A DNA stretch of 64,000 bases. Origin: Ornithinicoccus hortensis. GTDB taxonomy: Bacteria; Actinomycetota; Actinomycetes; Actinomycetales; Dermatophilaceae. Of the stretch, positions 1-64,000 are shown piece after piece; the first letter of the stretch is position 1; the number at the start of each line of letters is the position of its first letter. The stretch is from contig NZ_VFOP01000001.1 in NCBI RefSeq assembly GCF_006716185.1, forward strand, positions 1,116,001-1,180,000, given 5' to 3'. The translations under genes were made by a program, and so were the position numbers. The notes under the pieces were generated by a model that did not search any database, was not told the DNA's origin, and worked only from the letters and a program-made list of their open reading frames with translations.

Positions 1-1201
1 CGTCCAGCTCGGTCACCGCCGACTGGAGACGCTCCAGCACCTCCGGACGCACGGCCAGCCGGCTGGCCCCCTGCAGTTGCAGGCCGGTGGCGAACAACCG
101 CTGGATCACCAGGTCGTGCAGGTCCCGGGCGATCCGGTCACGGTCCTCCAGGAGCGCCAGGAGCCGTTGGTCGTTCTCCCGGTCCACCTGGTCCAGCACC
201 AGGGTGACCTGCAGCGAGAAGGCCCGCAACAGGTCCTGCCCCTGGGCCTCGCCCATCCCGGCCGGCGGGCGCCAGCCACTCACCACCAGGGCCACGACCT
301 GCCCGGAACGCGGGTGGACCGGGAGGACGGTCGTGCGGTCGCCCCGCGGGGCGGCGTCCGGCGCTGGCGGCGTCGCCGGGTCGGTCAGGTCCACCTGTTC
401 GCCCGTCGCCAGGCAGTGCTCGAGCGCCTCCCGCCGCGCGGCGAGGGACGCGGCGGCATCCGCGCCCGAGGCAGCCAGCACCTGTTGCCGGCCGGTCTCG
501 TCGACGGCCACGACCGCGACCGCGCCCGCTGCCGTGAGGTCGAGCAGGTGGGCGGTCACGGTGGGCAGCAGGACCTCGATGTCGACCTCGCTGAGCAGCT
601 CCCGCAGCACGTCCCAGATGCCCTCCATCACCTGCCGTTGGACGGCGTTGACGGAGCGCTCCTGCAGCGAGTCGATGACCGAGCCCGCGACGAGGGAGAG
701 CCCCTCGACCAGTTGCTCGTCCTCGACGGTGAACGGCTGGCCGTCGGCCTTCTCGGTCAGGTAGAGGTTGCCGTAGACCCGCTCGCCCACCCGCACCGGC
801 ATCCCCAGGAAGGTCCGCATCGGGGGGTGGCCGGGCGGGAAACCGGAGGAGTCCGGTGCCTGGGTCAGGTCGTCCAGGCGCACCGGGCGCGGGTCGTGGA
901 TCAGCCGCCCGAGCAGACCGCGGCCGCGCGGGAAGTCGCCGATCTCCGCCCGTTCCTGCTCGGTGAGGCCGTGCGTGATGAACCGTGCCAACCGGTCCGG
1001 CTCCCGCTCGTCGATCACGCCGAGGGCGCCGTAGCGGGCCCCGGAGGCCTCGCAGGCCAGCACGACGATCCGGTGCAGCACGGCGTCCAGGTCCGTGCCG
1101 GCGCCCAGGTCGTGCACGGCGGTCAGCAGCGTGCCCAGGCGGTGCGCGGTGTCGGAGCCGGGGGCGGGCACCCGGTCGTCCTCTGCGGTGGTGGCGTCCA
1201 C
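1..1201 (-). CDS. GAF-domain sensor histidine kinase, C-terminus cut by window edge
   Basis: Cytoplasmic two-component sensor kinase of the DevS/NarL-like group. About 400 residues are visible from the GTG at 1201. There are two GAF-like domains in tandem (roughly residues 15-165 and 195-335), then the dimerisation/phosphoacceptor helix RDLHDLVIQRLFATG near residue 375, whose H is the expected autophosphorylation site. The HATPase domain lies beyond the window. No membrane segment is seen, so the signal is probably sensed in the cytoplasm by the GAF domains; the ligand is unknown. An in-frame ATG at 1276 is possible, but the 24 codons it adds have low third-position GC and would leave only 39 bp to the divergent gene. 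GTG 1201 has no clear ribosome site, so the start is uncertain. Confidence 0.85.
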   Translation of the reverse strand, partial: MDATTAEDDRVPAPGSDTAHRLGTLLTAVHDLGAGTDLDAVLHRIVVLACEASGARYGALGVIDEREPDRLARFITHGLTEQERAEIGDFPRGRGLLGRLIHDPRPVRLDDLTQAPDSSGFPPGHPPMRTFLGMPVRVGERVYGNLYLTEKADGQPFTVEDEQLVEGLSLVAGSVIDSLQERSVNAVQRQVMEGIWDVLRELLSEVDIEVLLPTVTAHLLDLTAAGAVAVVAVDETGRQQVLAASGADAAASLAARREALEHCLATGEQVDLTDPATPPAPDAAPRGDRTTVLPVHPRSGQVVALVVSGWRPPAGMGEAQGQDLLRAFSLQVTLVLDQVDRENDQRLLALLEDRDRIARDLHDLVIQRLFATGLQLQGASRLAVRPEVLERLQSAVTELD

Positions 1202-1274
1202 CGGATGAACGCTACCGTCGCCGCGCCGGGAGCCGGAAGGACCCTCCGCGGCCGGCGCGACGTACCCTGCTGCC

Positions 1275-1319
1275 ATGAGTCGGGTCCGCGGTCTGCCGCA
1301 CGCCGGGGGCGCACGATGA
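1275..1319 (+). CDS. possible leaderless 14-codon upstream ORF
   Basis: TACCCT at 1263-1268 lies six bases before ATG 1275, the spacing of leaderless actinobacterial promoters. The frame runs 14 codons (starting MSRVRG) and its TGA overlaps the ATG of the membrane protein gene at 1316 as ATGA, which would couple their translation. Seen: spacing and overlap. Inferred: that it is translated. The peptide has no recognisable features. Confidence 0.3.
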   Translation: MSRVRGLPHAGGAR

Positions 1320-2371
1320 CCCCCCGTACCCGCCGACAGCTGGCCGGGGCCTGGGCGATGGTCCCGTTCGCGCTGCTCCTGGTGGGGGCGCGGGTGTGGC
1401 AGCCCCCGGGGGAGCTGCCGACCCGGTGGTCCGGCAGCTCCCCGGACGGCTTCACCGACGGTGGCACGGTGCTGCTCACGACGCTCACCGTGGCCGGCTT
1501 CTGCTCGATCCTGGCCGCGCTCGTCGCCCTGGTGCGGGTGTTCGTCCCGGGGCGGTGGTCCCGCTGGATCGTGGCCCTGTTGGCGACCGTGTCCGGTGCC
1601 GCGGCGGCCGCCTACGGCGTGGGTGCGTGGGCCACGTCGCTGGCCGGTTCGGCGGCAGCGGTCCACCCCTGGTGGGTGGCGCTCGTGGTCGTCCTGGCGG
1701 TGCTGTGCGGTGTCGTCGCGCACCGGGTGCACGGTCTGGAGGTGCCCTCGCGCGCGGAGCTGCTGCACGGCATACCGGAGCGGTCGCGGGTCGTCCCGGT
1801 CACCCGGCCGGACCCGGCGGTCGGTCGAGCGGCCGCGGGGGGCGACGGCGACGAACGGGCACCCGGGGAGTGGACCGGGCGGTCGGCCTCCCGGCTCCTG
1901 GTGGGGCTGAGCATCTACACCGGCCTGGTCTTCGCGGTGTGCGTGGCCCTCCTGCTGTTCGGCGGGCCGCACTACCGGCTGTTGCTGGTCGCCGTGCTGG
2001 TGGTCGGGGTGCCGCTGACCCTCTTCGTGCTGGCCTGGTCACGGGTCCGCGTCGTGGTCGACGCCGGGGGTCTGCGGGTCCGTTCCGAGCGGCTGCCGGT
2101 GACCCTGATGCGGGTGCGCCCCGCCGAGGTGCTCGGCGTCCAGGTGCTGGACGTCGACCCGATGGCCTGGGGCGGCTACGGGCTGCGGGCGACCGCCGGT
2201 GCCACGGCATACATCGTCCACGGGGGTGACGCGCTCGTGGTGCACCGTGCCAACGGCCGGCGGCTCGCCCTCGAGTGCGTCGAGGGCGAGCCGCGGGTCG
2301 GTGCTGCCGTGTTGCTGCGGGTGGCCGGTCAGGCGCTGGCGGACGCGCGCTCCGGCTCGGCGGTCGGCTGA
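1316..2371 (+). CDS. DUF1648-type multi-pass membrane protein with C-terminal PH-like domain
   Basis: Membrane protein of 351 residues. The N-terminal third has the DUF1648-like pattern: one hydrophobic helix, then ELPTRWSGSSPDGF, then further helices. About five to six membrane segments lie between residues 10 and 240. The C-terminal ~110 residues (from VRVVVDAGGLRVRSERLP) form a beta-rich soluble region resembling a PH-like domain. Function is unknown for the family. The start is ATG 1316; the reading frame is open upstream to 77, but there it is only antisense to the kinase gene. Its 3' end overlaps the convergent MMPL gene by 43 bp. Confidence 0.75.
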   Translation: MTPRTRRQLAGAWAMVPFALLLVGARVWQPPGELPTRWSGSSPDGFTDGGTVLLTTLTVAGFCSILAALVALVRVFVPGRWSRWIVALLATVSGAAAAAYGVGAWATSLAGSAAAVHPWWVALVVVLAVLCGVVAHRVHGLEVPSRAELLHGIPERSRVVPVTRPDPAVGRAAAGGDGDERAPGEWTGRSASRLLVGLSIYTGLVFAVCVALLLFGGPHYRLLLVAVLVVGVPLTLFVLAWSRVRVVVDAGGLRVRSERLPVTLMRVRPAEVLGVQVLDVDPMAWGGYGLRATAGATAYIVHGGDALVVHRANGRRLALECVEGEPRVGAAVLLRVAGQALADARSGSAVG

Positions 2372-4899
2372 CCCTGCGCCACCCCGAGGGCGCGCTCCAG
2401 CTTGGCGCCCTCGACGTCGACCTCGGGCAGCAGCCGGTCCAACCATCGGGGGAGGGACCAGGCCCGCTCGCCGAGCAGGCTCAGCACGGCCGGGGTCAGC
2501 GTCATCCGCACCAGGAAGGCGTCGACCAGCACCCCGACCGCGAGGCCCAGACCGATCGGACGGATCATCATCAACTCGGCGAAGGCGAACCCGCCGAACA
2601 CCGAGATCATGATGATCGCCGCCGCGGTGACCACGCGGGCGCTGTGGTTGAAGCCGCTGACCACGGCGCGGCGGGCGTCCTCGCCGTGCACGTGCGCCTC
2701 GCGCATCGCGGTGACCAGGAACACCTGGTAGTCCATGGCCAGCCCGAACAGGACGCCGATCAGCAGGATCGGCAGGAAGCTCAGGATCGGGCCGGGGTCG
2801 TTGACCCCGAAGAACGAGCCGAGCACGCCCCACTGGAAGACCGCCACGACCACCCCGAAGGCGGCGCCGATCGAGAGCAGGAAGCCCGCGGTGGCCAGCA
2901 GCGGCACCAGCACCGACCGGAAGACCAGGAGCATCAGCACGATCGACAGCCCGACGACCACCAGCAGGTAGACCGGCAGGGCGTCGGCCAGCTTCTGTGA
3001 GATGTCGATGTTGGCCACGGTCTGACCGGTCAGGCCCAGCTCCATGTCGTTGTCGGCCCCGATCCGGTCCGCGGCGGAGTCCAGGGACCGGACGAGGTCG
3101 ACCGTCTCCTGCTCGGCGGGACCGCTCTTGGGCACGATCTGGAAGGCCAGGGTCGTGCGGTCGTCGCTGACCCCGAACGGCACGACGTAGCTGGTGCCGT
3201 TCACCTGGGCCAGGTCCTCGCCGATCTCGACCTGCGCGGTCATCAGCGCCGTCTCACCCTCGGCGAGCGGCTCGTCGAGGGTCGCGACCGCGACGATCGG
3301 CCCGTTGGCGCCCGCCCCGAAGTTCTCCCGGGTCAGGTCGTAGGCCTGGTATGCCGTGGTCTCGGCGCCCTCGGACCCGCCGTCGGGCAGCCCGAGCCGC
3401 AGGTCGGTGACCGGGAAGGCGGCGACCGCGACGACGGCGACCACGCCCAGGATGGACAGCCACGGGTGCCGCTGCACGAGCGCGGCCCACCCGCGGGGGG
3501 TCGCCTGCTCCTCGGGGTCCAGGTGCTTGGCCTTGCCCCGGGAGCGGCCGAGCGCGCGGTGGCCCAGCAGGCTGAGAATGGCCGGGGTGAGAGTGATCGC
3601 GACCAGCACCGCGACGACCACGGTGCCCGCGGCGACCAGGCCCATGACGCCCAGGAACGGGACGCCCGTGACGACGAGGGCCGCGAGGGCGATGATCACC
3701 GTCAGCCCGGCGAAGGTCACCGCGTTGCCGGAGGTGCCGTTGGCCAGCGCGATCGAGTCCACCACGCCCATCCCCTGGCGCAGCTGTCCCCGGTGGCGGT
3801 TGATCAGGAACAGTGAGTAGTCGATGCCCACCGCCAGTCCCAGCATCAGGGCCAGGGCGGGCGTCACGGAGTTCATCTGGACGAAGGCGGTCAGGCCCAT
3901 CGCGGCACCGACCCCGACGCCCACCCCCACCAGGGCCATCACCAGCGGGAGACCGGCGACCAGCAGGCCACCGAGCATCACCAGCAGGACGACCGCCGCG
4001 ACGACCAGGCCGACGACCTCCGCCGGGCCCATCACGCTGCTCAGGTCCTGGGTGATCACCTGGCTGTACTCCACGCCCACCCCGGCGTCGTCCAGCTGGC
4101 TGCCGATCTCCTGCAGCTCCTTGCCGGTCTCCGGGTCCAGGTCGGTGGCCTCGCCGTCGAACTGCACCTGGGCCAGCGCCACGGTGTTGTCCTCGTTGAC
4201 GAAGCGGAGCCCGTCGCTGAGGGCGCTGAACCGCTGGCCCAGCGCCAGGCTCTCCCGCCCCTTGTCGATCTCCTGCTGCGCGGAGTCGAGTTCGTCGCGG
4301 CCGGCGTCCAGCTCGGCCTGGCCATCGGTCAGCTGTTGGTCCGCGGCGTCCAGCTCTGCCTCGGCCTGGGCCACCATGTCGGCGGGCAGCTGGTCCCGGT
4401 TGGCCTCGAGCTGCTCGCGGCCGGACTCCCACTGGGCGCGGCCCGCATCGATCTCGGCCTGTCCCGCGGCGAGGTCCTCCCGCCCCTTGTCGATCTCGGC
4501 CTGGCCGTCGTCCAGGTCCGCGGTGCCGGACTTGAGATCCTCGGCGCCGGCGTCGATGTCGTCCTGCGTGGCGAACGGGTCGACGACGTCCGCGACCCCG
4601 TCGACGTCGCGCCACTCCTCCAGGACCGTGGCGATCGCCTGGCGCTGGGCGTCGTCGAAGCCGTCCTCGCTGGTGAACACGACCGGGCCCATGGCTCCCG
4701 CGGCCTCGGGTATCTCCTGCTTGAGGTCCTCCAGGACGGTCTGGAACCGGCTGTCCGGCATGGTGAACTCGTTGGTCAGCGGCTTCATGAACACCGCGGC
4801 GGAGGTGCCCGCGGCGGCGATGATCACGATCCAGGCCGTGAGGGTGCGCCACGGGTGCTGGGCGCACCAACGTCCGAGGCGGTGCAGGAGGGATGCCAC
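2329..4899 (-). CDS. MMPL/RND-family exporter
   Basis: Inner-membrane exporter of 856 residues with the two-fold MMPL architecture of about 12 membrane helices. The first helix (WRTLTAWIVIIAAAGTSAAV) is followed by a large extracellular loop, residues ~35-270. The paired transmembrane signatures GIDYSLFLINRHR (first half) and AMDYQVFLVTAMRE (second half) are present. The loop carries degenerate 11-residue repeats of the type DxGQAEIDKGRxx that should form a coiled coil. The start is GTG 4899 with AAAGGA about seven bases upstream. It lies 115 bp downstream of the TetR gene on the same strand and is probably co-transcribed with it and repressed by it. Substrate unknown: a lipid, siderophore or drug is possible. 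Confidence 0.92.
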   Translation of the reverse strand: MASLLHRLGRWCAQHPWRTLTAWIVIIAAAGTSAAVFMKPLTNEFTMPDSRFQTVLEDLKQEIPEAAGAMGPVVFTSEDGFDDAQRQAIATVLEEWRDVDGVADVVDPFATQDDIDAGAEDLKSGTADLDDGQAEIDKGREDLAAGQAEIDAGRAQWESGREQLEANRDQLPADMVAQAEAELDAADQQLTDGQAELDAGRDELDSAQQEIDKGRESLALGQRFSALSDGLRFVNEDNTVALAQVQFDGEATDLDPETGKELQEIGSQLDDAGVGVEYSQVITQDLSSVMGPAEVVGLVVAAVVLLVMLGGLLVAGLPLVMALVGVGVGVGAAMGLTAFVQMNSVTPALALMLGLAVGIDYSLFLINRHRGQLRQGMGVVDSIALANGTSGNAVTFAGLTVIIALAALVVTGVPFLGVMGLVAAGTVVVAVLVAITLTPAILSLLGHRALGRSRGKAKHLDPEEQATPRGWAALVQRHPWLSILGVVAVVAVAAFPVTDLRLGLPDGGSEGAETTAYQAYDLTRENFGAGANGPIVAVATLDEPLAEGETALMTAQVEIGEDLAQVNGTSYVVPFGVSDDRTTLAFQIVPKSGPAEQETVDLVRSLDSAADRIGADNDMELGLTGQTVANIDISQKLADALPVYLLVVVGLSIVLMLLVFRSVLVPLLATAGFLLSIGAAFGVVVAVFQWGVLGSFFGVNDPGPILSFLPILLIGVLFGLAMDYQVFLVTAMREAHVHGEDARRAVVSGFNHSARVVTAAAIIMISVFGGFAFAELMMIRPIGLGLAVGVLVDAFLVRMTLTPAVLSLLGERAWSLPRWLDRLLPEVDVEGAKLERALGVAQGQPTAEPERASASA

Positions 4900-5014
4900 G
4901 GTGGTCCTTTCGGTCGGCCCGGGGGCGGCCCGTGCCAGGTGTCGTGCGGTCTGAGGTCTCGGTGTGAGGTCTAGGTCTGGGGTGTGGGGTCCGGGCGGCC
5001 GGCGGCCGCGGTGG

Positions 5015-5638
5015 TTAGGTCGTCCACCCGCTCCGGGCGTGCGCCAGGGCGCGCAGCATCAGGGTGTTGAACTCGGCGATGGCCGCCTCGTCGACGGTGT
5101 CCCCCACCCGCTCGACCCAGGCGGCCTCGACGGCCTCGAACATCCCCATGATGGCCGCGGCGAGGGTGGCGGTGTGCAGCGCGTCCCCGGCGCCGTCCCG
5201 CCGGGCGAGCAGGTTCTCGAGCCAGCCGCGGTGGTGCTGCCAGACGTTGAGCTCGACGGCAGATGGCCGACCTGCACGCCGACCGCCGGTCCGTTCGGTG
5301 GAGCAGGCCAGCGCATGCATCCAGGTCAGCAGGTCCACGCCGAGGGGTGAGGCCTCCACGGCCCGCGTGAGGGCGGTGAGCTGGTCCTCTTCGGCCGGTC
5401 GGGCGAGGAAGGCCTCCGCGACGGCCCCGAGCGGTGCGGAGGTGCCCTCGGCCAGGGCCGCCTCGATGCTGGGGAAGTAGTTGAAGAAGGTGCGTCGGGA
5501 GACCCCCGCCGTCTCGGTCACGTCCTCGACGGTGAGCGCCTCGACGCCGTGCGCGGAGACGTGCGACCGGAGGGCGCTCAGCAGTGCCTCCCGGGTGCGC
5601 GCCTTGTTCTGCTCGCGCCGGCTGGTGGTCGTGGTCAC
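5015..5638 (-). CDS. TetR/AcrR-family transcriptional repressor
   Basis: Protein of 207 residues with an N-terminal helix-turn-helix (LTVEDVTETAGVSRRTFFNY, residues ~30-50) and an all-helical ligand-binding C-terminal domain. The start is GTG 5638: TACGCT sits exactly six bases before it (5645-5650) and TTGCAC 18 bases further up (5669-5674), which fits a leaderless transcript. The longer frame from 5665 would begin inside the operator. It probably represses itself and the MMPL exporter downstream; the inducer is unknown. Confidence 0.9.
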   Translation of the reverse strand: MTTTTSRREQNKARTREALLSALRSHVSAHGVEALTVEDVTETAGVSRRTFFNYFPSIEAALAEGTSAPLGAVAEAFLARPAEEDQLTALTRAVEASPLGVDLLTWMHALACSTERTGGRRAGRPSAVELNVWQHHRGWLENLLARRDGAGDALHTATLAAAIMGMFEAVEAAWVERVGDTVDEAAIAEFNTLMLRALAHARSGWTT

Positions 5639-5644
5639 GGGTCG

Positions 5645-5692
5645 AGCGTAGAAGCCGCTTTGCACTCAGTGCAAATCTGCACAGGGTGCAAA
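5645..5692 (-). promoter_or_regulatory. tetR promoter with two tandem operators
   Basis: Operator 1, TTTGCAC-TCA-GTGCAAA, is a perfect 7-bp inverted repeat at 5659-5675. Operator 2, TCTGCAC-AGG-GTGCAAA, directly abuts it at 5676-5692 with one mismatch. The centres are 17 bp apart. On the minus strand the inferred -35 (TTGCAC, 5669-5674) lies inside operator 1 and the -10 (TACGCT, 5645-5650) follows after 18 bp, so bound repressor would block polymerase. The binding itself is inferred. Confidence 0.75.
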
Positions 5693-5708
5693 GTGTGTGA
5701 CCTTGCTC

Positions 5709-6080
5709 TCAGCCGGTCGGCACCTGGTCGCCGGTCTCGTAGCGCACGACCGACCGGAGACATCCGTCGGCGACCCGGAAGACGACCCAGGTCGGGGTGG
5801 GTTCGGTCGGGGCGGGGAAGGGCACGTTGTCGGCGGTCCACCGGGCCAGCTCCTCGACGACCACCCGGCCCGGGGTGGTCGCGTCCTCGGTGATCTCGTG
5901 CTGTGGGTCCAGCCGGATCCCGGAACGGCTCAGCCAGCCGCGCATCAGGTCGTGTCCGGAGCCGGTGCCCCGCGGCCCGCCGACCTCGACCTCGGGGTGG
6001 CAGCAGGCCACGGCTGCCTCGATGTCGCCGGCGTTCACCGCCTCGTGCCACCGGGTCACGGTCTCCGCTGCTCCTCGCAT
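5709..6080 (-). CDS. SnoaL/NTF2-like fold protein
   Basis: A small protein of 123 residues with the cone-shaped NTF2/SnoaL pattern: an N-terminal helix (VTRWHEAVNAGDIEAAVACC), then HPEVEVGGPRGTGSGHD, then alternating strands ending in a VVRYE strand. Members include polyketide cyclases, limonene epoxide hydrolases and uncharacterised ligand-binding proteins. No catalytic assignment is possible here. The ATG at 6080 is preceded six bases upstream by CAGGCT, a weak candidate leaderless -10. It stands alone upstream of the tetR operators. Confidence 0.75.
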   Translation of the reverse strand: MRGAAETVTRWHEAVNAGDIEAAVACCHPEVEVGGPRGTGSGHDLMRGWLSRSGIRLDPQHEITEDATTPGRVVVEELARWTADNVPFPAPTEPTPTWVVFRVADGCLRSVVRYETGDQVPTG

Positions 6081-6109
6081 GGGGTCAGCCTGACGGCTGG
6101 GGCGGGTCC

Positions 6110-6178
6110 GGGCAAGCCGCAGGGACGCGACGTCGGGCGAGCCGCAGGGACGCGACGCCGGGCGAGCCGCAGGGACGG
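6110..6178. repeat. 25-bp tandem repeat, nearly three copies
   Basis: Units begin at 6110, 6135 and 6160. Each opens GGGC(A/G)AGCCGCAGGGACG, and the third is shortened. The array fills most of the gap between the NTF2-like gene start and the end of rarD. Nothing shows a function. Confidence 0.8.
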
Positions 6179-6207
6179 CGGGCGACTGCGACCCTCGACC
6201 CGGCGGA

Positions 6208-7182
6208 CTAGATGGCGGCGCCCTGGGCTGCCCGGGCCAGGCGCCGCGAGCGGCCGGCTGCGTGCACCGAGTCGACCGTCAGGACCACCAGGGCGGCCCA
6301 GACCAGGGCGAACCCGATCCAGCGGGAGGTGGGCATCACCTCGCCCAGCAGCAGCACGCCGCAGAGCAGCTGCAGCACCGGGGTGATGAACTGCAGCATC
6401 CCGATCGTCACCAGCGGCACGCGCCTTGCGGCGCCCGCGAAGAGGAGCAGCGGGATGACGGTGGCCACGCCGCACGAGACGAGGAGGGCGATGTGTCCGG
6501 CCCCCTCGGTGGTGAAGGTCGCGTCCCCGGCGAGCTGGATCCAGACCAGCAGCGCGACCGCGAACGGGGCCAGCAGGAGGGTCTCGCCGGACAGCGACTG
6601 CCAGGCCGTCAGGGTGTCCCCGACCCGCTTCTTGAGCAGCCCGTAGGCGGCGAAGGAGAAGGCCAGGCTGAACGACACCCAGGGTGGGCGGCCGTAGTCG
6701 AGGGTCAGGTAGCAGGCGGCCACCGTGCCGATCCCGACGGCGACCCACTGCCAGGGACGCAACCCCTCCTTGAGCACCAGGACCCCCAGGCCGACCGTCA
6801 CCAGCGGGTTGAGGAAGTAGCCGAGCGCGGCCTCGGTCACGTGCCCGGTGAGGACGGCGAAGATGTAGACGGTCCAGTTGGCCGCGATCAGCGCCCCGGC
6901 CAGGCCGACGGTGAGCGCCTGGCGCGGGGTGCGCAGCAGGGTCGCGAACCACCGGAACTGGCCCATCACGGCCATCGCCACCAGGCACAGCACCAGCGAC
7001 CAGACGATCCGGTGCCCCAGGATCTCCAGCGGGCCGGCCGGCTTCAGCGAGGCGAAGTAGAGCGGGAAGGCGCCCCACAGGCCGTAGGCGGTCAGTCCGT
7101 AGAGCGTGCCCCGGCGCAGCGTTGAGGAGGCGTCGTTCCCAGGGTTCGGTGCCGGTGCCGGCGACGGGGTGCGATCGGTCAA
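6208..7182 (-). CDS. rarD: RarD-type EamA-family drug/metabolite transporter
   Basis: Inner-membrane protein of 324 residues with ten predicted helices in two EamA repeats. RarD hallmarks are visible: YGLWGAFPLYFASLKP near the N-terminus, LEILGHRIVWS, AANWTVYIFAV and LGYFLNPLVTVGLGV. The substrate of RarD proteins is not settled. The start is TTG 7182, which overlaps the korB stop as TTGA. It therefore looks translationally coupled to korAB and may form an operon tail, although a link with 2-oxoglutarate oxidation is not obvious. Confidence 0.9.
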   Translation of the reverse strand: MTDRTPSPAPAPNPGNDASSTLRRGTLYGLTAYGLWGAFPLYFASLKPAGPLEILGHRIVWSLVLCLVAMAVMGQFRWFATLLRTPRQALTVGLAGALIAANWTVYIFAVLTGHVTEAALGYFLNPLVTVGLGVLVLKEGLRPWQWVAVGIGTVAACYLTLDYGRPPWVSFSLAFSFAAYGLLKKRVGDTLTAWQSLSGETLLLAPFAVALLVWIQLAGDATFTTEGAGHIALLVSCGVATVIPLLLFAGAARRVPLVTIGMLQFITPVLQLLCGVLLLGEVMPTSRWIGFALVWAALVVLTVDSVHAAGRSRRLARAAQGAAI

Positions 7183-8330
7183 GCGTCCACGGTCCAGGTG
7201 TCGTTGCCGTGGAGCAGGGTGGTGAGGTCGGAGGCGTCGGTGGGGCCGCCGGCGGCGAGGCGGGCGGCGTCGACCTGGGCGCGGACCTGGTCGTCGTAGG
7301 TGGGGCGGTCGATGGTGCGGTAGATGCCCATGGGGACGTGGGCCATGGTGGGGGTGTCGAGGCGGGAGAGGGCGAAGGCGTGGGTGGGGTCGGGGTCGGT
7401 CGGGTCGTGGACGACGACCTGGTCGCGGGTGGGGCCGTCTGGGGTGTCGATGGTGTCCTCGGGCACGACGGTGAGGCGGCCGGTGGCGGCGTCGCGGACG
7501 GTGATGTGGGCGCCGTCAGGGTGCTCGGGGTCGCCGAACCTGAGGGGCTCCCCGGGGGTGAGGTGGCCGATGCGGGCGGCCGCACTGTCGCGGTCCTTCA
7601 GGAGCTGGAAGGCGCCGTCGTTGAAGATGGGGCAGTTCTGGTAGATCTCGACGAGGGCCGTGCCGCGGTGCGCGGCGGCGGCGGACAGGACCTCGGTGAG
7701 GTGCTTGCGGTCGGAGTCCATGGTGCGGGCCACGAAGGTGGCCTCGGCGCCCAGCGCCAGGGAGATCGGGTTGAAAGGTTGGTCCACCGAGCCGGTGGGG
7801 GTGGACTTGGTGACCGTGCCGATCTCGGAGGTGGGGGAGTACTGGCCCTTGGTGAGGCCGTAGATCTTGTTGTTGAACAGCAGGATGGTCAGGTTCACGT
7901 TGCGGCGCATCGCGTGGATGAGGTGGTTGCCGCCGATGGAGAGGGCGTCGCCGTCGCCGGTGATCACCCAGACGGACAGGTCCGGCCGGGCGGTGGCCAG
8001 CCCGGTCGCGATGGCGGGGGCGCGGCCGTGGATGGAGTGCATGCCGTAGGTGTTCAGGTAGTACGGGAAGCGCGAGGAGCAGCCGATCCCGGAGATGAAC
8101 ACGATGTTCTCCCGGGCCAGTCCGAGCTGGGGCAGGAAGGACTGGACCGAGGCGAGGACGGCGTAGTCTCCGCAGCCGGGGCACCAGCGCACCTCCTGGT
8201 CGGAGGTGAAGTCCTTCTTGGTCTGGGCGGGGGCGTCCGGGTCCAGCGTCGGCACCCCGTGGGTGCCGGGGAAGGGGAGGTCGGCGTTCTCGTGGTGGCC
8301 GTGGTGTGCGTGCTGGTCGGTGGTGCTCAT
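7179..8330 (-). CDS. korB: 2-oxoglutarate:ferredoxin oxidoreductase, beta subunit
   Basis: Beta subunit of 383 residues. It carries thiamine diphosphate and the iron-sulfur cluster that pass electrons from oxidative decarboxylation of 2-oxoglutarate to ferredoxin, giving succinyl-CoA. Visible features are the CxxC cluster ligands in RWCPGCGDYAVL, a further Cys in SGIGCSSRFPYY, the TPP/Mg motif GDGDALSIGGNH...NNKIYGLTKGQ, and a late NCPIFN cysteine. An unusually His-rich N-terminal tail and a ~90-residue C-terminal extension flank the core. The ATG at 8330 overlaps the korA stop (ATGA). Pairing with a two-domain KorA matches actinobacterial KorAB. Confidence 0.95.
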   Translation of the reverse strand: MSTTDQHAHHGHHENADLPFPGTHGVPTLDPDAPAQTKKDFTSDQEVRWCPGCGDYAVLASVQSFLPQLGLARENIVFISGIGCSSRFPYYLNTYGMHSIHGRAPAIATGLATARPDLSVWVITGDGDALSIGGNHLIHAMRRNVNLTILLFNNKIYGLTKGQYSPTSEIGTVTKSTPTGSVDQPFNPISLALGAEATFVARTMDSDRKHLTEVLSAAAAHRGTALVEIYQNCPIFNDGAFQLLKDRDSAAARIGHLTPGEPLRFGDPEHPDGAHITVRDAATGRLTVVPEDTIDTPDGPTRDQVVVHDPTDPDPTHAFALSRLDTPTMAHVPMGIYRTIDRPTYDDQVRAQVDAARLAAGGPTDASDLTTLLHGNDTWTVDA

Positions 8331-10210
8331 TCGGTGACCCGTTCGTATGTTTCCAGGACGGCTTTGTGCAGGACCTCGGCCAGGTCGGTGGCGTTGAACG
8401 GCAGCCCGCGCACCGCGGTGTGGGACCGGACGTCGACCAGGTAGGTGCCGCGCAACAGCAGGGCCAGCTGGCCCAGGTTCATCTCCGGCACGATCACGGT
8501 GTCGTAGCTGCGCAGGACCTGCTCGAGGTTGGCGGGGAAGGGGTTGAGGTGGCGCAGGTGGGCCTGGGCGATGTGGGTGCCGGTCGTGCGGACCAGGCGG
8601 GCCGCGGCGGCGATCGGGCCGTAAGTCGAGCCCCAGCCCAGGACCAGGACCCGGGCCTGCCCGCTGGGGTCCTCGACGGTGACCGGGGGCAGCGTGTCGG
8701 CGATCCTGGCGATCTTGGCCGCGCGCAACCGCACCATCGTGTCGTGGTTGTCCGGGTCGTAGGAGATGTTGCCGGTGACGTCGGCCTTCTCGATCCCGCC
8801 GATGCGGTGCTCCAACCCGGCGGTGCCCGGGACGGCCCACGGCCGGGCGAGCGTGGTCTCGTCGCGCAGGAACGGGTGGAACACCGGCTGGCCGGCGTCG
8901 TCGGTTCCGTTCGGGGCGGTCGCGAACTGCACGGTCAGGTCCGGCAGGTCCGACACCTGCGGGATCAGCCACGGCTCGGACCCGTTGGCCAGGTACCCGT
9001 CGGAGAGCACGATGACCGGGGTGCGGTAGGTGGTCGCGATCCGGACCGCCTCCAGCGCGACGTCGAAACAGTCCGAGGGCGACCTCGCGGCGAGCACCGC
9101 GACCGGTGACTCCCCGTTGCGGCCGTGCAACGCCTGGAGCAGGTCGGCCTGCTCGGTCTTGGTCGGCAGCCCGGTCGAGGGGCCGCCCCGCTGGATGTCG
9201 ATCACGACCAACGGCAACTCGGTGGCCACCGCCAAGCCGATCGTCTCCGACTTCAGCGCCAACCCCGGTCCGGAGGTCGTGGTCACCCCGAGCGCCCCGC
9301 CGAACGAGGCGCCCAGCGCCATCCCGACCGCGGCGATCTCGTCCTCGGCCTGCAGGGTGGTCACCTCGTACCGCTTCAGCGCGGCCAGCGCGTGCAGCAC
9401 GTCCGAGGCCGGGGTGATCGGGTAGGAGCCCAGCACCACCGGCAGCCCGGACCTGTGCCCGGCCGTGACCAGGCCCAGGGCCATGGCCTGGTTCCCGGTG
9501 ATCGTCCGGTAGGTGCCCGGCGGCATCGGTGCCGGGCCGACCTCGAACCGGATCGCGAAGTCCTCGGTGGTCTCGCCGTAGTTCCAACCCGCCCGCAACG
9601 CCGTGAGGTTGGCCTCCAGCACCTCCGGCTCGGTGGCGAACTTGGCCCGCAGGTAGGTCTCGGTCCCGTCCAACGGGCGCGAGTACATCCAGGACAACAA
9701 CCCCAGGGCCAACATGTTCTTGGCCCGTTCCTTCTCCTTGCGGGTCAACCCGAACTCGGCCAGCGCCTGCACCGTGATCGAGGTCAGCCCGACCTCGTGC
9801 ACGTGCCAGGAGTCCAACGACCCGTCCTCCAGGGGCGAGACGGCATACCCCACCTTGGACAGGTTCCGCTTGGAGAACTCGTCGGTGTTCACGATGACCG
9901 TCCCACCGCGCGGCACGTCACCCAGGTTGGCCTTCAACGCCGCAGGGTTCATCGCGACCAGGACATCCGGACGGTCGCCCGGGGTCAGCACGTCATGGTC
10001 GGCGAACTGGACCTGGAAGCTGGACACCCCCGGCAACGTGCCGGCCGGGGCCCGGATCTCCGCCGGGAAGTTGGGCAGCGTGGACAGGTCGTTGCCCAGG
10101 CCCGCGGTCTCGGAGGTGAACCGGTCACCCGTCAACTGCATCCCATCACCAGAATCACCGGCGAACCGGATCACCACCCGGCCCAACCGCTGCAACGGCT
10201 TGACACTCAT
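8327..10210 (-). CDS. korA: 2-oxoglutarate:ferredoxin oxidoreductase, alpha subunit (gamma-alpha fusion)
   Basis: Subunit of 627 residues. The gamma domain comes first (VVIRFAGDSGDGMQLTGDRF, residues ~9-200), followed by the alpha/pyrimidine-binding domain (GNQAMALGLVTAG, LGSYPITPASDVLH, then TTSGPGLALKSETIGLAV). With KorB it forms the CoA-dependent enzyme that can serve as an oxygen-tolerant TCA-cycle bypass. The start is ATG 10210 (MSVKPLQRLG), chosen because homology begins directly after it. The frame is open to a GTG at 10285, but the extra 25 residues look non-coding and would cover a small hairpin. It lies close to the nuo genes (see findings). Confidence 0.95.
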   Translation of the reverse strand: MSVKPLQRLGRVVIRFAGDSGDGMQLTGDRFTSETAGLGNDLSTLPNFPAEIRAPAGTLPGVSSFQVQFADHDVLTPGDRPDVLVAMNPAALKANLGDVPRGGTVIVNTDEFSKRNLSKVGYAVSPLEDGSLDSWHVHEVGLTSITVQALAEFGLTRKEKERAKNMLALGLLSWMYSRPLDGTETYLRAKFATEPEVLEANLTALRAGWNYGETTEDFAIRFEVGPAPMPPGTYRTITGNQAMALGLVTAGHRSGLPVVLGSYPITPASDVLHALAALKRYEVTTLQAEDEIAAVGMALGASFGGALGVTTTSGPGLALKSETIGLAVATELPLVVIDIQRGGPSTGLPTKTEQADLLQALHGRNGESPVAVLAARSPSDCFDVALEAVRIATTYRTPVIVLSDGYLANGSEPWLIPQVSDLPDLTVQFATAPNGTDDAGQPVFHPFLRDETTLARPWAVPGTAGLEHRIGGIEKADVTGNISYDPDNHDTMVRLRAAKIARIADTLPPVTVEDPSGQARVLVLGWGSTYGPIAAAARLVRTTGTHIAQAHLRHLNPFPANLEQVLRSYDTVIVPEMNLGQLALLLRGTYLVDVRSHTAVRGLPFNATDLAEVLHKAVLETYERVTE

Positions 10211-10264
10211 CCCGACACAGTCACCAGATCTCGTAACGACGGCGTGCGATCCGCGGGGTGCGGA

Positions 10265-10282
10265 CCCCTTCATGCTAAGGGG
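10265..10282. promoter_or_regulatory. small inverted repeat upstream of korA
   Basis: CCCCTT-CATGCT-AAGGGG, a 6-bp perfect stem 55 bp before the korA ATG. It could be an operator in the divergent korA/serine hydrolase spacer. No family match is known to me. Confidence 0.3.
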
Positions 10283-10405
10283 CACCTGACCTGCCGGCCG
10301 TCGCGGGAGCGGCGTGGTGCCGAAACGGCCCGACCCGGCGAGGACTCACCCGGAAGGAGGGCGCGACTCATCCGCGCGGGGGAAGCGCCCTCCGGCAGCG
10401 CTCCC

Positions 10406-10411
10406 TACAGT
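10406..10411 (+). promoter_or_regulatory. candidate leaderless -10 (TACAGT)
   Basis: TACAGT ends six bases before ATG 10418, placing the transcript start at or next to the start codon. The GGAGG between them is too close to the ATG to work well as a ribosome site. Confidence 0.45.
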
Positions 10412-10417
10412 GGAGGC

Positions 10418-11965
10418 ATGGGTGTGGGATACGGCAGGGAGTTGAGCGAGGCAGGGCACGGCCGACTTCTGGGACGGCGCCGCCGACCGGGCACGGCGGC
10501 CGTGCCGCTGGTGGCGGCCCTCCTGCTGACCGGCTGCAGCGACGGCGCGGACGACGTGGCTGACCAGAGCGACACGACGGTCGACAGCACCGCCGGCCAG
10601 GACGGCGCGTCGTCCACCACGGACGGGTCGGCCACGACGGACGACGGCGCGGCCACCACGCGCGTCCCGGACGACCGGGCCGAGGGGGTGGAGCAGCCGC
10701 AGCTGCCGGAGGGCGCCCTGGGCGAGCAGGCGCAGTGGGTGCTGGACCAACTGGCACCGGACGCGACGCCCACCACCAGCGAGGAGGCGGAGGAACGGTT
10801 CAGCGCCGACTTCCTCGACGCGGTGCCTGCCGACCAGATCGAGCCGGTCTTCGCCCAGCTCCGGTCGGCGGAGCCGGTCACCCTGGTGGACGTCACGGAG
10901 CAGGCCGGCACGGGGGACGGGTCCGGCTCCGCGGTGCTGCGGGTGACGGGTACCGAGCCGCTGGTGATCACGATCAGCGTCGATGCCGACGACCGGATCA
11001 GCGGGCTGTTGCTGCAACCGGACACCACCGCCGACGTCCCGAACGTCTCCTCCTGGGAGGACCTGGATGCCGGCTTCGCCGGGCTCGGGGCAACCACCCA
11101 GGTCTACGCCGCCGACGTGACGGGGGGCACCTGCACCCCGGTGCACGAGACGCCCGAGTCGCAGGCGGCGCCGTCCGGGTCGGTGTTCAAGCTGATCGTC
11201 CTCTCGGCGGTGGTCGACGCCGTGACCGACGGGGACCTGGCCTGGGACGACGAACTCACCATCACGCCCGAGGCCAAGAGCCTGCCCAGCGGGGAGTTGC
11301 AGGACCGGGAGGACGGTTCGAAGGTCACCGTGCAGGAGGCCGCCGAGCTGATGATCGGCATCAGTGACAACACCGCCACCGACCTGCTGATGGACGCCGT
11401 GGGGACCGAGCGGATCGAGACGGCCGTGAACGGCATCTCCACCGAGCCGGAGCGGCTCACCCCGTTGCTGTCCACCCAGCAGTTCTTCCTGCTCGGCTGG
11501 GGCGCCCCCGAGGTCCGGGCCCAGTGGGCCGACGCCGACCCGACGGAGCGGGCCGACCTGCTCGAGGAGCTGCCGGAGGACGTGTCCGGGCTCAACCCGA
11601 TGGCGGTGAACGGTACGGCGTGGACCGACGGTGTCGGCTGGTTCCTCACCGGCGCGGAGATCTGCGCCGCGCACGCGGAGTTGCAGGAGCAGGCGCAGAC
11701 TGAGGCCGGGGCGCCGGTGCGGGAGATCCTGTCCGGGAACCCTGGCCTGGTCCCGCCGTCCGGCACGACGTACCAGGGCTTCAAGGGTGGCTCCGCCCCC
11801 GGGGTCCTCGCGCTCACCTTCTACCAGGAGGGGGAGGCGGCCGCGTCCGGGAACGACGTCTCCGGCCGGGTGCTGGTCGTCCAGGTCCGTCACGAGGGCA
11901 CCATCCTGGACCAGCCGTTCGCCGAGCTCACGCAGGCCGGGTTGGCGTTGCTTGCCGCGGGGTAG
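10418..11965 (+). CDS. lipoprotein serine hydrolase, class A beta-lactamase-like
   Basis: Exported protein of 515 residues. The N-terminus has an Arg-rich n-region, a hydrophobic stretch and the lipobox LLLTGC, followed by a ~60-residue Thr/Asp/Ser-rich linker, so it should be a cell-surface lipoprotein. A ~110-residue domain precedes the hydrolase domain. Catalytic motifs of the class A/PBP fold can be read: SVFK (SxxK, S near residue 253), SDN near 314, and KGGS near 454 in the position of KTG. It could be a beta-lactamase, a D,D-peptidase or a non-catalytic relative; the motifs favour an active serine enzyme. It stands alone, divergent from korA and just upstream of nuoA. Confidence 0.85.
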   Translation: MGVGYGRELSEAGHGRLLGRRRRPGTAAVPLVAALLLTGCSDGADDVADQSDTTVDSTAGQDGASSTTDGSATTDDGAATTRVPDDRAEGVEQPQLPEGALGEQAQWVLDQLAPDATPTTSEEAEERFSADFLDAVPADQIEPVFAQLRSAEPVTLVDVTEQAGTGDGSGSAVLRVTGTEPLVITISVDADDRISGLLLQPDTTADVPNVSSWEDLDAGFAGLGATTQVYAADVTGGTCTPVHETPESQAAPSGSVFKLIVLSAVVDAVTDGDLAWDDELTITPEAKSLPSGELQDREDGSKVTVQEAAELMIGISDNTATDLLMDAVGTERIETAVNGISTEPERLTPLLSTQQFFLLGWGAPEVRAQWADADPTERADLLEELPEDVSGLNPMAVNGTAWTDGVGWFLTGAEICAAHAELQEQAQTEAGAPVREILSGNPGLVPPSGTTYQGFKGGSAPGVLALTFYQEGEAAASGNDVSGRVLVVQVRHEGTILDQPFAELTQAGLALLAAG

Positions 11966-11993
11966 GGTGCCCGCGGCGATAGGGTGACCGGCG

Positions 11994-12350
11994 ATGACCG
12001 ATTACCTGGTGGTGCTCGCCGTGGCGCTGGCCGGGGTGGCCCTGGTGGCCGCCGCGGCCGGTGGTCGGCGACTGCTCGCGCCGCACGACCCGCGCCCGAC
12101 CAAGCTGACGACATACGAGTCGGGGGTCGACCCGGTGGGGTCCGGGTGGGGCCAGGGCAGCGTCCGATACTTCGGCTATGCGCTGTTGTACGTGGTGTTC
12201 GCGGTCGACGTGGTCTACCTGTTCCCGTGGGCGCTGGTGCTGCGCACCGACCTGGGGGTGGCTTCGCTGGTCGAGATGGCGATCTTCGTCGGGGTGCTGC
12301 TGCTGGGCCTGGCGCACGTGTGGCGCCGCGGCCTGCTGAGGTGGCTCTGA
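11994..12350 (+). CDS. nuoA: NADH-quinone oxidoreductase subunit A
   Basis: Small membrane subunit of complex I with 118 residues and three helices. The family motif [13 protein letters not shown] follows helix 1, and [20 protein letters not shown] contains the conserved acidic residue in helix 2. First gene of the cluster: TAGGGT at 11980-11985 is eight bases before the ATG and may be the promoter -10. The TGA overlaps the nuoB ATG by one base. Confidence 0.95.
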
Positions 12351-12958
12351 TGACCGTCGACCTGCCCGAGCCGCGGGTCGGGCCGGCCGCGGACAAGGCG
12401 CCGGCCGCCGTGCGCGTGGTGCTGAACTGGGGTCGGAAGTACTCCCTGTGGGTGTTCAACTTCGGCCTGGCCTGCTGCGCGATCGAGTTCATCGCCGCGT
12501 CGATGGCCCGGCACGACTTCATCCGCCTGGGCGTCATCCCGTTCGCCCCCGGCCCGCGCCAGTCCGACCTGATGGTCGTCTCCGGCACGGTCACCGACAA
12601 GATGGCGCCCGCGATCCGGCGCCTCTACGAGCAGATGCCCGAGCCGAAGTACGTCATCTCCTTCGGCGCCTGCTCCAACTCCGGCGGCCCCTACTGGGAC
12701 TCCTACTCGGTGACCAAGGGGGTCGACCAGATCATCCCGGTCGACGTCTACGTGCCCGGGTGCCCGCCCCGGCCGGAGGCGCTGCTCGCCGGGATCGTGA
12801 AGCTCCAGGAGCAGATCTCCGCGGAACGCCCGGGCCGGGCCCGGGCGGGGCTGCGGCCCCGTCCGTATGCCGAGGTGCCGGTCACCGCGGCAGAGGTCAC
12901 CCGGGACCTGGTCGAGCCGCCCACGGCGGAGAAGCAGGACACCGGGGAGGGCTCGTGA
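12350..12958 (+). CDS. nuoB: NADH-quinone oxidoreductase subunit B
   Basis: Peripheral-arm subunit of 202 residues holding cluster N2. The ligands are visible: adjacent Cys in GLACCAIEF (residues ~41-42), Cys in [11 protein letters not shown], and [13 protein letters not shown]2 is the last cluster before quinone, so this subunit is expected to be functional. Compared with common NuoB it has a ~40-residue C-terminal extension. The start overlaps nuoA (TGATG) and the stop overlaps nuoC (GTGA). Confidence 0.95.
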
Positions 12959-13503
12959 CCACGCTCGGCAGTGGGGCGCAGACGCGCGACCTGGCTCCGG
13001 ACGAGTGGCTCTCCGCGGTCACTGCGGCGCGGGACGCCGGCTACGACTACTTCGACTGGTTGTCCGCCGTGGACCAGACCGACGCCGAGGCGGACCCGGG
13101 CATGGACGTCCTGGTGCACCTCATCGCCTCCAGCCCGGAGGCGCCCCGGCCGCTCGCCCGGCTGCTGCTGCGTACCCGCGTCCCCGACGGCACGGAGCTG
13201 GACAGCCTGACCGGCGTGTTCGCCGGGGCGGCCTGGCACGAGCGGGAGACGCACGAGATGTTCGGCGTCGGGTTCGCCGGGTTCGACGACGGCACGGGTC
13301 AGGGGCTACGCCCGCTGTTGCTGCCGGACGGCTTCGAGGGCACCCCGCTGCGCAAGTCCTTCCAGCTGGCCGCCAGGGCGTCCAAGGCCTGGCCCGGTGC
13401 GAAGGAGCCGGGGGAGTCCGACTCGAGCAAGAGCAAACGGTCCCCGAGCCGGCGCCGGCTCCTGCCGCCGGGAGTGCCCGACGCCTCCTGGGGCCCGCGC
13501 TGA
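12955..13503 (+). CDS. nuoC: NADH-quinone oxidoreductase subunit C
   Basis: Subunit of 182 residues, the 30-kDa homologue, not fused to subunit D. The signature [17 protein letters not shown] and the following [16 protein letters not shown] are intact. The C-terminus continues with [11 protein letters not shown] and a basic tail. The next gene should be nuoD, the 49-kDa subunit that builds the quinone site, but none follows in this window. GTG start coupled to nuoB. Confidence 0.93.
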
Positions 13504-13530
13504 CCCACTGGACGCGCCGGGGGAATCGCG

Positions 13531-13971
13531 ATGGCTGACCGTAGTGGGACCTGGGTGCCGGGAGCGCCGGGGATTCTCCGGCTGCCCTCGGGGCGGCTGG
13601 TCCGGGGACGTGCGGTCGGTGACACCCCCGACCACCCGGCGGACCTCACCCTGTTCCTGCTCGGTGCTCCGCCGCCCGAGGTCGACCACGACAGCCGCTG
13701 GGTCCGGTGGCGCGACTTCGGACTCCCCGCCGACCTGGAGGCCGCCGCGTCGATCCTCCGGGAGGCCTGGCAGCGGGCGGACTCCGAGCGGGTCGAGGTC
13801 TGCTGCAGCGGAGGGCGGGGCCGCACCGGCACGGCCCTGGCCTGTCTGGCCGTGCTGGACGGCGTCCCGGCGAAGGAGGCGGTCCGCTACGTCCGGGCCG
13901 GTTATCACCCCCGGGCCGTGGAGACGCCCTGGCAGCGGCTCTACGTCGCCCGGTTCCCCGGCCCTCGCTGA
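13531..13971 (+). CDS. cysteine-based protein-tyrosine phosphatase family protein
   Basis: Cytoplasmic protein of 146 residues carrying a CX5R phosphatase loop, VCCSGGRGRTGTALAC near residues 92-106, with the catalytic Cys-X5-Arg-Thr arrangement of dual-specificity phosphatases. A general acid could be the Asp in WRDFGLP about 30 residues earlier. The length suits the small bacterial DSP-like family. It starts 27 bp after nuoC and sits where nuoD would be expected; no link to complex I is known. ATG 13531 is preceded by GGGGGAATCGCG, a weak ribosome site. Confidence 0.8.
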   Translation: MADRSGTWVPGAPGILRLPSGRLVRGRAVGDTPDHPADLTLFLLGAPPPEVDHDSRWVRWRDFGLPADLEAAASILREAWQRADSERVEVCCSGGRGRTGTALACLAVLDGVPAKEAVRYVRAGYHPRAVETPWQRLYVARFPGPR

Positions 13972-14037
13972 CCGGCGGCGTGGCTGTGCAGGCCGCCCAT
14001 GCTGTGCCGGGTCCGCAGCCTGCGCGCTGGGCGCCCT

Positions 14038-14083
14038 GGTGTGGAAACTTTTGGGGCCTATGACCCCCAAAAGTTTCCACACC
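14038..14083. repeat. perfect 19-bp inverted repeat with 8-nt loop
   Basis: The left arm GGTGTGGAAACTTTTGGGG (14038-14056) is complementary without mismatch to 14065-14083; the loop is CCTATGAC. The arms are far richer in A/T than their surroundings. There is no T-run after the stem, so it is not a textbook terminator, although a terminator after the phosphatase gene is possible. A dispersed palindromic element is the main alternative. Confidence 0.85.
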
Positions 14084-14130
14084 CGCCCGAGGCCGCGGGC
14101 CGTCGGCGTCGTGGTCGGGTGACCCTCGTT

Positions 14131-14170
14131 CGACAGGGCGAGCAGGCCAGAATGCGGCGGCCGGGGGGTG
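14131..14170. repeat. left copy of 40-bp direct repeat
   Basis: Matches 17418-17457 at 38 of 40 positions; both begin CGACAGGGCGAGCAGG and end GGCGGCCGGGGGGTG. The 3.3 kb between the copies is an accessory cassette. Confidence 0.85.
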
Positions 14171-14264
14171 GGGGTCGCCGGTGGCTGTTCGAGGGCATCA
14201 GCAGGGGTCTGCTGCGGTGGGTACCTCGACCCGCGGCGCTGTCAATCTGGTTGACCCCCAACGG

Positions 14265-14296
14265 TTGACCTGTCCGCGCCGGGGGGGGGGTACGGT
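14265..14296 (+). promoter_or_regulatory. candidate promoter with ten-G tract in the spacer
   Basis: TTGACC (14265-14270) and TACGGT (14291-14296) are separated by 20 bp, of which the last ten (14281-14290) are an uninterrupted G run. Loss of two or three G would bring the spacing to the usual 17-18 bp. It drives the frameshifted secreted-protein gene. Confidence 0.4.
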
Positions 14297-14344
14297 CCAA
14301 AAAGGGGTGGCAACGGGGCCATCTCCTAGGGAAGGGGATTCACG

Positions 14345-14697
14345 ATGAACCGTGTTGCATCTGCGCTCGTAGCAGCAGGAGCCCTAGTGTTGGGGGTGCT
14401 TCCGTTGCGTGGAGTCAGGGACACGAGCCACAGTGCAGTCTGCGCGTGGATGTGCCGAACAACTCCAACGAGGCTTGGCTGGGGCGGCAGAACTGCGCCA
14501 ACAGCATCCACATCGACGCCTACATCAAGGAGGATCGTCCTGTTCTTCCTGATATCACGGTCGGTGAAGCACACTTCGTGGGTGGGATTCGCTGGGTCGA
14601 CGGCAGTTGCGCGGTGGGAGTCGGGAATTTCTATTCGGAGGTTCAGTCCAGTTCTGGTGCGAGCGCCCAGTCCGCGAGGGCCCGCAACTGCGACTGA
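14345..14697 (+). pseudogene. small secreted 4-Cys protein, frameshifted
   Basis: The reading frame from ATG 14345 (ribosome site AAGGGG) encodes a signal peptide, MNRVASALVAAGALVLG, and then turns into low-quality sequence. A second frame carries a plausible mature part (..HEPQCSLRVDVPNNSNEAW.., residues around QNCANS, GSCAVG and the end RNCD) up to TGA 14695-14697. Adding one G to the five-G run at 14392-14396 joins the two as LVLGGASVAWSQGHEP, with a natural cleavage site. The mature product would have about 95 residues and four cysteines. It is either a real null mutation or a sequencing indel. It lies directly upstream of an ABC cassette, as secreted peptides often do. Family not recognised. 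Confidence 0.6.
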
Positions 14698-14706
14698 CGC
14701 CGGTCG

Positions 14707-15459
14707 GTGACCGGTGTGCTGGACTTCGAGGACGTCACGTATTCATACGGCCGTCGAGGGGTACTCCGCGGGGTGACCGGCTCGGTGCACAGCGGGGTCA
14801 CAGCTCTATTGGGCGAGAACGGTGCCGGCAAGACGACCCTCCTGAAGTGCCTCGTCGGGCTGCACCAGCCAGGCTCAGGTGAGATCCGGATCGACGGAAC
14901 GGCCGTGGGCAGCCGGCGCTCCGACGACCTGTTGCGCGCCGTGGGCTACGTGCCCCAGGACGCCCAGTTGCCACGGTGGGCCAAGGTTGGAGACGTCCTC
15001 GCCTATGCCGGCTGGCTCAGCGGTTTGCGACGTGACGAACTTCCCGACGCCCTCGCCCGCACCGCGGGTCAGCTCGGGCTTGAGCAGTTCGTCAACCGGA
15101 GGGTGGGCTCGCTGTCCGGTGGTGAACGTCAGCGGGTCGCCATCGGGACCGGCATCGTCCACCAGCCCCGGCTGTTGGTCCTGGACGAGCCCACCGCTGG
15201 GCTCGACCCCAGCCAGCGGGCGCGAGTGCGAGAGGTGATCACGGACGTCGCGTCGGATCGCGCGGTGCTGGTGTCCACCCATCTGCTGGAAGATGTGGAG
15301 CGTCTGGCAGCGACCGTCATCGTGATTGCGGGAGGGCGCACGCGGTTCAGCGGCCCCCTGACCTCCATGGTGGCCGAGGCGGGGCCGCACGGGCCGAGCA
15401 ATGCCCAGTTGGAGACCGCCTTCCTGGAACTGATCCGCCCCGCAGAGGAGAGCACGTGA
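14707..15459 (+). CDS. ABC transporter ATP-binding protein
   Basis: ATPase subunit of 250 residues. Walker A is GENGAGKTTLLK (residues ~36-47), the Q-loop lies in VPQDAQLP, the signature is LSGGERQRVAIG, Walker B is LLVLDEPTAGLD, and the switch His is in VSTHLLEDVE. It belongs to the multidrug/bacteriocin type that works with ABC-2 permeases. The GTG at 14707 has no clear ribosome site. Its stop overlaps the next gene (GTGA), so it acts with the two membrane proteins that follow. Confidence 0.92.
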   Translation: MTGVLDFEDVTYSYGRRGVLRGVTGSVHSGVTALLGENGAGKTTLLKCLVGLHQPGSGEIRIDGTAVGSRRSDDLLRAVGYVPQDAQLPRWAKVGDVLAYAGWLSGLRRDELPDALARTAGQLGLEQFVNRRVGSLSGGERQRVAIGTGIVHQPRLLVLDEPTAGLDPSQRARVREVITDVASDRAVLVSTHLLEDVERLAATVIVIAGGRTRFSGPLTSMVAEAGPHGPSNAQLETAFLELIRPAEEST

Positions 15460-16769
15460 CGAGGACGGCGTGGCTGCTCGGCTGGCCGCTGCGTCCCTGG
15501 GTACTCCCGGCGAGTGCGGTCGTCGCCGCGGTGCTCTCCTGGGTGGTGACGCTCCGCTTGCTCTCGGCGCCCTACCAACTCTGGGCGACCACCTCCTCGG
15601 TGTGGCACGAGGCACTGTGGACCACCGCCCCGGTGTCTGCCGGAATGGCAGCGCTGTGTGCCACCCTGCTCGTGCAGCGGGGATCCGCCGTGTTCCAGTC
15701 GACGCGGGTGAGAGTCGGCCTGCCGGCGCTCACCCGAGCCGCGCTGGCGTGTAGCGGGTGGGCGGTGCTCGGTCACCTCGTCGGCGTGGCCCCGCTCACC
15801 ATCGCCACGGTCAGCACCGCCACAACCGGCGGTCCCCGCGTGCAGGACCTGGCGCTCGCCGTGGTCGGCATGGGCGCGCTCACCGTGCTGGGATTCGGGA
15901 TCGGTGTCGTGGCCCGTCACTGGGCAGTGGCGCCGGTGGTGGCAGCTGCCCTGTTCGGCATCCTGGCCCTGCCGCACGGATCCGACTTCCGGCCGGTGGC
16001 GCTGCTCATGCCCGTGCAACAGTGGCCCGCTTCGCCCCGCTTTGTCCTCACGCCGTGGACCACCCTGTTCACCCTCACATTCCTGATCCTGCTCGCCTGC
16101 TGGGCGCTCGCGGTCGCCGCCTCTCGGTCTGGGAGACCTCGCGACGGAGGCGCTCGATGGCTCACCGTTGCTGTGGTTGTGCTGGTGGTGGCTGCGTTTG
16201 GGTGGCGGCCGGAGTTCTACCGGGTGGACGAGCCGGTGCCGTCCATCTGCGACCAGGCGGCAGGTGCTCGGGTTTGTCTGCACACGGCCTACAGCCACAG
16301 CCTGCCCGAGGTGTCTGAGACCGTTCGCGCCCTGCAGGAATCGGGCACTTCCCCGGTGTTGACCCGGGTCACTGACACGGCCGTCGCTGACCACCTGGAG
16401 CCAGCGACCGGGGAGGCGCTGATCGCCATCGACCCGGTTCCGGAGCGGCCCAACTTCGTGACCCAGGGGATCGCCGACCAGGTAGCGCTCGCTGTCACCG
16501 AGCAGCTCTTCGAGGAACCATGCTCGCGGGCCGGGGCCAGCGTGGTCTCCTACGACGTCCTCCGCGCCCTACAGGTAGCGGTGCTCGAGCGCTCCGGACG
16601 AACGGACCTGAGTGCGCGACTGGGGTCGCCCGGGGACGCCGAGGCACTGCGCCTTCTTACCGCACCCGGCAGCGTGGAAGCCGTGGTGTCGACCTATCCG
16701 GCGGAAATCGCGGCATGCCGGCTGCAGGTCTCGGACATCGAGGCCGTCACGGGCACCCCAGCCCCGTGA
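15456..16769 (+). CDS. ABC-type permease-like membrane protein with soluble C-terminal domain
   Basis: Protein of 437 residues. About six to seven hydrophobic helices occupy residues 10-255 (for example VLPASAVVAAVLSWVVTL and WLTVAVVVLVVAAFGW). A ~175-residue soluble part follows, with cysteines in SICDQAAGARVCLH, EEPCSR and AACRL. The topology suits the membrane partner of the ATPase upstream, with an extracytoplasmic domain. No closer family is recognised. GTG start coupled to the ATPase; stop overlaps the next gene (GTGA). Confidence 0.75.
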   Translation: MTRTAWLLGWPLRPWVLPASAVVAAVLSWVVTLRLLSAPYQLWATTSSVWHEALWTTAPVSAGMAALCATLLVQRGSAVFQSTRVRVGLPALTRAALACSGWAVLGHLVGVAPLTIATVSTATTGGPRVQDLALAVVGMGALTVLGFGIGVVARHWAVAPVVAAALFGILALPHGSDFRPVALLMPVQQWPASPRFVLTPWTTLFTLTFLILLACWALAVAASRSGRPRDGGARWLTVAVVVLVVAAFGWRPEFYRVDEPVPSICDQAAGARVCLHTAYSHSLPEVSETVRALQESGTSPVLTRVTDTAVADHLEPATGEALIAIDPVPERPNFVTQGIADQVALAVTEQLFEEPCSRAGASVVSYDVLRALQVAVLERSGRTDLSARLGSPGDAEALRLLTAPGSVEAVVSTYPAEIAACRLQVSDIEAVTGTPAP

Positions 16770-17392
16770 GGTCGCTGCTCCGCGGCGTCATGGTGACGCG
16801 GGGGATCTGGGCCGCGCTGGCCGGCGTGGGGGTGACCTGGCTCGCGGTGGTGATCGGCTGGAGCATGATCATCTCCGTACAGGTGGACCCGATGCGGCCG
16901 CCGCGCGGCATCGGCGCCGTCGAGGTCTTCGGTGGCGCGCTGGCCGTCGTCCTCCCCGTGTTGACCGCCCCGAGGTACGACGGACGGGAGCGCCTCGCCG
17001 TGGCCTCCGCCCGGATGGTCCAGGCCAGCGTGACCACCCTGGTCGCGCTGCTGCCGTTGACCGTGCTCCCGGTGTGGTGGCTCACCCTGAGGATCGGCAG
17101 CCCCACCACCGAGACGCCGCCGGTCGTGCTGTTGACCGGCAACCTGGTCTTGTTCGGCGCGGTGTCTTCGCTGTTGGTGCTGCTGTTGGGCCGGGGGTGG
17201 GGTGCCCTCGGCGCGATCCTGGCCATCGTCGGCGTGGTCATCGCCCAGCAGGTGTGGCCGGAAACCGCCTGGACCGAACTGTTCTCCACGGGGACTGAGT
17301 GGCACACCCACTGGCCGCTGACCATTGGGTGGGTGGTCGGCCTGTTGCTGGTGGCCTACCGCCGCGGGTCGGTGCCCCGCCGGACTGGGTGA
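16766..17392 (+). CDS. integral membrane protein of the ABC cassette
   Basis: Protein of 208 residues with about six hydrophobic helices (AALAGVGVTWLAVVIGWSMI, VEVFGGALAVVLPVL, TLVALLPLTVLPVWWL, VVLLTGNLVLFGAVSSLLVL, LGAILAIVGVVIAQQVW, PLTIGWVVGLLLVAY). It has no motif beyond its topology and is probably a second permease or accessory subunit. GTG start overlaps the preceding stop. It ends 26 bp before the right direct repeat. Confidence 0.7.
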   Translation: MRSLLRGVMVTRGIWAALAGVGVTWLAVVIGWSMIISVQVDPMRPPRGIGAVEVFGGALAVVLPVLTAPRYDGRERLAVASARMVQASVTTLVALLPLTVLPVWWLTLRIGSPTTETPPVVLLTGNLVLFGAVSSLLVLLLGRGWGALGAILAIVGVVIAQQVWPETAWTELFSTGTEWHTHWPLTIGWVVGLLLVAYRRGSVPRRTG

Positions 17393-17417
17393 CGCCGCAC
17401 GGTCCGGCCGGTCCTCC

Positions 17418-17457
17418 CGACAGGGCGAGCAGGCTGGAATGCGGCGGCCGGGGGGTG
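17418..17457. repeat. right copy of 40-bp direct repeat
   Basis: Pairs with 14131-14170. It ends nine bases before the candidate nuoH -10, so it probably belongs to the original nuoH upstream region. Confidence 0.85.
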
Positions 17458-17465
17458 ACTGTCGA

Positions 17466-17471
17466 TAGGCT
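17466..17471 (+). promoter_or_regulatory. candidate leaderless -10 for nuoH (TAGGCT)
   Basis: TAGGCT ends seven bases before ATG 17479. It implies that nuoH-N form their own transcript and favours ATG 17479 over the in-frame GTG at 17455. Confidence 0.45.
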
Positions 17472-17478
17472 GCCGACG

Positions 17479-18447
17479 ATGCTCAGCGAGTTGCCGCTGC
17501 TGGCGGAGACCATCGTCAAGGCCGTCGTCGTGCTGGCGGCCTTCCTTGTGCTGCCCCTCGCGGTAGGGCAGACCGAGCACAAGGTGATGGGCCACATGCA
17601 GGGCCGGCTGGGTCCGATGGAGGCCGGTCCGCACGGCATCGCCCAGTTGGTGGCCGACGGCATCAAGTTCGCCCAGAAGGAGGACGTGGTCCCCGCGGCT
17701 GCCGACCGGTGGGTGTTCCGCCTGGCCCCGGCCGTCGCGCTGATCCCCTACCTGGTGGCGCTCGCCGCGATCCCCTGGTCGTCGACCTGGATCGCCGCCG
17801 ACCTGCCGGCCGGGCTGCTGTTCGTGCTCGCCGTCTCCTCGGTCGGGGTGATCGGCACCCTGATGGCCGGGTGGGGCAGCGGCAACAAGTACTCCCTGCT
17901 CGGCGGGATGCGGGCCGCGGCGCAATTGGTCAGCTACGAGCTGCCGCTGGCCCTGGCCGCGGTGTCGGTGGCGCTCGCGGCCGGGACGCTGTCCCTGGGC
18001 GGGATCGTCGGCCAGTGGCAGTGGTGGTGGTTGCTGTGGCAGCTGCCCGGTGCCGTCGTCTTCCTGGTCGCCGCGGTCGCCGAGCTGCAGCGCACCCCGT
18101 TCGACGCCCCGATCGCCGACGGCGAGATCGTCTTCGGTCCCTACACCGAGTACACCGGGCTCCGGTTCGCCTTCTTCCTGCTCGCCGAGTACGCCGGCAT
18201 CGTGGTCTTCTCGCTGTTGTTCGCGGTGCTCTTCCTCGGTGGGTGGGGCGGTCCGTGGTCCGACGTCCTCGGTCCCCTCTGGACCCTCCTGAAGGCCGGC
18301 CTGGTGGCCGTGCTGATCCTCTGGTTGCGCGTCGCCTGGCCCCGGGTGCGGGAGGACCAGCTGCAACGGCTCGCCTGGCTCGTCCTCCTGCCCGCCGCGC
18401 TCGGGCAGGTCGCGCTCACCGGCCTCGGGGTGGTGATCTGGGGATGA
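17479..18447 (+). CDS. nuoH: NADH-quinone oxidoreductase subunit H
   Basis: Membrane subunit of 322 residues that couples the quinone chamber to the proton channels. About eight helices are visible. Conserved loops include [60 protein letters not shown], and [18 protein letters not shown] with its conserved acids. First gene of the second nuo block; ATGA overlap with nuoI. Confidence 0.95.
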
Positions 18448-19043
18448 CCGAGCAGGAGGTCCGCGCCGGGGGCGCCGAGCCACCCGGCCTGCTGGGCTCG
18501 GTGAAGGCGCTCGGCAAGGGCATGGCGACCACCGCCAGGGTGCTCGCCCGCAAGCCGCACACGACGCAGTACCCCCACGTCGAGCCGGACCTGCCGGAGC
18601 GCTCCCACGGTGTCATCGCCCTGTTGGAGAGCAACTGCACCTCCTGCATGCTCTGCGCGCGGGAGTGCCCCGACTGGTGCATCTACATCGACTCGCACAA
18701 GGAGACGACCGAGCCCGGGCCGGAGGGCGGGCGGGCCCGCTCGCACAACGTGCTGGACCGCTTCGACATCGACTACTCGCTGTGCATGTACTGCGGGATC
18801 TGCATCGAGGTGTGCCCGTTCGACGCGCTCTTCTGGGCGCCGGACTTCGCGTATGCCGAGGGAGACATCCGCAACCTGCTGCACGACAAGGACCGGCTCG
18901 AGGGCTGGATGGAGCGGGTCCCGGAGGCCGCGCTGCCCGAGGGCGGGCGAGGGGGCCGAGCAGCCGCCGCGGCGGCGAAGGCCGCGGCCGAGGCCGGCCC
19001 GGTGACGACGGAGCAGACGGAGCCCGGGCGGGGGGCCGAGTGA
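18444..19043 (+). CDS. nuoI: NADH-quinone oxidoreductase subunit I
   Basis: Ferredoxin-like subunit of 199 residues with two [4Fe-4S] motifs, [12 protein letters not shown] (from ~residue 65) and [12 protein letters not shown] (from ~114), clusters N6a and N6b. The C-terminal ~45 residues are Ala/Gly/Glu-rich and look disordered. In a complex without NuoEFG this is the likely entry point for electrons from ferredoxin (inference). Overlaps nuoH and nuoJ by 4 bp each. Confidence 0.95.
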
Positions 19044-19540
19044 CCAGCCGGGACGTGCTGTTCGTCGCGGTGGGTCTACTCACCGCTGCCAGCGCCATCC
19101 TCGCCGTGACCTCGCGACGGGTGCTGCACGCGGGGCTGTGGCTCGTGGTGAGCATGGGCGCGCTCGCCGGCTGCTACCTGGTGCTCGGCGCCGAGCTGGT
19201 CGCCCTCGTGCAACTGCTCGTCTACGTCGGGGCGGTCGTCGTCCTGGTGCTCTTCGCGCTGATGATGACCCGGAGCGGGACCACCCCCGAGGACGCGCCG
19301 CCGGGGGTGCGCGTCCTGTCGGCGGTGGTCGCGCTCGCGGTGACCGTGCTGCTGGGCGGCACCCTGGTCGCAACCTTCGGGTGGGACGGGGTGGCGGTGA
19401 CCGGGCCGGACGGGTCGGCGGTCGGCGAGGCGGTCTTCGGCACCTGGGTCTGGCCGTTCGAGCTGCTCTCGCTGCTCCTACTGGCCGCGCTCGTGGCGGC
19501 CGTCGCGGTGGCCACGGCCGGGAAGGGGAGGGTCAAGTGA
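19040..19540 (+). CDS. nuoJ: NADH-quinone oxidoreductase subunit J
   Basis: Membrane subunit of 166 residues with five helices. The typical [22 protein letters not shown] region, with the pi-bulge helix, is followed by a short loop and two more helices. GTG start overlaps nuoI; stop overlaps nuoK (GTGA). Confidence 0.93.
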
Positions 19541-19842
19541 TCACCCCCGCACTCCCGCTGCTGCTGGTCGCCGTGCTCGCCGGAGCCGGCGCCTACGGCG
19601 TCCTGGCCCGTCGCCACCTGGTCCTCGTCCTGATCGGCGTCGAGCTGCTCATCGGCGCGGCGGGGCTGCTGCTGGTGACCGTCGGCCAGCTGTATCCCGA
19701 CCCGCTCGCGTCCGGGCCGGTCCTGACCCTGTTCCTGATCACCATCGCGGCCGCCGAGGTCGTCGTGGCGCTCGCGGTCATCATGGCGCTGTTCCGGACC
19801 CGCGGTGACGTCGACGGTCACCGGGAGGTGACCCGGACGTGA
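19537..19842 (+). CDS. nuoK: NADH-quinone oxidoreductase subunit K
   Basis: Membrane subunit of 101 residues with three helices. The helix-2 glutamate is in LIGVELLIGAAGL and the helix-3 glutamate in IAAAEVVVALAV; both are part of the proton path. The region between helices 2 and 3 is the usual short loop. GTG start coupled to nuoJ; overlaps nuoL. Confidence 0.93.
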   Translation: MITPALPLLLVAVLAGAGAYGVLARRHLVLVLIGVELLIGAAGLLLVTVGQLYPDPLASGPVLTLFLITIAAAEVVVALAVIMALFRTRGDVDGHREVTRT

Positions 19843-21902
19843 TCCCGCACCGGAGCCTGCCCTGGCCCGACCTCGGCGAGTGGGAGATCCCCTCGCTGCC
19901 GATGCCGGACCTGCCCATCCCGGACCTGCCGATCCCCGAGCTGCCGGGGGTCGCCGCGCAGTACGCCGTGGCGATCCCGCTGGTGGCGGCGGCGCTCGGG
20001 CTGCTGCTCACCCGGCGCTCCAGCCGAGCCGCGGCGTGGGCGGCGGTGCTCGGCTCGCTGCTGACCCTGGTGGTCGTGGTCGGCCAGGCCTACGCCCTCA
20101 CCCGGGTGGAGGGCCCCGGAATCCGCACCGCCGACACCATCGGGCCCCTCGCCTTCGGCGAACTCACCGTCCCGCTCGAGCTCACGGCATACCGTCTGAC
20201 CGCGCTCACCGCCGTGGTGGTGGGGCTGGTCGCCGTCGTCGTCCAGCTGTTCGCCCGCTGGTACCTCTGGTACGACCCGCGCTACCGCCAGTTCTCCGCC
20301 ACCGTCTCGCTGTTCACCGGCGCGATGCTGCTCGTCGTCCTGTCCGGCGACGTCCTGCTCACCCTGATCGGGTGGGAGGTGATGGGCTGGTGCTCCTACC
20401 TGCTGATCGGGCACCTGTCCGGCAAGGACTCGGCAAACCGCGCCGCGATCAAGGCCCTGCTGGTGACCCGGCTGGCCGACGTGGGGATGTGGCTGGGGCT
20501 GATCGCGCTGGCCGCGCCGGCCGGCAGCACCCGGATCACCGACATCATCGAGCACTGGGTGGTCGTCGACGCCGACGGCACCGTGGCGACCCGTCCCGGG
20601 GGTGGGGTGCTGTTGGCGCTGGCGATGATCGGCGTGGTCGTCGCGGTCGCCGGCAAGTCCGCCCAGGTCCCGTTCCAGGACTGGCTGCCCGACGCCATGG
20701 AGGGGCCGACCCCGGCCTCGGCGCTGATCCACGCCGCGACGATGGTCGCCGCCGGCACCGTCGTGCTGACCCAGCTCTTCCCGCTGCTCCAGGCCAGCGA
20801 CCCGGCGCGGACGCTGCTGGCCGTGCTGGCCTCGGTCACCGTGGTGGGGGCCGCGCTGCTGGCCTTCGCCCAACCGGACCTGAAGCGGATGCTCGCCTGG
20901 TCCACCGTCAGCCAGATCGGCCTGATGCTGGCCGCGCTCACCATCGTCCCGGTCGGGGCCGGCCCGGACGCCGCGATCCTGCACCTGGCCTCGCACGGCG
21001 TCTTCAAGGCGCTGCTCTTCCTGGCCCTCGGTTGGCTCAGCGTGCTCACCGGCGGCACCGCCGTGGCGTATGTCGTGTCCGGGCTCACCCGCTACCGCAG
21101 CGTCCGCCGCCCGATGGCGATCGGCCTCCTCTCCCTGGCGGGGGTGCCGCCGATGGTCGGGTTCGTGTCCAAGGAGCTGATCCTGAGCCAGGCCGAGGTC
21201 GTGGTCAGCGGCGCCGGGGCCGGCTTCGCCACCACGCTCGTCCTGGCCGCAGTCGGGGCGAGCGTGCCGCTGACCGCCGCCTACTGCATGCGGGCCTGGC
21301 TGGTGCTCGCCCGGGACCAGCCGGTGCGGGCCCCCCGGAACACCGGCCACGAGCGGATCGACGACTTCTTCGCCGAGCCGGAGGTCGTGCACGAGGCGGA
21401 GGGGGTCGAGGAGGCCGAGGCCGCGATCTCGGCCAGCGCCCGGTTCGGGATCAGCGTGCTGGGCTTCCTCAGCGTGGTCGGCGGCGTGCTCGCCTTCACC
21501 CCGGTGATCGAGGTGGACGTGCACGTCGACCTGCAACTGCTGATCGCCGCCCTCGTCCTGATGGCCCTGGCCGCGTTCGCGGTGTGGATCGCCTCCCGGG
21601 GCATCCGGTCCCGGGACGCCGCCGCCCGGTTGCCGGTCGCCCTCAGCCTGGCCGCCGAGCGCGGCCTGGGCGCCGGCGCCCTCTACCAGCGGGCGGTCGT
21701 GCGGCCGGTCCTGGCGCTGGCCCGGGCGGTGACCTGGGCGGACCGGGACGTCCTGGACGGCTACGTGCGGGCCACCGCCCACGGCAGCCGGGTGTTCGGC
21801 CGGCTCGGTGACCGCAGCCAGCCGTGGCGCCCGGCCGGCGCGATGGCGCTGGTGCTGCTCGGGGTCGTCGTGCTGGGTGCCGTCGGGGTGGTGCTCGGAT
21901 GA
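19839..21902 (+). CDS. nuoL: NADH-quinone oxidoreductase subunit L
   Basis: Antiporter-like proton channel subunit of 687 residues. The core motifs are present: the glutamate in LIGWEVMGWCSYLLIGH, lysine in VAVAGKSAQVPFQDWLPDAM, GPTPASALIHAATMV, and FKALLFLALG. A long C-terminal region with the lateral helix follows. The N-terminus is unusual: a Pro-rich stretch (LPMPDLPIPDLPIPELPG) precedes helix 1. GTG start overlaps nuoK; the stop overlaps nuoM (ATGA). Confidence 0.95.
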   Translation: MIPHRSLPWPDLGEWEIPSLPMPDLPIPDLPIPELPGVAAQYAVAIPLVAAALGLLLTRRSSRAAAWAAVLGSLLTLVVVVGQAYALTRVEGPGIRTADTIGPLAFGELTVPLELTAYRLTALTAVVVGLVAVVVQLFARWYLWYDPRYRQFSATVSLFTGAMLLVVLSGDVLLTLIGWEVMGWCSYLLIGHLSGKDSANRAAIKALLVTRLADVGMWLGLIALAAPAGSTRITDIIEHWVVVDADGTVATRPGGGVLLALAMIGVVVAVAGKSAQVPFQDWLPDAMEGPTPASALIHAATMVAAGTVVLTQLFPLLQASDPARTLLAVLASVTVVGAALLAFAQPDLKRMLAWSTVSQIGLMLAALTIVPVGAGPDAAILHLASHGVFKALLFLALGWLSVLTGGTAVAYVVSGLTRYRSVRRPMAIGLLSLAGVPPMVGFVSKELILSQAEVVVSGAGAGFATTLVLAAVGASVPLTAAYCMRAWLVLARDQPVRAPRNTGHERIDDFFAEPEVVHEAEGVEEAEAAISASARFGISVLGFLSVVGGVLAFTPVIEVDVHVDLQLLIAALVLMALAAFAVWIASRGIRSRDAAARLPVALSLAAERGLGAGALYQRAVVRPVLALARAVTWADRDVLDGYVRATAHGSRVFGRLGDRSQPWRPAGAMALVLLGVVVLGAVGVVLG

Positions 21903-23485
21903 TCGCCGACCTCCTCGACGTGCTCGACCCCGTAGCCCCCGCGCTCCCGGTCGTCGCCGTCCTCGCGCCCCTGGTCGTCGCCCTCGTGCTGGTGGTCGCC
22001 GACCGGTTCCCCGACCCCCCGACGGAGGGGCTCTCCCGCCCGATCGCCGTCGGCGGCGCCGTGGTGTCCGCCGTGGCCGCGGGGCTGGCCGTGGTGCAGC
22101 GCCCCGAGGTCGACCTGCCGTGGATCCCGGCGATCGGGGTCCGCCTGGACCTGGCGGTCGACGGGATCAGCGCGCCGTTGGTGCTGCTCACCGCGGTCGC
22201 CGGGGTCGTCGCCGTCGTCATCCGCTACCACGAGCCCGAGCGGGACCACCCCACGGAGGAGGTGACCGCACCGCTGGACCTGGGCGGACGGCATACGGCC
22301 CAGTCCCTGGCCACCTACTACGGCTGCCTGCTGGTGGTGATGTCCGGCGCCATGCTGGCCTTCCTGGCCCGCGACGGGATCGTCTTCTTCATCGCCTTCG
22401 AGATGGTGCTGGTGCCGATGTGGCTGCTCGTCGCCCGGCACGGCGACGGCACCCGGGCGGCCGACCGCGACGGGGCCGCCGTCCGGTTCATCCTGTTTAC
22501 CGCCACCGGCTCGACCCTGATGCTGGTCGGCATCCTGGCCCTGGCCACCGCCACCGGCACCAGCGACATGGGCGCCTGGGTCGGGCGCGGGGACGCCCTG
22601 GACCCCCGCGCCCAGGTCGTCGTCGCGGCGCTGCTGGTGATCGGCCTCGGGATGAAGATCCCGGTCTTCCCGCTGCACACCTGGCTGCCGTGGGTGCACT
22701 CCACCGCGCCGACCGCCGGGTCGGTGCTCCTGGCGGCGGTGCTGCTCAAGCTCGGGGTCTACGGCATGATCCGGCTCGTCGTCGCCCCGCTCCCGGACGG
22801 CTTCGCCACGCTCTCCCCGGTCGTCGCGGGCTTCGCCGTCACCGGGATCGTCTGGGCGGGGTTGGCCTGCCTGGTCGAGCGCGACCTCAAACGCCTCATC
22901 GCGTGGTCCTCCATCGCCCACCTCGGCTTCATCGTGCTGGCCCTCACGGCCGGCACCGCCACCGGGCTGCAGGCGGCGCTGTTCGGCAACGTGGCGCACG
23001 GGCTGATCTCGGCGCTGCTGTTCGTCGTCGTCGGGGAGCTGAAGCACCAGTGGGGCACCGCCGACCTGCGCACCGCCCGCGCCGCGCTGCGTGAGGTGGC
23101 CCCGCGGATGGGCTTTGCCCTCGTCGTCGGGATGGCGGCGGCCATGGGGCTGCCGGGCCTCGCCGGGTTCTGGGGTGAGTTCGGGGCGTTGTATGCCGCG
23201 TGGTCGCCGGCCGCGGACCGGACCGAGGGCTGGTTCCGGGTGTTCGCCCTGGTCGCCGCCCTGGGTGCGGTGCTGGCCGCCGCGTATGCCGCGCGCGTGC
23301 TGCGCGAGGTGTGGGCCGGGGACCGGACCACCCCGCTCATCGGCGACGCCCGCCGGGTCAACGCCGTCGTACTCGGCGTGCTGATCGCCTGCGTGGTCGC
23401 GCTCGGGGTCTACCCGGTGCCGCTGCTCGACCTCACCGAACCGGCGGTCAGCGAGCTGTTCGCCCTGGTCGGGGGTGCCCGGTGA
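21899..23485 (+). CDS. nuoM: NADH-quinone oxidoreductase subunit M
   Basis: Antiporter-like subunit of 528 residues and about 14 helices. The motifs FFIAFEMVLVPMWLLV (helix glutamate), GLGMKIPVFPLHTWLPWVHS (helix lysine), STAPTAGSVLLAAVLLKLG and WSSIAHLGF are intact, so proton pumping capacity is expected. ATG start coupled to nuoL. Confidence 0.95.
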   Translation: MIADLLDVLDPVAPALPVVAVLAPLVVALVLVVADRFPDPPTEGLSRPIAVGGAVVSAVAAGLAVVQRPEVDLPWIPAIGVRLDLAVDGISAPLVLLTAVAGVVAVVIRYHEPERDHPTEEVTAPLDLGGRHTAQSLATYYGCLLVVMSGAMLAFLARDGIVFFIAFEMVLVPMWLLVARHGDGTRAADRDGAAVRFILFTATGSTLMLVGILALATATGTSDMGAWVGRGDALDPRAQVVVAALLVIGLGMKIPVFPLHTWLPWVHSTAPTAGSVLLAAVLLKLGVYGMIRLVVAPLPDGFATLSPVVAGFAVTGIVWAGLACLVERDLKRLIAWSSIAHLGFIVLALTAGTATGLQAALFGNVAHGLISALLFVVVGELKHQWGTADLRTARAALREVAPRMGFALVVGMAAAMGLPGLAGFWGEFGALYAAWSPAADRTEGWFRVFALVAALGAVLAAAYAARVLREVWAGDRTTPLIGDARRVNAVVLGVLIACVVALGVYPVPLLDLTEPAVSELFALVGGAR

Positions 23486-25041
23486 GCCTGACCCTCCACC
23501 TCGGGGCGCTGTGGCCGGTGTTGGCGCCGACCCTCGGCGTCGCGCTGGTGCTCCTCGTCGACGTCGCGCTGCCCAAGCTGCGCCAGGTACACCTGGGCCT
23601 GGCCGCGCTGGCCCTGCTGGGCGGCGCCGCCGCCACGCTGCCGGGGCTGCGGCTGCCCGCCGGCGACCGGCTGGACGCCTTCTGCCTCCCGGGTGGCCAG
23701 TGCCTCTACGGCGCCACCTCCCTGACCTCCGGCCTGCAGCTGCTGGCCCTCGGCGCCGCGGGCGTCGTCCTCGCCCTGACCTGGGCGGAGTGGAACGCCG
23801 AGGAACGCGGCTCCGGTCGCACCGCGGTGCAGGTCGTGCTGCTGCTGGCCGCCACGGCCGGGATCGTGGCGGTGCCGGCCGCGCGGGACCTGGGCTCGCT
23901 CCTGGTCGCGCTCGAGCTGGCCACCCTGCCAACGGTCGGCCTGGTGGCGCTGGAGCGCCGCCGGTCCCGCGAGACCGTGGCCGTGGAGGGCGCCGTCACG
24001 CTGCTCATCACCTCGCTGGTCTCGTTCGCGCTGCTGGCGATGGGCGCCGCCCTGTGGGTGGCGGCCACCGGCACCGGCCTGCTGACCCCGGCCGCCGCGG
24101 GCGCGGCAGTCCAGGCCGAGCGGACCCCGCTGCTGGTGCTGGCGGCGGTCTTCGCGCTGGCCGGCATCGGGTTCAAGCTCTCGGCGGTGCCCTTCCACGC
24201 CTGGACACCGCCCACCTACGGGGCGGCGCCGCTGCCGATCACCGTGTACCTTGCGGGGGCGTCCAAGGTCGCCGCCCTCGGCGGCCTGGTGGTCGTGGTG
24301 CAGGCGCTCGCCGGGGCCGCCGACTTCACCCTCGTGGCGGTCGGGATCGTCGCGGCGCTCAGCATGACCTTGGGCAATGTCGTCGCCCTGCGCCAGAACG
24401 ACCTGATCCAGCTGCTCGCCTGGTCGGCGATCGCCCAGGCCGGCTGGATGATGCTGCCGCTGAGCGCCGTCTCCAACCGGGCGGTGCACGCCGCGGCGGG
24501 CTACCTCGCGGTCTACGTGGTGGCGACCCTGCTCGCGTTCACCGTGGTCCTGGCGGTCGGCCAGGCGGTCCGGATCCGGCTCGGTGCGGACGAGGAGGAG
24601 CCGGACGAGGCGACGGAGCCGGTCGCCCGGGGGTCGGCCGGGTCGGCCGGGCACACCCTGGAGGACCACCGCGGCCTGCTCCGGGCCCACCCGTGGACCG
24701 CCACCGCCCTGGCGTTCGCGCTGCTCACCCTGGCCGGGCTCCCGCCGGCCGTGGTCGGGCTGGTCGCCAAGGTCGTGGCGCTGCGCCCGGTGGCCGGTGA
24801 CGGCACGTGGTGGCTGGCCGTCGTGGCGGCCCTCAACGTGGCGCTCGGCATCGCCGTCTACCTGCGCTGGCTCGCCGTCCTCGCCGCGCGGCCCCCGGTG
24901 GACGAGCACGGCCTGCCGGTGCGGTCCGCGGACGATGGGATCAAGGTCACCGAGTCGTGGTCCGGCCCCCACCCGTGGGTCATCGGCCTGCTCACCGCGC
25001 TCCTGGTGGTGGGCAGCATCTCGCCGGTCGGGATCTTCTAG
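23482..25041 (+). CDS. nuoN: NADH-quinone oxidoreductase subunit N
   Basis: Third antiporter-like subunit, 519 residues. Seen: [17 protein letters not shown] (helix glutamate), [25 protein letters not shown] cut into its usual two parts (helix lysine, then AP loop), and [18 protein letters not shown] ~35-residue acidic/Gly insertion ([15 protein letters not shown]) separates late helices. Last gene of the cluster; 71 bp follow before htpX. Confidence 0.94.
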
Positions 25042-25112
25042 CCGCCGGCAGGTCCGCGGACCGCCGGCGGCGGGATGCGGAACACCGGAGGTCAGACGGA
25101 CGTTCCAGGGAC

Positions 25113-26000
25113 ATGCACAGGCATTTCAACGGGCTCAAGACGGCGCTGCTGTTCGGCGCCATCTGGGCGCTGCTGCTCGGGATGGGCGCGGTCATCGGCT
25201 CCGGGCGCTACATCTGGTTCTTCGCGCTCCTCGGCGTCGGGATGACCTTCTACGGCTACTGGAACTCGGACAAGATCGCGATCAAGGCGATGCGCGCCTA
25301 CCCGGTCACCGAGCAGCAGCAGCCGGCGATGTACCGCATCGTCCGGGAACTCTCGGACCGTGCGGGGCAGCCGATGCCGCGCCTCTACGTGAGCCCGACC
25401 GCCGCGCCGAACGCCTTCGCCACCGGCCGCAACCCGGACAACGCGGCGGTCTGCTGCACCGAGGGGATCCTGCACCTGCTGGACGAGCGGGAGCTGCGCG
25501 GCGTGCTCGGCCACGAGCTGATGCACGTCTACAACCGCGACATCCTCACCTCCTCGGTGGCCGCCGCCATCGCCGGGGTGATCACCTCCGTGGCCCAGAT
25601 GCTCATGTGGACCAGCGCCTTCGGCGGCAACCGGGGCAACGGCGGCAACCCGATCGCGATGCTGGCCATGGCGCTGCTGGCGCCGTTCGCGGCCACGGTG
25701 ATCCAGCTGGCGATCAGCCGGACCCGGGAGTACGACGCCGACGAGGACGGCGCGACGCTCACCGGCGACCCGCTGGCGCTGGCCTCGGCGCTGGCCAAGC
25801 TGGAGCGGGGCACCCAGGCCGCACCGCTGCCGCCGGAGCCGCAGCTGCAGAACGCCAGCCACATGATGATCGCCAACCCGTTCCGGGCCAGGGACGCCGG
25901 GCGACTCTTCGCCACGCACCCGCCGATGGCCGACCGGATCGCCCGGCTGCACGCCATGGCGCAGCGCGGCCAGCAGGGCGGGAGCGGCACCGGATCCTGA
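25113..26000 (+). CDS. htpX: M48 family membrane zinc protease HtpX
   Basis: Protein of 295 residues involved in quality control of membrane proteins. Two N-terminal helices ([20 protein letters not shown] and [17 protein letters not shown]), then the catalytic HELMH near residue 133, two further helices, and the third zinc ligand in [13 protein letters not shown]. The length and order match HtpX. ATG 25113 is preceded by CCAGGGAC, a weak ribosome site. Monocistronic. Confidence 0.95.
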
Positions 26001-26052
26001 GGACGGGCGCGGGCGTTTCCGGCAGCCGGACCCGACGTGATTACCTGTCCGT

Positions 26053-28551
26053 ATGGCGAACCTGACCCGCACCGACGCCCAGGCCCGTGCCGCGCTGGTG
26101 GACGTGACGGCATACACCGTCGACCTGGACCTCAGCGGCGGCGACCGGGGTAGCCAGACCACCTTCGGCTCCACCGTCACCATCGGGTTCGGCTGCCGGG
26201 AGCCGGGGGCGAGCACCTTCCTGGACCTCGCGGCGGAGCAGGTCCACGAGATCACCCTCAACGGACGCAGCCTGGACCCCGCCGCGGTCAGCGACTCCCG
26301 GGTGACGCTGCCCGACCTGCGCGACCGCAACGAGGTCACGGTGCGGGCGACGATGGCCTACAGCAACGACGGCCAGGGGTTGCACCGGGCGCTGGACCCC
26401 TCGGACGGGCGCTACTACGTCTACGGCCACCTGTTCCTGGACGCCGCACCCCGGGTCTTCGGCTGCTTCGACCAACCGGACCTCAAGGCCCCCTACACGC
26501 TGACCGTCACCGCGCCGCAGGGCTGGACCGTGCTCGGCAACGGGGTCGCCACCCGCAGCGGGGAGACCCGCTGGGACCTGGCGACCACGCACCCGCTGGC
26601 CACCTACTTCGTCACCGTCTGCGCCGGGCCCTACGCCTCGGTGACCGACCACCACGACGGCATCCCGCTGGGGATCCACGCCCGCGCCTCGCTCGCTACG
26701 CAGCTGCGCGAACAGGCCCCGCAGATGCTCGAGGTGACCCGGGCCGCGTTCGACTACTACCACCGGCTGTTCGGCATCCGGTACCCGTTCGGTGCCTACC
26801 ACCAGGTGTTCGTCCCCGAGTTCAACGCCGGGGCGATGGAGAACCCCGGGTGCGTCACCTTCCGCGACTCCTACATCTTCCGCGGCGCCGCCACCGAGGA
26901 CGAGGTGCTGGCCCGGTCCAACACGATCGCCCACGAGATGGCCCACATGTGGTTCGGCGACCTGGTCACCATGCAGTGGTGGGACGACCTGTGGCTCAAC
27001 GAGTCGTTCGCCGAGTACATGGCGCACCGTACCCTGGTGGCCGCTACCGACTTCCAGGCCGCCTGGGTCGACTCCGCGATGTACCGCAAGACCTGGGGCT
27101 ACGCCGCCGAGCGCACCCCGTCGACCCACCCGGTCGCGGGCTCGCCCGCCCCGGACGCCGACACCGCCCTGCAGAACTTCGACGGCATCTCCTACGCCAA
27201 GGGCGCCGCCGTGCTGCGCCAGCTCATCGCGCACATCGGCGACGACGCCTTCGTCACCGGCATCTCGGCATACCTGCGGGAGCACGCGTTCGGCAACGCG
27301 GGGCTGTCCGACTTCCTGACCGCCATGGAGACCGCCTCCGGGGAGGACCTGGGGCCGTGGGCCGGTGGCTGGTTGCGCACCGCCGGGCTGGACACGATCG
27401 GCGCCGTCGTCGGTGAGGGGAGGCTGGACCTCACCCGGACCCCGCCCGCGGAGCACCCCGCGGACCGGCCGCACACCCTGGACGTCGCCGGGTGGTCCGG
27501 CGGCACCCGCACGCTGTATGCCGAGGCGCAGCTCGCGCAGGACGCCGCCACCCTGCCGGTGGTGCCCTCAGGCCCGGTGCGGCTGCTCATCCCGAACGCC
27601 AGCGACCTCACCTGGGCCCGGGTCCGGCTGGACGCGGCCAGCGTGGCCGCGCTCCCGGAGGAGTTGCCGGCAGTGCCCGAGCCGGTCCAACGGGCGGTGG
27701 TCTGGGTGGCGCTGGCCGACGCGCTCGCGGTGGCCGAGCTCGACCCCCAGCACCTGCTGCGGGTCTTCGAGACGGCCTGGCCGGTGGAGGAGGAGCCCTC
27801 CGTCCTGGGCAAGGTCGCCTGGCTGGTCGGGTCCCGGCTGCTGGGCGTGGTGCTGCGGCCGGAGGACCGACCGGACGCCCGCCGCCGGGTGGCCGGTGCC
27901 GCGCGGCAGAGGCTGGACGCGGCGGCCCCCGGGTCCTCCCAGTCGGTGACCGCGGCCCGGTTGCTGGCGCAGACCACCGACGACACCGACCTGCTCACTC
28001 GCTGGGCCGAGGGGGTCGACCGGCCCCTGGCGCTGGTGGACGACGTCGACTTCCGGTGGACGGTGCTGCGGGCGCTGGCGCTGCTCGACGCCGTGGACGA
28101 GGCCACCATCGCGGCCGCGGAGGAGCAGGACCGTTCGCTGCAGGGCAAGCTCGGTGCCCTGGCGGCCCGGGCCGCCCGCCCCACGGAGGCCGCCAAGGAG
28201 TGGGCGTGGGACCAGCTGACCGGCGACCACGGCCGCTCCAACTACGAGCTCAACGCCCTGGCCGGTGCCTTCTGGGCCGGTGGCGACCCGGACCTGCTGC
28301 GGCCCTACGTCGACCGGTTCCACGAGGAGGTGCCGGCGCTGAGCGGCCGGATCGGGCAGGACGCGCTGGCCCGGGTGGCCTCGCTGGCCTACCCCGGGGC
28401 GATCGCGGAGCCCGCGACGGACGAGGCCACCACGGCCCGGTTGGACCGTGGCGGCCTCTCGCCCGCCGTGCGCCGCGCGCTGGTGGACCAGCAGTCGCTG
28501 CTCCGGGAGGTCCTGGCGTCCCGGGCCGCCTACCCGCCCGTCACGGGGTGA
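26053..28551 (+). CDS. pepN: aminopeptidase N (M1 family)
   Basis: Cytosolic zinc aminopeptidase of 832 residues. The N-terminal beta domain is followed by the substrate-binding GAMEN (residues ~259-263), zinc site HEMAHMWFGD (from ~294) and the downstream glutamate in LWLNESFAEYM. The C-terminal helical ERAP1-like domain is complete. Length is typical for actinobacterial PepN. TACCTG ends five bases before the ATG and could be a leaderless -10. The 3' end overlaps the convergent anti-sigma gene by 11 bp. Confidence 0.95.
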   Translation: MANLTRTDAQARAALVDVTAYTVDLDLSGGDRGSQTTFGSTVTIGFGCREPGASTFLDLAAEQVHEITLNGRSLDPAAVSDSRVTLPDLRDRNEVTVRATMAYSNDGQGLHRALDPSDGRYYVYGHLFLDAAPRVFGCFDQPDLKAPYTLTVTAPQGWTVLGNGVATRSGETRWDLATTHPLATYFVTVCAGPYASVTDHHDGIPLGIHARASLATQLREQAPQMLEVTRAAFDYYHRLFGIRYPFGAYHQVFVPEFNAGAMENPGCVTFRDSYIFRGAATEDEVLARSNTIAHEMAHMWFGDLVTMQWWDDLWLNESFAEYMAHRTLVAATDFQAAWVDSAMYRKTWGYAAERTPSTHPVAGSPAPDADTALQNFDGISYAKGAAVLRQLIAHIGDDAFVTGISAYLREHAFGNAGLSDFLTAMETASGEDLGPWAGGWLRTAGLDTIGAVVGEGRLDLTRTPPAEHPADRPHTLDVAGWSGGTRTLYAEAQLAQDAATLPVVPSGPVRLLIPNASDLTWARVRLDAASVAALPEELPAVPEPVQRAVVWVALADALAVAELDPQHLLRVFETAWPVEEEPSVLGKVAWLVGSRLLGVVLRPEDRPDARRRVAGAARQRLDAAAPGSSQSVTAARLLAQTTDDTDLLTRWAEGVDRPLALVDDVDFRWTVLRALALLDAVDEATIAAAEEQDRSLQGKLGALAARAARPTEAAKEWAWDQLTGDHGRSNYELNALAGAFWAGGDPDLLRPYVDRFHEEVPALSGRIGQDALARVASLAYPGAIAEPATDEATTARLDRGGLSPAVRRALVDQQSLLREVLASRAAYPPVTG

Positions 28552-29911
28552 AGTCCAGCGCCTCCTCGGACAGGGCCAGCACCGCGTGGTGCAGGCCGTC
28601 CTCGTCGACCAGGTCGTAGGCCGGCACGGCGACCTCCGTGCCGTCATCCAGCGACAGGATGCCGGTCTTCAACGTGGCGTCCACGATGGTCGCCTCGTTG
28701 ACCGGGTACGGGATCGGTGAGCCGGCGGTCAGCTCGAAGCGCTCCGGCGCCTGGGCCGGGTCCGTCTCCTCCAACATGAGGGCCTCGTCGTCCAGCTCGG
28801 GGATCCACACCCCGGCCCAGGTGAACCGCGGGTCCGAGGCCCGCTCGACGGCCTCGGCGGGGGACAGCAACGGGTACTCACCGAGGGACTCGTACTCGCC
28901 CAGCGAGCCGTAGGCGCCCGAGACGCCAGCACCCGACAGGGTCACCTCGATGGTGTTGGCCGGGCGGTCCGGGCGCCTGCCGGAGACGTTCATCTGGGGG
29001 TCGTCCTCATAGCGGTACACCGACCACTCGACGTCGTCGAGCGGGATGCCGGTCGTGGCCATGAACTCCTGGGCCTGGGCGATCGCCTCCTCGTCGCTCG
29101 GCAGGTCCCCGGCCGGGAGGCAGTCCTCCCCGGAGAACGGCGCCGACCCGCCGAAGAAGATGTCGAGCGTGCTCTCGCCGTACATCTCCTCGCAGTACGG
29201 GTCGGTCAGCATGTTGCTGTAGCTGAAGTCCGTGGACGACAGGGACAGGTAGATCGCACCGGAGGTCAGGTCGGCGTAGTCATCGCCCTCCATCTCCTCA
29301 ACGTCGCCCTCGACCCCGAGCTCGGCCGCCCAGGAGGAGAGGAACTCCACCGGGTCGACGTCCGCCGCGCGCAGCACCTTCACCTCACCCGTGCCGCCCT
29401 CGGTGGACAGCTCCGGTCCCGCCGAGAGCACGGTGGGCCCGTAGGGGTAGTAGCTGCCGGTCGCGCTCTCCGCGCTGCCCTGGTCGTCGGCATACTCGTC
29501 CTGGATGCCGGGCTCCGCCATCCCCGACGCGCTGTCTTCCCCGGCAGCGTGGTCGGGTGTCCCGGACCTGTCGTCGTCCGTGCCCGTGGCCGCGACACCG
29601 GTCCCGCCCGGTGCGTCGTCGGCCGTCTGGGCCCCGACCGCGTAGCCGCCCGCCGCGATCGCCAGCGCGGCGGCCGCGGCGGCGGCGACCAGGGTGCTCC
29701 GGCTCCCGCGGGTGGTGCCGTCCTGGACCCGCACCGCCCGGTCCGGGTCGGCGCCCGCGGACGACCCGCCGGTGAGCCCGGCCGCCCGGAGCCCCAGCGG
29801 GGTCCGGTCCATCAGCCGGCGCCTGAGCGAGGCCTGGTCGGGGTGGGCCCCGCGGGCCGGGTCGGCGGCCCGCAACCGGTGCAGCGCCTCGTCGTCGTGG
29901 TCGTCGAACAT
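28541..29911 (-). CDS. membrane-anchored anti-sigma-like protein with large extracytoplasmic domain
   Basis: Protein of 456 residues encoded just downstream of an ECF-type sigma gene on the same strand. The first ~75 residues are charged and cytoplasmic (MFDDHDDEALHRLRAADPAR). One transmembrane helix follows (STLVAAAAAAALAIAAGGYAV, ~85-105 counted loosely), then a ~345-residue acidic, Ser/Gly/Tyr-rich outside domain with cysteines in DPYCEEMYGE and GEDCLPAGD. The start is ATG 29911 with AAGGAGG six bases upstream; the frame is open further but without a ribosome site. The anti-sigma role is inferred from position and topology; no ZAS zinc motif is seen. Confidence 0.65.
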   Translation of the reverse strand: MFDDHDDEALHRLRAADPARGAHPDQASLRRRLMDRTPLGLRAAGLTGGSSAGADPDRAVRVQDGTTRGSRSTLVAAAAAAALAIAAGGYAVGAQTADDAPGGTGVAATGTDDDRSGTPDHAAGEDSASGMAEPGIQDEYADDQGSAESATGSYYPYGPTVLSAGPELSTEGGTGEVKVLRAADVDPVEFLSSWAAELGVEGDVEEMEGDDYADLTSGAIYLSLSSTDFSYSNMLTDPYCEEMYGESTLDIFFGGSAPFSGEDCLPAGDLPSDEEAIAQAQEFMATTGIPLDDVEWSVYRYEDDPQMNVSGRRPDRPANTIEVTLSGAGVSGAYGSLGEYESLGEYPLLSPAEAVERASDPRFTWAGVWIPELDDEALMLEETDPAQAPERFELTAGSPIPYPVNEATIVDATLKTGILSLDDGTEVAVPAYDLVDEDGLHHAVLALSEEALDFTP

Positions 29912-30021
29912 GTCATGCCTCCTTGGTCTGGACCGGGGTGCGGAGCCCCCTGCGGCTCCGGGACCCTGGTGGTACCCGTCGGGTGGATCGGTGGGCGGGA
30001 CGAGTGGGTCCCGCCGGCGGC

Positions 30022-30558
30022 TCACTGCTCATCGGACCAGGCCTCCCGCAGCCGGGAGCGGGCCCGGGAGAGCGCAGCCGCCGCGCCGCCGCGGCTCACC
30101 CCCAGCGCCTTGGCCAGCCCCTCGCCGTCCAGTCCCTCCCAGGCGTGCAGCATCAAGATGGTGCGGTCCCGGTCGCTGAGCCGGGCCAGGGCCGCACGCA
30201 CCTGGTGGTCCTCCACGACCAGGTCCGCGGGGTCGGCGGAGTGGCTGCGGTGGTGGCCGTGGTCGTCCGGACCGGAGTCGCCGAGCAGTGTCAGCGTCGG
30301 CCTGCGGCGATGGTTGGACAGCACGTAGGAGGCGGTCCGGTACAGCCACGGCAGGACGAAGTCGGACGGGATCCGGTCCCGGCGCCGCCAGGCCGTGGTG
30401 AACACCTCGGCGGTCAGGTCCTCGACGTCCTCGCGGGGTGCCCGGCGGACGAAGTAGCGGTGCACCGCCGTGGCGTGCTCGGCGAAGACCTGGTCGAACC
30501 AGGCCCCGTCGCGAGGCTGCGCGTCAGGGCCGCCCGTGGCAGCCATGCCCAGCACCAT
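30022..30558 (-). CDS. ECF-type RNA polymerase sigma factor
   Basis: Sigma-70 family protein of 178 residues. Region 2 is FDQVFAEHATAVHRYFVRRAPREDVEDLTAEVFTTAW (split here: residues ~18-55), with LPWLYRTASYVLSNHRRR after it. Region 4 is LSDRDRTILMLHAWEGLDGEGLAKALGVS with a typical helix-turn-helix. The linker contains a His-rich stretch (DHGHHRSHS). ATG 30558 has GGAGGGGG ten bases upstream; ATG 30546 is an alternative. Its partner is probably the membrane protein encoded 110 bp downstream. Confidence 0.9.
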   Translation of the reverse strand: MVLGMAATGGPDAQPRDGAWFDQVFAEHATAVHRYFVRRAPREDVEDLTAEVFTTAWRRRDRIPSDFVLPWLYRTASYVLSNHRRRPTLTLLGDSGPDDHGHHRSHSADPADLVVEDHQVRAALARLSDRDRTILMLHAWEGLDGEGLAKALGVSRGGAAAALSRARSRLREAWSDEQ

Positions 30559-30685
30559 ACGGTTTCCCCCTCCGGGGCCGGTACCCCGCGGCGCGGGGCG
30601 TCTCACCCCTCCTGTGTCCGGTGGGGTGCCGGTGTTGCACCGGGGGCGGCACTCCCGTGCCCCCGACGCGGGACGGGCCGGTGGG

Positions 30686-30691
30686 TAGGCT
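30686..30691 (+). promoter_or_regulatory. candidate leaderless -10 (TAGGCT)
   Basis: TAGGCT ends seven bases before ATG 30699, the start of the serine hydrolase gene. Confidence 0.4.
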
Positions 30692-30698
30692 CCGGGAA

Positions 30699-31562
30699 AT
30701 GCCCGTCCCCGTGCTCGCCCCGTCAGCGGTGGTCCCCGCCTACAGCGTGGCCAAGTCGTTCACCGCCGCGGCTGTCCTGGGCGACCGGCTGGGCATCGAC
30801 CCGGACCGCCCGGTGGGCGACTACCTGCCCGCCTGGGTCCCCGACGGCTACCGCCGGTTCCCGGTCCGGGACCTGTTGGCGCACCGGTCCGGGCTGCCCG
30901 ACTACACCGCCCTGCCCGCATACCGGGAGGCCGTGACGGCCCGGGAGGACGCCTGGGAGACCGCGGAGCTGCTGGACCGGGTGCTCCGGATGCCGTGGGA
31001 GGGGTCACCCGGGCAGTTCCGCTACTCCAACGTCGGCTACACGCTGCTGCGGTTGTGCCTGGAGGAGACCGGCGGCGGCTTCCTGCCGGTGCTGCGGGCC
31101 GCGGTGCTGGACCCGCTCGGGGTCACCGTGCACCCGCTGGCGACCCGGGAGGACTGGTCCGGGGTCACCGCCGGCGTCGCCCGCCCCTCGGACTACGACC
31201 CGGGATGGGTCTATCCGGGCACCTTCCTGGCCCGCGGCGCGGACCTCGCGGCCGGCCTGGCGGCGTTGCTGCGCAGCGACCTGCTGGCCCCGGACCGGCG
31301 GGCCCGGATGCTGGAGCCGCAGCCGGTGCCGGTGCACGGGCACCCGCTGGACCCGGCCGGCTACGGGATGGGCGTCATGACGGGCGGTGGCCCGACCCGA
31401 CTCGTGGGCCACGGGGGAGGCGGCCCGGGCTTCACGCTTGCTGTGCTGGCCCTGGCCGACGGGACGGCGGGGACCGGTCGGGCGGTGTCCGCCGAGGTGG
31501 ACGACCGCCCGCTGTTCGCCGCCTGCCGGGAGGAGTTGGAGACGCTCAGCGGTAGTTCGTGA
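30699..31562 (+). CDS. serine hydrolase, class C beta-lactamase-like
   Basis: Protein of 287 residues without a signal peptide. It carries the SxxK motif in [13 protein letters not shown] (S near residue 16), the YxN motif YSN in [11 protein letters not shown], and HGGGGPGF in the place of the KTG/HxG strand. The family includes D-aminopeptidases, esterases and beta-lactamase homologues. The catalytic Ser lies unusually close to the N-terminus, so the strand that normally precedes it is missing; the family is usually 350-400 residues. The start may therefore be misjudged or the protein shortened. Its 3' end overlaps yajQ by 17 bp. Confidence 0.75.
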
Positions 31563-32043
31563 ACTGGAGCGCCACGTCCAGGTCGGCGCCCTTGAGCATC
31601 GCCTGCACGGCCTGCAGGTCGTCCCGGGACTTGGAGGTGACCCGCAGCTCGTCGCCCTGGATCTGCGCCTTGACCGACTTCGGGCCCTCGTCCCGGATCA
31701 TCTTGGCGATCTTCTTGGCGTTCTCGGAGGAGATGCCCTCGGAGAGGACGGCGTCCAGGCGGTACTCCTTGCCGGAGACCCGCGGCTCACCGTCGTGGGA
31801 GTAGTCCAGGTGCTTCAGCGACACGCCCCGTTTGACCAGCTTGGTCTGCAGCACGTCGAGCACCGCCTTGACCCGCTCCTCGCTGTTCGCCTTCATCGCG
31901 ATGGTCTCGCCGGACAGCTCCACCGAGGCCCCGACGCCCCGGAAGTCGTAGCGGGTGCTGATCTCCTTGGCGGCCTGGTTCACCGCGTTGGCGACCTCCT
32001 GCTTGTCCACCTTGCTGACGATGTCGAACGATGAGTCGGCCAT
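31546..32043 (-). CDS. YajQ family nucleotide-binding protein
   Basis: Cytoplasmic protein of 165 residues with the full YajQ pattern: [20 protein letters not shown], then [28 protein letters not shown], and the C-terminal [18 protein letters not shown]. Homologues bind nucleotides, including cyclic di-GMP in Xanthomonas; the role in actinobacteria is unclear. Ribosome site AGGAGGG before ATG 32043. Convergent overlap with the serine hydrolase. Confidence 0.95.
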
Positions 32044-32172
32044 GACCGGTCCCTCCTGGGTGTCTGTGGGCGGGACCCGATCGTATGCCGTGTGCCTGCC
32101 CGGGAGTCGACCGCCCGTTGCGGGCGGTTGCGCGGAACCCTCGGCGCCGCTGCGCGACGCCGTCGCCTCGTT

Positions 32173-32201
32173 TTCGGCGGGGCCAGTTCCCTTGCTATGG
32201 T
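32173..32201 (+). promoter_or_regulatory. candidate tRNA-Tyr promoter
   Basis: TTCGGC (32173-32178) and TATGGT (32196-32201), spacing 17 bp, end 19 bp before the tRNA. The -10 is good, the -35 weak. Confidence 0.45.
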
Positions 32202-32220
32202 GACACTCGCGTTTTGCCCT

Positions 32221-32306
32221 GGCAGGTTGTCCGAGCGGCCAATGGAAGCGGACTGTAAATCCGTCGGCGTATGCCTACGCAGGTTCGAATCCTGCACCTG
32301 CCACCA
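32221..32306 (+). tRNA. tRNA-Tyr (GTA)
   Basis: Acceptor GGCAGGT pairs with ACCTGCC (32296-32302), discriminator A, and CCA is encoded at 32304-32306. The anticodon loop contains GTA (ACTGTAAAT). The long variable arm (CGTCGGCGTATGCCTACG) makes it a class II tRNA, as expected for bacterial tRNA-Tyr. The T loop TTCGAAT is normal. The variable arm contains one copy of the over-represented GTATGCC. Confidence 0.97.
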
Positions 32307-32311
32307 CACGG

Positions 32312-32357
32312 ACCGGCTGGTCACCGACTCGCGAAGAGTCGGTGACCAGCCGGTTTC
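32312..32357 (+). terminator. strong hairpin terminator after tRNA-Tyr
   Basis: A 19-bp perfect stem (ACCGGCTGGTCACCGACTC, 32312-32330, with 32336-32354), loop GCGAA, followed by TTTCT. Confidence 0.85.
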
Positions 32358-32454
32358 TGGTTCCGGATACCCCGACCCGTGGAACGTTCCGGCGGCCCCG
32401 GCACGTCTTGAGGAGGGGCGCCGGACCGGCGCCGCGACGATGTGGGAGGGATGC

Positions 32455-32955
32455 ATGATGAGGCTCAGGACGCTGGACAAGGTGCTGTGCACGGCCGCGT
32501 TGGCGGTGCTCCTCACCGCCTGCGGGAGCACCGAGGAGGACCCCTCGGTCCTCGAGCCCGCGGAGCCGCAACCGACGAGCACCGAGGACGCCGCTCCGAC
32601 GACGGAGGACGCCGCGCCGACCACCGAGGACGAGCAGCCGACCACGGAGGCACCGGCGGACGGTCTGCCCAGCGAGCCGACGGCATACGCCCAGACCTTC
32701 GTCGCCGCCGTGCAGGAGGGCGACGAGGACCTCGCGCTGCGGCTCGGACCGGTGGACGGGTTCGCCGGCGTCGAGGCGTGGGCCGAGCTCACCGCCGGGC
32801 AGCCCGAGCTGTCCGAGGACCCCGAGGGCACCCTGGTGGTCGTGCCGTTCGAGGAGGGCGGCCAGCTCCAGGTCTGGCTCGACCTCGACCTGGTCGAGGG
32901 CCAGCAGGACCACGGCGTGGAAGCGGTGGTCTACGAGGAGTCGACCTCGGGCTGA
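32455..32955 (+). CDS. small lipoprotein with Thr/Glu-rich linker
   Basis: Exported protein of 166 residues. Signal peptide RTLDKVLCTAALAVLLTAC ends in a lipobox (LTAC). A low-complexity linker follows, with two copies of EDAAPTTEDAAPTTED-like sequence, and then a ~95-residue domain (SEPTAYAQTFVAAVQEGDED onward) resembling small NTF2/DUF-type lipoprotein domains; no firm family. GGGAGGG lies just upstream; starts at 32455 and 32458 are both possible, the latter better spaced. Monocistronic after the tRNA terminator. Confidence 0.75.
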   Translation: MMRLRTLDKVLCTAALAVLLTACGSTEEDPSVLEPAEPQPTSTEDAAPTTEDAAPTTEDEQPTTEAPADGLPSEPTAYAQTFVAAVQEGDEDLALRLGPVDGFAGVEAWAELTAGQPELSEDPEGTLVVVPFEEGGQLQVWLDLDLVEGQQDHGVEAVVYEESTSG

Positions 32956-33074
32956 CCCGCGGCGCAGGAGGGGCGGGCCACGGCATACGCACGCGATGCC
33001 ATCTGTATGATGATGCGTGTCCATGCATAACTATCGACTCCGTGGAGTCCCGCCCCACCTGCGCGAGGTAGCCC

Positions 33075-34355
33075 ATGTCCTCTTCCACCCAGGCCCCGTA
33101 CGCTGAGCCCATGACGACGCACACCGACGGGGCAGCCCCCACCACCAACGCCGACTTCATCCAGCTCGAGGACAAGGTCGCGGCGCACAATTATGCCCCG
33201 CTGCCCGTCGTCGTGGCGCAGGCTGAGGGGGTCTGGGTCACCGACGTGGAGGGCAACCGATACCTGGACGCACTGGCCGGCTACTCGGCCCTGAACTTCG
33301 GCCACCGCCACCCCGGCCTGGTCGAGGCGGCCAAGGCTCAGCTCGACCGGTCGACGCTGACCAGCCGCGCGTTCCACAACGACCAGCTCGGACCCTTCTG
33401 CGAGGCGCTGGCCAAGCTCGTCGGCAAGGACATGATCCTGCCGATGAACACCGGCGCCGAGGCCGTCGAGACGGCGCTGAAGCTGGCCCGCAAGTGGGGC
33501 TACCAGGTCAAGGGTGTCGCCGAGGGACGCGCCCACATCATCGTGATGGACGGCAACTTCCACGGCCGGACGACCACGATCATCAGCTTCTCCGACGACC
33601 CGGACGCCCGGGACGACTACGGGCCCTACACCCCAGGCTTCGAGTCGGTGCCCTACGGCGACCTGGCCGCGATCGAGAACGCGATCACCGACGACACCGT
33701 CGCCGTGCTGGTCGAGCCGATCCAGGGCGAGCAGGGTGTGCAGATCCCCAAGGAGGGGTTCCTGCCCGGTCTGCGCGAGCTGTGCACCGAGAAGAACGTG
33801 CTGATGATCGCCGACGAGATCCAGTCCGGGCTGGGCCGCACCGGCACCACGCTGGCCTGTGAGTACGAGGGTGTCGAGGCCGACATCTACACGCTGGGTA
33901 AGGCCCTCGGCGGTGGCATCGTGCCGGTCTCCGCGGTCGCGGCCGACGCCGACGTGATGAACGTCATCACCCCCGGCACCCACGGCTCCACCTTCGGCGG
34001 CAACCCGCTGGCCGCCGCCGTCGGCCTCGCCGTGGTGAACATGCTGGCGACCGGCGAGCACCAGGCGCACGCCGCGGAGCTGGAGACGGTCTTCCGCGAC
34101 GGGCTGGAGGCGCTCGTCGGCCAGGGTGCCGTCGCGGTCCGGGTCCGCGGGCTGTGGGCCGGCATCGACATCGACCCCGAGCTGATGAGCGGCAAGGAGG
34201 CCTGCAAGGGCCTGGCCAAGCGCGGGGTGCTGGCCAAGGACACCCACGGCTCCACGATCCGGCTCGCCCCGCCGTTGGTGATCACCCGGGAGGAGCTCAC
34301 TCAGGTGGTCGACGCCCTCGGTGAGGTGCTTGCGGAGGCCCGCAACAAGGCCTGA
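33075..34355 (+). CDS. rocD: ornithine aminotransferase (ornithine--oxo-acid transaminase)
   Basis: PLP enzyme of 426 residues that converts ornithine and 2-oxoglutarate to glutamate semialdehyde and glutamate. Class III features: MNTGAEAVETALKLARKWGY (cofactor phosphate site), DGNFHGRTTTIISFS, the Asp in LMIADEIQSGLGRTG, and the Schiff-base Lys in YTLGKALGGGIVPVSA. The N-terminus LEDKVAAHNYAPLPVV is typical of RocD. ATG 33075 has GAGGTAG upstream; ATG 33111 is an alternative. The leader contains TATGAT (33005-33010), a good -10. Overlaps the convergent WYL gene by 55 bp. Confidence 0.93.
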   Translation: MSSSTQAPYAEPMTTHTDGAAPTTNADFIQLEDKVAAHNYAPLPVVVAQAEGVWVTDVEGNRYLDALAGYSALNFGHRHPGLVEAAKAQLDRSTLTSRAFHNDQLGPFCEALAKLVGKDMILPMNTGAEAVETALKLARKWGYQVKGVAEGRAHIIVMDGNFHGRTTTIISFSDDPDARDDYGPYTPGFESVPYGDLAAIENAITDDTVAVLVEPIQGEQGVQIPKEGFLPGLRELCTEKNVLMIADEIQSGLGRTGTTLACEYEGVEADIYTLGKALGGGIVPVSAVAADADVMNVITPGTHGSTFGGNPLAAAVGLAVVNMLATGEHQAHAAELETVFRDGLEALVGQGAVAVRVRGLWAGIDIDPELMSGKEACKGLAKRGVLAKDTHGSTIRLAPPLVITREELTQVVDALGEVLAEARNKA

Positions 34356-35275
34356 CCCAGGTCCGCCATGACCTGCCGCAGCTCCGGCGGGTCCAGCACG
34401 GTGACCGGGGCGTCCAACATGGCCAGATGGGCCGCCGCCCACCGCAGGTCCATCGCCCCGGTCACCAGCTCGCTGGTCGTGTCGTCGACGGCGCGCACCC
34501 GACCCGCGGTCGGCGGGACCCGCTCGGCCAACTCGGCCGCCGGCATACCGACCAGGACCGTAGCCACCTCCCGGTAGGGCGCCTGCTGCACCGACCGCTG
34601 GACGTACTCCGCCGCGTCCGGTGCCTCCCGGGGGGTGAACCGCCACCCGCGACCCTGCGCCCGCGCCATGCGGTCCAGCCGGAAGGACCGCCAGTCCGCC
34701 CGGTCGGGGTCGAAGGCGAGCAGGTACCAACGGCGTCCGAGCGCCACCAGCCGGTAGGGCTCGACCCGACGCTCGCTGGGCTGCCCCGCGCGGTCGGTGT
34801 AGTCGAACCGCACCATCTCCAGGTCCCGGCAGGCGCGGGCAAGCGTGAGCAGGGTGTCCGGGTCGACCCCGGCGGAGAACCCCTCGATCGCGACCGTCGA
34901 CTCCTGCACCGCGGTGACGTGCGCGCGCAACCGTGGCGGGAGGACCTGGTCCAGTTTGGCCAGGGCCCGGACCGCCGCCTCGTCCACGCCCGCCACCGTG
35001 CCACCCGCCGCCAGGCGCAGGCAGACCGCGACGGCCACCGCCTCCTCGGGGTCCAGGAGCAGCGGCGGCAGCGCCCTGCCCGGCCCGAGCTGGTAGCCGC
35101 CCCCGGCGCCGCGGCTGGCCCGCACCGGGTAGCCCAGGCCGCGCAGCCGCTCCACGTCGCGCCGCACGCTGCGGGTGGTCACGCCGAGCCGCCCGGCGAG
35201 TTCCTGGGCGGTCCACAGCGTGCGGGACTGGAGCAGCCCGAGCAGCTGCAGGACGCGGGCGGTGGTGTCGGTCAC
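34301..35275 (-). CDS. WYL-domain transcriptional regulator (HTH_11)
   Basis: Regulator of 324 residues. The N-terminal winged helix (TAQELAGRLGVTTRSVRRDV, residues ~22-41) ends in GYPVRASRGAGGGYQLG. The WYL domain is clear (RWYLLAFDPDRADWRSFRLD), followed by the C-terminal WCX extension. WYL proteins sense nucleic-acid or other ligands and often control DNA-damage or metabolic genes. The start is GTG 35275. It lies divergent from a DinB gene 117 bp away, its most likely target. Confidence 0.9.
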   Translation of the reverse strand: MTDTTARVLQLLGLLQSRTLWTAQELAGRLGVTTRSVRRDVERLRGLGYPVRASRGAGGGYQLGPGRALPPLLLDPEEAVAVAVCLRLAAGGTVAGVDEAAVRALAKLDQVLPPRLRAHVTAVQESTVAIEGFSAGVDPDTLLTLARACRDLEMVRFDYTDRAGQPSERRVEPYRLVALGRRWYLLAFDPDRADWRSFRLDRMARAQGRGWRFTPREAPDAAEYVQRSVQQAPYREVATVLVGMPAAELAERVPPTAGRVRAVDDTTSELVTGAMDLRWAAAHLAMLDAPVTVLDPPELRQVMADLGQALLRASASTSPRASTT

Positions 35276-35392
35276 CCTCCCGATCCTGCCACCGATAGCG
35301 GACTGATCCTGTCCGGTAGGGAACCTAGGCTGGGTCTCGAGAAAGGCACCACCCGGCGCGGCGCACGCGCCGGTCACCCCGAGGAGGACCGC

Positions 35393-35980
35393 ATGAGCAG
35401 CACGCCCGACAGCTTCCCGATCACCGCGCACACCTGGGCCGAGTTCGCCCTGGAGCAGCTCACCTGGCACTGGGAGGGCCAGCTGCGGCCCCGGCTCGAG
35501 GGGCTGACCGACGAGGAGTACCTCTGGGAGCCGGTGCCCGGCGCCTGGAACGTCCGACCCCGGGAGAGCGCCACCACCTCGCACGCCGCGGGGCCGGGTG
35601 ACCTGGTCCTGGACTTCGCGATCCCCGAGCCCGACCCGGCGCCGGTGACCACCATCGCCTGGCGGCTGGCGCACCTCGTCGTCGGCGTCTTCGGCGCCCG
35701 CAACGCCTCCCACTTCGGGGGGCCGCCGGCCGACTACTTCACCTGGGAGTACGCCGCGACGGCCGACGAGGCGCTGGCCCAGCTCGACGCGACCTACCAG
35801 GGGTGGGTGGCCGGCGTCCGGGCGCTGGACGAGGAGGCGCTGTGGCGCCCGGTCGGGGAGGCGGAGGGCCCGTTCGCCGAGCACCCGATGGCCGAGCTGG
35901 TCCTGCACATCCACCGGGAGGCGATCCACCACGGCGCCGAGATCGCCCTGTTGCGCGACCTGTGGGCGCACCGGGCCTGA
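35393..35980 (+). CDS. DinB-family protein
   Basis: Protein of 195 residues of the four-helix DinB/YfiT fold. The N-terminus is LEQLTWHWEGQLRPRLEGLTDEEYLWEPVPG split across helix 1 and its loop. Candidate metal-binding histidines are in WRLAHLVVG, ELVLHIHREAIHHGAEI. These proteins are often thiol-dependent metalloenzymes or of unknown function. GAGGAGG before ATG 35393. TAGGCT at 35326-35331 may be its -10. Paired with the divergent WYL regulator. Confidence 0.88.
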   Translation: MSSTPDSFPITAHTWAEFALEQLTWHWEGQLRPRLEGLTDEEYLWEPVPGAWNVRPRESATTSHAAGPGDLVLDFAIPEPDPAPVTTIAWRLAHLVVGVFGARNASHFGGPPADYFTWEYAATADEALAQLDATYQGWVAGVRALDEEALWRPVGEAEGPFAEHPMAELVLHIHREAIHHGAEIALLRDLWAHRA

Positions 35981-35988
35981 GGCGGGTC

Positions 35989-35994
35989 TACCCT
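35989..35994 (+). promoter_or_regulatory. candidate leaderless -10 (TACCCT)
   Basis: TACCCT ends six bases before ATG 36001. Confidence 0.4.
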
Positions 35995-36000
35995 GCCAGG

Positions 36001-36555
36001 ATGAGCGAGGCCGCACCCGACATCCCGCCGGACACCAAGGACTGGACCTGGACGCTGGACCGGACCTGCCAGGAGTGCGGCTTCACCGCCGGTGAGGTGG
36101 CCGCCGAGGACGTGCCGGACCTGATCACCGCCCTCACCGCTCCCTGGCCGGAAGTTCTGCGGCGTCCCGACGTCGGCGTCCGGCGCCGCGCCGACCGCTG
36201 GTCCGACCTGGAGTACGCCTGCCACGTCCGGGATGTCTGCCGGGTGTTCACCGTGCGGCTGCGGCTCATGCGGGAGCAGGAGGCGCCCGCCTTCCCCGAC
36301 TTCGGCCCGGACGATGCGGCCCTCGCCGGCCGGTATGCCGAGCAGGACCCGGCCCGCGTGGTCGGGGAGCTCGGCGCGGCGGCCGCCGGCCTGGCCGCCG
36401 ACTACGCGGCTGTGCCGGGCGACGGCGCCGGGTGGGAACGCACCGGGCTCCGCTCGGACGGCAAGGAGTTCACCGTGCTGACGCTGGGCCGCTACCTCCT
36501 GCACGACCTGGCCCACCACCTGCACGACGTGGGGGCCGGGCCCGTCGAGGGCTGA
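36001..36555 (+). CDS. DinB-like protein
   Basis: Protein of 184 residues with DinB-superfamily features: W-T-W-TLDRTCQECGFTAGEV at the N-terminus, WSDLEYACHVRDVCRVFTVRL in the second helix, and a C-terminal RYLLHDLAHHLHDVG supplying metal-binding histidines. The ECGF segment near the N-terminus is characteristic of a subgroup common in actinobacteria. Function unknown. It begins 20 bp after the previous DinB gene, probably with its own leaderless start, and ends 7 bp from the convergent acyl-CoA dehydrogenase. Confidence 0.82.
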   Translation: MSEAAPDIPPDTKDWTWTLDRTCQECGFTAGEVAAEDVPDLITALTAPWPEVLRRPDVGVRRRADRWSDLEYACHVRDVCRVFTVRLRLMREQEAPAFPDFGPDDAALAGRYAEQDPARVVGELGAAAAGLAADYAAVPGDGAGWERTGLRSDGKEFTVLTLGRYLLHDLAHHLHDVGAGPVEG

Positions 36556-36562
36556 GTGCTGG

Positions 36563-38539
36563 CTAGCGCAGCATCGCCGAGCCCAGCCAGCTCTGCGGGA
36601 ACCCCATCCCCTCCACGATCGGGATGACGTCCTCGCGCAGCTGACCACACAGCTCGTTGATCGCCCGGGTGACCGCCTTGGCCCGCCCGGCGGACATCCG
36701 CTGGTGCCGCAGGAACCACCCGCTGTCGGCTTCCAGGTTGGACAGCACGTAGAGGTCGCACAGCCGGTCCAGGGTCGCCCGTGCTGCCTCGTCCTCGCAG
36801 GCGTCGATCGCCGCGACGAAGGCCTCCAGCACGACCCGGTCCATGTGTGTCCGGGCGGCCAGCAGCACGTGGTCCTGGGTGGTGTTGAACGCCACGAACG
36901 GGTCGTCGGTCTCCTTGGCCAGCGCCTGGATCCGCAGCGCCAGGGACTCCAGCACGTGGCTCTCCCGGGACTCGAACATCGTCAGGTGCCACCCGCGGTC
37001 CAGCAACGTCTCGTCCTCGCTGCGGCGGCTGGCCGCCTGGATGAGCCGTTCGATCAGCGGGTTGGCCACGGTCCGGGCGATCACCGAGCCGCCGAAGGAC
37101 CGCACCGCGAACTGCACCATCCCGAGCATGTCGAGGTCGCCGACCATCTCCTTGTAGTTGGTCAGCAGCCCCTTGGCGAGCAGCTGCAACAGCACCGTGT
37201 TGTCGCCCTCGAAGGTGGCGAAGACGTCGGCGTCCTGGCGCAGCACCGTCAGCCCGTTCTCGGCCATGTAGCCGGCGCCGCCGCACGCCTCGCGGCACAG
37301 CTGGATGGTCTCGTTGGCGAAGGCTGTGCTCACGGCCTTCAGGCCCGCCGCGCGGGTCTCCAGCTCACGCTGCGCGGCGAGGTCGCGCTCGGGGGCCTCC
37401 TGCACCTCGGCCAACCGCTCGGTCAGCGTGTTCTGCGCGAAGGTGAGGGCGTATGCCGTGGCGATCGCCGGCAGCAACTTGCGCTGGTGGGCGAGGTAGT
37501 CCAGCAGGAGGACCTCCTCGTCCCGGCCCGGCGCGTCGAACTGCCGGCGCTGCACGGCATACCGCGTGGCGATCGACAACGCCTTGCGCGCCGAGACCGT
37601 GGAGGCCCCGCCGACACAGATCCGACCACGGACCAATGCGCCGAGCATGGTGAAGAACCGGCGGTTCGGGCTGTCGATGGAGGAGGCGTACGTGCCGTCG
37701 TCGGTGACCCCGCCATAGCGGTCCAGGAGCATCGACCGGGGCACCCGGACCTGGTCGAAGCGCAGCGTGCCGTTGTCCACGCCGGCCAGCCCGCCCTTGA
37801 CCCCGTTGTCACCGATGGTGATGCCGGGGAGCGCCCGGCCGTCCTCCCGCACCGGCACGATGGCCGCGTGCACGCCGTGGTTCTCCTCGCCCACGACGAG
37901 CTGACCGAAGACGACGGCGAGCACGGCGTCCTCCGCGGCACCGCCGATGTAGGTCTTGGTGGCGTTCTCGGTGGGGGAGTGCACCACGATCTCGTCCGTC
38001 TCGGGATCGTAGGTCAGCGTCGTCTCCAGGGCGGCGACGTCGCTGCCGTGGCCGATCTCGGTCATCGCGAAGCAGCCCGGGGTGGCCAGCGAGATCACGC
38101 CGGGCAGGAACTCCTGGTGGTGCCGGTCGCTGCCCAGCGAGGAGACCGCGCCGCCGAACAGGCCGAAGTGCACGCCCGACTTGACCACGAGTGAGAGGTC
38201 GAAGTGGGCCAGCATCTCGAACTCGGCGACGGTGCCGCCCAGGTCGGCCTGACCGCCCACGGTGGTCGGGTACCCGCGTCCGCCGTAGCCCCGGTCGGCC
38301 AGCCCCTGCAGGCGGTCGCGGACCCACCGCCGGGCCTCCGGGATGCTCAGGCCGGGGTCGCGCAGCAACTCGGCGGGGTCCAGCTCGCGCCGCGCGGTCT
38401 CCCGGATCTCCCGCCGGGGTCCGTCGATCGCGTGCCGCAGCGCCGCCCCGAGGTCGCTCACCTGCTCGGCCGGCGCGGTGCTGGCCGGGGCCTGCGAGGT
38501 GCGGACGTCGGGCGTGTGCTGGGTGGTGGTGGTACTCAT
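36563..38539 (-). CDS. acyl-CoA dehydrogenase (FadE5-like)
   Basis: FAD enzyme of 658 residues, first step of beta-oxidation. Features are CFAMTEIGHGSDVAALETTL (flavin/substrate site), TKTYIGGAAEDAVLAVVFGQ, VKGGLAGVDNGTLRFDQVRVP, and CREACGGAGYMAENGLTVLRQDADV with the region that carries the catalytic base. Its length and position next to a thiolase, FabG4-like reductase and MaoC hydratase match M. tuberculosis FadE5. ATG 38539 has GGAGG five bases upstream and overlaps the tetR stop (ATGA), so the regulator and the enzyme form one transcript. Confidence 0.9.
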   Translation of the reverse strand: MSTTTTQHTPDVRTSQAPASTAPAEQVSDLGAALRHAIDGPRREIRETARRELDPAELLRDPGLSIPEARRWVRDRLQGLADRGYGGRGYPTTVGGQADLGGTVAEFEMLAHFDLSLVVKSGVHFGLFGGAVSSLGSDRHHQEFLPGVISLATPGCFAMTEIGHGSDVAALETTLTYDPETDEIVVHSPTENATKTYIGGAAEDAVLAVVFGQLVVGEENHGVHAAIVPVREDGRALPGITIGDNGVKGGLAGVDNGTLRFDQVRVPRSMLLDRYGGVTDDGTYASSIDSPNRRFFTMLGALVRGRICVGGASTVSARKALSIATRYAVQRRQFDAPGRDEEVLLLDYLAHQRKLLPAIATAYALTFAQNTLTERLAEVQEAPERDLAAQRELETRAAGLKAVSTAFANETIQLCREACGGAGYMAENGLTVLRQDADVFATFEGDNTVLLQLLAKGLLTNYKEMVGDLDMLGMVQFAVRSFGGSVIARTVANPLIERLIQAASRRSEDETLLDRGWHLTMFESRESHVLESLALRIQALAKETDDPFVAFNTTQDHVLLAARTHMDRVVLEAFVAAIDACEDEAARATLDRLCDLYVLSNLEADSGWFLRHQRMSAGRAKAVTRAINELCGQLREDVIPIVEGMGFPQSWLGSAMLR

Positions 38540-39228
38540 CGTTCCTCCCGGGTGGGGGTGGTGGTCGGGCTCGCGCCCTGGCCGGTGAGGGCCGGGCGGA
38601 ACAGGTCGGTGACGGCCGCGACGACGTCGGCGCGCGGCGGCGGTGTCGGGTCGTTCAGCCAGTGGTCGGCGGCGGTGCTCACCGCGGCCACGACCGCCAG
38701 CGCCCACAGGGTGGCGGGAGCCGGGTCGCGCTGCTGGCGCCGCAGGTGTACCTCGAGGACGTCTGCGAGCTGCTTGCCGATCCGGCCGGAGATGGTGCGC
38801 ACCGGGTCGCTGTCGGGGTCGACCAGGGGTCGGGTCAGCACGAACCGGTAGATGTCCGGGTCACGCTCCACCAGCCGCAGGTAGCCGTCGGTCATCGCGG
38901 CGACCAGCGCGACCATGTCGGTCGGGGTGCCGTCCGGCCCGCGTCCCGTCTCGTCCATCGCCCGCTCCAGGTCGGAGAGGACCAGTGCGTCGACCGCCTC
39001 GACCACTGCGAAGTAGACCCCGTTGCGGTCCCCCAGGTGCCGGTACAGCACCGTCTTGCTGGTGGCGGCCTCCGCCGCGATGTCGTCCATGCCGACGCCC
39101 GGGCCGTGCGCGCGGATCGCGCGCAGCGCCGCCTCGACCAGCTGCCGTCGGCGCAACCGGCGGTGCTCGGCCCAGCGGGCATCTCGCCCGTCGGTGACGG
39201 GCACGTCGGGTTGGGAACGGGACGACAT
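38536..39228 (-). CDS. TetR-family regulator of the fatty-acid block
   Basis: Protein of 230 residues. HTH region: VGMDDIAAEAATSKTVLYRH (residues ~45-65), then GDRNGVYFAVVEAVDALV and a C-terminal domain of helices. TACTGT (39235-39240, minus strand) lies exactly six bases before ATG 39228, which suggests a leaderless transcript. It is divergent from the thiolase operon and coupled to the acyl-CoA dehydrogenase, so it probably senses an acyl-CoA and represses both directions. Confidence 0.9.
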   Translation of the reverse strand: MSSRSQPDVPVTDGRDARWAEHRRLRRRQLVEAALRAIRAHGPGVGMDDIAAEAATSKTVLYRHLGDRNGVYFAVVEAVDALVLSDLERAMDETGRGPDGTPTDMVALVAAMTDGYLRLVERDPDIYRFVLTRPLVDPDSDPVRTISGRIGKQLADVLEVHLRRQQRDPAPATLWALAVVAAVSTAADHWLNDPTPPPRADVVAAVTDLFRPALTGQGASPTTTPTREER

Positions 39229-39234
39229 GCCCCC

Positions 39235-39281
39235 ACAGTACCCAGTACCGGCTGTACCTGCTACGGTCGGTACCGGATACC
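39235..39281. promoter_or_regulatory. divergent promoter/operator with clustered GTAC motifs
   Basis: GTAC occurs at 39238, 39245, 39254 and 39270 within 36 bp, and GGTA-CCGGA-TACC (39269-39281) is a short inverted repeat. The first GTAC overlaps the -10 of the tetR transcript. Candidate binding region for the adjacent TetR protein. Confidence 0.5.
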
Positions 39282-39326
39282 ACCGGATCGGTCCGCGCGA
39301 CCGCCCACCACCAGGAGCCCGCTCTT

Positions 39327-40613
39327 ATGCCGCAAAGTCCCCGCACCGCCGTCGTCGTGGGCGGCAACCGCATCCCGTTCGGCAAGTCCGGCGGCGCGTA
39401 TGCCGCCGCCTCCAACCAGGACATGCTCACCGCAGCGCTGGACGGGCTGGTCGCCCGCTTCGGCCTGGCGGGGCAGCGGGTCGGTGAGCTGGCCGCCGGG
39501 GCGGTGCTCAAGCACAGCCGCGACTTCAACCTGGCTCGGGAGACCGTCCTCGGGTCCTCGCTGGACCCGACCACCCCGGCCTACGACCTGCAGCAGGCCT
39601 GCGGGACCGGACTGGAGACGGTGATCCAGGTAGCCAACAAGATCGCCCTCGGCCAGATCGACTCCGGCATCGCCGGCGGCGTCGACAGCGCCAGCGACGC
39701 CCCGATCGCCGTCGGCGAGGGGCTGCGCCGGGCCCTGATCGCGGCGAGCAACGCCAAGAGCCCGATCGACCGGGTGAAGGCGCTCGCCTCGATCCGGCCG
39801 GGCGACCTCGCGCCGGAAACCCCGCGCAATGCCGAGCCGCGGACCGGGCTCTCGATGGGTGAGCACCAGGCCCGCACCGCCAAGGAGTGGGGCATCACCC
39901 GGGAGGCCCAGGACGAGCTGGCCGCCGCGAGCCACCACAACCTGGCCGCGGCGTGGGACGCGGGCTTCTTCGACGACCTGGTCACCCCCTACCTGAAGCT
40001 GACCCGGGACCAGGGGCTGCGCCCCGACACCTCGGTGGAGAAGCTGGCCAAGCTGTCCCCCGTCTTCGGCAAGGGGGAGGGCGCGACGATGACGGCGGGC
40101 AACTCCACCCCGCTGTCGGATGGTGCCGCGCTGGTGCTGCTGGCCGAGCAGGAGTGGGCCACCGAGCACCACCTGCCGGTGCTGGCCAGGTTCGTGGACG
40201 CCGAGGTCGCCGCGGTCGACTACGTCGACGGCGGGGAGGGCCTGCTGATGGCCCCGGCGTATGCCGTGCCGCGGCTGCTGGCCCGTCAGGGCCTGTCCCT
40301 GGGGGACTTCGACTTCTTCGAGATCCACGAGGCCTTCGCCTCGACCGTGCTGGCCACGCTCGCCGCGTGGGAGGACGAGACCTTCTGCACCGAACGGCTG
40401 GGGCTGGACGGGCCGCTCGGCACCGTCGACCGCAGCAAGCTCAACGTGCACGGCTCGTCCCTGGCCGCCGGCCACCCGTTTGCCGCGACCGGCGGGCGGA
40501 TCGTGGCCGGCCTGGCCAAGATGTTGTCCGAGAAGGGCCCCGGCGCCCGCGGCCTGATCTCGATCTGTGCCGCCGGCGGGCAGGGCGTCGTTGCAATCCT
40601 GGAGGCTGTGTGA
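39327..40613 (+). CDS. acetyl-CoA C-acyltransferase (thiolase, FadA2-like)
   Basis: Thiolase of 428 residues catalysing the last step of beta-oxidation, or condensation in reverse. The nucleophile Cys is in LQQACGTGLETVIQ (near residue 93), the substrate loop is GGVDSASDAPI, HEAFAS carries the catalytic His, and NVHGSSLAAGHPFAATGGR covers the C-terminal His site. The usual second catalytic Cys position reads CAAGGQG near the end. It starts an operon with the FabG4-like and MaoC genes; the stop overlaps the next ATG (TGATG). Confidence 0.92.
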   Translation: MPQSPRTAVVVGGNRIPFGKSGGAYAAASNQDMLTAALDGLVARFGLAGQRVGELAAGAVLKHSRDFNLARETVLGSSLDPTTPAYDLQQACGTGLETVIQVANKIALGQIDSGIAGGVDSASDAPIAVGEGLRRALIAASNAKSPIDRVKALASIRPGDLAPETPRNAEPRTGLSMGEHQARTAKEWGITREAQDELAAASHHNLAAAWDAGFFDDLVTPYLKLTRDQGLRPDTSVEKLAKLSPVFGKGEGATMTAGNSTPLSDGAALVLLAEQEWATEHHLPVLARFVDAEVAAVDYVDGGEGLLMAPAYAVPRLLARQGLSLGDFDFFEIHEAFASTVLATLAAWEDETFCTERLGLDGPLGTVDRSKLNVHGSSLAAGHPFAATGGRIVAGLAKMLSEKGPGARGLISICAAGGQGVVAILEAV

Positions 40614-42016
40614 TGCCCAACCTGTTCTCAACCGTCACGTCCAACCCGGTGGCCAAGGCCGTCGGCAAGCAACTCGGGCTGCCCCAACCGGTGACCCTGC
40701 GTCGCGGGCGGGACCTGCCGACCGGCGACGTCGTGCTGGGCACCGCCCCGGTCGGTGCGGCCGGCGGGATCGTCGCCGACGCGCTGGCCGCGCTCGGGGT
40801 CCCCGCCGTCGAGGCCCTGCGCGACGACCCGGCCGCGCGCACAACCGACGACGAGGGCAGGGCCCGTCCCCCGGCATACGAGCAGCGGATCGGCGCGGTC
40901 GTGGTCGACGCCACCGCGGCCACCACCATCGCCGACCTCGAGGCGGTGCGCGCCCTGCTCCGCCCCGCCCTCAAGGGCATGGGGACCTGCGGCCGGGTGG
41001 TGCTCGTCGGCACCGCACCCGAGCTGACCGACGCGACCGAGTCGGCCGCCACCCAGCAGGCGCTGGAGGGCATCGTCCGCAGCGTCGGCAAGGAGCTGCG
41101 GGCCGGCGCGACCGCCAACCTGGTGTGGACCGCACCGGGCAGCACGGGCGCCGACCTGGCCTCGACCCTGTCCTTCCTCCTCGAGGGCCGCTCGGCCTAC
41201 GTCTCGGGGCAGCCGTGGCGGGTCGGGACCGCCCCCGAGGGCGCGGCGGTCCCCGCCGACTCGCCCTTCGACGGGCGCGTGGTCGTGGTGACCGGCGCCG
41301 CCCGCGGCATCGGGGCCGACATCGCCCGGGTCTTCGCCCGCGACGGGGCCAAGGTCGTGGTCGTCGACATCCCCGCCTCCGGTGAGGCGCTGGGCAAGGT
41401 CGCCAACGAGATCGGCGGCACCGCCCTGCAGCTGGACATCACCGCGACCGGTGCCGGCGACCGGATCGCCGACCACGTGACGCACCGGTACGGTCCCGAC
41501 GCCCGGATCCACGCCATCGTGCACAACGCCGGCATCACCCGCGACAAGCTGCTGGTCAACACCGACGAGGACCGCTGGGGCAGCGTGCTGGACGTCAACC
41601 TGGCCGCCCAGTTCCGGATCAACGAGGTGCTGCTCGACAAGGGCCGCGCCGGCGGGCTGGCCGAGGACGGCCGGGTCGTCGGGGTGGCCTCCACCAGCGG
41701 CGTCGCCGGCAACCGTGGGCAGAGCAACTACGCCGCGTCCAAGGCCGGGGTGATCGGCCTGGTGCGGGCCCTCGCACCGCAGGTGGCCGACCGCGGCATC
41801 ACCGTCAACGCCGTCGCCCCGGGCTTCATCGAGACCGAGATGACCGGCAAGATCCCGCTGGCCACCCGCGAGTTCGCCAGGCGGTTCAACAGCCTGCAGC
41901 AGGGCGGCAAGCCGGTCGACGTCGCCGAGACGATCGCCTACCTGGCCGCCCCCACCAGCGGCGCGGTCAACGGCCAGGTCATCCGGGTCTGCGGGCAGTC
42001 CCAGATCGGGGCCTGA
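40613..42016 (+). CDS. fabG: high-molecular-weight 3-oxoacyl-ACP/CoA reductase (FabG4-like)
   Basis: Protein of 467 residues with two parts. The N-terminal ~215 residues form the flavodoxin-like domain typical of FabG4 (MPNLFSTVTSNPVAKAVGKQ ... GMGTCGRVVLVGTAPE). The C-terminal short-chain dehydrogenase has TGAARGIG for the cofactor, HNAGITRDKL, the Ser in ASTSGVAGN, and YAASKAGV with the catalytic Tyr and Lys. FabG4 uses NADH and acts on long 3-oxoacyl-CoA. Coupled to the thiolase gene. Confidence 0.92.
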   Translation: MPNLFSTVTSNPVAKAVGKQLGLPQPVTLRRGRDLPTGDVVLGTAPVGAAGGIVADALAALGVPAVEALRDDPAARTTDDEGRARPPAYEQRIGAVVVDATAATTIADLEAVRALLRPALKGMGTCGRVVLVGTAPELTDATESAATQQALEGIVRSVGKELRAGATANLVWTAPGSTGADLASTLSFLLEGRSAYVSGQPWRVGTAPEGAAVPADSPFDGRVVVVTGAARGIGADIARVFARDGAKVVVVDIPASGEALGKVANEIGGTALQLDITATGAGDRIADHVTHRYGPDARIHAIVHNAGITRDKLLVNTDEDRWGSVLDVNLAAQFRINEVLLDKGRAGGLAEDGRVVGVASTSGVAGNRGQSNYAASKAGVIGLVRALAPQVADRGITVNAVAPGFIETEMTGKIPLATREFARRFNSLQQGGKPVDVAETIAYLAAPTSGAVNGQVIRVCGQSQIGA

Positions 42017-42017
42017 G

Positions 42018-42935
42018 GTGGCCACCACCCCGGACCCCGGCGCGGACCGGCCGGTCGAGCTGCTCGGCTCCGTCCCCGGCGGCACCGGCCTGCTGGCCAA
42101 GGCGGCGCTGACCTCGGTCGGCCGCCGCGGCGCGGGTGCCGGCCTGCCCGACCGCGTCCTCATGGTCAAGGACCAGCGGCAGGACGTCGACCGGTTGGCG
42201 GACTACGCCCGGGTCTGCGGCTTCACGCTGCGGGACACCGTGCCGCCCACCTGGTTGCACGTGCTCACCTTCGGCCTGCAGATGGACCTGCTCACCCGCC
42301 GGGACTTCCCGTTCGCCGCGATGGGCATGGTGCACGTGGCCAACGAGATGACGCTGCACCGGCCGGTCGGGGTGGACGAGGACCTGACCCTGACGGTCCA
42401 CGCCGCCGACCTGCGCCCGCACCGCAGCGGGGTGGCCTTCGACGTGGTGGAGCAGGTCCGGGTCGGGGCGGACCCGGTCTGGGACGGCCGCAGCGAGTAT
42501 CTCATCCGGGGAGCTCGGCTCGAGGACGGGGCGGGCGCACCCGGCGAAGGGGCGGCGGCCACGGAGCGGGCCGCGACGGACCCCGGCGCGCGGATCCAGC
42601 CGTCGAGCACGTGGCGCCTGCCTGCCGACCTGGGGCGCCGGTACGCCCGCGCCGCGGGGGACTACAACCCCATCCACCTGCACCCGTGGTCGGCCAAGGC
42701 CCTGGGCTTCCCGCGCGCCATCGTGCACGGGATGTGGACGCACGCCCGGGCGCTCGCGGCGCTGCAGTCCCGGCTGCCGGCCAGCTACACGACCGCCGTG
42801 CAGTTCCGCAAGCCGGTGCTGCTGCCCTCCACGGTCGGCTTCGGCGTCCGCCGCGACGACGCCGGCGAGGGTTGGGACTTCGCGGTGACCTCCCGCGACG
42901 GCGCCAAGGACCACCTGCTCGGCACCGTCCGCTGA
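42018..42935 (+). CDS. MaoC-like (R)-enoyl-CoA hydratase (HtdX-like)
   Basis: Double hot-dog protein of 305 residues. The C-terminal hot-dog carries the hydratase motif YARAAGDYNPIHLHPWSAKALGF (split here) with catalytic Asp and His, followed by IVHGMWTHARAL. The N-terminal half is a degenerate hot-dog. Position after FabG4 matches M. tuberculosis htdX. GTG start one base after the fabG stop. Last gene of the operon. Confidence 0.9.
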   Translation: MATTPDPGADRPVELLGSVPGGTGLLAKAALTSVGRRGAGAGLPDRVLMVKDQRQDVDRLADYARVCGFTLRDTVPPTWLHVLTFGLQMDLLTRRDFPFAAMGMVHVANEMTLHRPVGVDEDLTLTVHAADLRPHRSGVAFDVVEQVRVGADPVWDGRSEYLIRGARLEDGAGAPGEGAAATERAATDPGARIQPSSTWRLPADLGRRYARAAGDYNPIHLHPWSAKALGFPRAIVHGMWTHARALAALQSRLPASYTTAVQFRKPVLLPSTVGFGVRRDDAGEGWDFAVTSRDGAKDHLLGTVR

Positions 42936-43022
42936 GCCCTTGCGCTGAGGGGTCTCCTGGGCCTTGGCTGACGCCCCGCCGTAGGCTTGTTGACGTCCCT
43001 TGACGCGGCCGGAGGAGTTGGT

Positions 43023-43539
43023 ATGGCCACCACTACCTCCCATGGCCACGACCTAACGTGTGGATCGACCAGGTCAAGGCAGAGCTGAGGAAGGGCCCTG
43101 AGCGGGCGTTGCCCCCGCCGGAGCAGGCTGCGGAGGTCCTCCGCGGGCTGATGGCCACGGTCCCGCACCCCCTCGCCGATCGCATCGGCCCCGTGTGGAC
43201 CTCCGTCCACACCCGTGAGCAACTCGGCCTCAACACCCGCCAGGCCCTCGACAGCCGCCGCCGCAGCGGCTCCGTCCTCGGCGTCAGGGCCTCCACCGGT
43301 GAGGTCTTCTACCCGCTCTCCCAGTTCCGCATCACCCACGGCACCGTGGAGGTCCGGCCGGGCCTGGTGGCCATGTTCAAGGCCTCCGTGACCAGGATCC
43401 CTGGGCGGTAGCCACCCTGCTCACCGTGCCCGCGCCCGAGATCGGCGACCACACTCCGCTGCAGTGGGAGCGTGAGGGTCGGAGCGCCGAGGACCTGGTG
43501 CGGCTGGCCCGTCGCGTCCGACACGAGTGGGCGGCGTGA
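43023..43539 (+). pseudogene. Xre/MbcA/ParS-type antitoxin remnant with two frameshifts
   Basis: ATG 43023 has an excellent ribosome site (GGAGGAG) but its frame closes after 21 codons. Coding resumes in another frame at about 43058 (VWIDQVKAELRKGPERALPP, then GSVLGVRASTGEVFYPLSQF, RPGLVAMFKA), and shifts again near 43386 to LRDQDPWAVATLLTVPAPEI, TPLQWEREGRSAEDLVRLAR, ending at TGA 43537. Read across both breaks it has the usual order of DUF2384-type antitoxins: helical N-terminus, G-x-L...YP..QF, then W..LL..P....L...TP..WL-like end. It overlaps the next gene by GTGA, the coupling expected for an antitoxin-toxin pair. The family call is from pattern only. Confidence 0.55.
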
Positions 43540-43880
43540 GCCGGCGCGCGGCCCCTGCCCAGAAGCCGCCACCCGACCCCGAGGCGCTGCGCGCCGGCAT
43601 GCCACGCAGCACGGTGCAGGGTGCATGGCACCGGGAACACGCCGACCGCCCCGGCCCAGAGCACGCGATGGCGCTGTTCGGTGCTGCCGGAGCCGCGCCC
43701 GACCTCCACCCGGTCGTCAGCCAGTACCTTGCCGCCGTCGTGGCGGACCTCGGATTCCGCACCGTGTCCCCGCCGAGTCCGCTGCAACTCTCCGTCACCT
43801 CTGCCCCGCCCAGCGACGAGGAGACGGGTGGCCCCGGTCGTAGTCGGCCCGATTTCGTGCGCGCCGGGGAGTCCGTGTAA
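43536..43880 (+). pseudogene. possible remnant of RES-domain toxin
   Basis: The frame from GTG 43536 encodes 114 residues. Its start (PPPDPEALRAGM, then AWHREHADRPGPEH) resembles the N-terminus of RES NAD-degrading toxins, but the domain core is absent and the remainder (QYLAAVVADLGFRTVSPPSP) is unrelated. Its 3' end runs into the tRNA-Thr promoter. Best read as a deleted toxin gene behind a frameshifted antitoxin; it could also be an unrelated small protein. Confidence 0.35.
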
Positions 43881-43883
43881 AGT
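43854..43883 (+). promoter_or_regulatory. candidate tRNA-Thr promoter
   Basis: TTCGTG (43854-43859), 18 bp, TAAAGT (43878-43883), ending 47 bp before the tRNA. It overlaps the end of the preceding remnant frame. Confidence 0.4.
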
Positions 43884-43930
43884 CTGCGGAGCGTCACGCG
43901 CCCCGGGGTGCCCCGGAGCGGCTGATGCAG

Positions 43931-44003
43931 GCCCCTATAGCTCAGTCGGTAGAGCGTCTCCATGGTAAGGAGAAGGTCAACGGTTCGATTCCGTTTGGGG
44001 GCT
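43931..44003 (+). tRNA. tRNA-Thr (GGT)
   Basis: 73 nt. Acceptor GCCCCTA pairs with TGGGGGC (43996-44002), discriminator T. Anticodon arm TCTCC-ATGGTAA-GGAGA gives GGT. T loop TTCGATT. No encoded CCA. Followed 33 bp later by tRNA-Met. Confidence 0.96.
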
Positions 44004-44036
44004 CTGGTGCCCCGACTCGCGTCGGCGGACCGCCGA

Positions 44037-44110
44037 GGCGGGATAGCTCAGCTGGTTAGAGCGCACGACTCATAATCGTGAGGTCGCGGGATCGAGCCCC
44101 GCTCCCGCTA
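44037..44110 (+). tRNA. elongator tRNA-Met (CAT)
   Basis: 74 nt. Acceptor GGCGGGA pairs with TCCCGCT (first pair G:T), discriminator A. Anticodon arm CACGA-CTCATAA-TCGTG gives CAT. The sequence resembles actinobacterial elongator Met, not initiator (the anticodon stem lacks the three G:C pairs). The T loop reads ATCGAGC instead of TTCGAGC, changing the near-invariant T54 to A. No encoded CCA. Confidence 0.92.
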
Positions 44111-44232
44111 CGCAGGCGATTGGGTGTATGGGACCCCTATCGCGTATCCTTGTGTGTCGCCGCTCGGCCCCGTCCGGGCGGCTCACCTACGCAGAACCGA
44201 CCACCAGAACATTTCCGAGAGCAGGTTGCCCC

Positions 44233-44403
44233 GTGGCCAGCAAGAGCGCCGACGTCCGCCCCAAGATCACTCTGGCGTGCACGGAGTGCAAGGAGCGCAA
44301 CTACATCACCAAGAAGAACCGCCGGAACCACCCGGACCGGATCGAGCTCGCGAAGTTCTGCTCGCGCTGCGGCAAGCACACCGCGCACCGCGAGACCCGC
44401 TGA
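44233..44403 (+). CDS. rpmG: 50S ribosomal protein L33 (bL33)
   Basis: Ribosomal protein of 56 residues, [18 protein letters not shown] ... [17 protein letters not shown]. It is the zinc-binding C+ form with CTEC and CSRC pairs. GTG start at 44233; the weak AGCAGG lies upstream. A possible promoter is TATCCT at 44145-44150. First gene of the conserved rpmG-MaoC-MaoC-murB order. Confidence 0.97.
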
Positions 44404-44423
44404 GCGCGCCGCACCAGCCCACC

Positions 44424-44460
44424 ACGAGGCCGTCACCCGCACAGGGTGGCGGCCTTCGTC
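44424..44460 (+). terminator. hairpin after rpmG
   Basis: ACGAGGCCGTCACCC, loop GCACA, GGGTGGCGGCCTTCGT: a near-perfect stem of about 15 bp with one bulge and one wobble. It should separate rpmG from the MaoC gene, which has its own start signal. Confidence 0.65.
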
Positions 44461-44472
44461 GTCCCGGGTCGG

Positions 44473-44478
44473 TAGGCT
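44473..44478 (+). promoter_or_regulatory. candidate leaderless -10 (TAGGCT)
   Basis: TAGGCT ends six bases before ATG 44485. Confidence 0.45.
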
Positions 44479-44484
44479 CGCCCC

Positions 44485-44931
44485 ATGGGTGTGAACGCAG
44501 ACTTCGCGGGGCGCAGCTACCCGCCCACCGAGCCGTATGCCGTGCAGGCCGAGCACATCGCACAGTTCGCCGACGCGGTCGGTGCCGCGAGCGCGCTGCA
44601 CCGGGACGCGGAGGCGGCCCGCGCCGCCGGGTACCGCGATGTGGTCGCGCCGCCGACGTATGCCGTGGTGATCGCCCAGCAGTGTGACGCCCAGCTGGTC
44701 CGCGACCCCGAGGCGGGCATCGACTTCACTCGGGTGGTGCACGGGCAGCAGGCGTTCGAGCACCACCAGCCGATCGTCGCGGGCGACCAGGTGGTCGGCG
44801 TCCTGCACGTCGACGCGGTGCGCCAGGCCGGCGGCCACGCGATGGTCACCACCCGCAGCGAGCTGTCCACCACCGACGGTGCGGCACTGTGCACCGCCAC
44901 ATCGACCATCGTCATCCGGGGAGGCGAGTGA
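44485..44931 (+). CDS. hadA: MaoC-family dehydratase, HadA-type subunit
   Basis: Hot-dog fold protein of 148 residues, FAS1-like MaoC N-terminal domain. AQFADAVGAASALHRDAEAA replaces the active-site helix and lacks the Asp-His pair, as in the non-catalytic stabilising HadA subunits. VVAPPTYAVVIAQQ and VVHGQQAFEHHQPIVAGD are family hallmarks. In mycobacteria HadAB dehydrates 3-hydroxyacyl-ACP in fatty/mycolic acid synthesis; here a role in fatty-acid or related lipid synthesis is inferred. Confidence 0.88.
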   Translation: MGVNADFAGRSYPPTEPYAVQAEHIAQFADAVGAASALHRDAEAARAAGYRDVVAPPTYAVVIAQQCDAQLVRDPEAGIDFTRVVHGQQAFEHHQPIVAGDQVVGVLHVDAVRQAGGHAMVTTRSELSTTDGAALCTATSTIVIRGGE

Positions 44932-45353
44932 TGAGCAAGCCACCGCAGGACGTCGTGGCGGGCGCCGAACTGCCCGCCCGCACCATCACCGTGGACCGGC
45001 AGCAGCTGGTGGAGTACGCCGGAGCCAGCGGCGACCAGAACCCCATCCACCAGGACGAGGACTTCGCCCGCAAGGTGGGCCTGCCCGACGTCATCGCGCA
45101 CGGGATGTGGACGATGGGCGCGGCGATCGAGGTCGTCAGCGACTGGGTCGGCGACCCCGGCCGGGTGGTGTCCTACTCCACCCGGTTCACCAACCCCGTC
45201 GTGGTGCCCGCGGAGGGCGGAGCGCAGATCGAGGTCGGCGGCACGGTGAAGTCGGTGGACGAGGGGACCCACCGGGCCACCGTCGAGCTGACGGTCACCA
45301 GCGGGGGCAACAAGGTGCTCGGCCGGGCCACCGCGGTGGTCGACCTTGGCTGA
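44931..45353 (+). CDS. hadB: MaoC-family dehydratase, HadB-type catalytic subunit
   Basis: Hot-dog protein of 140 residues with the intact hydratase motif YAGASGDQNPIHQDEDFARK (catalytic Asp and His) and VIAHGMWTMGAAIEVV. It is the catalytic partner of the preceding subunit. ATG overlaps the hadA stop by one base and its 3' end overlaps murB by 8 bp, so the three genes are one operon. Confidence 0.9.
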   Translation: MSKPPQDVVAGAELPARTITVDRQQLVEYAGASGDQNPIHQDEDFARKVGLPDVIAHGMWTMGAAIEVVSDWVGDPGRVVSYSTRFTNPVVVPAEGGAQIEVGGTVKSVDEGTHRATVELTVTSGGNKVLGRATAVVDLG

Positions 45354-46446
45354 GGTCGCCGCCGACACCGACCTCGCGCCGCTGACCACCATGCGGGTCG
45401 GCGGGCCGGCCCGCCAGCTGATCACCGCGCGGACCGCGGAGGAGGTCGTCGACGCCGTCCGGGAGGCCGACGCCGCCGGCACCCCGCTGCTCGTGCTGGG
45501 CGGCGGCTCCAACGTCGTGGTGGCCGACGAGGGCTTCCCGGGCACCGTCGTGCGGATAGCCGACCGGGGCGTCACCGTGGAGTCCGCCGACGCCTGCGGA
45601 GGGGTCCACGTCAGGGTCGCCGCCGGCGAGGTGTGGGACGACGTCGTCGCGCGCGCCGTCGCCGAGGGCTGGTCCGGCATCGAGGCGCTGTCGGGCATCC
45701 CCGGCAGCGTCGGGGCCACCCCGGTCCAGAACGTCGGCGCCTACGGCCAGGAGGTCGCCCAGACGGTCGCCAAGGTGCGCACCTGGGACCGCGAGGAGGG
45801 GCGGATCCGCACGCTCTTCGCCGCGGACTGCGGGTTCAGCTACCGGCACTCGGTGCTCAAGGAGTCGATGCAGGTCTCCGGGCAGTTCACCCCGCGCTAC
45901 GTGGTGCTCGAGGTGACCTTCGCGCTGCGCCCGACCGGGTTGTCCCGCCCGATCGGGTATGCCGACCTGGCCCGCGGCCTGGACGTGGCCGTGGGGGAGC
46001 GGGTCCCGTTGGCCGATGCGCGGGCCGCGGTGCTCGAGCAGCGGCGGCGTCGCGGCATGGTGCTCGAGGAGGGCGACCACGACACCTGGTCGTGCGGGTC
46101 GTTCTTCACCAACCCGGTCCTGTCCGCGCCCGAGTTCGAGGTGCTGACCAGGCGGGCCGCCGAACGCCTCGGACCGGACGGGCCGGTGCCCCCGCAGTTC
46201 CCGTCCGCCGAGGGGAGCGTGAAGACCTCCGCGGCCTGGCTGATCGACAAGGCCGGCTTCGCCAAGGGCCACGGCCTGCCGGGCCCGGCCGCGCTGTCGA
46301 CCAAGCACACGCTCGCGATCACCAACCGGGGCCAGGCAGGGGCGCGCGATGTCCTGGCGCTGGCCCGGGAGGTCCGCGTCGGGGTCCAGGAGGCCTTCGG
46401 GGTGACGCTGGTCAACGAGCCGGTCCTGGTCGGCCTGGCGCTGTGA
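45346..46446 (+). CDS. murB: UDP-N-acetylmuramate dehydrogenase
   Basis: FAD/NADPH enzyme of 366 residues that reduces UDP-GlcNAc-enolpyruvate to UDP-MurNAc in peptidoglycan synthesis. FAD-binding part: LTTMRVGGPARQLI, VLGGGSNVVVADEGF, EALSGIPGSVGATPVQNVGAYGQE (split here), with a catalytic Ser in WSCGSFFTNPVL and the C-terminal Glu in LVNEPVLVG. TTG start at 45346, which makes the 8-bp overlap with hadB. A type I MurB by length. Confidence 0.95.
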   Translation: MAEVAADTDLAPLTTMRVGGPARQLITARTAEEVVDAVREADAAGTPLLVLGGGSNVVVADEGFPGTVVRIADRGVTVESADACGGVHVRVAAGEVWDDVVARAVAEGWSGIEALSGIPGSVGATPVQNVGAYGQEVAQTVAKVRTWDREEGRIRTLFAADCGFSYRHSVLKESMQVSGQFTPRYVVLEVTFALRPTGLSRPIGYADLARGLDVAVGERVPLADARAAVLEQRRRRGMVLEEGDHDTWSCGSFFTNPVLSAPEFEVLTRRAAERLGPDGPVPPQFPSAEGSVKTSAAWLIDKAGFAKGHGLPGPAALSTKHTLAITNRGQAGARDVLALAREVRVGVQEAFGVTLVNEPVLVGLAL

Positions 46447-46850
46447 AGCAGCCCGGTCCCGCCCGCACCCCGCGGGACACCGGCCGCGCCCTGCGCCCGC
46501 TGTGCTACCTCCTGGACGGGCTCGTCGTGGTCGCCTTCGCCGCGGCCGGCCGGTCCAGCCACGACGAGGGCCTCTCGCCCGCCGGCATCGCCGACACCGC
46601 CTGGCCCTTCCTGGCCGCGCTGGTCGCGGGCTGGCTGCTCGTGGCGCTGCGGGGCAGGCCGCCGACCTCGTTCCGGGCCTGGGGCGTCCTCTGGCCGGTG
46701 ACCGTGGCCGGCGGGATGCTGCTGCGCTGGCTGACCGGGGACGGCACCGCGCTGCCGTTCGTGCTGGTGGCGACGACGGTGCTGGGCGCGGGACTGCTGG
46801 CGGTACGGGTCATCCTGTCAGCGGTTGTCAGGGCTCGATCCCGGCGGTGA
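46443..46850 (+). CDS. DUF3054-type membrane protein
   Basis: Protein of 135 residues with four hydrophobic segments: YLLDGLVVVAFAAAGRSSHD (the DUF3054 start), TAWPFLAALVAGWLLVAL, FRAWGVLWPVTVAGGMLLRW, and ALPFVLVATTVLGAGLLAV. Function unknown. GTG start overlaps the murB stop (GTGA). Its 3' end overlaps the convergent hydrolase gene by 23 bp. Confidence 0.85.
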   Translation: MKQPGPARTPRDTGRALRPLCYLLDGLVVVAFAAAGRSSHDEGLSPAGIADTAWPFLAALVAGWLLVALRGRPPTSFRAWGVLWPVTVAGGMLLRWLTGDGTALPFVLVATTVLGAGLLAVRVILSAVVRARSRR

Positions 46851-48504
46851 GGGCGTCCTCGATCGCGGTGTAGTCCGCGGTCGGGTCCAGGCCCAGCACC
46901 CCGGCCCACACCGGCACCATCTCGGTGTGGTAGTTGTGCCCGTGCCCGCCCGGTGGGACCGCGGAGATCGGCATGTCGCTGGCGACCTGCCAGAAGGTGG
47001 CCCACGGCGCCCACCACATGGTTGGGGTGACGTCCCGGCCCACCGCCTCCCGCATCCAGTCCGGCTCGGTCCACAACAGGTCGGGTGACCACCACACCAC
47101 CGGGTCGGACGCGTGCTGCACGTAGACGACCCTCGGCTCCTCCCAGTCCTCGTAGCGCCCGCCGTAGTAGTCGTGGACTAGCTCCTCCGGCCGGGTGACG
47201 AAGCGGATGTGCCGCCCGTTGTTCACGACCGGGGCGATCTCGGGGGAGCCCTCGCGGCGTCCCTGCGTGAGCTCGCTCCACAACGGCGAGAACCGTGGGG
47301 TCCCCGACCAGACAGCGCCGTCCACCTGGTCCAGCATCGTGGAGGCCCGGTCGAAGGCCGCCTGGCCGCCGAACGAGCCCAGTGACTCCCCGGAGACGAA
47401 CAGCAGCGGGCGGGAGTCCTCCGGCAGCGCCGACCACTCGGCATACACCGCCTCGAACAGGTCCCGGCCGGCCGTCGCCGGGGTGGTGCGGTCGGTGATG
47501 TAGGCCAGGCCGCTGGGGAAGTAGGAGTACTGCATCGACGCCGTCGCGAGGTCGCCCCCGGTGAGGTACTCCAGCGCCTGCACCGACCACTCGGAGACCC
47601 ACCCTGTGCCGGTGGAGGTGAAGATGAGCAGCACCTCCCGGTCGAACGCACCGGTCCGGTGCAGCTCCCGCACCACCGCCTCGGCGGTCTCCTCGATGTT
47701 CCGGTCGTCCTGTTTGCCGGCGTACACCCGGATCGGCTCGAGGGCCGGCTCACCCGTCACCCGTTCGATGTCGGCCGCGCGCGGGCCGGCCGAGGCGAAC
47801 AGCTGGCCCTGGGAGCCGAGGGTGTCCCAGGGCTCGGCGGACCCAGGGCCACCGGACCGCTCCGGCTCCGAGGGGACGCTCGCCCCGGGCATCAGCTCGG
47901 CGTTGCGGGCCAGCGACGTGGACAGGGCGATCTCCATCGCCTGCCGGTAGAGCACCTGGTTGCTCACGAAGACGACGACGACCGCGAAGACGACGGCGGT
48001 GAGCCCGGTGACCAGCAGCCGGGGGACCCGGGGGCTGAACAGCGCGCGCAGCCACGCCCAGAACCGTTGCAGCCCGCGGAACAGCAGGACCACCACCAGG
48101 AAGAGCAGGCAGCCCGCCAGGATGCCGACCAGCTGGGGCAACCACCCGCCGTAGTCCACCCGCAGCAGCCGGGCGATCCGGCCCTGTTCATTCAGCCCCA
48201 GGCTCCAGGCGAGCAGCGTGGCCAGCGCCAGCCCGGTGTACCAGGCCCGCCAGAGCCAGGTCGCGGCCCGCGGGTCGACCGTCACCCGCAGGCCGATCAG
48301 CCGGGCCAGGTGGTGGGCGACCCACCCGATGAACAGCCCGACGGCATACCCGAAGGCGGTGCTGATGCCCACGTTGGCCGCCGTCATCCACCAGGTGCGG
48401 GGCAGCAGGCTGGGGGACAGCGCCACCCAGCCCATCAACAGCGCCACGGTCAACCCCACGTCGTCGAAGCCGCGGCGCAGGCCGGTCCGGGTGGGCTGGG
48501 GCAC
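46828..48504 (-). CDS. membrane-anchored alpha/beta hydrolase (Abhydrolase_9 type)
   Basis: Protein of 558 residues. The N-terminal ~210 residues contain about five to six membrane helices (LTVALLMGWVALSPSLLPRT is the family start). The C-terminal hydrolase has the nucleophile elbow GESLGSFGG and a late His region GGHGHNYHTEMVP; the acid is probably the Asp in HASDPVVWW. Substrate unknown. GTG 48504 is preceded by TAGCCT with a six-base gap. Single gene. Confidence 0.85.
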   Translation of the reverse strand: MPQPTRTGLRRGFDDVGLTVALLMGWVALSPSLLPRTWWMTAANVGISTAFGYAVGLFIGWVAHHLARLIGLRVTVDPRAATWLWRAWYTGLALATLLAWSLGLNEQGRIARLLRVDYGGWLPQLVGILAGCLLFLVVVLLFRGLQRFWAWLRALFSPRVPRLLVTGLTAVVFAVVVVFVSNQVLYRQAMEIALSTSLARNAELMPGASVPSEPERSGGPGSAEPWDTLGSQGQLFASAGPRAADIERVTGEPALEPIRVYAGKQDDRNIEETAEAVVRELHRTGAFDREVLLIFTSTGTGWVSEWSVQALEYLTGGDLATASMQYSYFPSGLAYITDRTTPATAGRDLFEAVYAEWSALPEDSRPLLFVSGESLGSFGGQAAFDRASTMLDQVDGAVWSGTPRFSPLWSELTQGRREGSPEIAPVVNNGRHIRFVTRPEELVHDYYGGRYEDWEEPRVVYVQHASDPVVWWSPDLLWTEPDWMREAVGRDVTPTMWWAPWATFWQVASDMPISAVPPGGHGHNYHTEMVPVWAGVLGLDPTADYTAIEDALTAGIEP

Positions 48505-48510
48505 GCCACC

Positions 48511-48516
48511 AGGCTA
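48511..48516 (-). promoter_or_regulatory. candidate leaderless -10 (TAGCCT, minus strand)
   Basis: It ends six bases before GTG 48504 on the minus strand. Confidence 0.4.
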
Positions 48517-48563
48517 CGTGGCCCGTCCCCGATGCGGCCCCGTCGTCGGGGTGCCGGGCGGGG

Positions 48564-49598
48564 TCAGTCGGCCGGCACCGTGAGCCAGTCGTCCACCGCC
48601 GCGAGCATCTCGGCCTGCCGGTCGGCCGGGGCCCGGGACCCGCGGATGGAGCCGCGCGCCAGGTCGGCCAGCTCGGCATCGGTGAGCTCGTGGTCCTCGC
48701 GGGCGGTCTCGTACTGTGCCGCCAGCCGCGGCCCGAACAGCAACGGGTCGTCCGCGCCCAGCGCGACCCGGGCGCCCGCGTCGAGCAGCTGCCGCAGGGG
48801 CACCTCGGAGAGCTGCCGGTAGACCCCGAGCGCCACGTTGCTGCACGGGCAGACCTCCAGGGTGGTGCCGCGCCGGGCCAGCTCGGCCAGCAGCGCCGGG
48901 TCCTCGGTGCTGCGCACCCCGTGCCCGATCCGGTCCGGGGCCAGGTGCTCCAGGGCGTCGCGCACGTGCTCGGGGCCGAGCAGTTCCCCGGCGTGCGGCA
49001 CGCTGGCCAGGCCCGCCCGCCGGGCGATCGAGAAGGCCTTGGCGAACTCGGCGGTGTCGCCGCGGCGTTCGTCGTTGGACAACCCGAAGCCGACCACCGT
49101 GCCCGGCCCCTCCCCGGCATACCGGGCCGCCAGGCGGGCCAGCGCCCGGGCGTCGAACGGGTGCCGGGTGCGGCTGGCGGCCACCACCACCGCGACCCCC
49201 GTGCCGGTCACCTCGGTCGCCGCGCGCGCCTCGTCCAGCACGATCTCCAGGGTCGGGGTGATGCCGCCGAGGAAGTGGGCGTAGGACGTGGGGTCGACCT
49301 GGATCTCCAACCACCGCGACCCCTCGGCCGCGTCGTCCTCGGCGGCCTCCCGCACGATCCGGCGCATGTCGTCCTCGTCCTGCACGCAGGCCCGTGCCGC
49401 GTCGTAGAGCCGCTGGAACCGGAACCAGCCCCGCTCGTCGGTGGCCGCCCGCAACCGGGGCGGCCAGTCGGCCGTCAACGCGGCCGGCAACCGGAGGCCG
49501 TGCTTGTCGGCCAGGTCCTGCAGGGTCTCGATCCGCATCGAACCGGTGAAGTGCAGGTGCAGATGGGCTTTGGGCAGAGAGTGCACCGGCCGCGTCAT
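48564..49598 (-). CDS. add: adenosine deaminase family protein
   Basis: Zinc hydrolase of 344 residues, TIM barrel, converting (deoxy)adenosine to inosine. Metal ligands and catalytic residues are visible: HLHLHFTGSM at the N-terminus, SVPHAGE (His and Glu), DRIGHG, CPCSNVALG, and ALGADDPLLF (Asp pair). The family also contains adenine deaminase-like members, so adenosine is the likely but not proven substrate. ATG 49598 is divergent from the ABC gene at 49636, only 37 bp apart. Confidence 0.88.
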   Translation of the reverse strand: MTRPVHSLPKAHLHLHFTGSMRIETLQDLADKHGLRLPAALTADWPPRLRAATDERGWFRFQRLYDAARACVQDEDDMRRIVREAAEDDAAEGSRWLEIQVDPTSYAHFLGGITPTLEIVLDEARAATEVTGTGVAVVVAASRTRHPFDARALARLAARYAGEGPGTVVGFGLSNDERRGDTAEFAKAFSIARRAGLASVPHAGELLGPEHVRDALEHLAPDRIGHGVRSTEDPALLAELARRGTTLEVCPCSNVALGVYRQLSEVPLRQLLDAGARVALGADDPLLFGPRLAAQYETAREDHELTDAELADLARGSIRGSRAPADRQAEMLAAVDDWLTVPAD

Positions 49599-49623
49599 GA
49601 CACTGGTCTATCTCATCGGCGGC

Positions 49624-49629
49624 TACTGT
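49624..49629 (+). promoter_or_regulatory. candidate leaderless -10 (TACTGT)
   Basis: TACTGT ends six bases before ATG 49636, start of the four-gene ABC operon. Confidence 0.45.
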
Positions 49630-49635
49630 GTGCGC

Positions 49636-50565
49636 ATGGGCGTGATCCAGACCGAGGGTCTGACCAAGAAATACGGCCAGGTGACCGCCCTCGACTCGCT
49701 CACGATCGACGTCGACGCGGGGGTGACCGGGCTGGTCGGTGCCAACGGCGCCGGCAAGTCCACCCTGATCAAGATCCTCCTCGGGTTGCTGCGACCCACC
49801 GGGGGCCGGGCCCAGGTGCTCGGGATGGACATCGCCGCGCAGTCCCAGCAGATCAGGACGGCCGTCGGCTACATGCCCGAGCACGACTGTCTCCCGCCGG
49901 ACGTGCGGGCCATCGACTTCGTCGTGCACATGGCCCGGATGAGCGGCCTGCCCGCCCACGCCGCCCGGGAACGCGCGGCCGATGTGCTCCGCCACGTCGG
50001 GCTCGCCGAGGAGCGCTACCGCCTGATGGGCGGCTACTCCACCGGGATGAAGCAGCGCGCCAAGCTCGCCCAGGCGCTCGCCCACGACCCGAAGCTGGTG
50101 CTGCTCGACGAGCCGACCAACGGCCTGGACCCCGCGGCCCGGGACGACATGCTGCACCTGGTGCAGCGGATCGGGCACGACTTCGGCATCGCGGTGCTGG
50201 TCACCTCCCACCTGCTGGGTGAGCTGGAGCGGGTCAGCGACCACGTGGTCGTCCTCGACGGCGGCCGGCTGCTGCGGTCCTCGGCGACCCAGGACTTCAT
50301 GGGTGACACCGGGATGCTGCTGGTGGAGGTGCTCGGCGAGGGCGACGCCCAGACCCGGATGGGGGAGGCGCTGGCCCGTGCCGGGGTGGCCTGCCGCCCC
50401 CGTGGCCGGCTCATCGAGATCGACACCCGGGGCCGACCCCCGGTGCACGACCTGGTGCGGGACACCGCCGTCGCCGAGCAGGTCGGGATCGTCCGGATCC
50501 AGGCCGACCACGCCCGGATCGAGGACATCTTCCGGGAGGAGGCGCCCCATGGCCAGCCAGCCTGA
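49636..50565 (+). CDS. ABC-2 type transporter ATP-binding protein (first)
   Basis: ATPase of 309 residues: Walker A GANGAGKSTLIK, Q-loop in YMPEHDCLPP, signature YSTGMKQRAKLA (a variant of LSGGQ), Walker B LVLLDEPTNGLD, switch His in VTSHLLGELE. A ~90-residue C-terminal regulatory part follows. First of four overlapping genes that encode two ATPase-permease pairs. Substrate unknown. Confidence 0.92.
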   Translation: MGVIQTEGLTKKYGQVTALDSLTIDVDAGVTGLVGANGAGKSTLIKILLGLLRPTGGRAQVLGMDIAAQSQQIRTAVGYMPEHDCLPPDVRAIDFVVHMARMSGLPAHAARERAADVLRHVGLAEERYRLMGGYSTGMKQRAKLAQALAHDPKLVLLDEPTNGLDPAARDDMLHLVQRIGHDFGIAVLVTSHLLGELERVSDHVVVLDGGRLLRSSATQDFMGDTGMLLVEVLGEGDAQTRMGEALARAGVACRPRGRLIEIDTRGRPPVHDLVRDTAVAEQVGIVRIQADHARIEDIFREEAPHGQPA

Positions 50566-51451
50566 CGCACCCGGCGGCGCCCGCGGCGTCATTCACGACA
50601 TCGGCTACCGCCCCTACACCGGCCCCCGGTTGGGCACCGGGGCCATCGGCCGCTCGCTGTTCCTGACCGGACTCCTGAACGCCTTCGGCATCGGCCGGTC
50701 GGGCAAGGCCAAGATCTTCCCGGTGCTGCTGGTCGCGGTGATGCTCATCCCCGCGGTCATCATGGTCTCGATCATGGTCTTCGTGGGGCTCGGCGCGGGC
50801 TTCCTGGACTACGCCGCCTACCCGCTGCAGCTCTCGGTGGTGCTCGCGGTGTTCGTCGCGGCCCAGGCACCGGTGCTGTTCTCCCGCGACCTGCGCTCCG
50901 GGGCGATCGTGCTCTACCTGGCCCGGCCGCTGAGCGCGACCGGATTCGCGATGACCCGGTGGTTGTCGCTGTTCGTGGCGATCCTGGCGTTCATCACCAT
51001 CCCGGTGCTGACCCTGTATGTCGGGGCGCTGGCCTCCGAGGCCGACATCAGCGACCACACCACGGACTTCCTCGTGGCGTGGCTGGGCATCGTGCTGCTC
51101 AGTGCCCTGCTGGCCACCCTGGCCGGCCTGGTCAGCGCCTTCACCACCCGCCGCGGACTCGCCGTCGGGGCCACCATCGTGGTGCTCCTGGTCAGCCTGG
51201 GGATGAGCACCGCGATCCAGGAGATCGCCCGCTCCAGCGGCAACGACACGGTCGCCGAGCTCGCCGGGCTGCTCTCGCCGTTCACCATGGTCGATGGGGT
51301 CACCCACAGCCTGCTCGACGGCACCTCCGTCTACCCCGCGGCGCCCGATGACGTGGGGGTGGGACTGCTCTACCTCGTGGCGGCGCTGGCCTGCATCGCC
51401 GGCGGCTGCTGGTTGTTGATCCGGCGCTACCGGAAGGAGGCGGCGAAGTGA
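50549..51451 (+). CDS. ABC-2 type permease (first)
   Basis: Membrane protein of 300 residues. The N-terminal tail GVIHDIGYRPYTGPRLG is cytoplasmic, then about six helices; FSRDLRSGAIVLYLARPLSATGF is the loop typical of ABC-2 permeases for multicopper/antibiotic-type exporters. It overlaps the ATPase gene by 17 bp and the next ATPase by 4 bp. Confidence 0.88.
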   Translation: MASQPDAPGGARGVIHDIGYRPYTGPRLGTGAIGRSLFLTGLLNAFGIGRSGKAKIFPVLLVAVMLIPAVIMVSIMVFVGLGAGFLDYAAYPLQLSVVLAVFVAAQAPVLFSRDLRSGAIVLYLARPLSATGFAMTRWLSLFVAILAFITIPVLTLYVGALASEADISDHTTDFLVAWLGIVLLSALLATLAGLVSAFTTRRGLAVGATIVVLLVSLGMSTAIQEIARSSGNDTVAELAGLLSPFTMVDGVTHSLLDGTSVYPAAPDDVGVGLLYLVAALACIAGGCWLLIRRYRKEAAK

Positions 51452-52362
51452 GCCAGCTCGAGCTGACCAACGTCTCCCGGTGGTACGGCAACGTGGTCGC
51501 CGTGAACGACGTCACCATGGCGATCGGTCCGGGGGTGACCGGCCTGCTGGGCCCGAACGGCGCCGGCAAGACCACCCTGCTGGCGATGATGTCGGGCTTC
51601 CTGGCCCCGTCGGCCGGCACCGTGACGCTGGACGGCGCGTCCGTCTGGCGCAACATTGAGGTGTACCGCACACTCGGCCTCGTCCCGGAGCGGGAGGCCA
51701 GCTTCGGCTACCTGACCGGCCGCCAGTTCGTGGTGGCCAACGCCGAGCTGCACAAGTTGCCCTCCCCGGGGGCGGCCGCCGAGCGGGCGCTGGAGGTCGT
51801 GGACCTGGTGGAGCCGGCCAGCCGGGCGATCGGCACCTACTCCAAGGGGATGCGGCAGCGGGTCAAGCTGGCGGCGGCCCTGGTGCACGAGCCGTCGGTG
51901 CTGCTGCTGGACGAGCCGTTCAACGGCGTCGACCCCCGGCAGCGGATGCACTTCATGGCGCTGCTGACCCGGATGGGGGAGGACGGGCGCACCGTGCTGT
52001 TCAGCTCGCACATCCTGGAGGAGGTCGAGCAGATCGCCCGGCAGATCGAGGTCGTCGTCGCGGGCCGGCACGCGGCCTCGGGCGACTTCGGGGCGATCCG
52101 GCGGCTGATGACCGACCGGCCCAACCAGTACGCCGTCCGCAGCAGCGACGACCGGGCCCTGGCCGCCGCCCTGATGCGGCTGCCATCCGTCGGCGGGGTG
52201 GGGCTGCAGGGGCGCCGTGGCCTGGAGGTCCAGGTGACCGACTTCGGTGCGTTCGCGCTGGCCCTGCCCGGGCTGGCCAAGCAGGAAGGCATCACGTTGC
52301 GCGAGGTCACCCCGACCGACGAGTCGTTGGAGTCGGTCTTCACCTACCTGGTGTCCTCGTGA
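51448..52362 (+). CDS. ABC-2 type transporter ATP-binding protein (second)
   Basis: ATPase of 304 residues with Walker A GPNGAGKTTLLA, signature YSKGMRQRVKLA, Walker B LLLLDEPFNGVD, and switch His in SSHILEEVE. The C-terminal ~90 residues (YAVRSSDDRALAAALMRLPS onward) are a typical extension. GTG start coupled to the permease. Its closest relation in the operon is the first ATPase, which suggests an old duplication. Confidence 0.92.
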   Translation: MSQLELTNVSRWYGNVVAVNDVTMAIGPGVTGLLGPNGAGKTTLLAMMSGFLAPSAGTVTLDGASVWRNIEVYRTLGLVPEREASFGYLTGRQFVVANAELHKLPSPGAAAERALEVVDLVEPASRAIGTYSKGMRQRVKLAAALVHEPSVLLLDEPFNGVDPRQRMHFMALLTRMGEDGRTVLFSSHILEEVEQIARQIEVVVAGRHAASGDFGAIRRLMTDRPNQYAVRSSDDRALAAALMRLPSVGGVGLQGRRGLEVQVTDFGAFALALPGLAKQEGITLREVTPTDESLESVFTYLVSS

Positions 52363-53069
52363 ACCCCACCATCGCCCGGCTCAGCCTGCAGGCCCTCTAC
52401 GGCCAGCGTCGCGGCATTGTGCTCGCCGTGTTGCCCGGCGTGCTGGTCCTGCTGGCCCTGGTCGTCACGGTCCTCACCGACGGCGCGCTCGCGTTCGGCG
52501 CGGTCGTGGAGGTGCTCGGCTTCGGCCTGATCCTGCCGCTCATCGCGCTGCTGGTGACCACCAGCGTGTTGGGTCCGGAGATCGACGATGGATCGATCGT
52601 CTTCCTGCTGTCCAAGCCGGTCTCCCGGTTCGTGGTCGCGATCAGCAAGTTCCTGGTCGCCGTGCTGGTGACGGTCGTCCTGGGCGCCGGCTCGCTCCTG
52701 GTCGCCGGCCTGCTGCTGGACCCGGGGGAGCCCGGGCGGGCCGTCGGCGTGGCGGTCGGTGGTGCCGTCGCCGGGGCTGCCTACTGCGCGGTCTTCGTCA
52801 TGTTGTCGGCGCTGAACCGGCACGGGATGGTGACCGGCCTGATCTACATCCTGATCTTCGAGTCCGCCCTCGCCCCGCTGCTGACGGGACTGCGCTACGT
52901 GAGCGTCGGGATGTTCGGGCGCCGGATCGCCGAGGCCTTCGACGGCGACCTCACCGCGACCGGCATGGGCCTGACGTATGCCGTGGTGGCCAGCGTCGTC
53001 GTCGTGGTCGGCGGGGTCTTCCTCTCCGGCCAGCGGCTGCGCTCCTTCCAACTGCGCGGCGACGAGTAG
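52359..53069 (+). CDS. ABC-2 type permease (second)
   Basis: Membrane protein of 236 residues with six helices. GPEIDDGSIVFLLSKPVSRF is the permease coupling loop. GTG start overlaps the preceding stop (GTGA). Last gene of the operon; it ends 13 bp from the convergent epimerase gene. Confidence 0.88.
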   Translation: MNPTIARLSLQALYGQRRGIVLAVLPGVLVLLALVVTVLTDGALAFGAVVEVLGFGLILPLIALLVTTSVLGPEIDDGSIVFLLSKPVSRFVVAISKFLVAVLVTVVLGAGSLLVAGLLLDPGEPGRAVGVAVGGAVAGAAYCAVFVMLSALNRHGMVTGLIYILIFESALAPLLTGLRYVSVGMFGRRIAEAFDGDLTATGMGLTYAVVASVVVVVGGVFLSGQRLRSFQLRGDE

Positions 53070-53082
53070 CCCCGGGGGCGCG

Positions 53083-54261
53083 TCAGCGCAGCTGCGCGGC
53101 GAGACCACGCAGCGGGTCCAGTCGGGCCAGCAGGGTGGCCTGGTAGGCGTGGTAGACGTCCGGCTTGCCGGACCAGGTGACGGCCGTGGGGCGGTTGTCC
53201 GCGTCGAGCTCGTGGTGCCAGCTTCCACCTTCCCGGTCGACCAGGACGTCCTCGACGAACGCCCACCAGCGGCGGGCGTGCTCGGCATACCGCTCCTCAC
53301 CCGTCCGGGCGTGCAGCGCGGCCGCCGCGGCGACGGCCTCGGCGTGCACCCAGTGCATCCGGCGGCGGACCACCGGGCGGTCCTGCCAGTCCACGGTGTA
53401 GCAGAAGCCGGGGGCCCCGTCGGCCTCCCAGCCGTGTCGCACGCCGACCTCGAACAGGTCGCGCGCGGTGGGGAGCAGCCAGGGCTCGGGCGCCTCGCCG
53501 GCGGCCTCGAGCTGCAGGAGCAGCCGGGCCCACTCCAGGCTGTGGCCGGGGGTCCAGCCGAACGGTCGGAAGGCGTCGTCCGGCCTGTCGCGGTGGTAGT
53601 CCGGCAGGGGTGTCCAGTGCGGGTCGAAGTGCTCGGGCAGCCGGTGCCCGAAGTCACCGGCGAACCCCACGAGGTGGCGCGCGATCGCCAGCGCTGCCTC
53701 GCGGCGTCCCCGGTCGCCGGTGACCTCGGCCACCGCGAGCAGCGCCTCGACGGTGTGCATGCTGGAGTTTGCGCCCCGGTAGGGCTCCGGCTCACCGAGG
53801 TCCCGCGGGTAGGAGTCGATCACCAGCCCGGCCCCGTCGAGGAAGTGGCGCTCGAAGGTCTGCCACGACCGAGCCAGCAGCTCGTCGGCGCCCTCGGTGC
53901 CGGCCGCGACGGCGCTGGAGGCGGCCAGCAGCACGAAGGCATGGTCGTAGGCCTGCTTCCCGGTCCCCACCGGCCGGCCCCGCAGGTCCACCGACGACAG
54001 CCAGCCGCCCGGCCCCCGGTCGCGCAGCGGGCCGTCGGTCAGCGCCCGGACGCCGCCCCGGGCCAGCCGGGCGGCGTCGGCGTCACCCTGCAGTGCGGCG
54101 AGGGAGAAGACGTGCACCATCCGGCAGGTCACCCACAGGTGCACCGCGCGGTCCGGGTCCGTGCGGCCGCTCCCGTCCAGCCAGCCGAAACCCAGCCCCT
54201 CGACATACGAGGCCCGGGCGAAGTCGACCAACCGGCGCCCCTCGACGGCGAGGTCGATCAC
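53083..54261 (-). CDS. AGE-family sugar epimerase/isomerase
   Basis: Protein of 392 residues with the (alpha/alpha)6 barrel of N-acylglucosamine 2-epimerase and mannose isomerase. Visible: RAVHLWVTCRMVHVFSLAAL, KQAYDHAFVLLAASS, YRGANSSMHTVEALLAVAEV, FGWTPGHSLEWARLLLQLE (catalytic His), and RMHWVHAEAVAAAAAL (second His). Absence of glycan-specific loops leaves mannose/fructose isomerase or aldose 2-epimerase as likely activities. GTG 54261 overlaps the permease stop, so it metabolises the imported sugar. Confidence 0.88.
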   Translation of the reverse strand: MIDLAVEGRRLVDFARASYVEGLGFGWLDGSGRTDPDRAVHLWVTCRMVHVFSLAALQGDADAARLARGGVRALTDGPLRDRGPGGWLSSVDLRGRPVGTGKQAYDHAFVLLAASSAVAAGTEGADELLARSWQTFERHFLDGAGLVIDSYPRDLGEPEPYRGANSSMHTVEALLAVAEVTGDRGRREAALAIARHLVGFAGDFGHRLPEHFDPHWTPLPDYHRDRPDDAFRPFGWTPGHSLEWARLLLQLEAAGEAPEPWLLPTARDLFEVGVRHGWEADGAPGFCYTVDWQDRPVVRRRMHWVHAEAVAAAAALHARTGEERYAEHARRWWAFVEDVLVDREGGSWHHELDADNRPTAVTWSGKPDVYHAYQATLLARLDPLRGLAAQLR

Positions 54262-55133
54262 CCCTTCACCGACCCCGCCATCAGCCCGCCGACGAACCAC
54301 CGGCCCAGCAGGATGTAGACCACCAGCGTGGGTACCGAGGCGATGAGCGCCCCCGCCATGCTGGCCGAGTAGTCCTGCAGCTGACCGGAGGCCAGGAAGT
54401 TCAGCGCGATGGTGACCGGGCCGTTGCGGGAGTTGGAGAAGAACAGCGCGAACAGGTAGTCGTTCCAAGCCGAGGTGAACTGCCAGATCAGGACGACCAC
54501 GAAGGCCGGGCCCGACAGCGGCAGCACGATCGACCCGAAGGTGCGCAGCATGCCGGCGCCGTCCACCCGCGCGGCCTCCATCAGCTCGTCGGGGACGCCC
54601 GCGTAGTAGTTGCGGAAGATCAGCGTGGTGATCGGGATGCCGTAGGCGACGTGCAGCACGATCAGGCTGGGGACCCCGGAGGGCACGCCGAGGCCCTGCA
54701 TCAGCTGGATCAGCGGGATCATCACGGCCTGGTAGGGGATGAACATCCCGAACAGCAGCAGGGTGAACACCAGGTCGGCGCCCGGGAAGCGCCAGCGGGC
54801 CAGCACGAACCCGTTCATCGCCCCGAGGAAGGAGGAGATCACCGCCGCCGGGATGACCATGGCGAAGGTGCGGCCCATCGAGGGCAGCAGCAGCTCCCAG
54901 GCGCGCGCCCAGCCGGCGGTACTCCACTCGGTCGGGGGCAGCCAGGCTCGCGCCGGGGTGGCGTCGCCCAGGCCCTTGAAGCTGGTGACCAGGAGCACGT
55001 ATGCCGGGACGAGGACCACGACGACGAAGAACAGCAGGAGGGTGATCCGGGCGATGCCCCACCCGCGCCGGGGAGCGTGTGCCGGGGGCGCGGCCTCGAC
55101 GGGTGTGGTCAGCTCGGTCGTCGGAGCGCTCAT
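54258..55133 (-). CDS. carbohydrate ABC transporter permease, MalG-type
   Basis: Permease of 291 residues with six helices. The EAA loop is EAARVDGAGMLRTFGSIVLP, coupling to the ATPase. The N-terminal tail is Pro/Thr-rich. It forms the import pore with the MalF-type partner encoded upstream (4-bp overlap, ATGA). No ATPase gene is in the operon, as is common in actinobacteria that use a shared MsiK-like ATPase. Confidence 0.93.
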   Translation of the reverse strand: MSAPTTELTTPVEAAPPAHAPRRGWGIARITLLLFFVVVVLVPAYVLLVTSFKGLGDATPARAWLPPTEWSTAGWARAWELLLPSMGRTFAMVIPAAVISSFLGAMNGFVLARWRFPGADLVFTLLLFGMFIPYQAVMIPLIQLMQGLGVPSGVPSLIVLHVAYGIPITTLIFRNYYAGVPDELMEAARVDGAGMLRTFGSIVLPLSGPAFVVVLIWQFTSAWNDYLFALFFSNSRNGPVTIALNFLASGQLQDYSASMAGALIASVPTLVVYILLGRWFVGGLMAGSVKG

Positions 55134-56020
55134 CGGTTCCGCTCCTGCCGGTAGGTGGAGACCAGGTAGGGCACGATCAGCACCGCCACGACGAGCAGCA
55201 GGATGGTGCCGATGGCGGCCGACTTGGCGTAGTCACCGCGGGTGAACTCGATCCACATTTGGGTGGCCGGCACCTGCGTGGTGTGGTTGGTCTGTCCGGC
55301 GATCGCCATGATCAGGTCGAACACCTTCAGCGACATGTGGCCGACGATGATGATCGCCGACAGGGCGATCGGGCGCAGCTGGGGGAACAGCACGTGCCGG
55401 TAGAGCTGCCACTCCGAGGCCCCGTCGATCCGGGCCGCCTCGTGCAGCTCCCGGGGGATGCCCCGGAAGCCGGCCAGGAACAGCGCCATCACGTAGCCGG
55501 CGAGCTGCCAGATGGCCGGCAGGGCGATGGCCGCGATCCCGAACCGTGGGTGGGTCCACCAGGAGTTCTGCAGGAAGTCCAGCCCGACGACCTCGAAGAG
55601 CCGGTTCAGCCCGGAGGCCCGGTCACCCTGCGCGTTGTTCAGCAGCCAGCGCCACACCACGCCCGAGGCGATGAACGAGACCGCCATCGGGAACAGGTAG
55701 ACCGCACGGAAGAAGCCCTCGCCCCAGACGCCGCGCTCCAACAGCCACGCCCACATGAACCCGATCAGCAGGGTGCCCACGATGAACACCACGGTGTAGA
55801 TGAGCAGGTTCTGCAGGGAGTAGATGAAGGTGTCGTCCGCGAACAGCTCGCGGTAGACGTCGAACCCCACGTACTGCGTGGCCGGACCGCGGCCCCGGCG
55901 GTCCGTCAACGAGGTGTTCACGTTGATCGCGATCATCCCGTAGACGAACACGCCGACCACGACCAGCGACGGCAGGACGAGCAGGAACGGCGGCGCCCAG
56001 GAGCGAAGGCCTCTGTTCAC
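55130..56020 (-). CDS. carbohydrate ABC transporter permease, MalF-type
   Basis: Permease of 296 residues. The EAA loop is EAARIDGASEWQLYRHVLFP. About six helices, with a periplasmic-side loop between helices 1 and 2 (NVNTSLTDRRGRGPATQYVG). GTG start at 56020; stop overlaps the MalG-type ATG. Confidence 0.93.
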   Translation of the reverse strand: MNRGLRSWAPPFLLVLPSLVVVGVFVYGMIAINVNTSLTDRRGRGPATQYVGFDVYRELFADDTFIYSLQNLLIYTVVFIVGTLLIGFMWAWLLERGVWGEGFFRAVYLFPMAVSFIASGVVWRWLLNNAQGDRASGLNRLFEVVGLDFLQNSWWTHPRFGIAAIALPAIWQLAGYVMALFLAGFRGIPRELHEAARIDGASEWQLYRHVLFPQLRPIALSAIIIVGHMSLKVFDLIMAIAGQTNHTTQVPATQMWIEFTRGDYAKSAAIGTILLLVVAVLIVPYLVSTYRQERNR

Positions 56021-56028
56021 CGGAGGAC

Positions 56029-57327
56029 TCAGCCGGCGTTCTTCTCGGCGGCCGCGACGAGGCCCTCCTGGAACGATGCGACGTCGCCGTCCGAGCCGAA
56101 CTTGCCGACCGCGGCGGTGATGTCGGTGAGCCAGCTGATCGGGGCCGCCGCGCCGTGGGCCAGCGAGGAGACGATCTCGTCGTTGGCGTAGGACTCGATC
56201 GCGGTCTGCTGGTACTCGCCGAAGTCGGCGGTGTCCGCCTCGGTGTTGGCCGGGATCGACCCCTTGGCGGCGTTGAACGCGGCCTGTCCCTCGGGTCCGG
56301 CGACGGTGCTCAGCCAGGCCTTGGTGCCGTCGGGGTTGGGCGCCCCGACCGGGAGGGTGAAGGAGTCGGCCAGGAAGTCGAACACCCCGTCGGTGCCGGG
56401 CACCGGGAAGGTGGTGAAGTCGGTGCCGAAGACCTTGTCCTGCTCCTCGAAGGCGGCGACCGCCCAGTCACCCATCACGTTGAAGCCGGCCTCGCCGTCG
56501 ATCACCAGCTGGGTGGCGTCGGGCCAGTCCAGGCTCTGCCGGTCCTCGTTGGTGAACTCCAGCAGGGTGGCGTAGTCGTTGAGGGCGTCGGTGACCTCCG
56601 CGGAGGACCAGTCGGTCGAGCCGTCCCACAGGCCGTTGTAGGCCTCGGCGCCGAGGTCGGCCAGCAGCACGGTCTCCAGCAGGTGCACCTGGGTCCAGTC
56701 CATCGCCACGGACAGCGGGATCTTGCCGGCCGCGTCGAGCTTCTCCAGGTCGGCGATCCAGGCGTCCAGCGAGTCGTAGGTGGCGCTGGGGTCGATCCCG
56801 GCCTCCTCCAGGACGGCGGGGTTGGCCCAGACCACGTTGGCCCGGTGGATGTTGGAGGGGACCGAGTAGATCTTGCCGTCGACCGTCAGGCGGTCGAGCA
56901 GGCTCTCGGGGAAGGCCTCGGTCCAGCCCTCCTCCTCGTACATCCCGGACAGGTCCTCGACCTGGCCGTCGGCGATGTAGTCGCTGAGCTCGGCCCCGGC
57001 GTGCGCCTGGAAGGTGTCCGGCGGGTCGTTGGTCTGCAGCCGGGAGGCCAGCACGTTCTTGGCGTCGGAGCCGGCGCCACCGGCGACCGCGCCGTTGACG
57101 AACTCGAAGTCGGGGTGCTCCTCCTGGAAGACCTTGACCAGGGCGTCGAGCCCGGCCTTCTCGCTGCCGTCGGCCCACCAGGTGAAGACCTCCACCTCGC
57201 CGCCGGCGGCGCCGTCGCCTCCGTCACCGCCGTCGCTGCCGCCTCCGTCGTCGCCGCCGCAGCCGGCGGTCACCGCCAGGGCGCCCACCGCCAGTGCGGT
57301 GCCCAGAACGCGTCGCTTCGTTGCCAT
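56029..57327 (-). CDS. sugar ABC transporter substrate-binding lipoprotein
   Basis: Family 1 solute-binding protein of 432 residues. Lipobox AVTAGC (cleavage before Cys ~22) is followed by a Gly/Asp-rich linker, then EVEVFTWWADGSEKAGLDAL and the two-lobed fold (NDPPDTFQAHAGAELSDY, MGDWAVAAFEEQ). It captures an oligosaccharide or sugar outside the membrane. ATG 57327 has GGAGG eight bases upstream. First gene of the operon, divergent from the ROK regulator. Confidence 0.94.
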   Translation of the reverse strand: MATKRRVLGTALAVGALAVTAGCGGDDGGGSDGGDGGDGAAGGEVEVFTWWADGSEKAGLDALVKVFQEEHPDFEFVNGAVAGGAGSDAKNVLASRLQTNDPPDTFQAHAGAELSDYIADGQVEDLSGMYEEEGWTEAFPESLLDRLTVDGKIYSVPSNIHRANVVWANPAVLEEAGIDPSATYDSLDAWIADLEKLDAAGKIPLSVAMDWTQVHLLETVLLADLGAEAYNGLWDGSTDWSSAEVTDALNDYATLLEFTNEDRQSLDWPDATQLVIDGEAGFNVMGDWAVAAFEEQDKVFGTDFTTFPVPGTDGVFDFLADSFTLPVGAPNPDGTKAWLSTVAGPEGQAAFNAAKGSIPANTEADTADFGEYQQTAIESYANDEIVSSLAHGAAAPISWLTDITAAVGKFGSDGDVASFQEGLVAAAEKNAG

Positions 57328-57372
57328 CTCGTCCTCCAAGTACGTAGCCGTCACCAGGGTGTGACGCGGGAC

Positions 57373-57402
57373 ACGGTACGAGGGGCTATTAACGCTAGTC
57401 AA
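57373..57402 (-). promoter_or_regulatory. candidate promoter of the sugar operon
   Basis: Minus strand: TTGACT (57397-57402), 18 bp, TACCGT (57373-57378), 45 bp before the ATG. It lies in an AT-rich divergent spacer. Confidence 0.55.
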
Positions 57403-57425
57403 GACATAAAACTGCTTCGTGATCC

Positions 57426-57464
57426 AAGATTTATCTTCACAGTCCACGCATAATCAAGTAGCCT
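57426..57464 (+). promoter_or_regulatory. ROK gene promoter with palindromic operator
   Basis: AAGAT-TT-ATCTT (57426-57437) is an exact inverted repeat abutting TTCACA (-35, 57436-57441). A 17-bp spacer leads to TAGCCT (-10, 57459-57464), six bases before ATG 57471. A left relative, AAGACATAAA, lies at 57401-57410 on the other side of the spacer. Likely binding sites for the ROK protein. Confidence 0.5.
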
Positions 57465-57470
57465 CCCGCC

Positions 57471-58649
57471 ATGGACCAGTCGGACGGAGGGGCGCTCGGG
57501 CGGCTGCGCGCGACCAACCGGGAACTGCTGGTGGGCCTGGTGGAGGGTGCGGGCCGGCTCAGTCGGAGCGAGTTGACGCGGCGCAGCGGGCTGTCCCGGT
57601 CGACCGTGTCCGGCCTGGTCAAGGAGCTGCTGGCGGACGAGGTGCTGGTCGAGCACGAGGACCGGGGCACCGCCCACGGCGGGGGCAGCGGTCGGCCGCC
57701 GATCCTGCTCGGCCTCCGGGAGTCCCCGGGCGTGGTGGTGGGGATCGACGTTGGACACCGGCACGTGCGGATCGGGCTGGCCGGTCTGGACGGCACCGTC
57801 CGGGACGAAGAACGCTTCGACATGGACGTCGACGAGACACCCGATGACACCCTCGACCGGCTGGAGGAGGTGTACCGCGGGTTGCTGGACGCGGCGGGCG
57901 CCTCCGGCGCGGACGTGCGGGCCGTGGCCCTCGGTCTACCGGGGCCGGTCGACCTCGAGGGGCGGATGACCTCCTCGATCCTGCCCCGCTGGCGGGGCCA
58001 CACGCCCGCCGTGGAGCTGGAGCCCCGGCTCGGGATCCGCCCGACCGTGGACAACGACGCGCACATGGGGACGGCCGGGGAGGTGACCTTCGGCGCCGCC
58101 CGGGGAGTCGCCGACCTGATCTACGTGAAGGCGGCGACCGGGTTGGGGGCCGGCATCGTCGTGGACGGGCGGCTGGTCCGCGGCGGCACCGGGATCGCCG
58201 GCGAGATCGGGCACGTCCAGGTGGACGAGAGCGGCCGGGTATGCCGGTGCGGCAGCCGGGGGTGCCTGGAGACCGAGGTCGGCGCCCGGCGGCTCGTGGA
58301 GACCCTGCAGACGGCCCACCACGAGCGGCTCACCGTCGACTCCGTGCTCGCCCTGGAGACCGAGGGCGACGCGGGCGTCGCCCGGGTGCTCGGGGATGCC
58401 GGCCGGGCGATCGGCCGGGTGCTGGCCGACCTGTGCAACGTGCTGAATCCGCAACGCATCGTGGTCGGCGGCTCGCTCGGCGCCAGCACCGCCCTCCTCG
58501 GCGGGATCCGGGAGGCGGTCGACCGGTATGCCCAGCCCAACGCCGCCGACGCGGTGTCGGTGGTGCCGGGCGAGCTCGGCGAGCGCGCCGAGCTGATGGG
58601 CGCCCTCGCCACGGCGCTGGCACAGCAGCGGTCCGCGCTGCTGCGCTGA
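57471..58649 (+). CDS. ROK-family transcriptional regulator
   Basis: Regulator of 392 residues. Winged helix: LSRSELTRRSGLSRSTVSGL (residues ~28-48). The ROK kinase-like fold has VGIDVGHRHVRIGLAGLDG, the GTGIAGEIGHVQVD motif with the sugar-site Glu-His, and the zinc cluster CRCGSRGCLE. ROK regulators respond to sugars and control adjacent transport operons, as the position here suggests. Confidence 0.93.
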   Translation: MDQSDGGALGRLRATNRELLVGLVEGAGRLSRSELTRRSGLSRSTVSGLVKELLADEVLVEHEDRGTAHGGGSGRPPILLGLRESPGVVVGIDVGHRHVRIGLAGLDGTVRDEERFDMDVDETPDDTLDRLEEVYRGLLDAAGASGADVRAVALGLPGPVDLEGRMTSSILPRWRGHTPAVELEPRLGIRPTVDNDAHMGTAGEVTFGAARGVADLIYVKAATGLGAGIVVDGRLVRGGTGIAGEIGHVQVDESGRVCRCGSRGCLETEVGARRLVETLQTAHHERLTVDSVLALETEGDAGVARVLGDAGRAIGRVLADLCNVLNPQRIVVGGSLGASTALLGGIREAVDRYAQPNAADAVSVVPGELGERAELMGALATALAQQRSALLR

Positions 58650-58679
58650 CCGCGCCCGGGGCGGGGCCTTCCCGAGCCG

Positions 58680-59888
58680 TCAGGCGAAGAGCTGCTGGAT
58701 CCGCCCGACGCCCTCGGCCAGGTCGGTGTCGCCCAGGGCGTAGGACAGCCGCAGGTAGCCACTCGGGCCGAAGGCCTCGCCGGGCACCACGGCCACCTCC
58801 ACCTCGTCGAGGATGAGCTCGGCGAGCTCGGCCGAGGTCTGCGGGGTACGGCCCCGGACCTCGCGCCCGAGCAGGCCCGCGACGCTGGGGTAGGCGTAGA
58901 ACGCGCCCCGTGGGGTCGGGCACTCGACACCGTCGATCGCGTTCAGCATCTCCACGATGGTGGCGCGGCGCCGGTCGAAGGCCGTCCGCATCTCCTCGAC
59001 AGCCTCCAGCGAGCCCTGCAAGGCGGCGATCGCGGCGCGCTGGGACACGTTGGCCACGTTGGAGGTGGCGTGCGACTGCAGGTTGGTGGCGGCCTTGATG
59101 ACGTCCGTCGGCCCCACCATCCAGCCCACCCGCCAGCCGGTCATCGCGTAGGTCTTGGCCACGCCGTTGAGCACGACGCAGGTGTCCGCCAGCTCGGGCA
59201 CCACGACCGGCATCGACGGCGCGGTCGCCCCGTCGTAGAGCAAGTGCTCGTAGATCTCGTCGGTGACCACCCAGATGCCGTGCTCGAGCGCCCAGCGGCC
59301 GATCGCCTCCACCTGCTCGGGCGGGTAGACCGCGCCGGTCGGGTTGGACGGGGAGCAGAAGAGCAGCACCTTGGTCTGCGCGGTGCGGGCCGCCTCGAGC
59401 TGGTCGACGGTCACCAGGTAGCCCTGGTCGGCGCCGGCGAAGACCTCCACCGGGGTGCCGCCGGCCAACCGGATCGCCTCGGGGTAGGTGGTCCAGTAGG
59501 GCGCCGGGAGCAGCACCTCGTCGCCCGGGTCCAGCAGCGCCGCGAAGGTGTTGTAGACCGCCTGCTTCCCCCCGTTGGTGACGAGCACGTTGGCCGGCTC
59601 CACGGCATACCCGGAGTCCCGCAGGGTCTTCTCCACGATCGCCTTCTTCAGGTCGGGCAGGCCGCCCGCGGGGGAGTAGCGGTGGTTGACCGGGTCCTGC
59701 GCGGCCGCCACGGCCGCAGCCACCACGTAGTCGGGCGTGGGAAAATCGGGCTCACCGGCCCCGAAACCGATGACCGGACGGCCCTGTGCCTTCAGGCCCT
59801 TGGCCTTGGCGTCGACGGCCAGCGTCGCGGACTCGGCGATGGAGCCGATCCGGCTGGAGATGCGTGCTTTGTCGTTGCTCTGGGTCAC
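58680..59888 (-). CDS. aspartate/aromatic-type PLP aminotransferase (class I)
   Basis: PLP enzyme of 402 residues. Seen: [37 protein letters not shown] (cofactor phosphate), [10 protein letters not shown], the Asp/Tyr in [14 protein letters not shown], the Schiff-base Lys in [19 protein letters not shown], and the carboxylate-binding Arg in SGYLRLSYA. Family Ib of aspartate aminotransferases; some members act as prephenate aminotransferase. GTG 59888 is preceded by TTGAAT with a six-base gap. It commonly lies upstream of tRNA-Trp/secE in actinobacteria. Confidence 0.9.
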
Positions 59889-59960
59889 CGGACCATTCAA
59901 CCACCGGCACGGTCCGTGGCCCCTGCCGCGTCCGGGTCGGTGGCGGCTGCCGGGCGCGGG

Positions 59961-59991
59961 TTCGCGCAACCGTCGGCCGATCGCGTAGACT
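59961..59991 (+). promoter_or_regulatory. candidate promoter for tRNA-Trp/secE
   Basis: TTCGCG (59961-59966) and TAGACT (59986-59991), spacing 19 bp. The distance to the tRNA is 60 bp. Confidence 0.35.
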
Positions 59992-60051
59992 GCTGCGTCG
60001 GGTGTGACAGCACCCACGCTGGTGGCTGCTCCGCAGCCGCCCGCGACCCCA

Positions 60052-60124
60052 AGGGCAATAGCTCAATTGGTAGAGCACTGGTCTCCAAAACCAGCGGTTG
60101 GGGGTTCGAGTCCCTCTTGCCCTG
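60052..60124 (+). tRNA. tRNA-Trp (CCA)
   Basis: 73 nt. Acceptor AGGGCAA pairs with TTGCCCT (60117-60123), discriminator G. Anticodon arm CTGGT-CTCCAAA-ACCAG gives CCA. T loop TTCGAGT. 3' CCA not encoded. Conserved position before secE. Confidence 0.97.
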
Positions 60125-60166
60125 CGTAGTGAACGAGCACGACGAACAGTTCGAGGAAGGTACTCA

Positions 60167-60415
60167 GTGGCGAACAGCAGCGCCTCCGGCACCCACGGTG
60201 TCGAGAAGGCCGGCGGCCGAGCCGGTGGGCCGACCCGTCCGAGCACCTTCGTGGCCCAGGTCATGGCGGAGATGCGCAAGGTCGTCCCGCCGACCCGGCG
60301 CGAGTTGATCACCTACACGATCGTGGTCATGGTCTTCGTGGCCGCGATCATGGCGTTCGTGTTCGGACTGGACCAGGTCTACCGCCAGGTGGTCTCGTTC
60401 GTCTTCGGGAGCTGA
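60167..60415 (+). CDS. secE: preprotein translocase subunit SecE
   Basis: Small subunit of the SecYEG channel, 82 residues. The cytoplasmic amphipathic helix (FVAQVMAEMRKVVPPTRREL) is followed by one membrane helix (LITYTIVVMVFVAAIMAFVF). GTG 60167 has AGGAAGG seven bases upstream. Operon with nusG. Confidence 0.96.
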   Translation: MANSSASGTHGVEKAGGRAGGPTRPSTFVAQVMAEMRKVVPPTRRELITYTIVVMVFVAAIMAFVFGLDQVYRQVVSFVFGS

Positions 60416-60508
60416 GCCCCCCCGGATCACCCCGCGCCGGCAGGTTGTCGGCCGCGGACTCGCCGGCCGCCCCGTGCGGTCGCAATACCTGAAGTGAGGA
60501 AGTAGGTC

Positions 60509-61369
60509 ATGTCGCAAGAGTGGACCGAGGCCGACGAGGTCACGGAGACCCCCAACGACGTCGAGGAGACCCCGGCGGCGCCGGAGCCGACCGACGCCAC
60601 CGACGCGACCCCTGCGCCCGTGGAGGACGCGGACGCCGAGACCGAGGGCGCGGAGGCCGAGACCGAGGTCAGCGACGAGTCGGAGGCCGAGGTTGCCGGG
60701 GAACCGGAGACCGACGTCGCCGAGGAGCCGGAGGAGCCCAAGGACCCGGTGGCCGAGCTGCGCGCCACCCTGGAGTCCCAGTTCGGCGACTGGTTCGTCA
60801 TCCACTCCTACGCGGGCTACGAGAACCGGGTCAAGGTCAACCTGGAGACCCGGATCACCAGCCTCAACATGGAGGACTACATCTTCGCGGTCGAGGTGCC
60901 GATGGAAGAGGTCACCGAGATCAAGGGCGGACAGCGCAAGCAGGTCCGCCGGGTCCGGATGCCCGGGTACGTCCTGGTCCGGATGGACCTGACCGACGAG
61001 TCCTGGGGCGCCGTGCGCCACACCCCCGGCGTGACCGGCTTCGTCGGCAACGCGCACCAGCCGGTGCCGCTCAGCCTGGACGAGGTGATGACCATGCTGG
61101 CGCCGACGGTGCAGGCCCCCGCGGCCGCTCCCGCCGCCGGTGGGGCCTCCGCTCCCGCCGCGGGCGGCGCCGCGGCTGCCGGCGGTGCGCAGCCGCAGGT
61201 CGACTTCGAGATCGGCGAGTCCGTCACCGTCATGGAGGGCCCGTTCGAGACGTTGCCCGCCACCATCTCCGAGATCATCCCCGAGAGCCAGAAGCTCAAG
61301 GTGCTGGTCTCGATCTTCGGCCGGGAGACCCCGGTCGAGCTCTCGTTCAACCAGGTCGCCAAGATCTGA
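60509..61369 (+). CDS. nusG: transcription termination/antitermination protein NusG
   Basis: Protein of 286 residues that binds RNA polymerase. An acidic N-terminal extension (~85 residues, Glu/Ala/Thr-rich) precedes the NGN domain ([19 protein letters not shown] to GFVGN). An Ala/Gly/Pro-rich insertion of about 40 residues (from [14 protein letters not shown]) then separates it from the KOW domain ([20 protein letters not shown] ... [17 protein letters not shown]). The acidic start is usual in actinobacteria; the linker length is notable. GAGGAAG before ATG 60509. Confidence 0.96.
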
Positions 61370-61437
61370 CCGTCGAGAGCACTGCAACCGGGTCATCGCC
61401 CACGGCGTCGGCCCACAACAGGTAAGGAAACCAGTCA

Positions 61438-61869
61438 ATGCCCCCCAAGAAGAAGGTCTCCGGCTTCATCAAGCTGCAGATCCAGGCCGGTGCGGCCACC
61501 CCGGCCCCGCCCGTCGGTCCCGCGCTGGGTCAGCACGGTGTCAACATCATGGAGTTCGTCAAGGCGTACAACGCCGCGACGGAGAGCCAGCGTGGCAACG
61601 TCATCCCGGTCGAGATCACGGTCTACGAGGACCGCTCGTTCACCTTCATCACCAAGACGCCCCCGGCCGCCGAGCTGATCAAGAAGGCCGCCGGCGTCGC
61701 CAAGGGTTCCGGTGAGCCGAACAAGACCAAGGTCGGCAAGCTGACCAAGGCCCAGGTCACCGAGATCGCCGAGTCCAAGATGCAGGACCTGAACGCGCAC
61801 GACGTGGACCAGGCCGCCAAGATCATCGCCGGCACCGCCCGGTCGATGGGGATCACCGTCGAGGGCTGA
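61438..61869 (+). CDS. rplK: 50S ribosomal protein L11
   Basis: Ribosomal protein of 143 residues ([20 protein letters not shown], the proline-rich hinge, and C-terminal RNA-binding part [20 protein letters not shown]). It forms the GTPase-associated centre and is needed for the stringent response with RelA. Ribosome site GTAAGGAAA. 115 bp precede rplA; this spacer has a small CCCCGCACGGGG hairpin but no gene. Confidence 0.98.
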
Positions 61870-61984
61870 TCCCCGCACGGGGTCTGCCGGCCGCCCACCG
61901 GGGCGGCACGGCATACCCCTCCCGTGGCAGGGCCTGCGCTGGCCCGTTCACCACACCTCCACCCACGCAACGCAAGGAGCAACC

Positions 61985-62698
61985 ATGAAGCGCAGCAAGG
62001 CATACCGCGCCGCCGCCGAGAAGATCGACGGCACCCGGTTCTACAGCCCCGCCGAGGCGATCAGCATCGCCAAGGGCGCCGCGAGCGCCAAGTACGACGA
62101 GACCGTCGAGGTCTCGCTGCGGCTGGGCGTCGACCCGCGCAAGGCCGACCAACTGGTCCGCGGCACCGTCAACCTGCCGCACGGCACCGGTAAGACCGCC
62201 CGCGTGCTGGTCTTCGCCAACGGTGACAAGGCCGAGGCCGCCCGTGAGGCGGGCGCCGACTATGTCGGCTCCGACGACATGATCGAGAAGGTCTCCGGTG
62301 GCTGGCTGGACTTCGACGCCGTCGTCGCCACCCCGGACCTGATGGGCAAGGTCGGTCGGCTGGGCAAGGTGCTGGGCCCCCGTGGCCTGATGCCGAATCC
62401 GAAGACCGGCACCGTCACGATGGACACCGCCAAGGCCGTCTCCGACATCAAGGGCGGCAAGATCGAGTTCCGCGTCGACAAGCACGCGAACCTGCACTTC
62501 ATCATCGGCAAGGTGAGTTTCGCGGAGTCGGCACTGGTGGACAACTACACCGCCGCCATGGACGAGATCCTGCGGCTCAAGCCGTCGGCGTCCAAGGGTC
62601 GCTACGTCACCAAGGCGACGATGAGCACCACGATGGGCCCCGGCATCCCGCTGGACACCTCCGCCCGCGCCACGGGCGCCCCGGCGGCCCAGGGCTGA
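61985..62698 (+). CDS. rplA: 50S ribosomal protein L1
   Basis: Ribosomal protein of 237 residues of the L1 stalk, also a translational repressor in many bacteria. Visible: [20 protein letters not shown], the [19 protein letters not shown]-type motif (here [20 protein letters not shown]), and [20 protein letters not shown]. Ribosome site AAGGAGCAACC before the ATG. Last gene before a strong terminator. Confidence 0.98.
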
Positions 62699-62746
62699 GC
62701 CCAGACGCACCACCTGCCCCGGCGCCCGGCGCCGGACCGCAGCCAG

Positions 62747-62780
62747 GACGCCCCCGACCGGACCGGTCGGGGGCGTCTTC
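62747..62780 (+). terminator. rho-independent terminator after rplA
   Basis: A 13-bp perfect stem (GACGCCCCCGACC with GGTCGGGGGCGTC, loop GGACC), followed by TTCGTC. It closes the secE-nusG-rplK-rplA unit. Confidence 0.85.
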
Positions 62781-62867
62781 GTCGCTGCGGTCGCATGTCG
62801 TCGCTGCGGTGGCAGGTCGCGTTGTGCGCGGCCAGCCACTCCTCGCGCTCTGCGGTCCCGCCTCCCA

Positions 62868-62937
62868 CGCCATGCAGATTGGGTCATGCAGGTTGAGTGG
62901 CCCGCGACGCACAGTGCATGACCCAATCTGCATGGCG
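62868..62937. repeat. perfect 23-bp inverted repeat with 24-nt loop
   Basis: The left arm at 62868-62890 (starts CGCCATGCAGATTGGG, ends TCATGCA) is fully complementary to 62915-62937. The arms are AT-richer than the surroundings. It sits between convergent rplA and the dehydrogenase gene, 32 bp from the latter's stop. It could act as a bidirectional terminator for the dehydrogenase side, but there is no T-run on that strand. A dispersed palindromic element is equally possible. Confidence 0.85.
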
Positions 62938-62969
62938 CCACTGCCCGGGCCGGCCGACGGGCGTGCGGG

Positions 62970-63929
62970 TCAGCCGACGGGCGTGAGGGTCGCCTCTCCG
63001 CGCAACACGGCCAGCACGTTGTCCGCGGCGAGCTGGGCCATGGCGGTTCGCGTCTCCACCGTGGCCGAGCCCAGGTGCGGGGCCAGGGCCACGTTCTCCA
63101 GCTCCAGCAGCCCCTCGTGCACCTCGGGCTCCTGCTCGAAGACGTCCAGCCCGGCCCCGGCGATGGTGCCGGCCCGCAGCGCCTGCACCAGGGCCTCCTC
63201 GTCGACGATGGGGCCGCGGGCGGAGTTGATCAGGTAGGCGGTGTCCTTCATCAGGGCCAGCTGCTCGGCCCCGATCAGGTGGTGGGTGGCCTCGGAGTAG
63301 GGGCAGTGCAGCGACACCACGTCCGAGGTCCGCAGCAACTCCGCCAGGTCCAGGCGGGTGGCGCCCAGCTCCTCGGCCAGTTCCGGGGCGCACGGCCTGC
63401 GGGAGTGGTAGACGACGTCCATCCCGAAGGCCCGGGCCCGGCGGGCCATCGCCGCGCCGATCCCCCCGAGCCCGACGATCCCGATCGTCTTGCCCTGCAG
63501 CCCCTGGCCGAGCAGGTAGAACATGCCCCACTTCCAGGGCGTGCCTGAGCGGATGATCCGCTCGCCCTCACCCAGCCGGCGGCTCACCATGAGCAACAGC
63601 CCGAAGGCGGTGTCGGCGGTGGCGTCGGTGAGCACGTCCGGGGTGTTGGTGACCAGCACGTCCCGCTCCCGGCAGGCGTCCACGTCGACGTTGTTGTAGC
63701 CCACCGCGACGTTCGCGACCACCTTCAGCTGGGGGCCGGCGGCGTCGAGCAGTTCGGCGTCGACCGACTCGGTGAGCAGCGTGACCAGGGCGTCGGCACC
63801 CCGCACCATCTCCAGGAGCGCCTCCCGGGAGACGGCGTCCTCCTCGTCGTGCGCGACCACGTCGTGCTCCGCGGCCAGCGAGTCGACGGCCTGCCGCGGG
63901 ATCCGGCCGGTCACCACCACGCGGCTCAT
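62970..63929 (-). CDS. D-isomer-specific 2-hydroxyacid dehydrogenase (glyoxylate/hydroxypyruvate reductase-like)
   Basis: NAD(P)-dependent enzyme of 319 residues. NVAVGYNNVDVDACRERDVL is in the substrate domain; the Rossmann motif is GIVGLGGIGAAMARRARAFG with the Arg in HSRRPCAP. Catalytic residues are Arg in NSARGPIVDEEAL, Glu in DVFEQEPEVHEGLL, and His in LAPHLGSATVETR. The pattern is that of glyoxylate reductases. ATG 63929 has GGAG five bases upstream and overlaps the stop of the upstream gene (ATGA); an in-frame GTG at 63944 is less likely. Confidence 0.9.
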   Translation of the reverse strand: MSRVVVTGRIPRQAVDSLAAEHDVVAHDEEDAVSREALLEMVRGADALVTLLTESVDAELLDAAGPQLKVVANVAVGYNNVDVDACRERDVLVTNTPDVLTDATADTAFGLLLMVSRRLGEGERIIRSGTPWKWGMFYLLGQGLQGKTIGIVGLGGIGAAMARRARAFGMDVVYHSRRPCAPELAEELGATRLDLAELLRTSDVVSLHCPYSEATHHLIGAEQLALMKDTAYLINSARGPIVDEEALVQALRAGTIAGAGLDVFEQEPEVHEGLLELENVALAPHLGSATVETRTAMAQLAADNVLAVLRGEATLTPVG

Positions 63930-64000
63930 GCCGACTCCACCCACTCGCCGAGCCGGCCCAGGCCCTCCCGGATCGCGGATTCGTCGATGCCGGAGTAGGC
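63926..64000 (-). CDS. C-terminal end of a gene, probably a PLP aminotransferase, cut by window edge
   Basis: Only 24 codons and a TGA are visible: AYSGIDESAIREGLGRLGEW, then VESA. The pattern x-Y-S-G-I-x-E-x-x-I-x-E-G-L-x-R-L resembles the last helix of class I/II aminotransferases, including the MocR type. The stop overlaps the dehydrogenase start, so the two are co-translated. The identity is a guess from a short stretch. Confidence 0.45.
   Translation of the reverse strand, partial: AYSGIDESAIREGLGRLGEWVESA

Follow-up and report, generated by a model that had tools for sequence, protein, structure and literature searches.

The octamer CGGCATAC is highly enriched in one actinobacterial family, inferred to be Dermatophilaceae, and its copies avoid each other on the same strand within ~750 bp, whereas copies on opposite strands are placed at random. 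The enrichment is a trait of this family, and the strand-specific avoidance is newly found here. Judging from these sequence patterns, CGGCATAC probably works like a DNA uptake sequence (DUS), with uptake itself being putative. On our best reading, it is the first DUS-like system suggested outside Neisseriaceae and Pasteurellaceae.

Abundance of the octamer

In the window (the whole 64-kb stretch of DNA that was analysed), CGGCATAC occurs 36 times on both strands, whereas 100 dinucleotide shuffles gave 0.80 copies on average. An order-2 Markov model yields 1.0 expected copies, and the z-score of CGGCATAC is the highest among all octamers. Hence the enrichment, initially noted in a sequence-only reading of the window, is real. 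The counts made there by eye, 20 for GGCATAC and 19 for GTATGCC, were exact, as were the claimed ~36 octamers (0.8 expected) and the 19 copies of a second word, ACGGCATAC.

The same reading proposed to check the genome-wide count, the strand bias, and the relatives. The enrichment holds beyond the window, as the whole genome (3,935,242 bases) contains 1,865 copies, equally distributed between the strands (926 forward and 939 reverse). The reversed control word has 123 forward and 126 reverse copies genome-wide; these 249 copies overstate the background, because the reversed word can overlap the motif in part, as in CGGCATACGGC, which includes the two. The preferred flank is usually C at two letters 5' of the motif and A, T or G at one letter 5'; of the motif parts, CATAC is stricter and CGG more tolerant. 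Three low-GC stretches (L111, L112, and L171), whose acquired status is suggested by GC content only, contain 5 copies in 60 kb compared to 403 in the other 804 kb.

The window copies of CGGCATAC are as follows, with genes and frames assigned by our own simple gene caller.

1768..1775, + strand, exact match; no gene by the simple caller
2205..2212, + strand, exact match; no gene by the simple caller
3349..3356, - strand, Ala-Tyr frame
9841..9848, + strand, Tyr-Ala frame, - strand gene
12865..12872, - strand, Tyr-Ala frame
18851..18858, - strand, Tyr-Ala frame
20185..20192, + strand, Ala-Tyr frame
22289..22296, + strand, Arg-His-Thr frame
23191..23198, - strand, Tyr-Ala frame
23284..23291, - strand, Tyr-Ala frame
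26108..26115, + strand, Ala-Tyr frame
27266..27273, + strand, Ala-Tyr frame
27516..27523, - strand, Tyr-Ala frame
29488..29495, + strand, Tyr-Ala frame, - strand gene
32083..32090, - strand, intergenic by the simple caller
32681..32688, + strand, Ala-Tyr frame
32981..32988, + strand, intergenic by the simple caller
34541..34548, + strand, exact match; no gene by the simple caller
36333..36340, - strand, Tyr-Ala frame
37451..37458, - strand, Ala-Tyr frame; the aligned place in Terrabacter tumescens has the word too
37555..37562, + strand, Tyr-Ala frame, - strand gene; the aligned place in Terrabacter tumescens has the word too
39398..39405, - strand, Tyr-Ala frame, thiolase gene
40259..40266, - strand, Tyr-Ala frame, thiolase gene
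40872..40879, + strand, Ala-Tyr frame, 3-oxoacyl-ACP reductase gene
44535..44542, - strand, Tyr-Ala frame
44658..44665, - strand, Tyr-Ala frame
45957..45964, - strand, Tyr-Ala frame, murB
47439..47446, + strand, Tyr-Ala frame, - strand gene
48342..48349, + strand, Tyr-Ala frame, - strand gene
49115..49122, + strand, Tyr-Ala frame, adenosine deaminase gene; the aligned word in the motif-poor genus-mate G022 is CGGCGTAC
52976..52983, - strand, Tyr-Ala frame
53283..53290, + strand, Tyr-Ala frame, - strand gene
54999..55006, - strand, Ala-Tyr frame
58239..58246, - strand, Val-Cys-Arg frame, ROK-like gene
59603..59610, + strand, Tyr-Ala frame, aminotransferase-like gene; the genus-mate G015 has the same word at the aligned place
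61909..61916, + strand, intergenic by the simple caller; ahead of a gene with a product matching rplA (L1)

Reading frames and origin of sites

Thirty of the 36 copies are inside called genes, and 28 of these are in two frames only, Tyr-Ala (nnG TAT GCC Gnn; 20 copies) and Ala-Tyr (nCG GCA TAC; 8 copies); the minority frames are found at 22289 (Arg-His-Thr) and 58239 (Val-Cys-Arg). The sequence-only reading had the copies spread over all three frames; of the places for which it claimed a frame, the simple caller put no gene at two (1769 and 34542). Its copies at 32083, 32982, and 61910 are indeed intergenic by the same caller, while the one in tRNA-Tyr at 32269 is the 7-mer GTATGCC and falls short of the full octamer, as T comes next.

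The other part of the claim, that the word is not codon-driven, stands. CGGCATAC has 50 copies in non-coding DNA compared to 2.6 expected, and 313 in coding DNA compared to 9.7 (760 kb). Neither codon usage nor a simple mutational bias accounts for the enrichment, because non-coding DNA is also enriched, differing base changes create the sites, and TAT-GCC occupies 198 of the 240 Tyr-Ala contexts that fit. GCA-TAC occupies 98 of the 145 fitting Ala-Tyr contexts. Ahead of codons not starting with GC, TAT comprises 0-15% of Tyr codons (first 464 kb). The Ala codons preceding TAC are GCA, GCC, and GCG in 52, 22, and 2 cases, respectively, in the motif context, and in 14, 192, and 9 cases elsewhere, where GCC constitutes 89%. 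The alternative words at orthologous places include CGGCCTAC, CGGCACAC, CGGCATCC, and others. Summed over three genomes, the occupancy of Ala-Tyr contexts drops from 159/213 to 29/68 if a same-strand copy is present within 750 bp; no fall is seen with an opposite-strand neighbour (97/149 and 91/132).

Family distribution and dialects

More than 400 copies of CGGCATAC were found in 87 of the 159 sampled family genomes, and at most 150 in 59, while 290 sampled genomes from other families had at most 386; hence, the comparison with relatives shows the abundance to be family-restricted. Thirteen of the 159 genomes carry CCCCCTTCG at 797-1,939 copies, each with no more than 41 copies of CGGCATAC. 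This replacement in a related clade is a dialect switch. The users of CGGCATAC also differ among themselves in the flank variants. We saw no clear replacement word in the motif-poor genomes G022, G141, G117, and G116.

Strand-specific spacing

Same-strand pairs of CGGCATAC at less than 750 bp number 29 in the window's own genome (G000), compared to 69.8 expected, and 28 (74.4 expected) and 15 (38.6 expected) in the two other genomes used in the spacing tests, G201 and G124, respectively; opposite-strand pairs at 40-750 bp are random in all three. We then counted same- and opposite-strand pairs while permuting the strand labels, with close inverted pairs removed. At 40-300 bp, there were 9 same-strand and 34 opposite-strand pairs in G000 (0/1000 shuffles as low), 5 and 22 in G201 (1/1000), and, more weakly, 7 and 17 in G124 (71/1000). 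For CCCCCTTCG, the numbers were 1 and 14 (0/1000); its test at 40-750 bp was not significant (335/2000 and 149/1000 shuffles), and its opposite-strand pairs at 300-750 bp were also short (7 vs 17.4).

The N. gonorrhoeae DUS, used as a control, had 7 same-strand and 26 opposite-strand pairs at 40-300 bp (0/1000 shuffles as low). The same-strand pairs of the Neisseria DUS at 300-750 bp were near expectation (71 vs 73.9), and its opposite-strand pairs at 40-750 bp were slightly short (99 vs 117.7). Chi of E. coli had 34 same-strand pairs at less than 750 bp compared to 19.2 expected, and 33 same-strand and 9 opposite-strand pairs at 40-750 bp, a same-strand excess (26/1000 shuffles as high). Most other over-represented words tested in the family genomes were neutral or had a same-strand excess, and the same was true of two control words checked in N. 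gonorrhoeae and E. coli. Comparing same- and opposite-strand spacing offers an inexpensive way of separating uptake-type from Chi-type words.

Close inverted pairs are in excess in G201 (13 vs 4.3) and G124 (5 vs 2.3), and also in genus-mates; they sit between genes in 14 of 14 cases in relatives, 11 of 13 in G201, and 4 of 5 in G124. G000 has few inverted pairs at less than 40 bp (2, with 4.1 expected); the Neisseria DUS has 82 compared to 6.7 expected. In known uptake-sequence systems, such pairs often act as terminators. A bias of uptake words toward gene ends has been reported for Pasteurellaceae. No such bias was seen for the word here, with one of eight tests nominally significant (GTATGCCG in G201, 44:22 toward the upstream half, P 0.009).

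In the sampled stretches, 214 copies are on the leading and 189 on the lagging strand, that is, there is no replication polarity. A segregation word of the KOPS/AIMS type, which needs a strong origin-to-terminus polarity, was rejected on this ratio.

Alternative explanations

CGGCATAC could be a Chi-like or other recombination-control site, where one strand is read at breaks by AdnAB, RecBCD, or a related helicase-nuclease, so that each strand would need its own copies. Such one-strand, one-direction reading would render only same-strand copies redundant, matching the data, and RecC is present in the window's genome. Like CGGCATAC, the Chi site of RecBCD/AddAB is a directional, over-represented octamer; PMC8022716 describes Chi motifs as enriched in core DNA and as polarised to the leading strand. 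However, CGGCATAC lacks this polarity (214:189), its same-strand spacing is opposite to that of Chi in E. coli, the one species compared, and RecC, which recognises Chi in RecBCD, was matched in 66 of the 159 genomes (63 above the cut-off), with no match in the motif-rich G033, G034, and G037. These observations make the Chi-like option of the sequence-only reading unlikely.

We consider it quite unlikely that CGGCATAC is the site of an intracellular protein, such as a nucleoid protein, a chromosome organiser, a methyltransferase, or a self-recognition mark of a defence system. The family-restricted gain, loss, and dialects would fit a protein of changing specificity, but with direction-blind reading of double-stranded DNA, redundancy would not be confined to neighbours on the same strand. 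Moreover, restriction motifs are usually avoided in genomes, whereas CGGCATAC is enriched. HIP1 (GCGATCGC) of cyanobacteria is, like CGGCATAC, an octamer over-represented genome-wide; unlike CGGCATAC, it is a palindrome.

A mutational or repair bias, e.g. deamination at methylated CGGCGTAC leaving CGGCATAC, is very improbable. Tyr-Ala contexts do need a C-to-T change (TAT from TAC), and at one site (49115) a motif-poor relative has CGGCGTAC, but Ala-Tyr contexts mostly need GCC to GCA, a C to A transversion. This option, also listed in the initial reading, does not fit the data because site occupancy varies with same-strand copies that lie hundreds of bases off and the orthologous alternatives differ, at several positions. 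Mere avoidance of recombinogenic short direct repeats, with the word enriched for another reason, would affect same-strand copies only, but it is hardly credible, as most other over-represented words, the control words, and Chi are neutral or have a same-strand excess.

Comparison with known uptake systems

Of the meanings listed initially, an uptake signal has the strongest support, from the same-strand spacing and the dialect CCCCCTTCG. Like the Neisseriaceae DUS (PMC2397512, PMC12616744), CGGCATAC is short and asymmetric, is present approximately once per 1-2 kb on both strands, and has dialects; in relatives, it also forms inverted pairs between genes, and it appears to be rare in DNA that looks acquired. 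The two words further share the avoidance of same-strand neighbours at 40-300 bp. CGGCATAC is otherwise unrelated to the DUS, its core has 8 rather than 10-12 letters, and its host family largely lacks type IVa pili, judging by PilM; the window's own genome has few inverted pairs, and the repulsion reaches farther. Another close system is the USS of Pasteurellaceae (PMC2346458), with its word and phylum unrelated to CGGCATAC. Against the uptake reading, a published uptake study (PMC1939737) found site orientation within a fragment to be irrelevant, which leaves strand-specific repulsion unexplained, true uptake sequences included. In addition, the ~750 bp range of repulsion is longer than that in Neisseria (<300 bp).

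The competence genes are nearly universal in the family, with ComEC in 155 of the 159 genomes, a ComEA-type domain in 154 (80 above the curated cut-off), and a Tad-type ATPase in 157 (145 above the cut-off). This is similar to the Tad/Flp-pilus-dependent transformation of Micrococcus luteus from the same phylum; PMC4322843 and PMC8467076 on the latter had no match for uptake-sequence terms. None of the three genes tracks the word, as they are equally common in motif-poor genomes, and gene content near the tad and com loci (14 tad stretches, one incomplete, and 9 usable com stretches) did not split rich genomes from poor ones. Type IVa pili carry the known receptor ComP. Their marker PilM was found in 5 of the 159 genomes and not in G000; with PilM nearly absent, a receptor of the known type, a minor pilin of type IV pili like ComP, is unlikely. 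Therefore we say that the word works like a DUS rather than is one. A Tad pilin is a possible receptor.

Proposed mechanism and implications

We propose that a putative surface DNA receptor, probably within a Tad/Flp competence pilus, would bind extracellular DNA at the word, and that the bound DNA would pass to ComEA and ComEC and then recombine. Word-carrying alleles would enter cells more often, and hence the word could spread by uptake drive or kin-exchange selection. One copy per strand per ~1 kb may be enough, so that a further same-strand copy would gain little.

To our knowledge, DNA tags for uptake have so far been known only from relatives of Neisseria and Haemophilus. As the genome-wide pattern described here resembles such tags, these Gram-positive bacteria could likewise be tagging their own DNA for genetic exchange. 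We see an even chance that the family has at least two uptake dialects, CGGCATAC and CCCCCTTCG, read by a putative receptor of a Tad/Flp competence pilus, and that sexual exchange guided by sequence marks has arisen independently for a third time in bacteria, here for the first time in Gram-positives. If true, same-strand avoidance at sub-kilobase distances would be a general fingerprint that could reveal such systems in any genome. A system of this kind outside the known phylum, the third on record, with a different type of pilus and with dialects among related genera, would let selfish uptake drive be tested against kin recognition as the force behind these words. It would also allow finding a new receptor and might make genetic work on environmental actinobacteria easier.

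Abundance and Distribution of the Octamer

The Ornithinicoccus hortensis genome (G000) is a single contig of 3,935,242 bases with ~72% G+C, and the window lies at G000:C1:1116001-1180000. As the sequence-only reading had claimed, the octamer CGGCATAC (GTATGCCG on the other strand) is strongly over-represented: exact matching on both strands yields 36 copies in the window, where it is the top octamer by over-representation. The whole genome contains 926 and 939 copies on the two strands, in agreement with the claimed equality of strands, and 408 copies fall in an 864 kb sample comprised of 40 spread stretches and the window. A further copy proposed for a tRNA gene is one letter short of the octamer, the 7-mer being present:

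Window 32221-32306: tRNA-Tyr with the 7-mer GTATGCC in the variable arm

Among 159 genomes drawn evenly out of a larger group, which we infer to represent the Dermatophilaceae (Intrasporangiaceae), 87 carry more than 400 copies, 13 carry 151-400, and 59 at most 150. The highest counts are 4,724 (G037), 4,205 (G153), 4,065 (G130), and 3,986 (G201). In a class sample of 296 genomes, the highest count among the 290 belonging to other families is 386, in a 7.5 Mb genome (G237) with a density of ~51 per Mb vs 474 per Mb in O. hortensis. The word is real and genome-wide, and the comparison with relatives that had been suggested shows it to be family-restricted.

Motif-rich and motif-poor genomes are mixed within genera. 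In g1, G022, a genus-mate of O. hortensis, has 50 copies vs 404-1,901 in ten others of that draw; in g49, there are 19 in G128 vs 1,062 in G085 and 3,681 in G154; in g59, 37 in G181 vs 1,251-1,660 in four others. Among the matches listed for a 21 kb locus, Terrabacter tumescens has 10 copies, Intrasporangium oryzae 11, and Leekyejoonella antrihumi 7, while none were found at this locus in Janibacter anophelis and Phycicoccus jejuensis. Mapping placed few of the window sites on relatives (3/36 in G022, 3/36 in a second genus-mate, G015, 5/36 in Terrabacter, 4/36 in Janibacter). Two records of the plasmid collection, NZ_CP119142.1 and NZ_OL790696.1, are chromosome-sized though labelled plasmids.

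Spacing on the Two Strands

Same-strand pairs of CGGCATAC closer than 750 bp are two- to three-fold too few, while opposite-strand pairs at 40-750 bp occur at the random level. The observed and expected same-strand counts are 29 vs 69.8 in O. hortensis, 28 vs 74.4 in G201, and 15 vs 38.6 in G124, the latter two being motif-rich family members; the respective opposite-strand counts are 83 vs 71.4, 72 vs 74.7, and 39 vs 40.2. When strand labels were shuffled at fixed positions, values as low at 40-750 bp arose in 0, 0, and 5 of 2000 shuffles in the three genomes. With close inverted pairs removed, the shortage is still significant in all three (0, 0, and 4 of 1000); at 40-300 bp, values as low were seen in 0/1000 shuffles for O. 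hortensis, 1/1000 for G201, and 71/1000 for G124. Other frequent words tested in these genomes were mostly neutral or showed a same-strand excess.

The same effect is seen at individual sites in the two main reading frames. Summed over the three genomes, Ala-Tyr sites are filled in 29/68 cases with a same-strand neighbour within 750 bp vs 159/213 without one, and do not depend on opposite-strand neighbours (91/132 vs 97/149). The same-strand effect at Tyr-Ala sites is weaker (69/90 vs 244/289). Hence, the pressure on the word acts on each strand separately.

As controls we used the DNA uptake sequence (DUS) decamer of Neisseria gonorrhoeae (378 copies in 450 kb; stretches L262, L264-L271) and the Escherichia coli recombination octamer Chi (170 copies in 800 kb; L263, L272-L286). 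For DUS, same-strand pairs number 18 vs 43.0 expected at 40-300 bp and 71 vs 73.9 at 300-750 bp, and opposite-strand pairs are mildly low at 40-300 bp (36 vs 43.3) and at 300-750 bp (63 vs 74.4). Inverted pairs closer than 40 bp are abundant (82 vs 6.7). With close inverted pairs removed, none of 1000 shuffles was as low on the same strand at 40-300 bp, although over 40-750 bp the shortage was not significant (126/1000). In N. gonorrhoeae, a DUS copy thus has fewer neighbours than expected at 40-300 bp mainly on its own strand and less so on the other, and the available parts of the DUS literature contained no mention of such avoidance. Same-strand depletion is common to DUS and CGGCATAC, but the ranges differ, 40-300 bp vs up to 750 bp.

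Chi-like control of recombination, the main rival explanation, appears unlikely. Chi has an excess of same-strand pairs closer than 750 bp (34 vs 19.2), whereas CGGCATAC has a shortage. Neighbouring Chi sites tend to form same-strand runs (100 same, 54 opposite), and their clustering within 750 bp exceeds the prediction from per-stretch densities. Moreover, with origin and terminus positioned by GC skew, the sampled stretches show no replication polarity of CGGCATAC, with 214 leading-strand and 189 lagging-strand copies, and RecC is patchy in the family (matched in 66/159 genomes). The check for strand and origin-terminus bias proposed earlier thus gives no bias, which also disfavours KOPS and AIMS. 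In g56, G201 alone has RecC among the matches listed.

Position Relative to Genes and Possibly Acquired DNA

In the two main frames, GTATGCCG is commoner than CGGCATAC within genes (117 vs 52), and one orientation is likewise commoner in genes for known uptake sequences (available text of PMC2346458). The same source describes a bias to gene ends in Pasteurellaceae; by contrast, such a bias was tested for CGGCATAC and not seen. Inverted pairs closer than 40 bp were intergenic by our own simple gene caller in 14/14 cases in relatives, 11/13 in G201, and 4/5 in G124, with two G201 pairs common to both sets; several sit inside longer perfect hairpins. Such pairs are rare in O. hortensis (2 vs 4.1 expected). 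For DUS, excerpts of PMC2397512 report inverted pairs serving as terminators, spacing near the conversion-tract length, and newly acquired genes without DUS. The low-GC stretches of O. hortensis, with five copies in 60 kb, are possibly acquired DNA:

G000 from 1 (L111): 62-66% GC, few or no copies of CGGCATAC
G000 from 40001 (L112): 62-66% GC, few or no copies
G000 from 1800001 (L171): 62-66% GC, few or no copies

Codon Usage and Mutational Bias

In line with the earlier claim that the word is not codon-driven, codon or dipeptide usage does not explain the enrichment. In the first 464 kb of the sample, the Tyr codon is TAT in 117/129 nnG-Tyr-GCC-Gnn contexts, confirming the concentration of TAT in the octamer, vs 12/71 and 11/59 where Tyr-GCC is preceded by a base other than G. 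Similarly, the Ala codon in nCG-Ala-Tyr(TAC) is GCA in 52 cases, GCC in 22, and GCG in 2, while before TAC elsewhere the counts are 14, 192, and 9. Non-coding DNA contains 50 copies vs 2.6 expected.

Since both TAT at Tyr-Ala and GCA at Ala-Tyr are favoured, a single type of change, such as deamination, fails as the cause. Orthologous words at variable sites also differ, including CGGCCTAC, CGGCACAC, and CGGCATCC, in a much gapped multi-genome alignment of which only clear columns were used (G128, G031, G201, and G127 aligned poorly, at ~56% identity). The proposed mutational bias is therefore rejected. Near-miss words are most enriched when the CGG part is varied (CGACATAC, 65 vs 6.6 expected; CCGCATAC, 36 vs 11.6; CTGCATAC, 24 vs 5.8), so CATAC is the stricter part.

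Dialect Words

A different word, CCCCCTTCG, is strongly enriched in the motif-poor genome G182, with 55 copies in 160 kb vs 3.6 expected. Its core CCCCCTTC is over-represented in coding DNA (46 vs 6.1) as well as in non-coding DNA (19 vs 1.5). CCCCCTTCG occurs in 797-1,939 copies in 13/159 genomes (three of g61 and ten of g62), all with at most 41 copies of CGGCATAC, and in at most 80 copies in the other 146. At the 21 kb locus, J. anophelis has 10 copies of CCCCCTTCG and none of CGGCATAC. After removal of close inverted pairs, none of 1000 shuffles gave so few same-strand CCCCCTTCG pairs at 40-300 bp; at 40-750 bp the result was not significant (149/1000).

The flanks of CGGCATAC also vary: the preceding base is A or T in O. 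hortensis, mostly G in G201, and A or G in G124, while the genus-mates of O. hortensis have A before and C after it. In G128 (L202-L208, L146), a genus-mate of the motif-rich G085 and G154, CGCCGTAC / GTACGGCG and GGCGTCGTAC are over-represented, possibly as a related dialect, although codon usage may underlie the GTACGGCG-like words. In G181 (L216-L221, L148), GGTCTACG is over-represented, non-coding DNA included; as a dialect candidate it showed no clear repulsion in the spacing test. One 20 kb stretch of G020 (L145) has 12 copies of the palindrome TTGGCCAA, both strands together, vs 1.6 expected. In some motif-poor genomes, the search for over-represented words revealed no visible substitute.

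Competence Genes and Possible Role

ComEC is found in 155/159 family genomes and a ComEA-type domain in 154, of which 80 exceed the curated cut-off. For the Tad-type ATPase, 157 genomes have a match, 145 of them above the cut-off. PilM is found in five. This set resembles the competence kit of Micrococcus luteus, where Tad pili serve transformation (available text of PMC4322843). A kit so nearly universal does not account for the presence of CGGCATAC in some genomes and its scarcity in others. By eye, none of these genes, nor RecC, correlates with the word in the 159 genomes, and the sets of genes surrounding tad and com yielded no correlate either; in that comparison, the G022 tad contig is only 3.8 kb long and the G181 stretch has no com locus.

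Titles and abstract openings, with few subscription journals or preprints covered, described no actinobacterial uptake sequence, and a literal search for CGGCATAC and its complement returned nothing relevant by title among the matches listed. Of the meanings proposed from the sequence, an uptake signal is the best supported, and CGGCATAC probably has a role like that of an uptake sequence.
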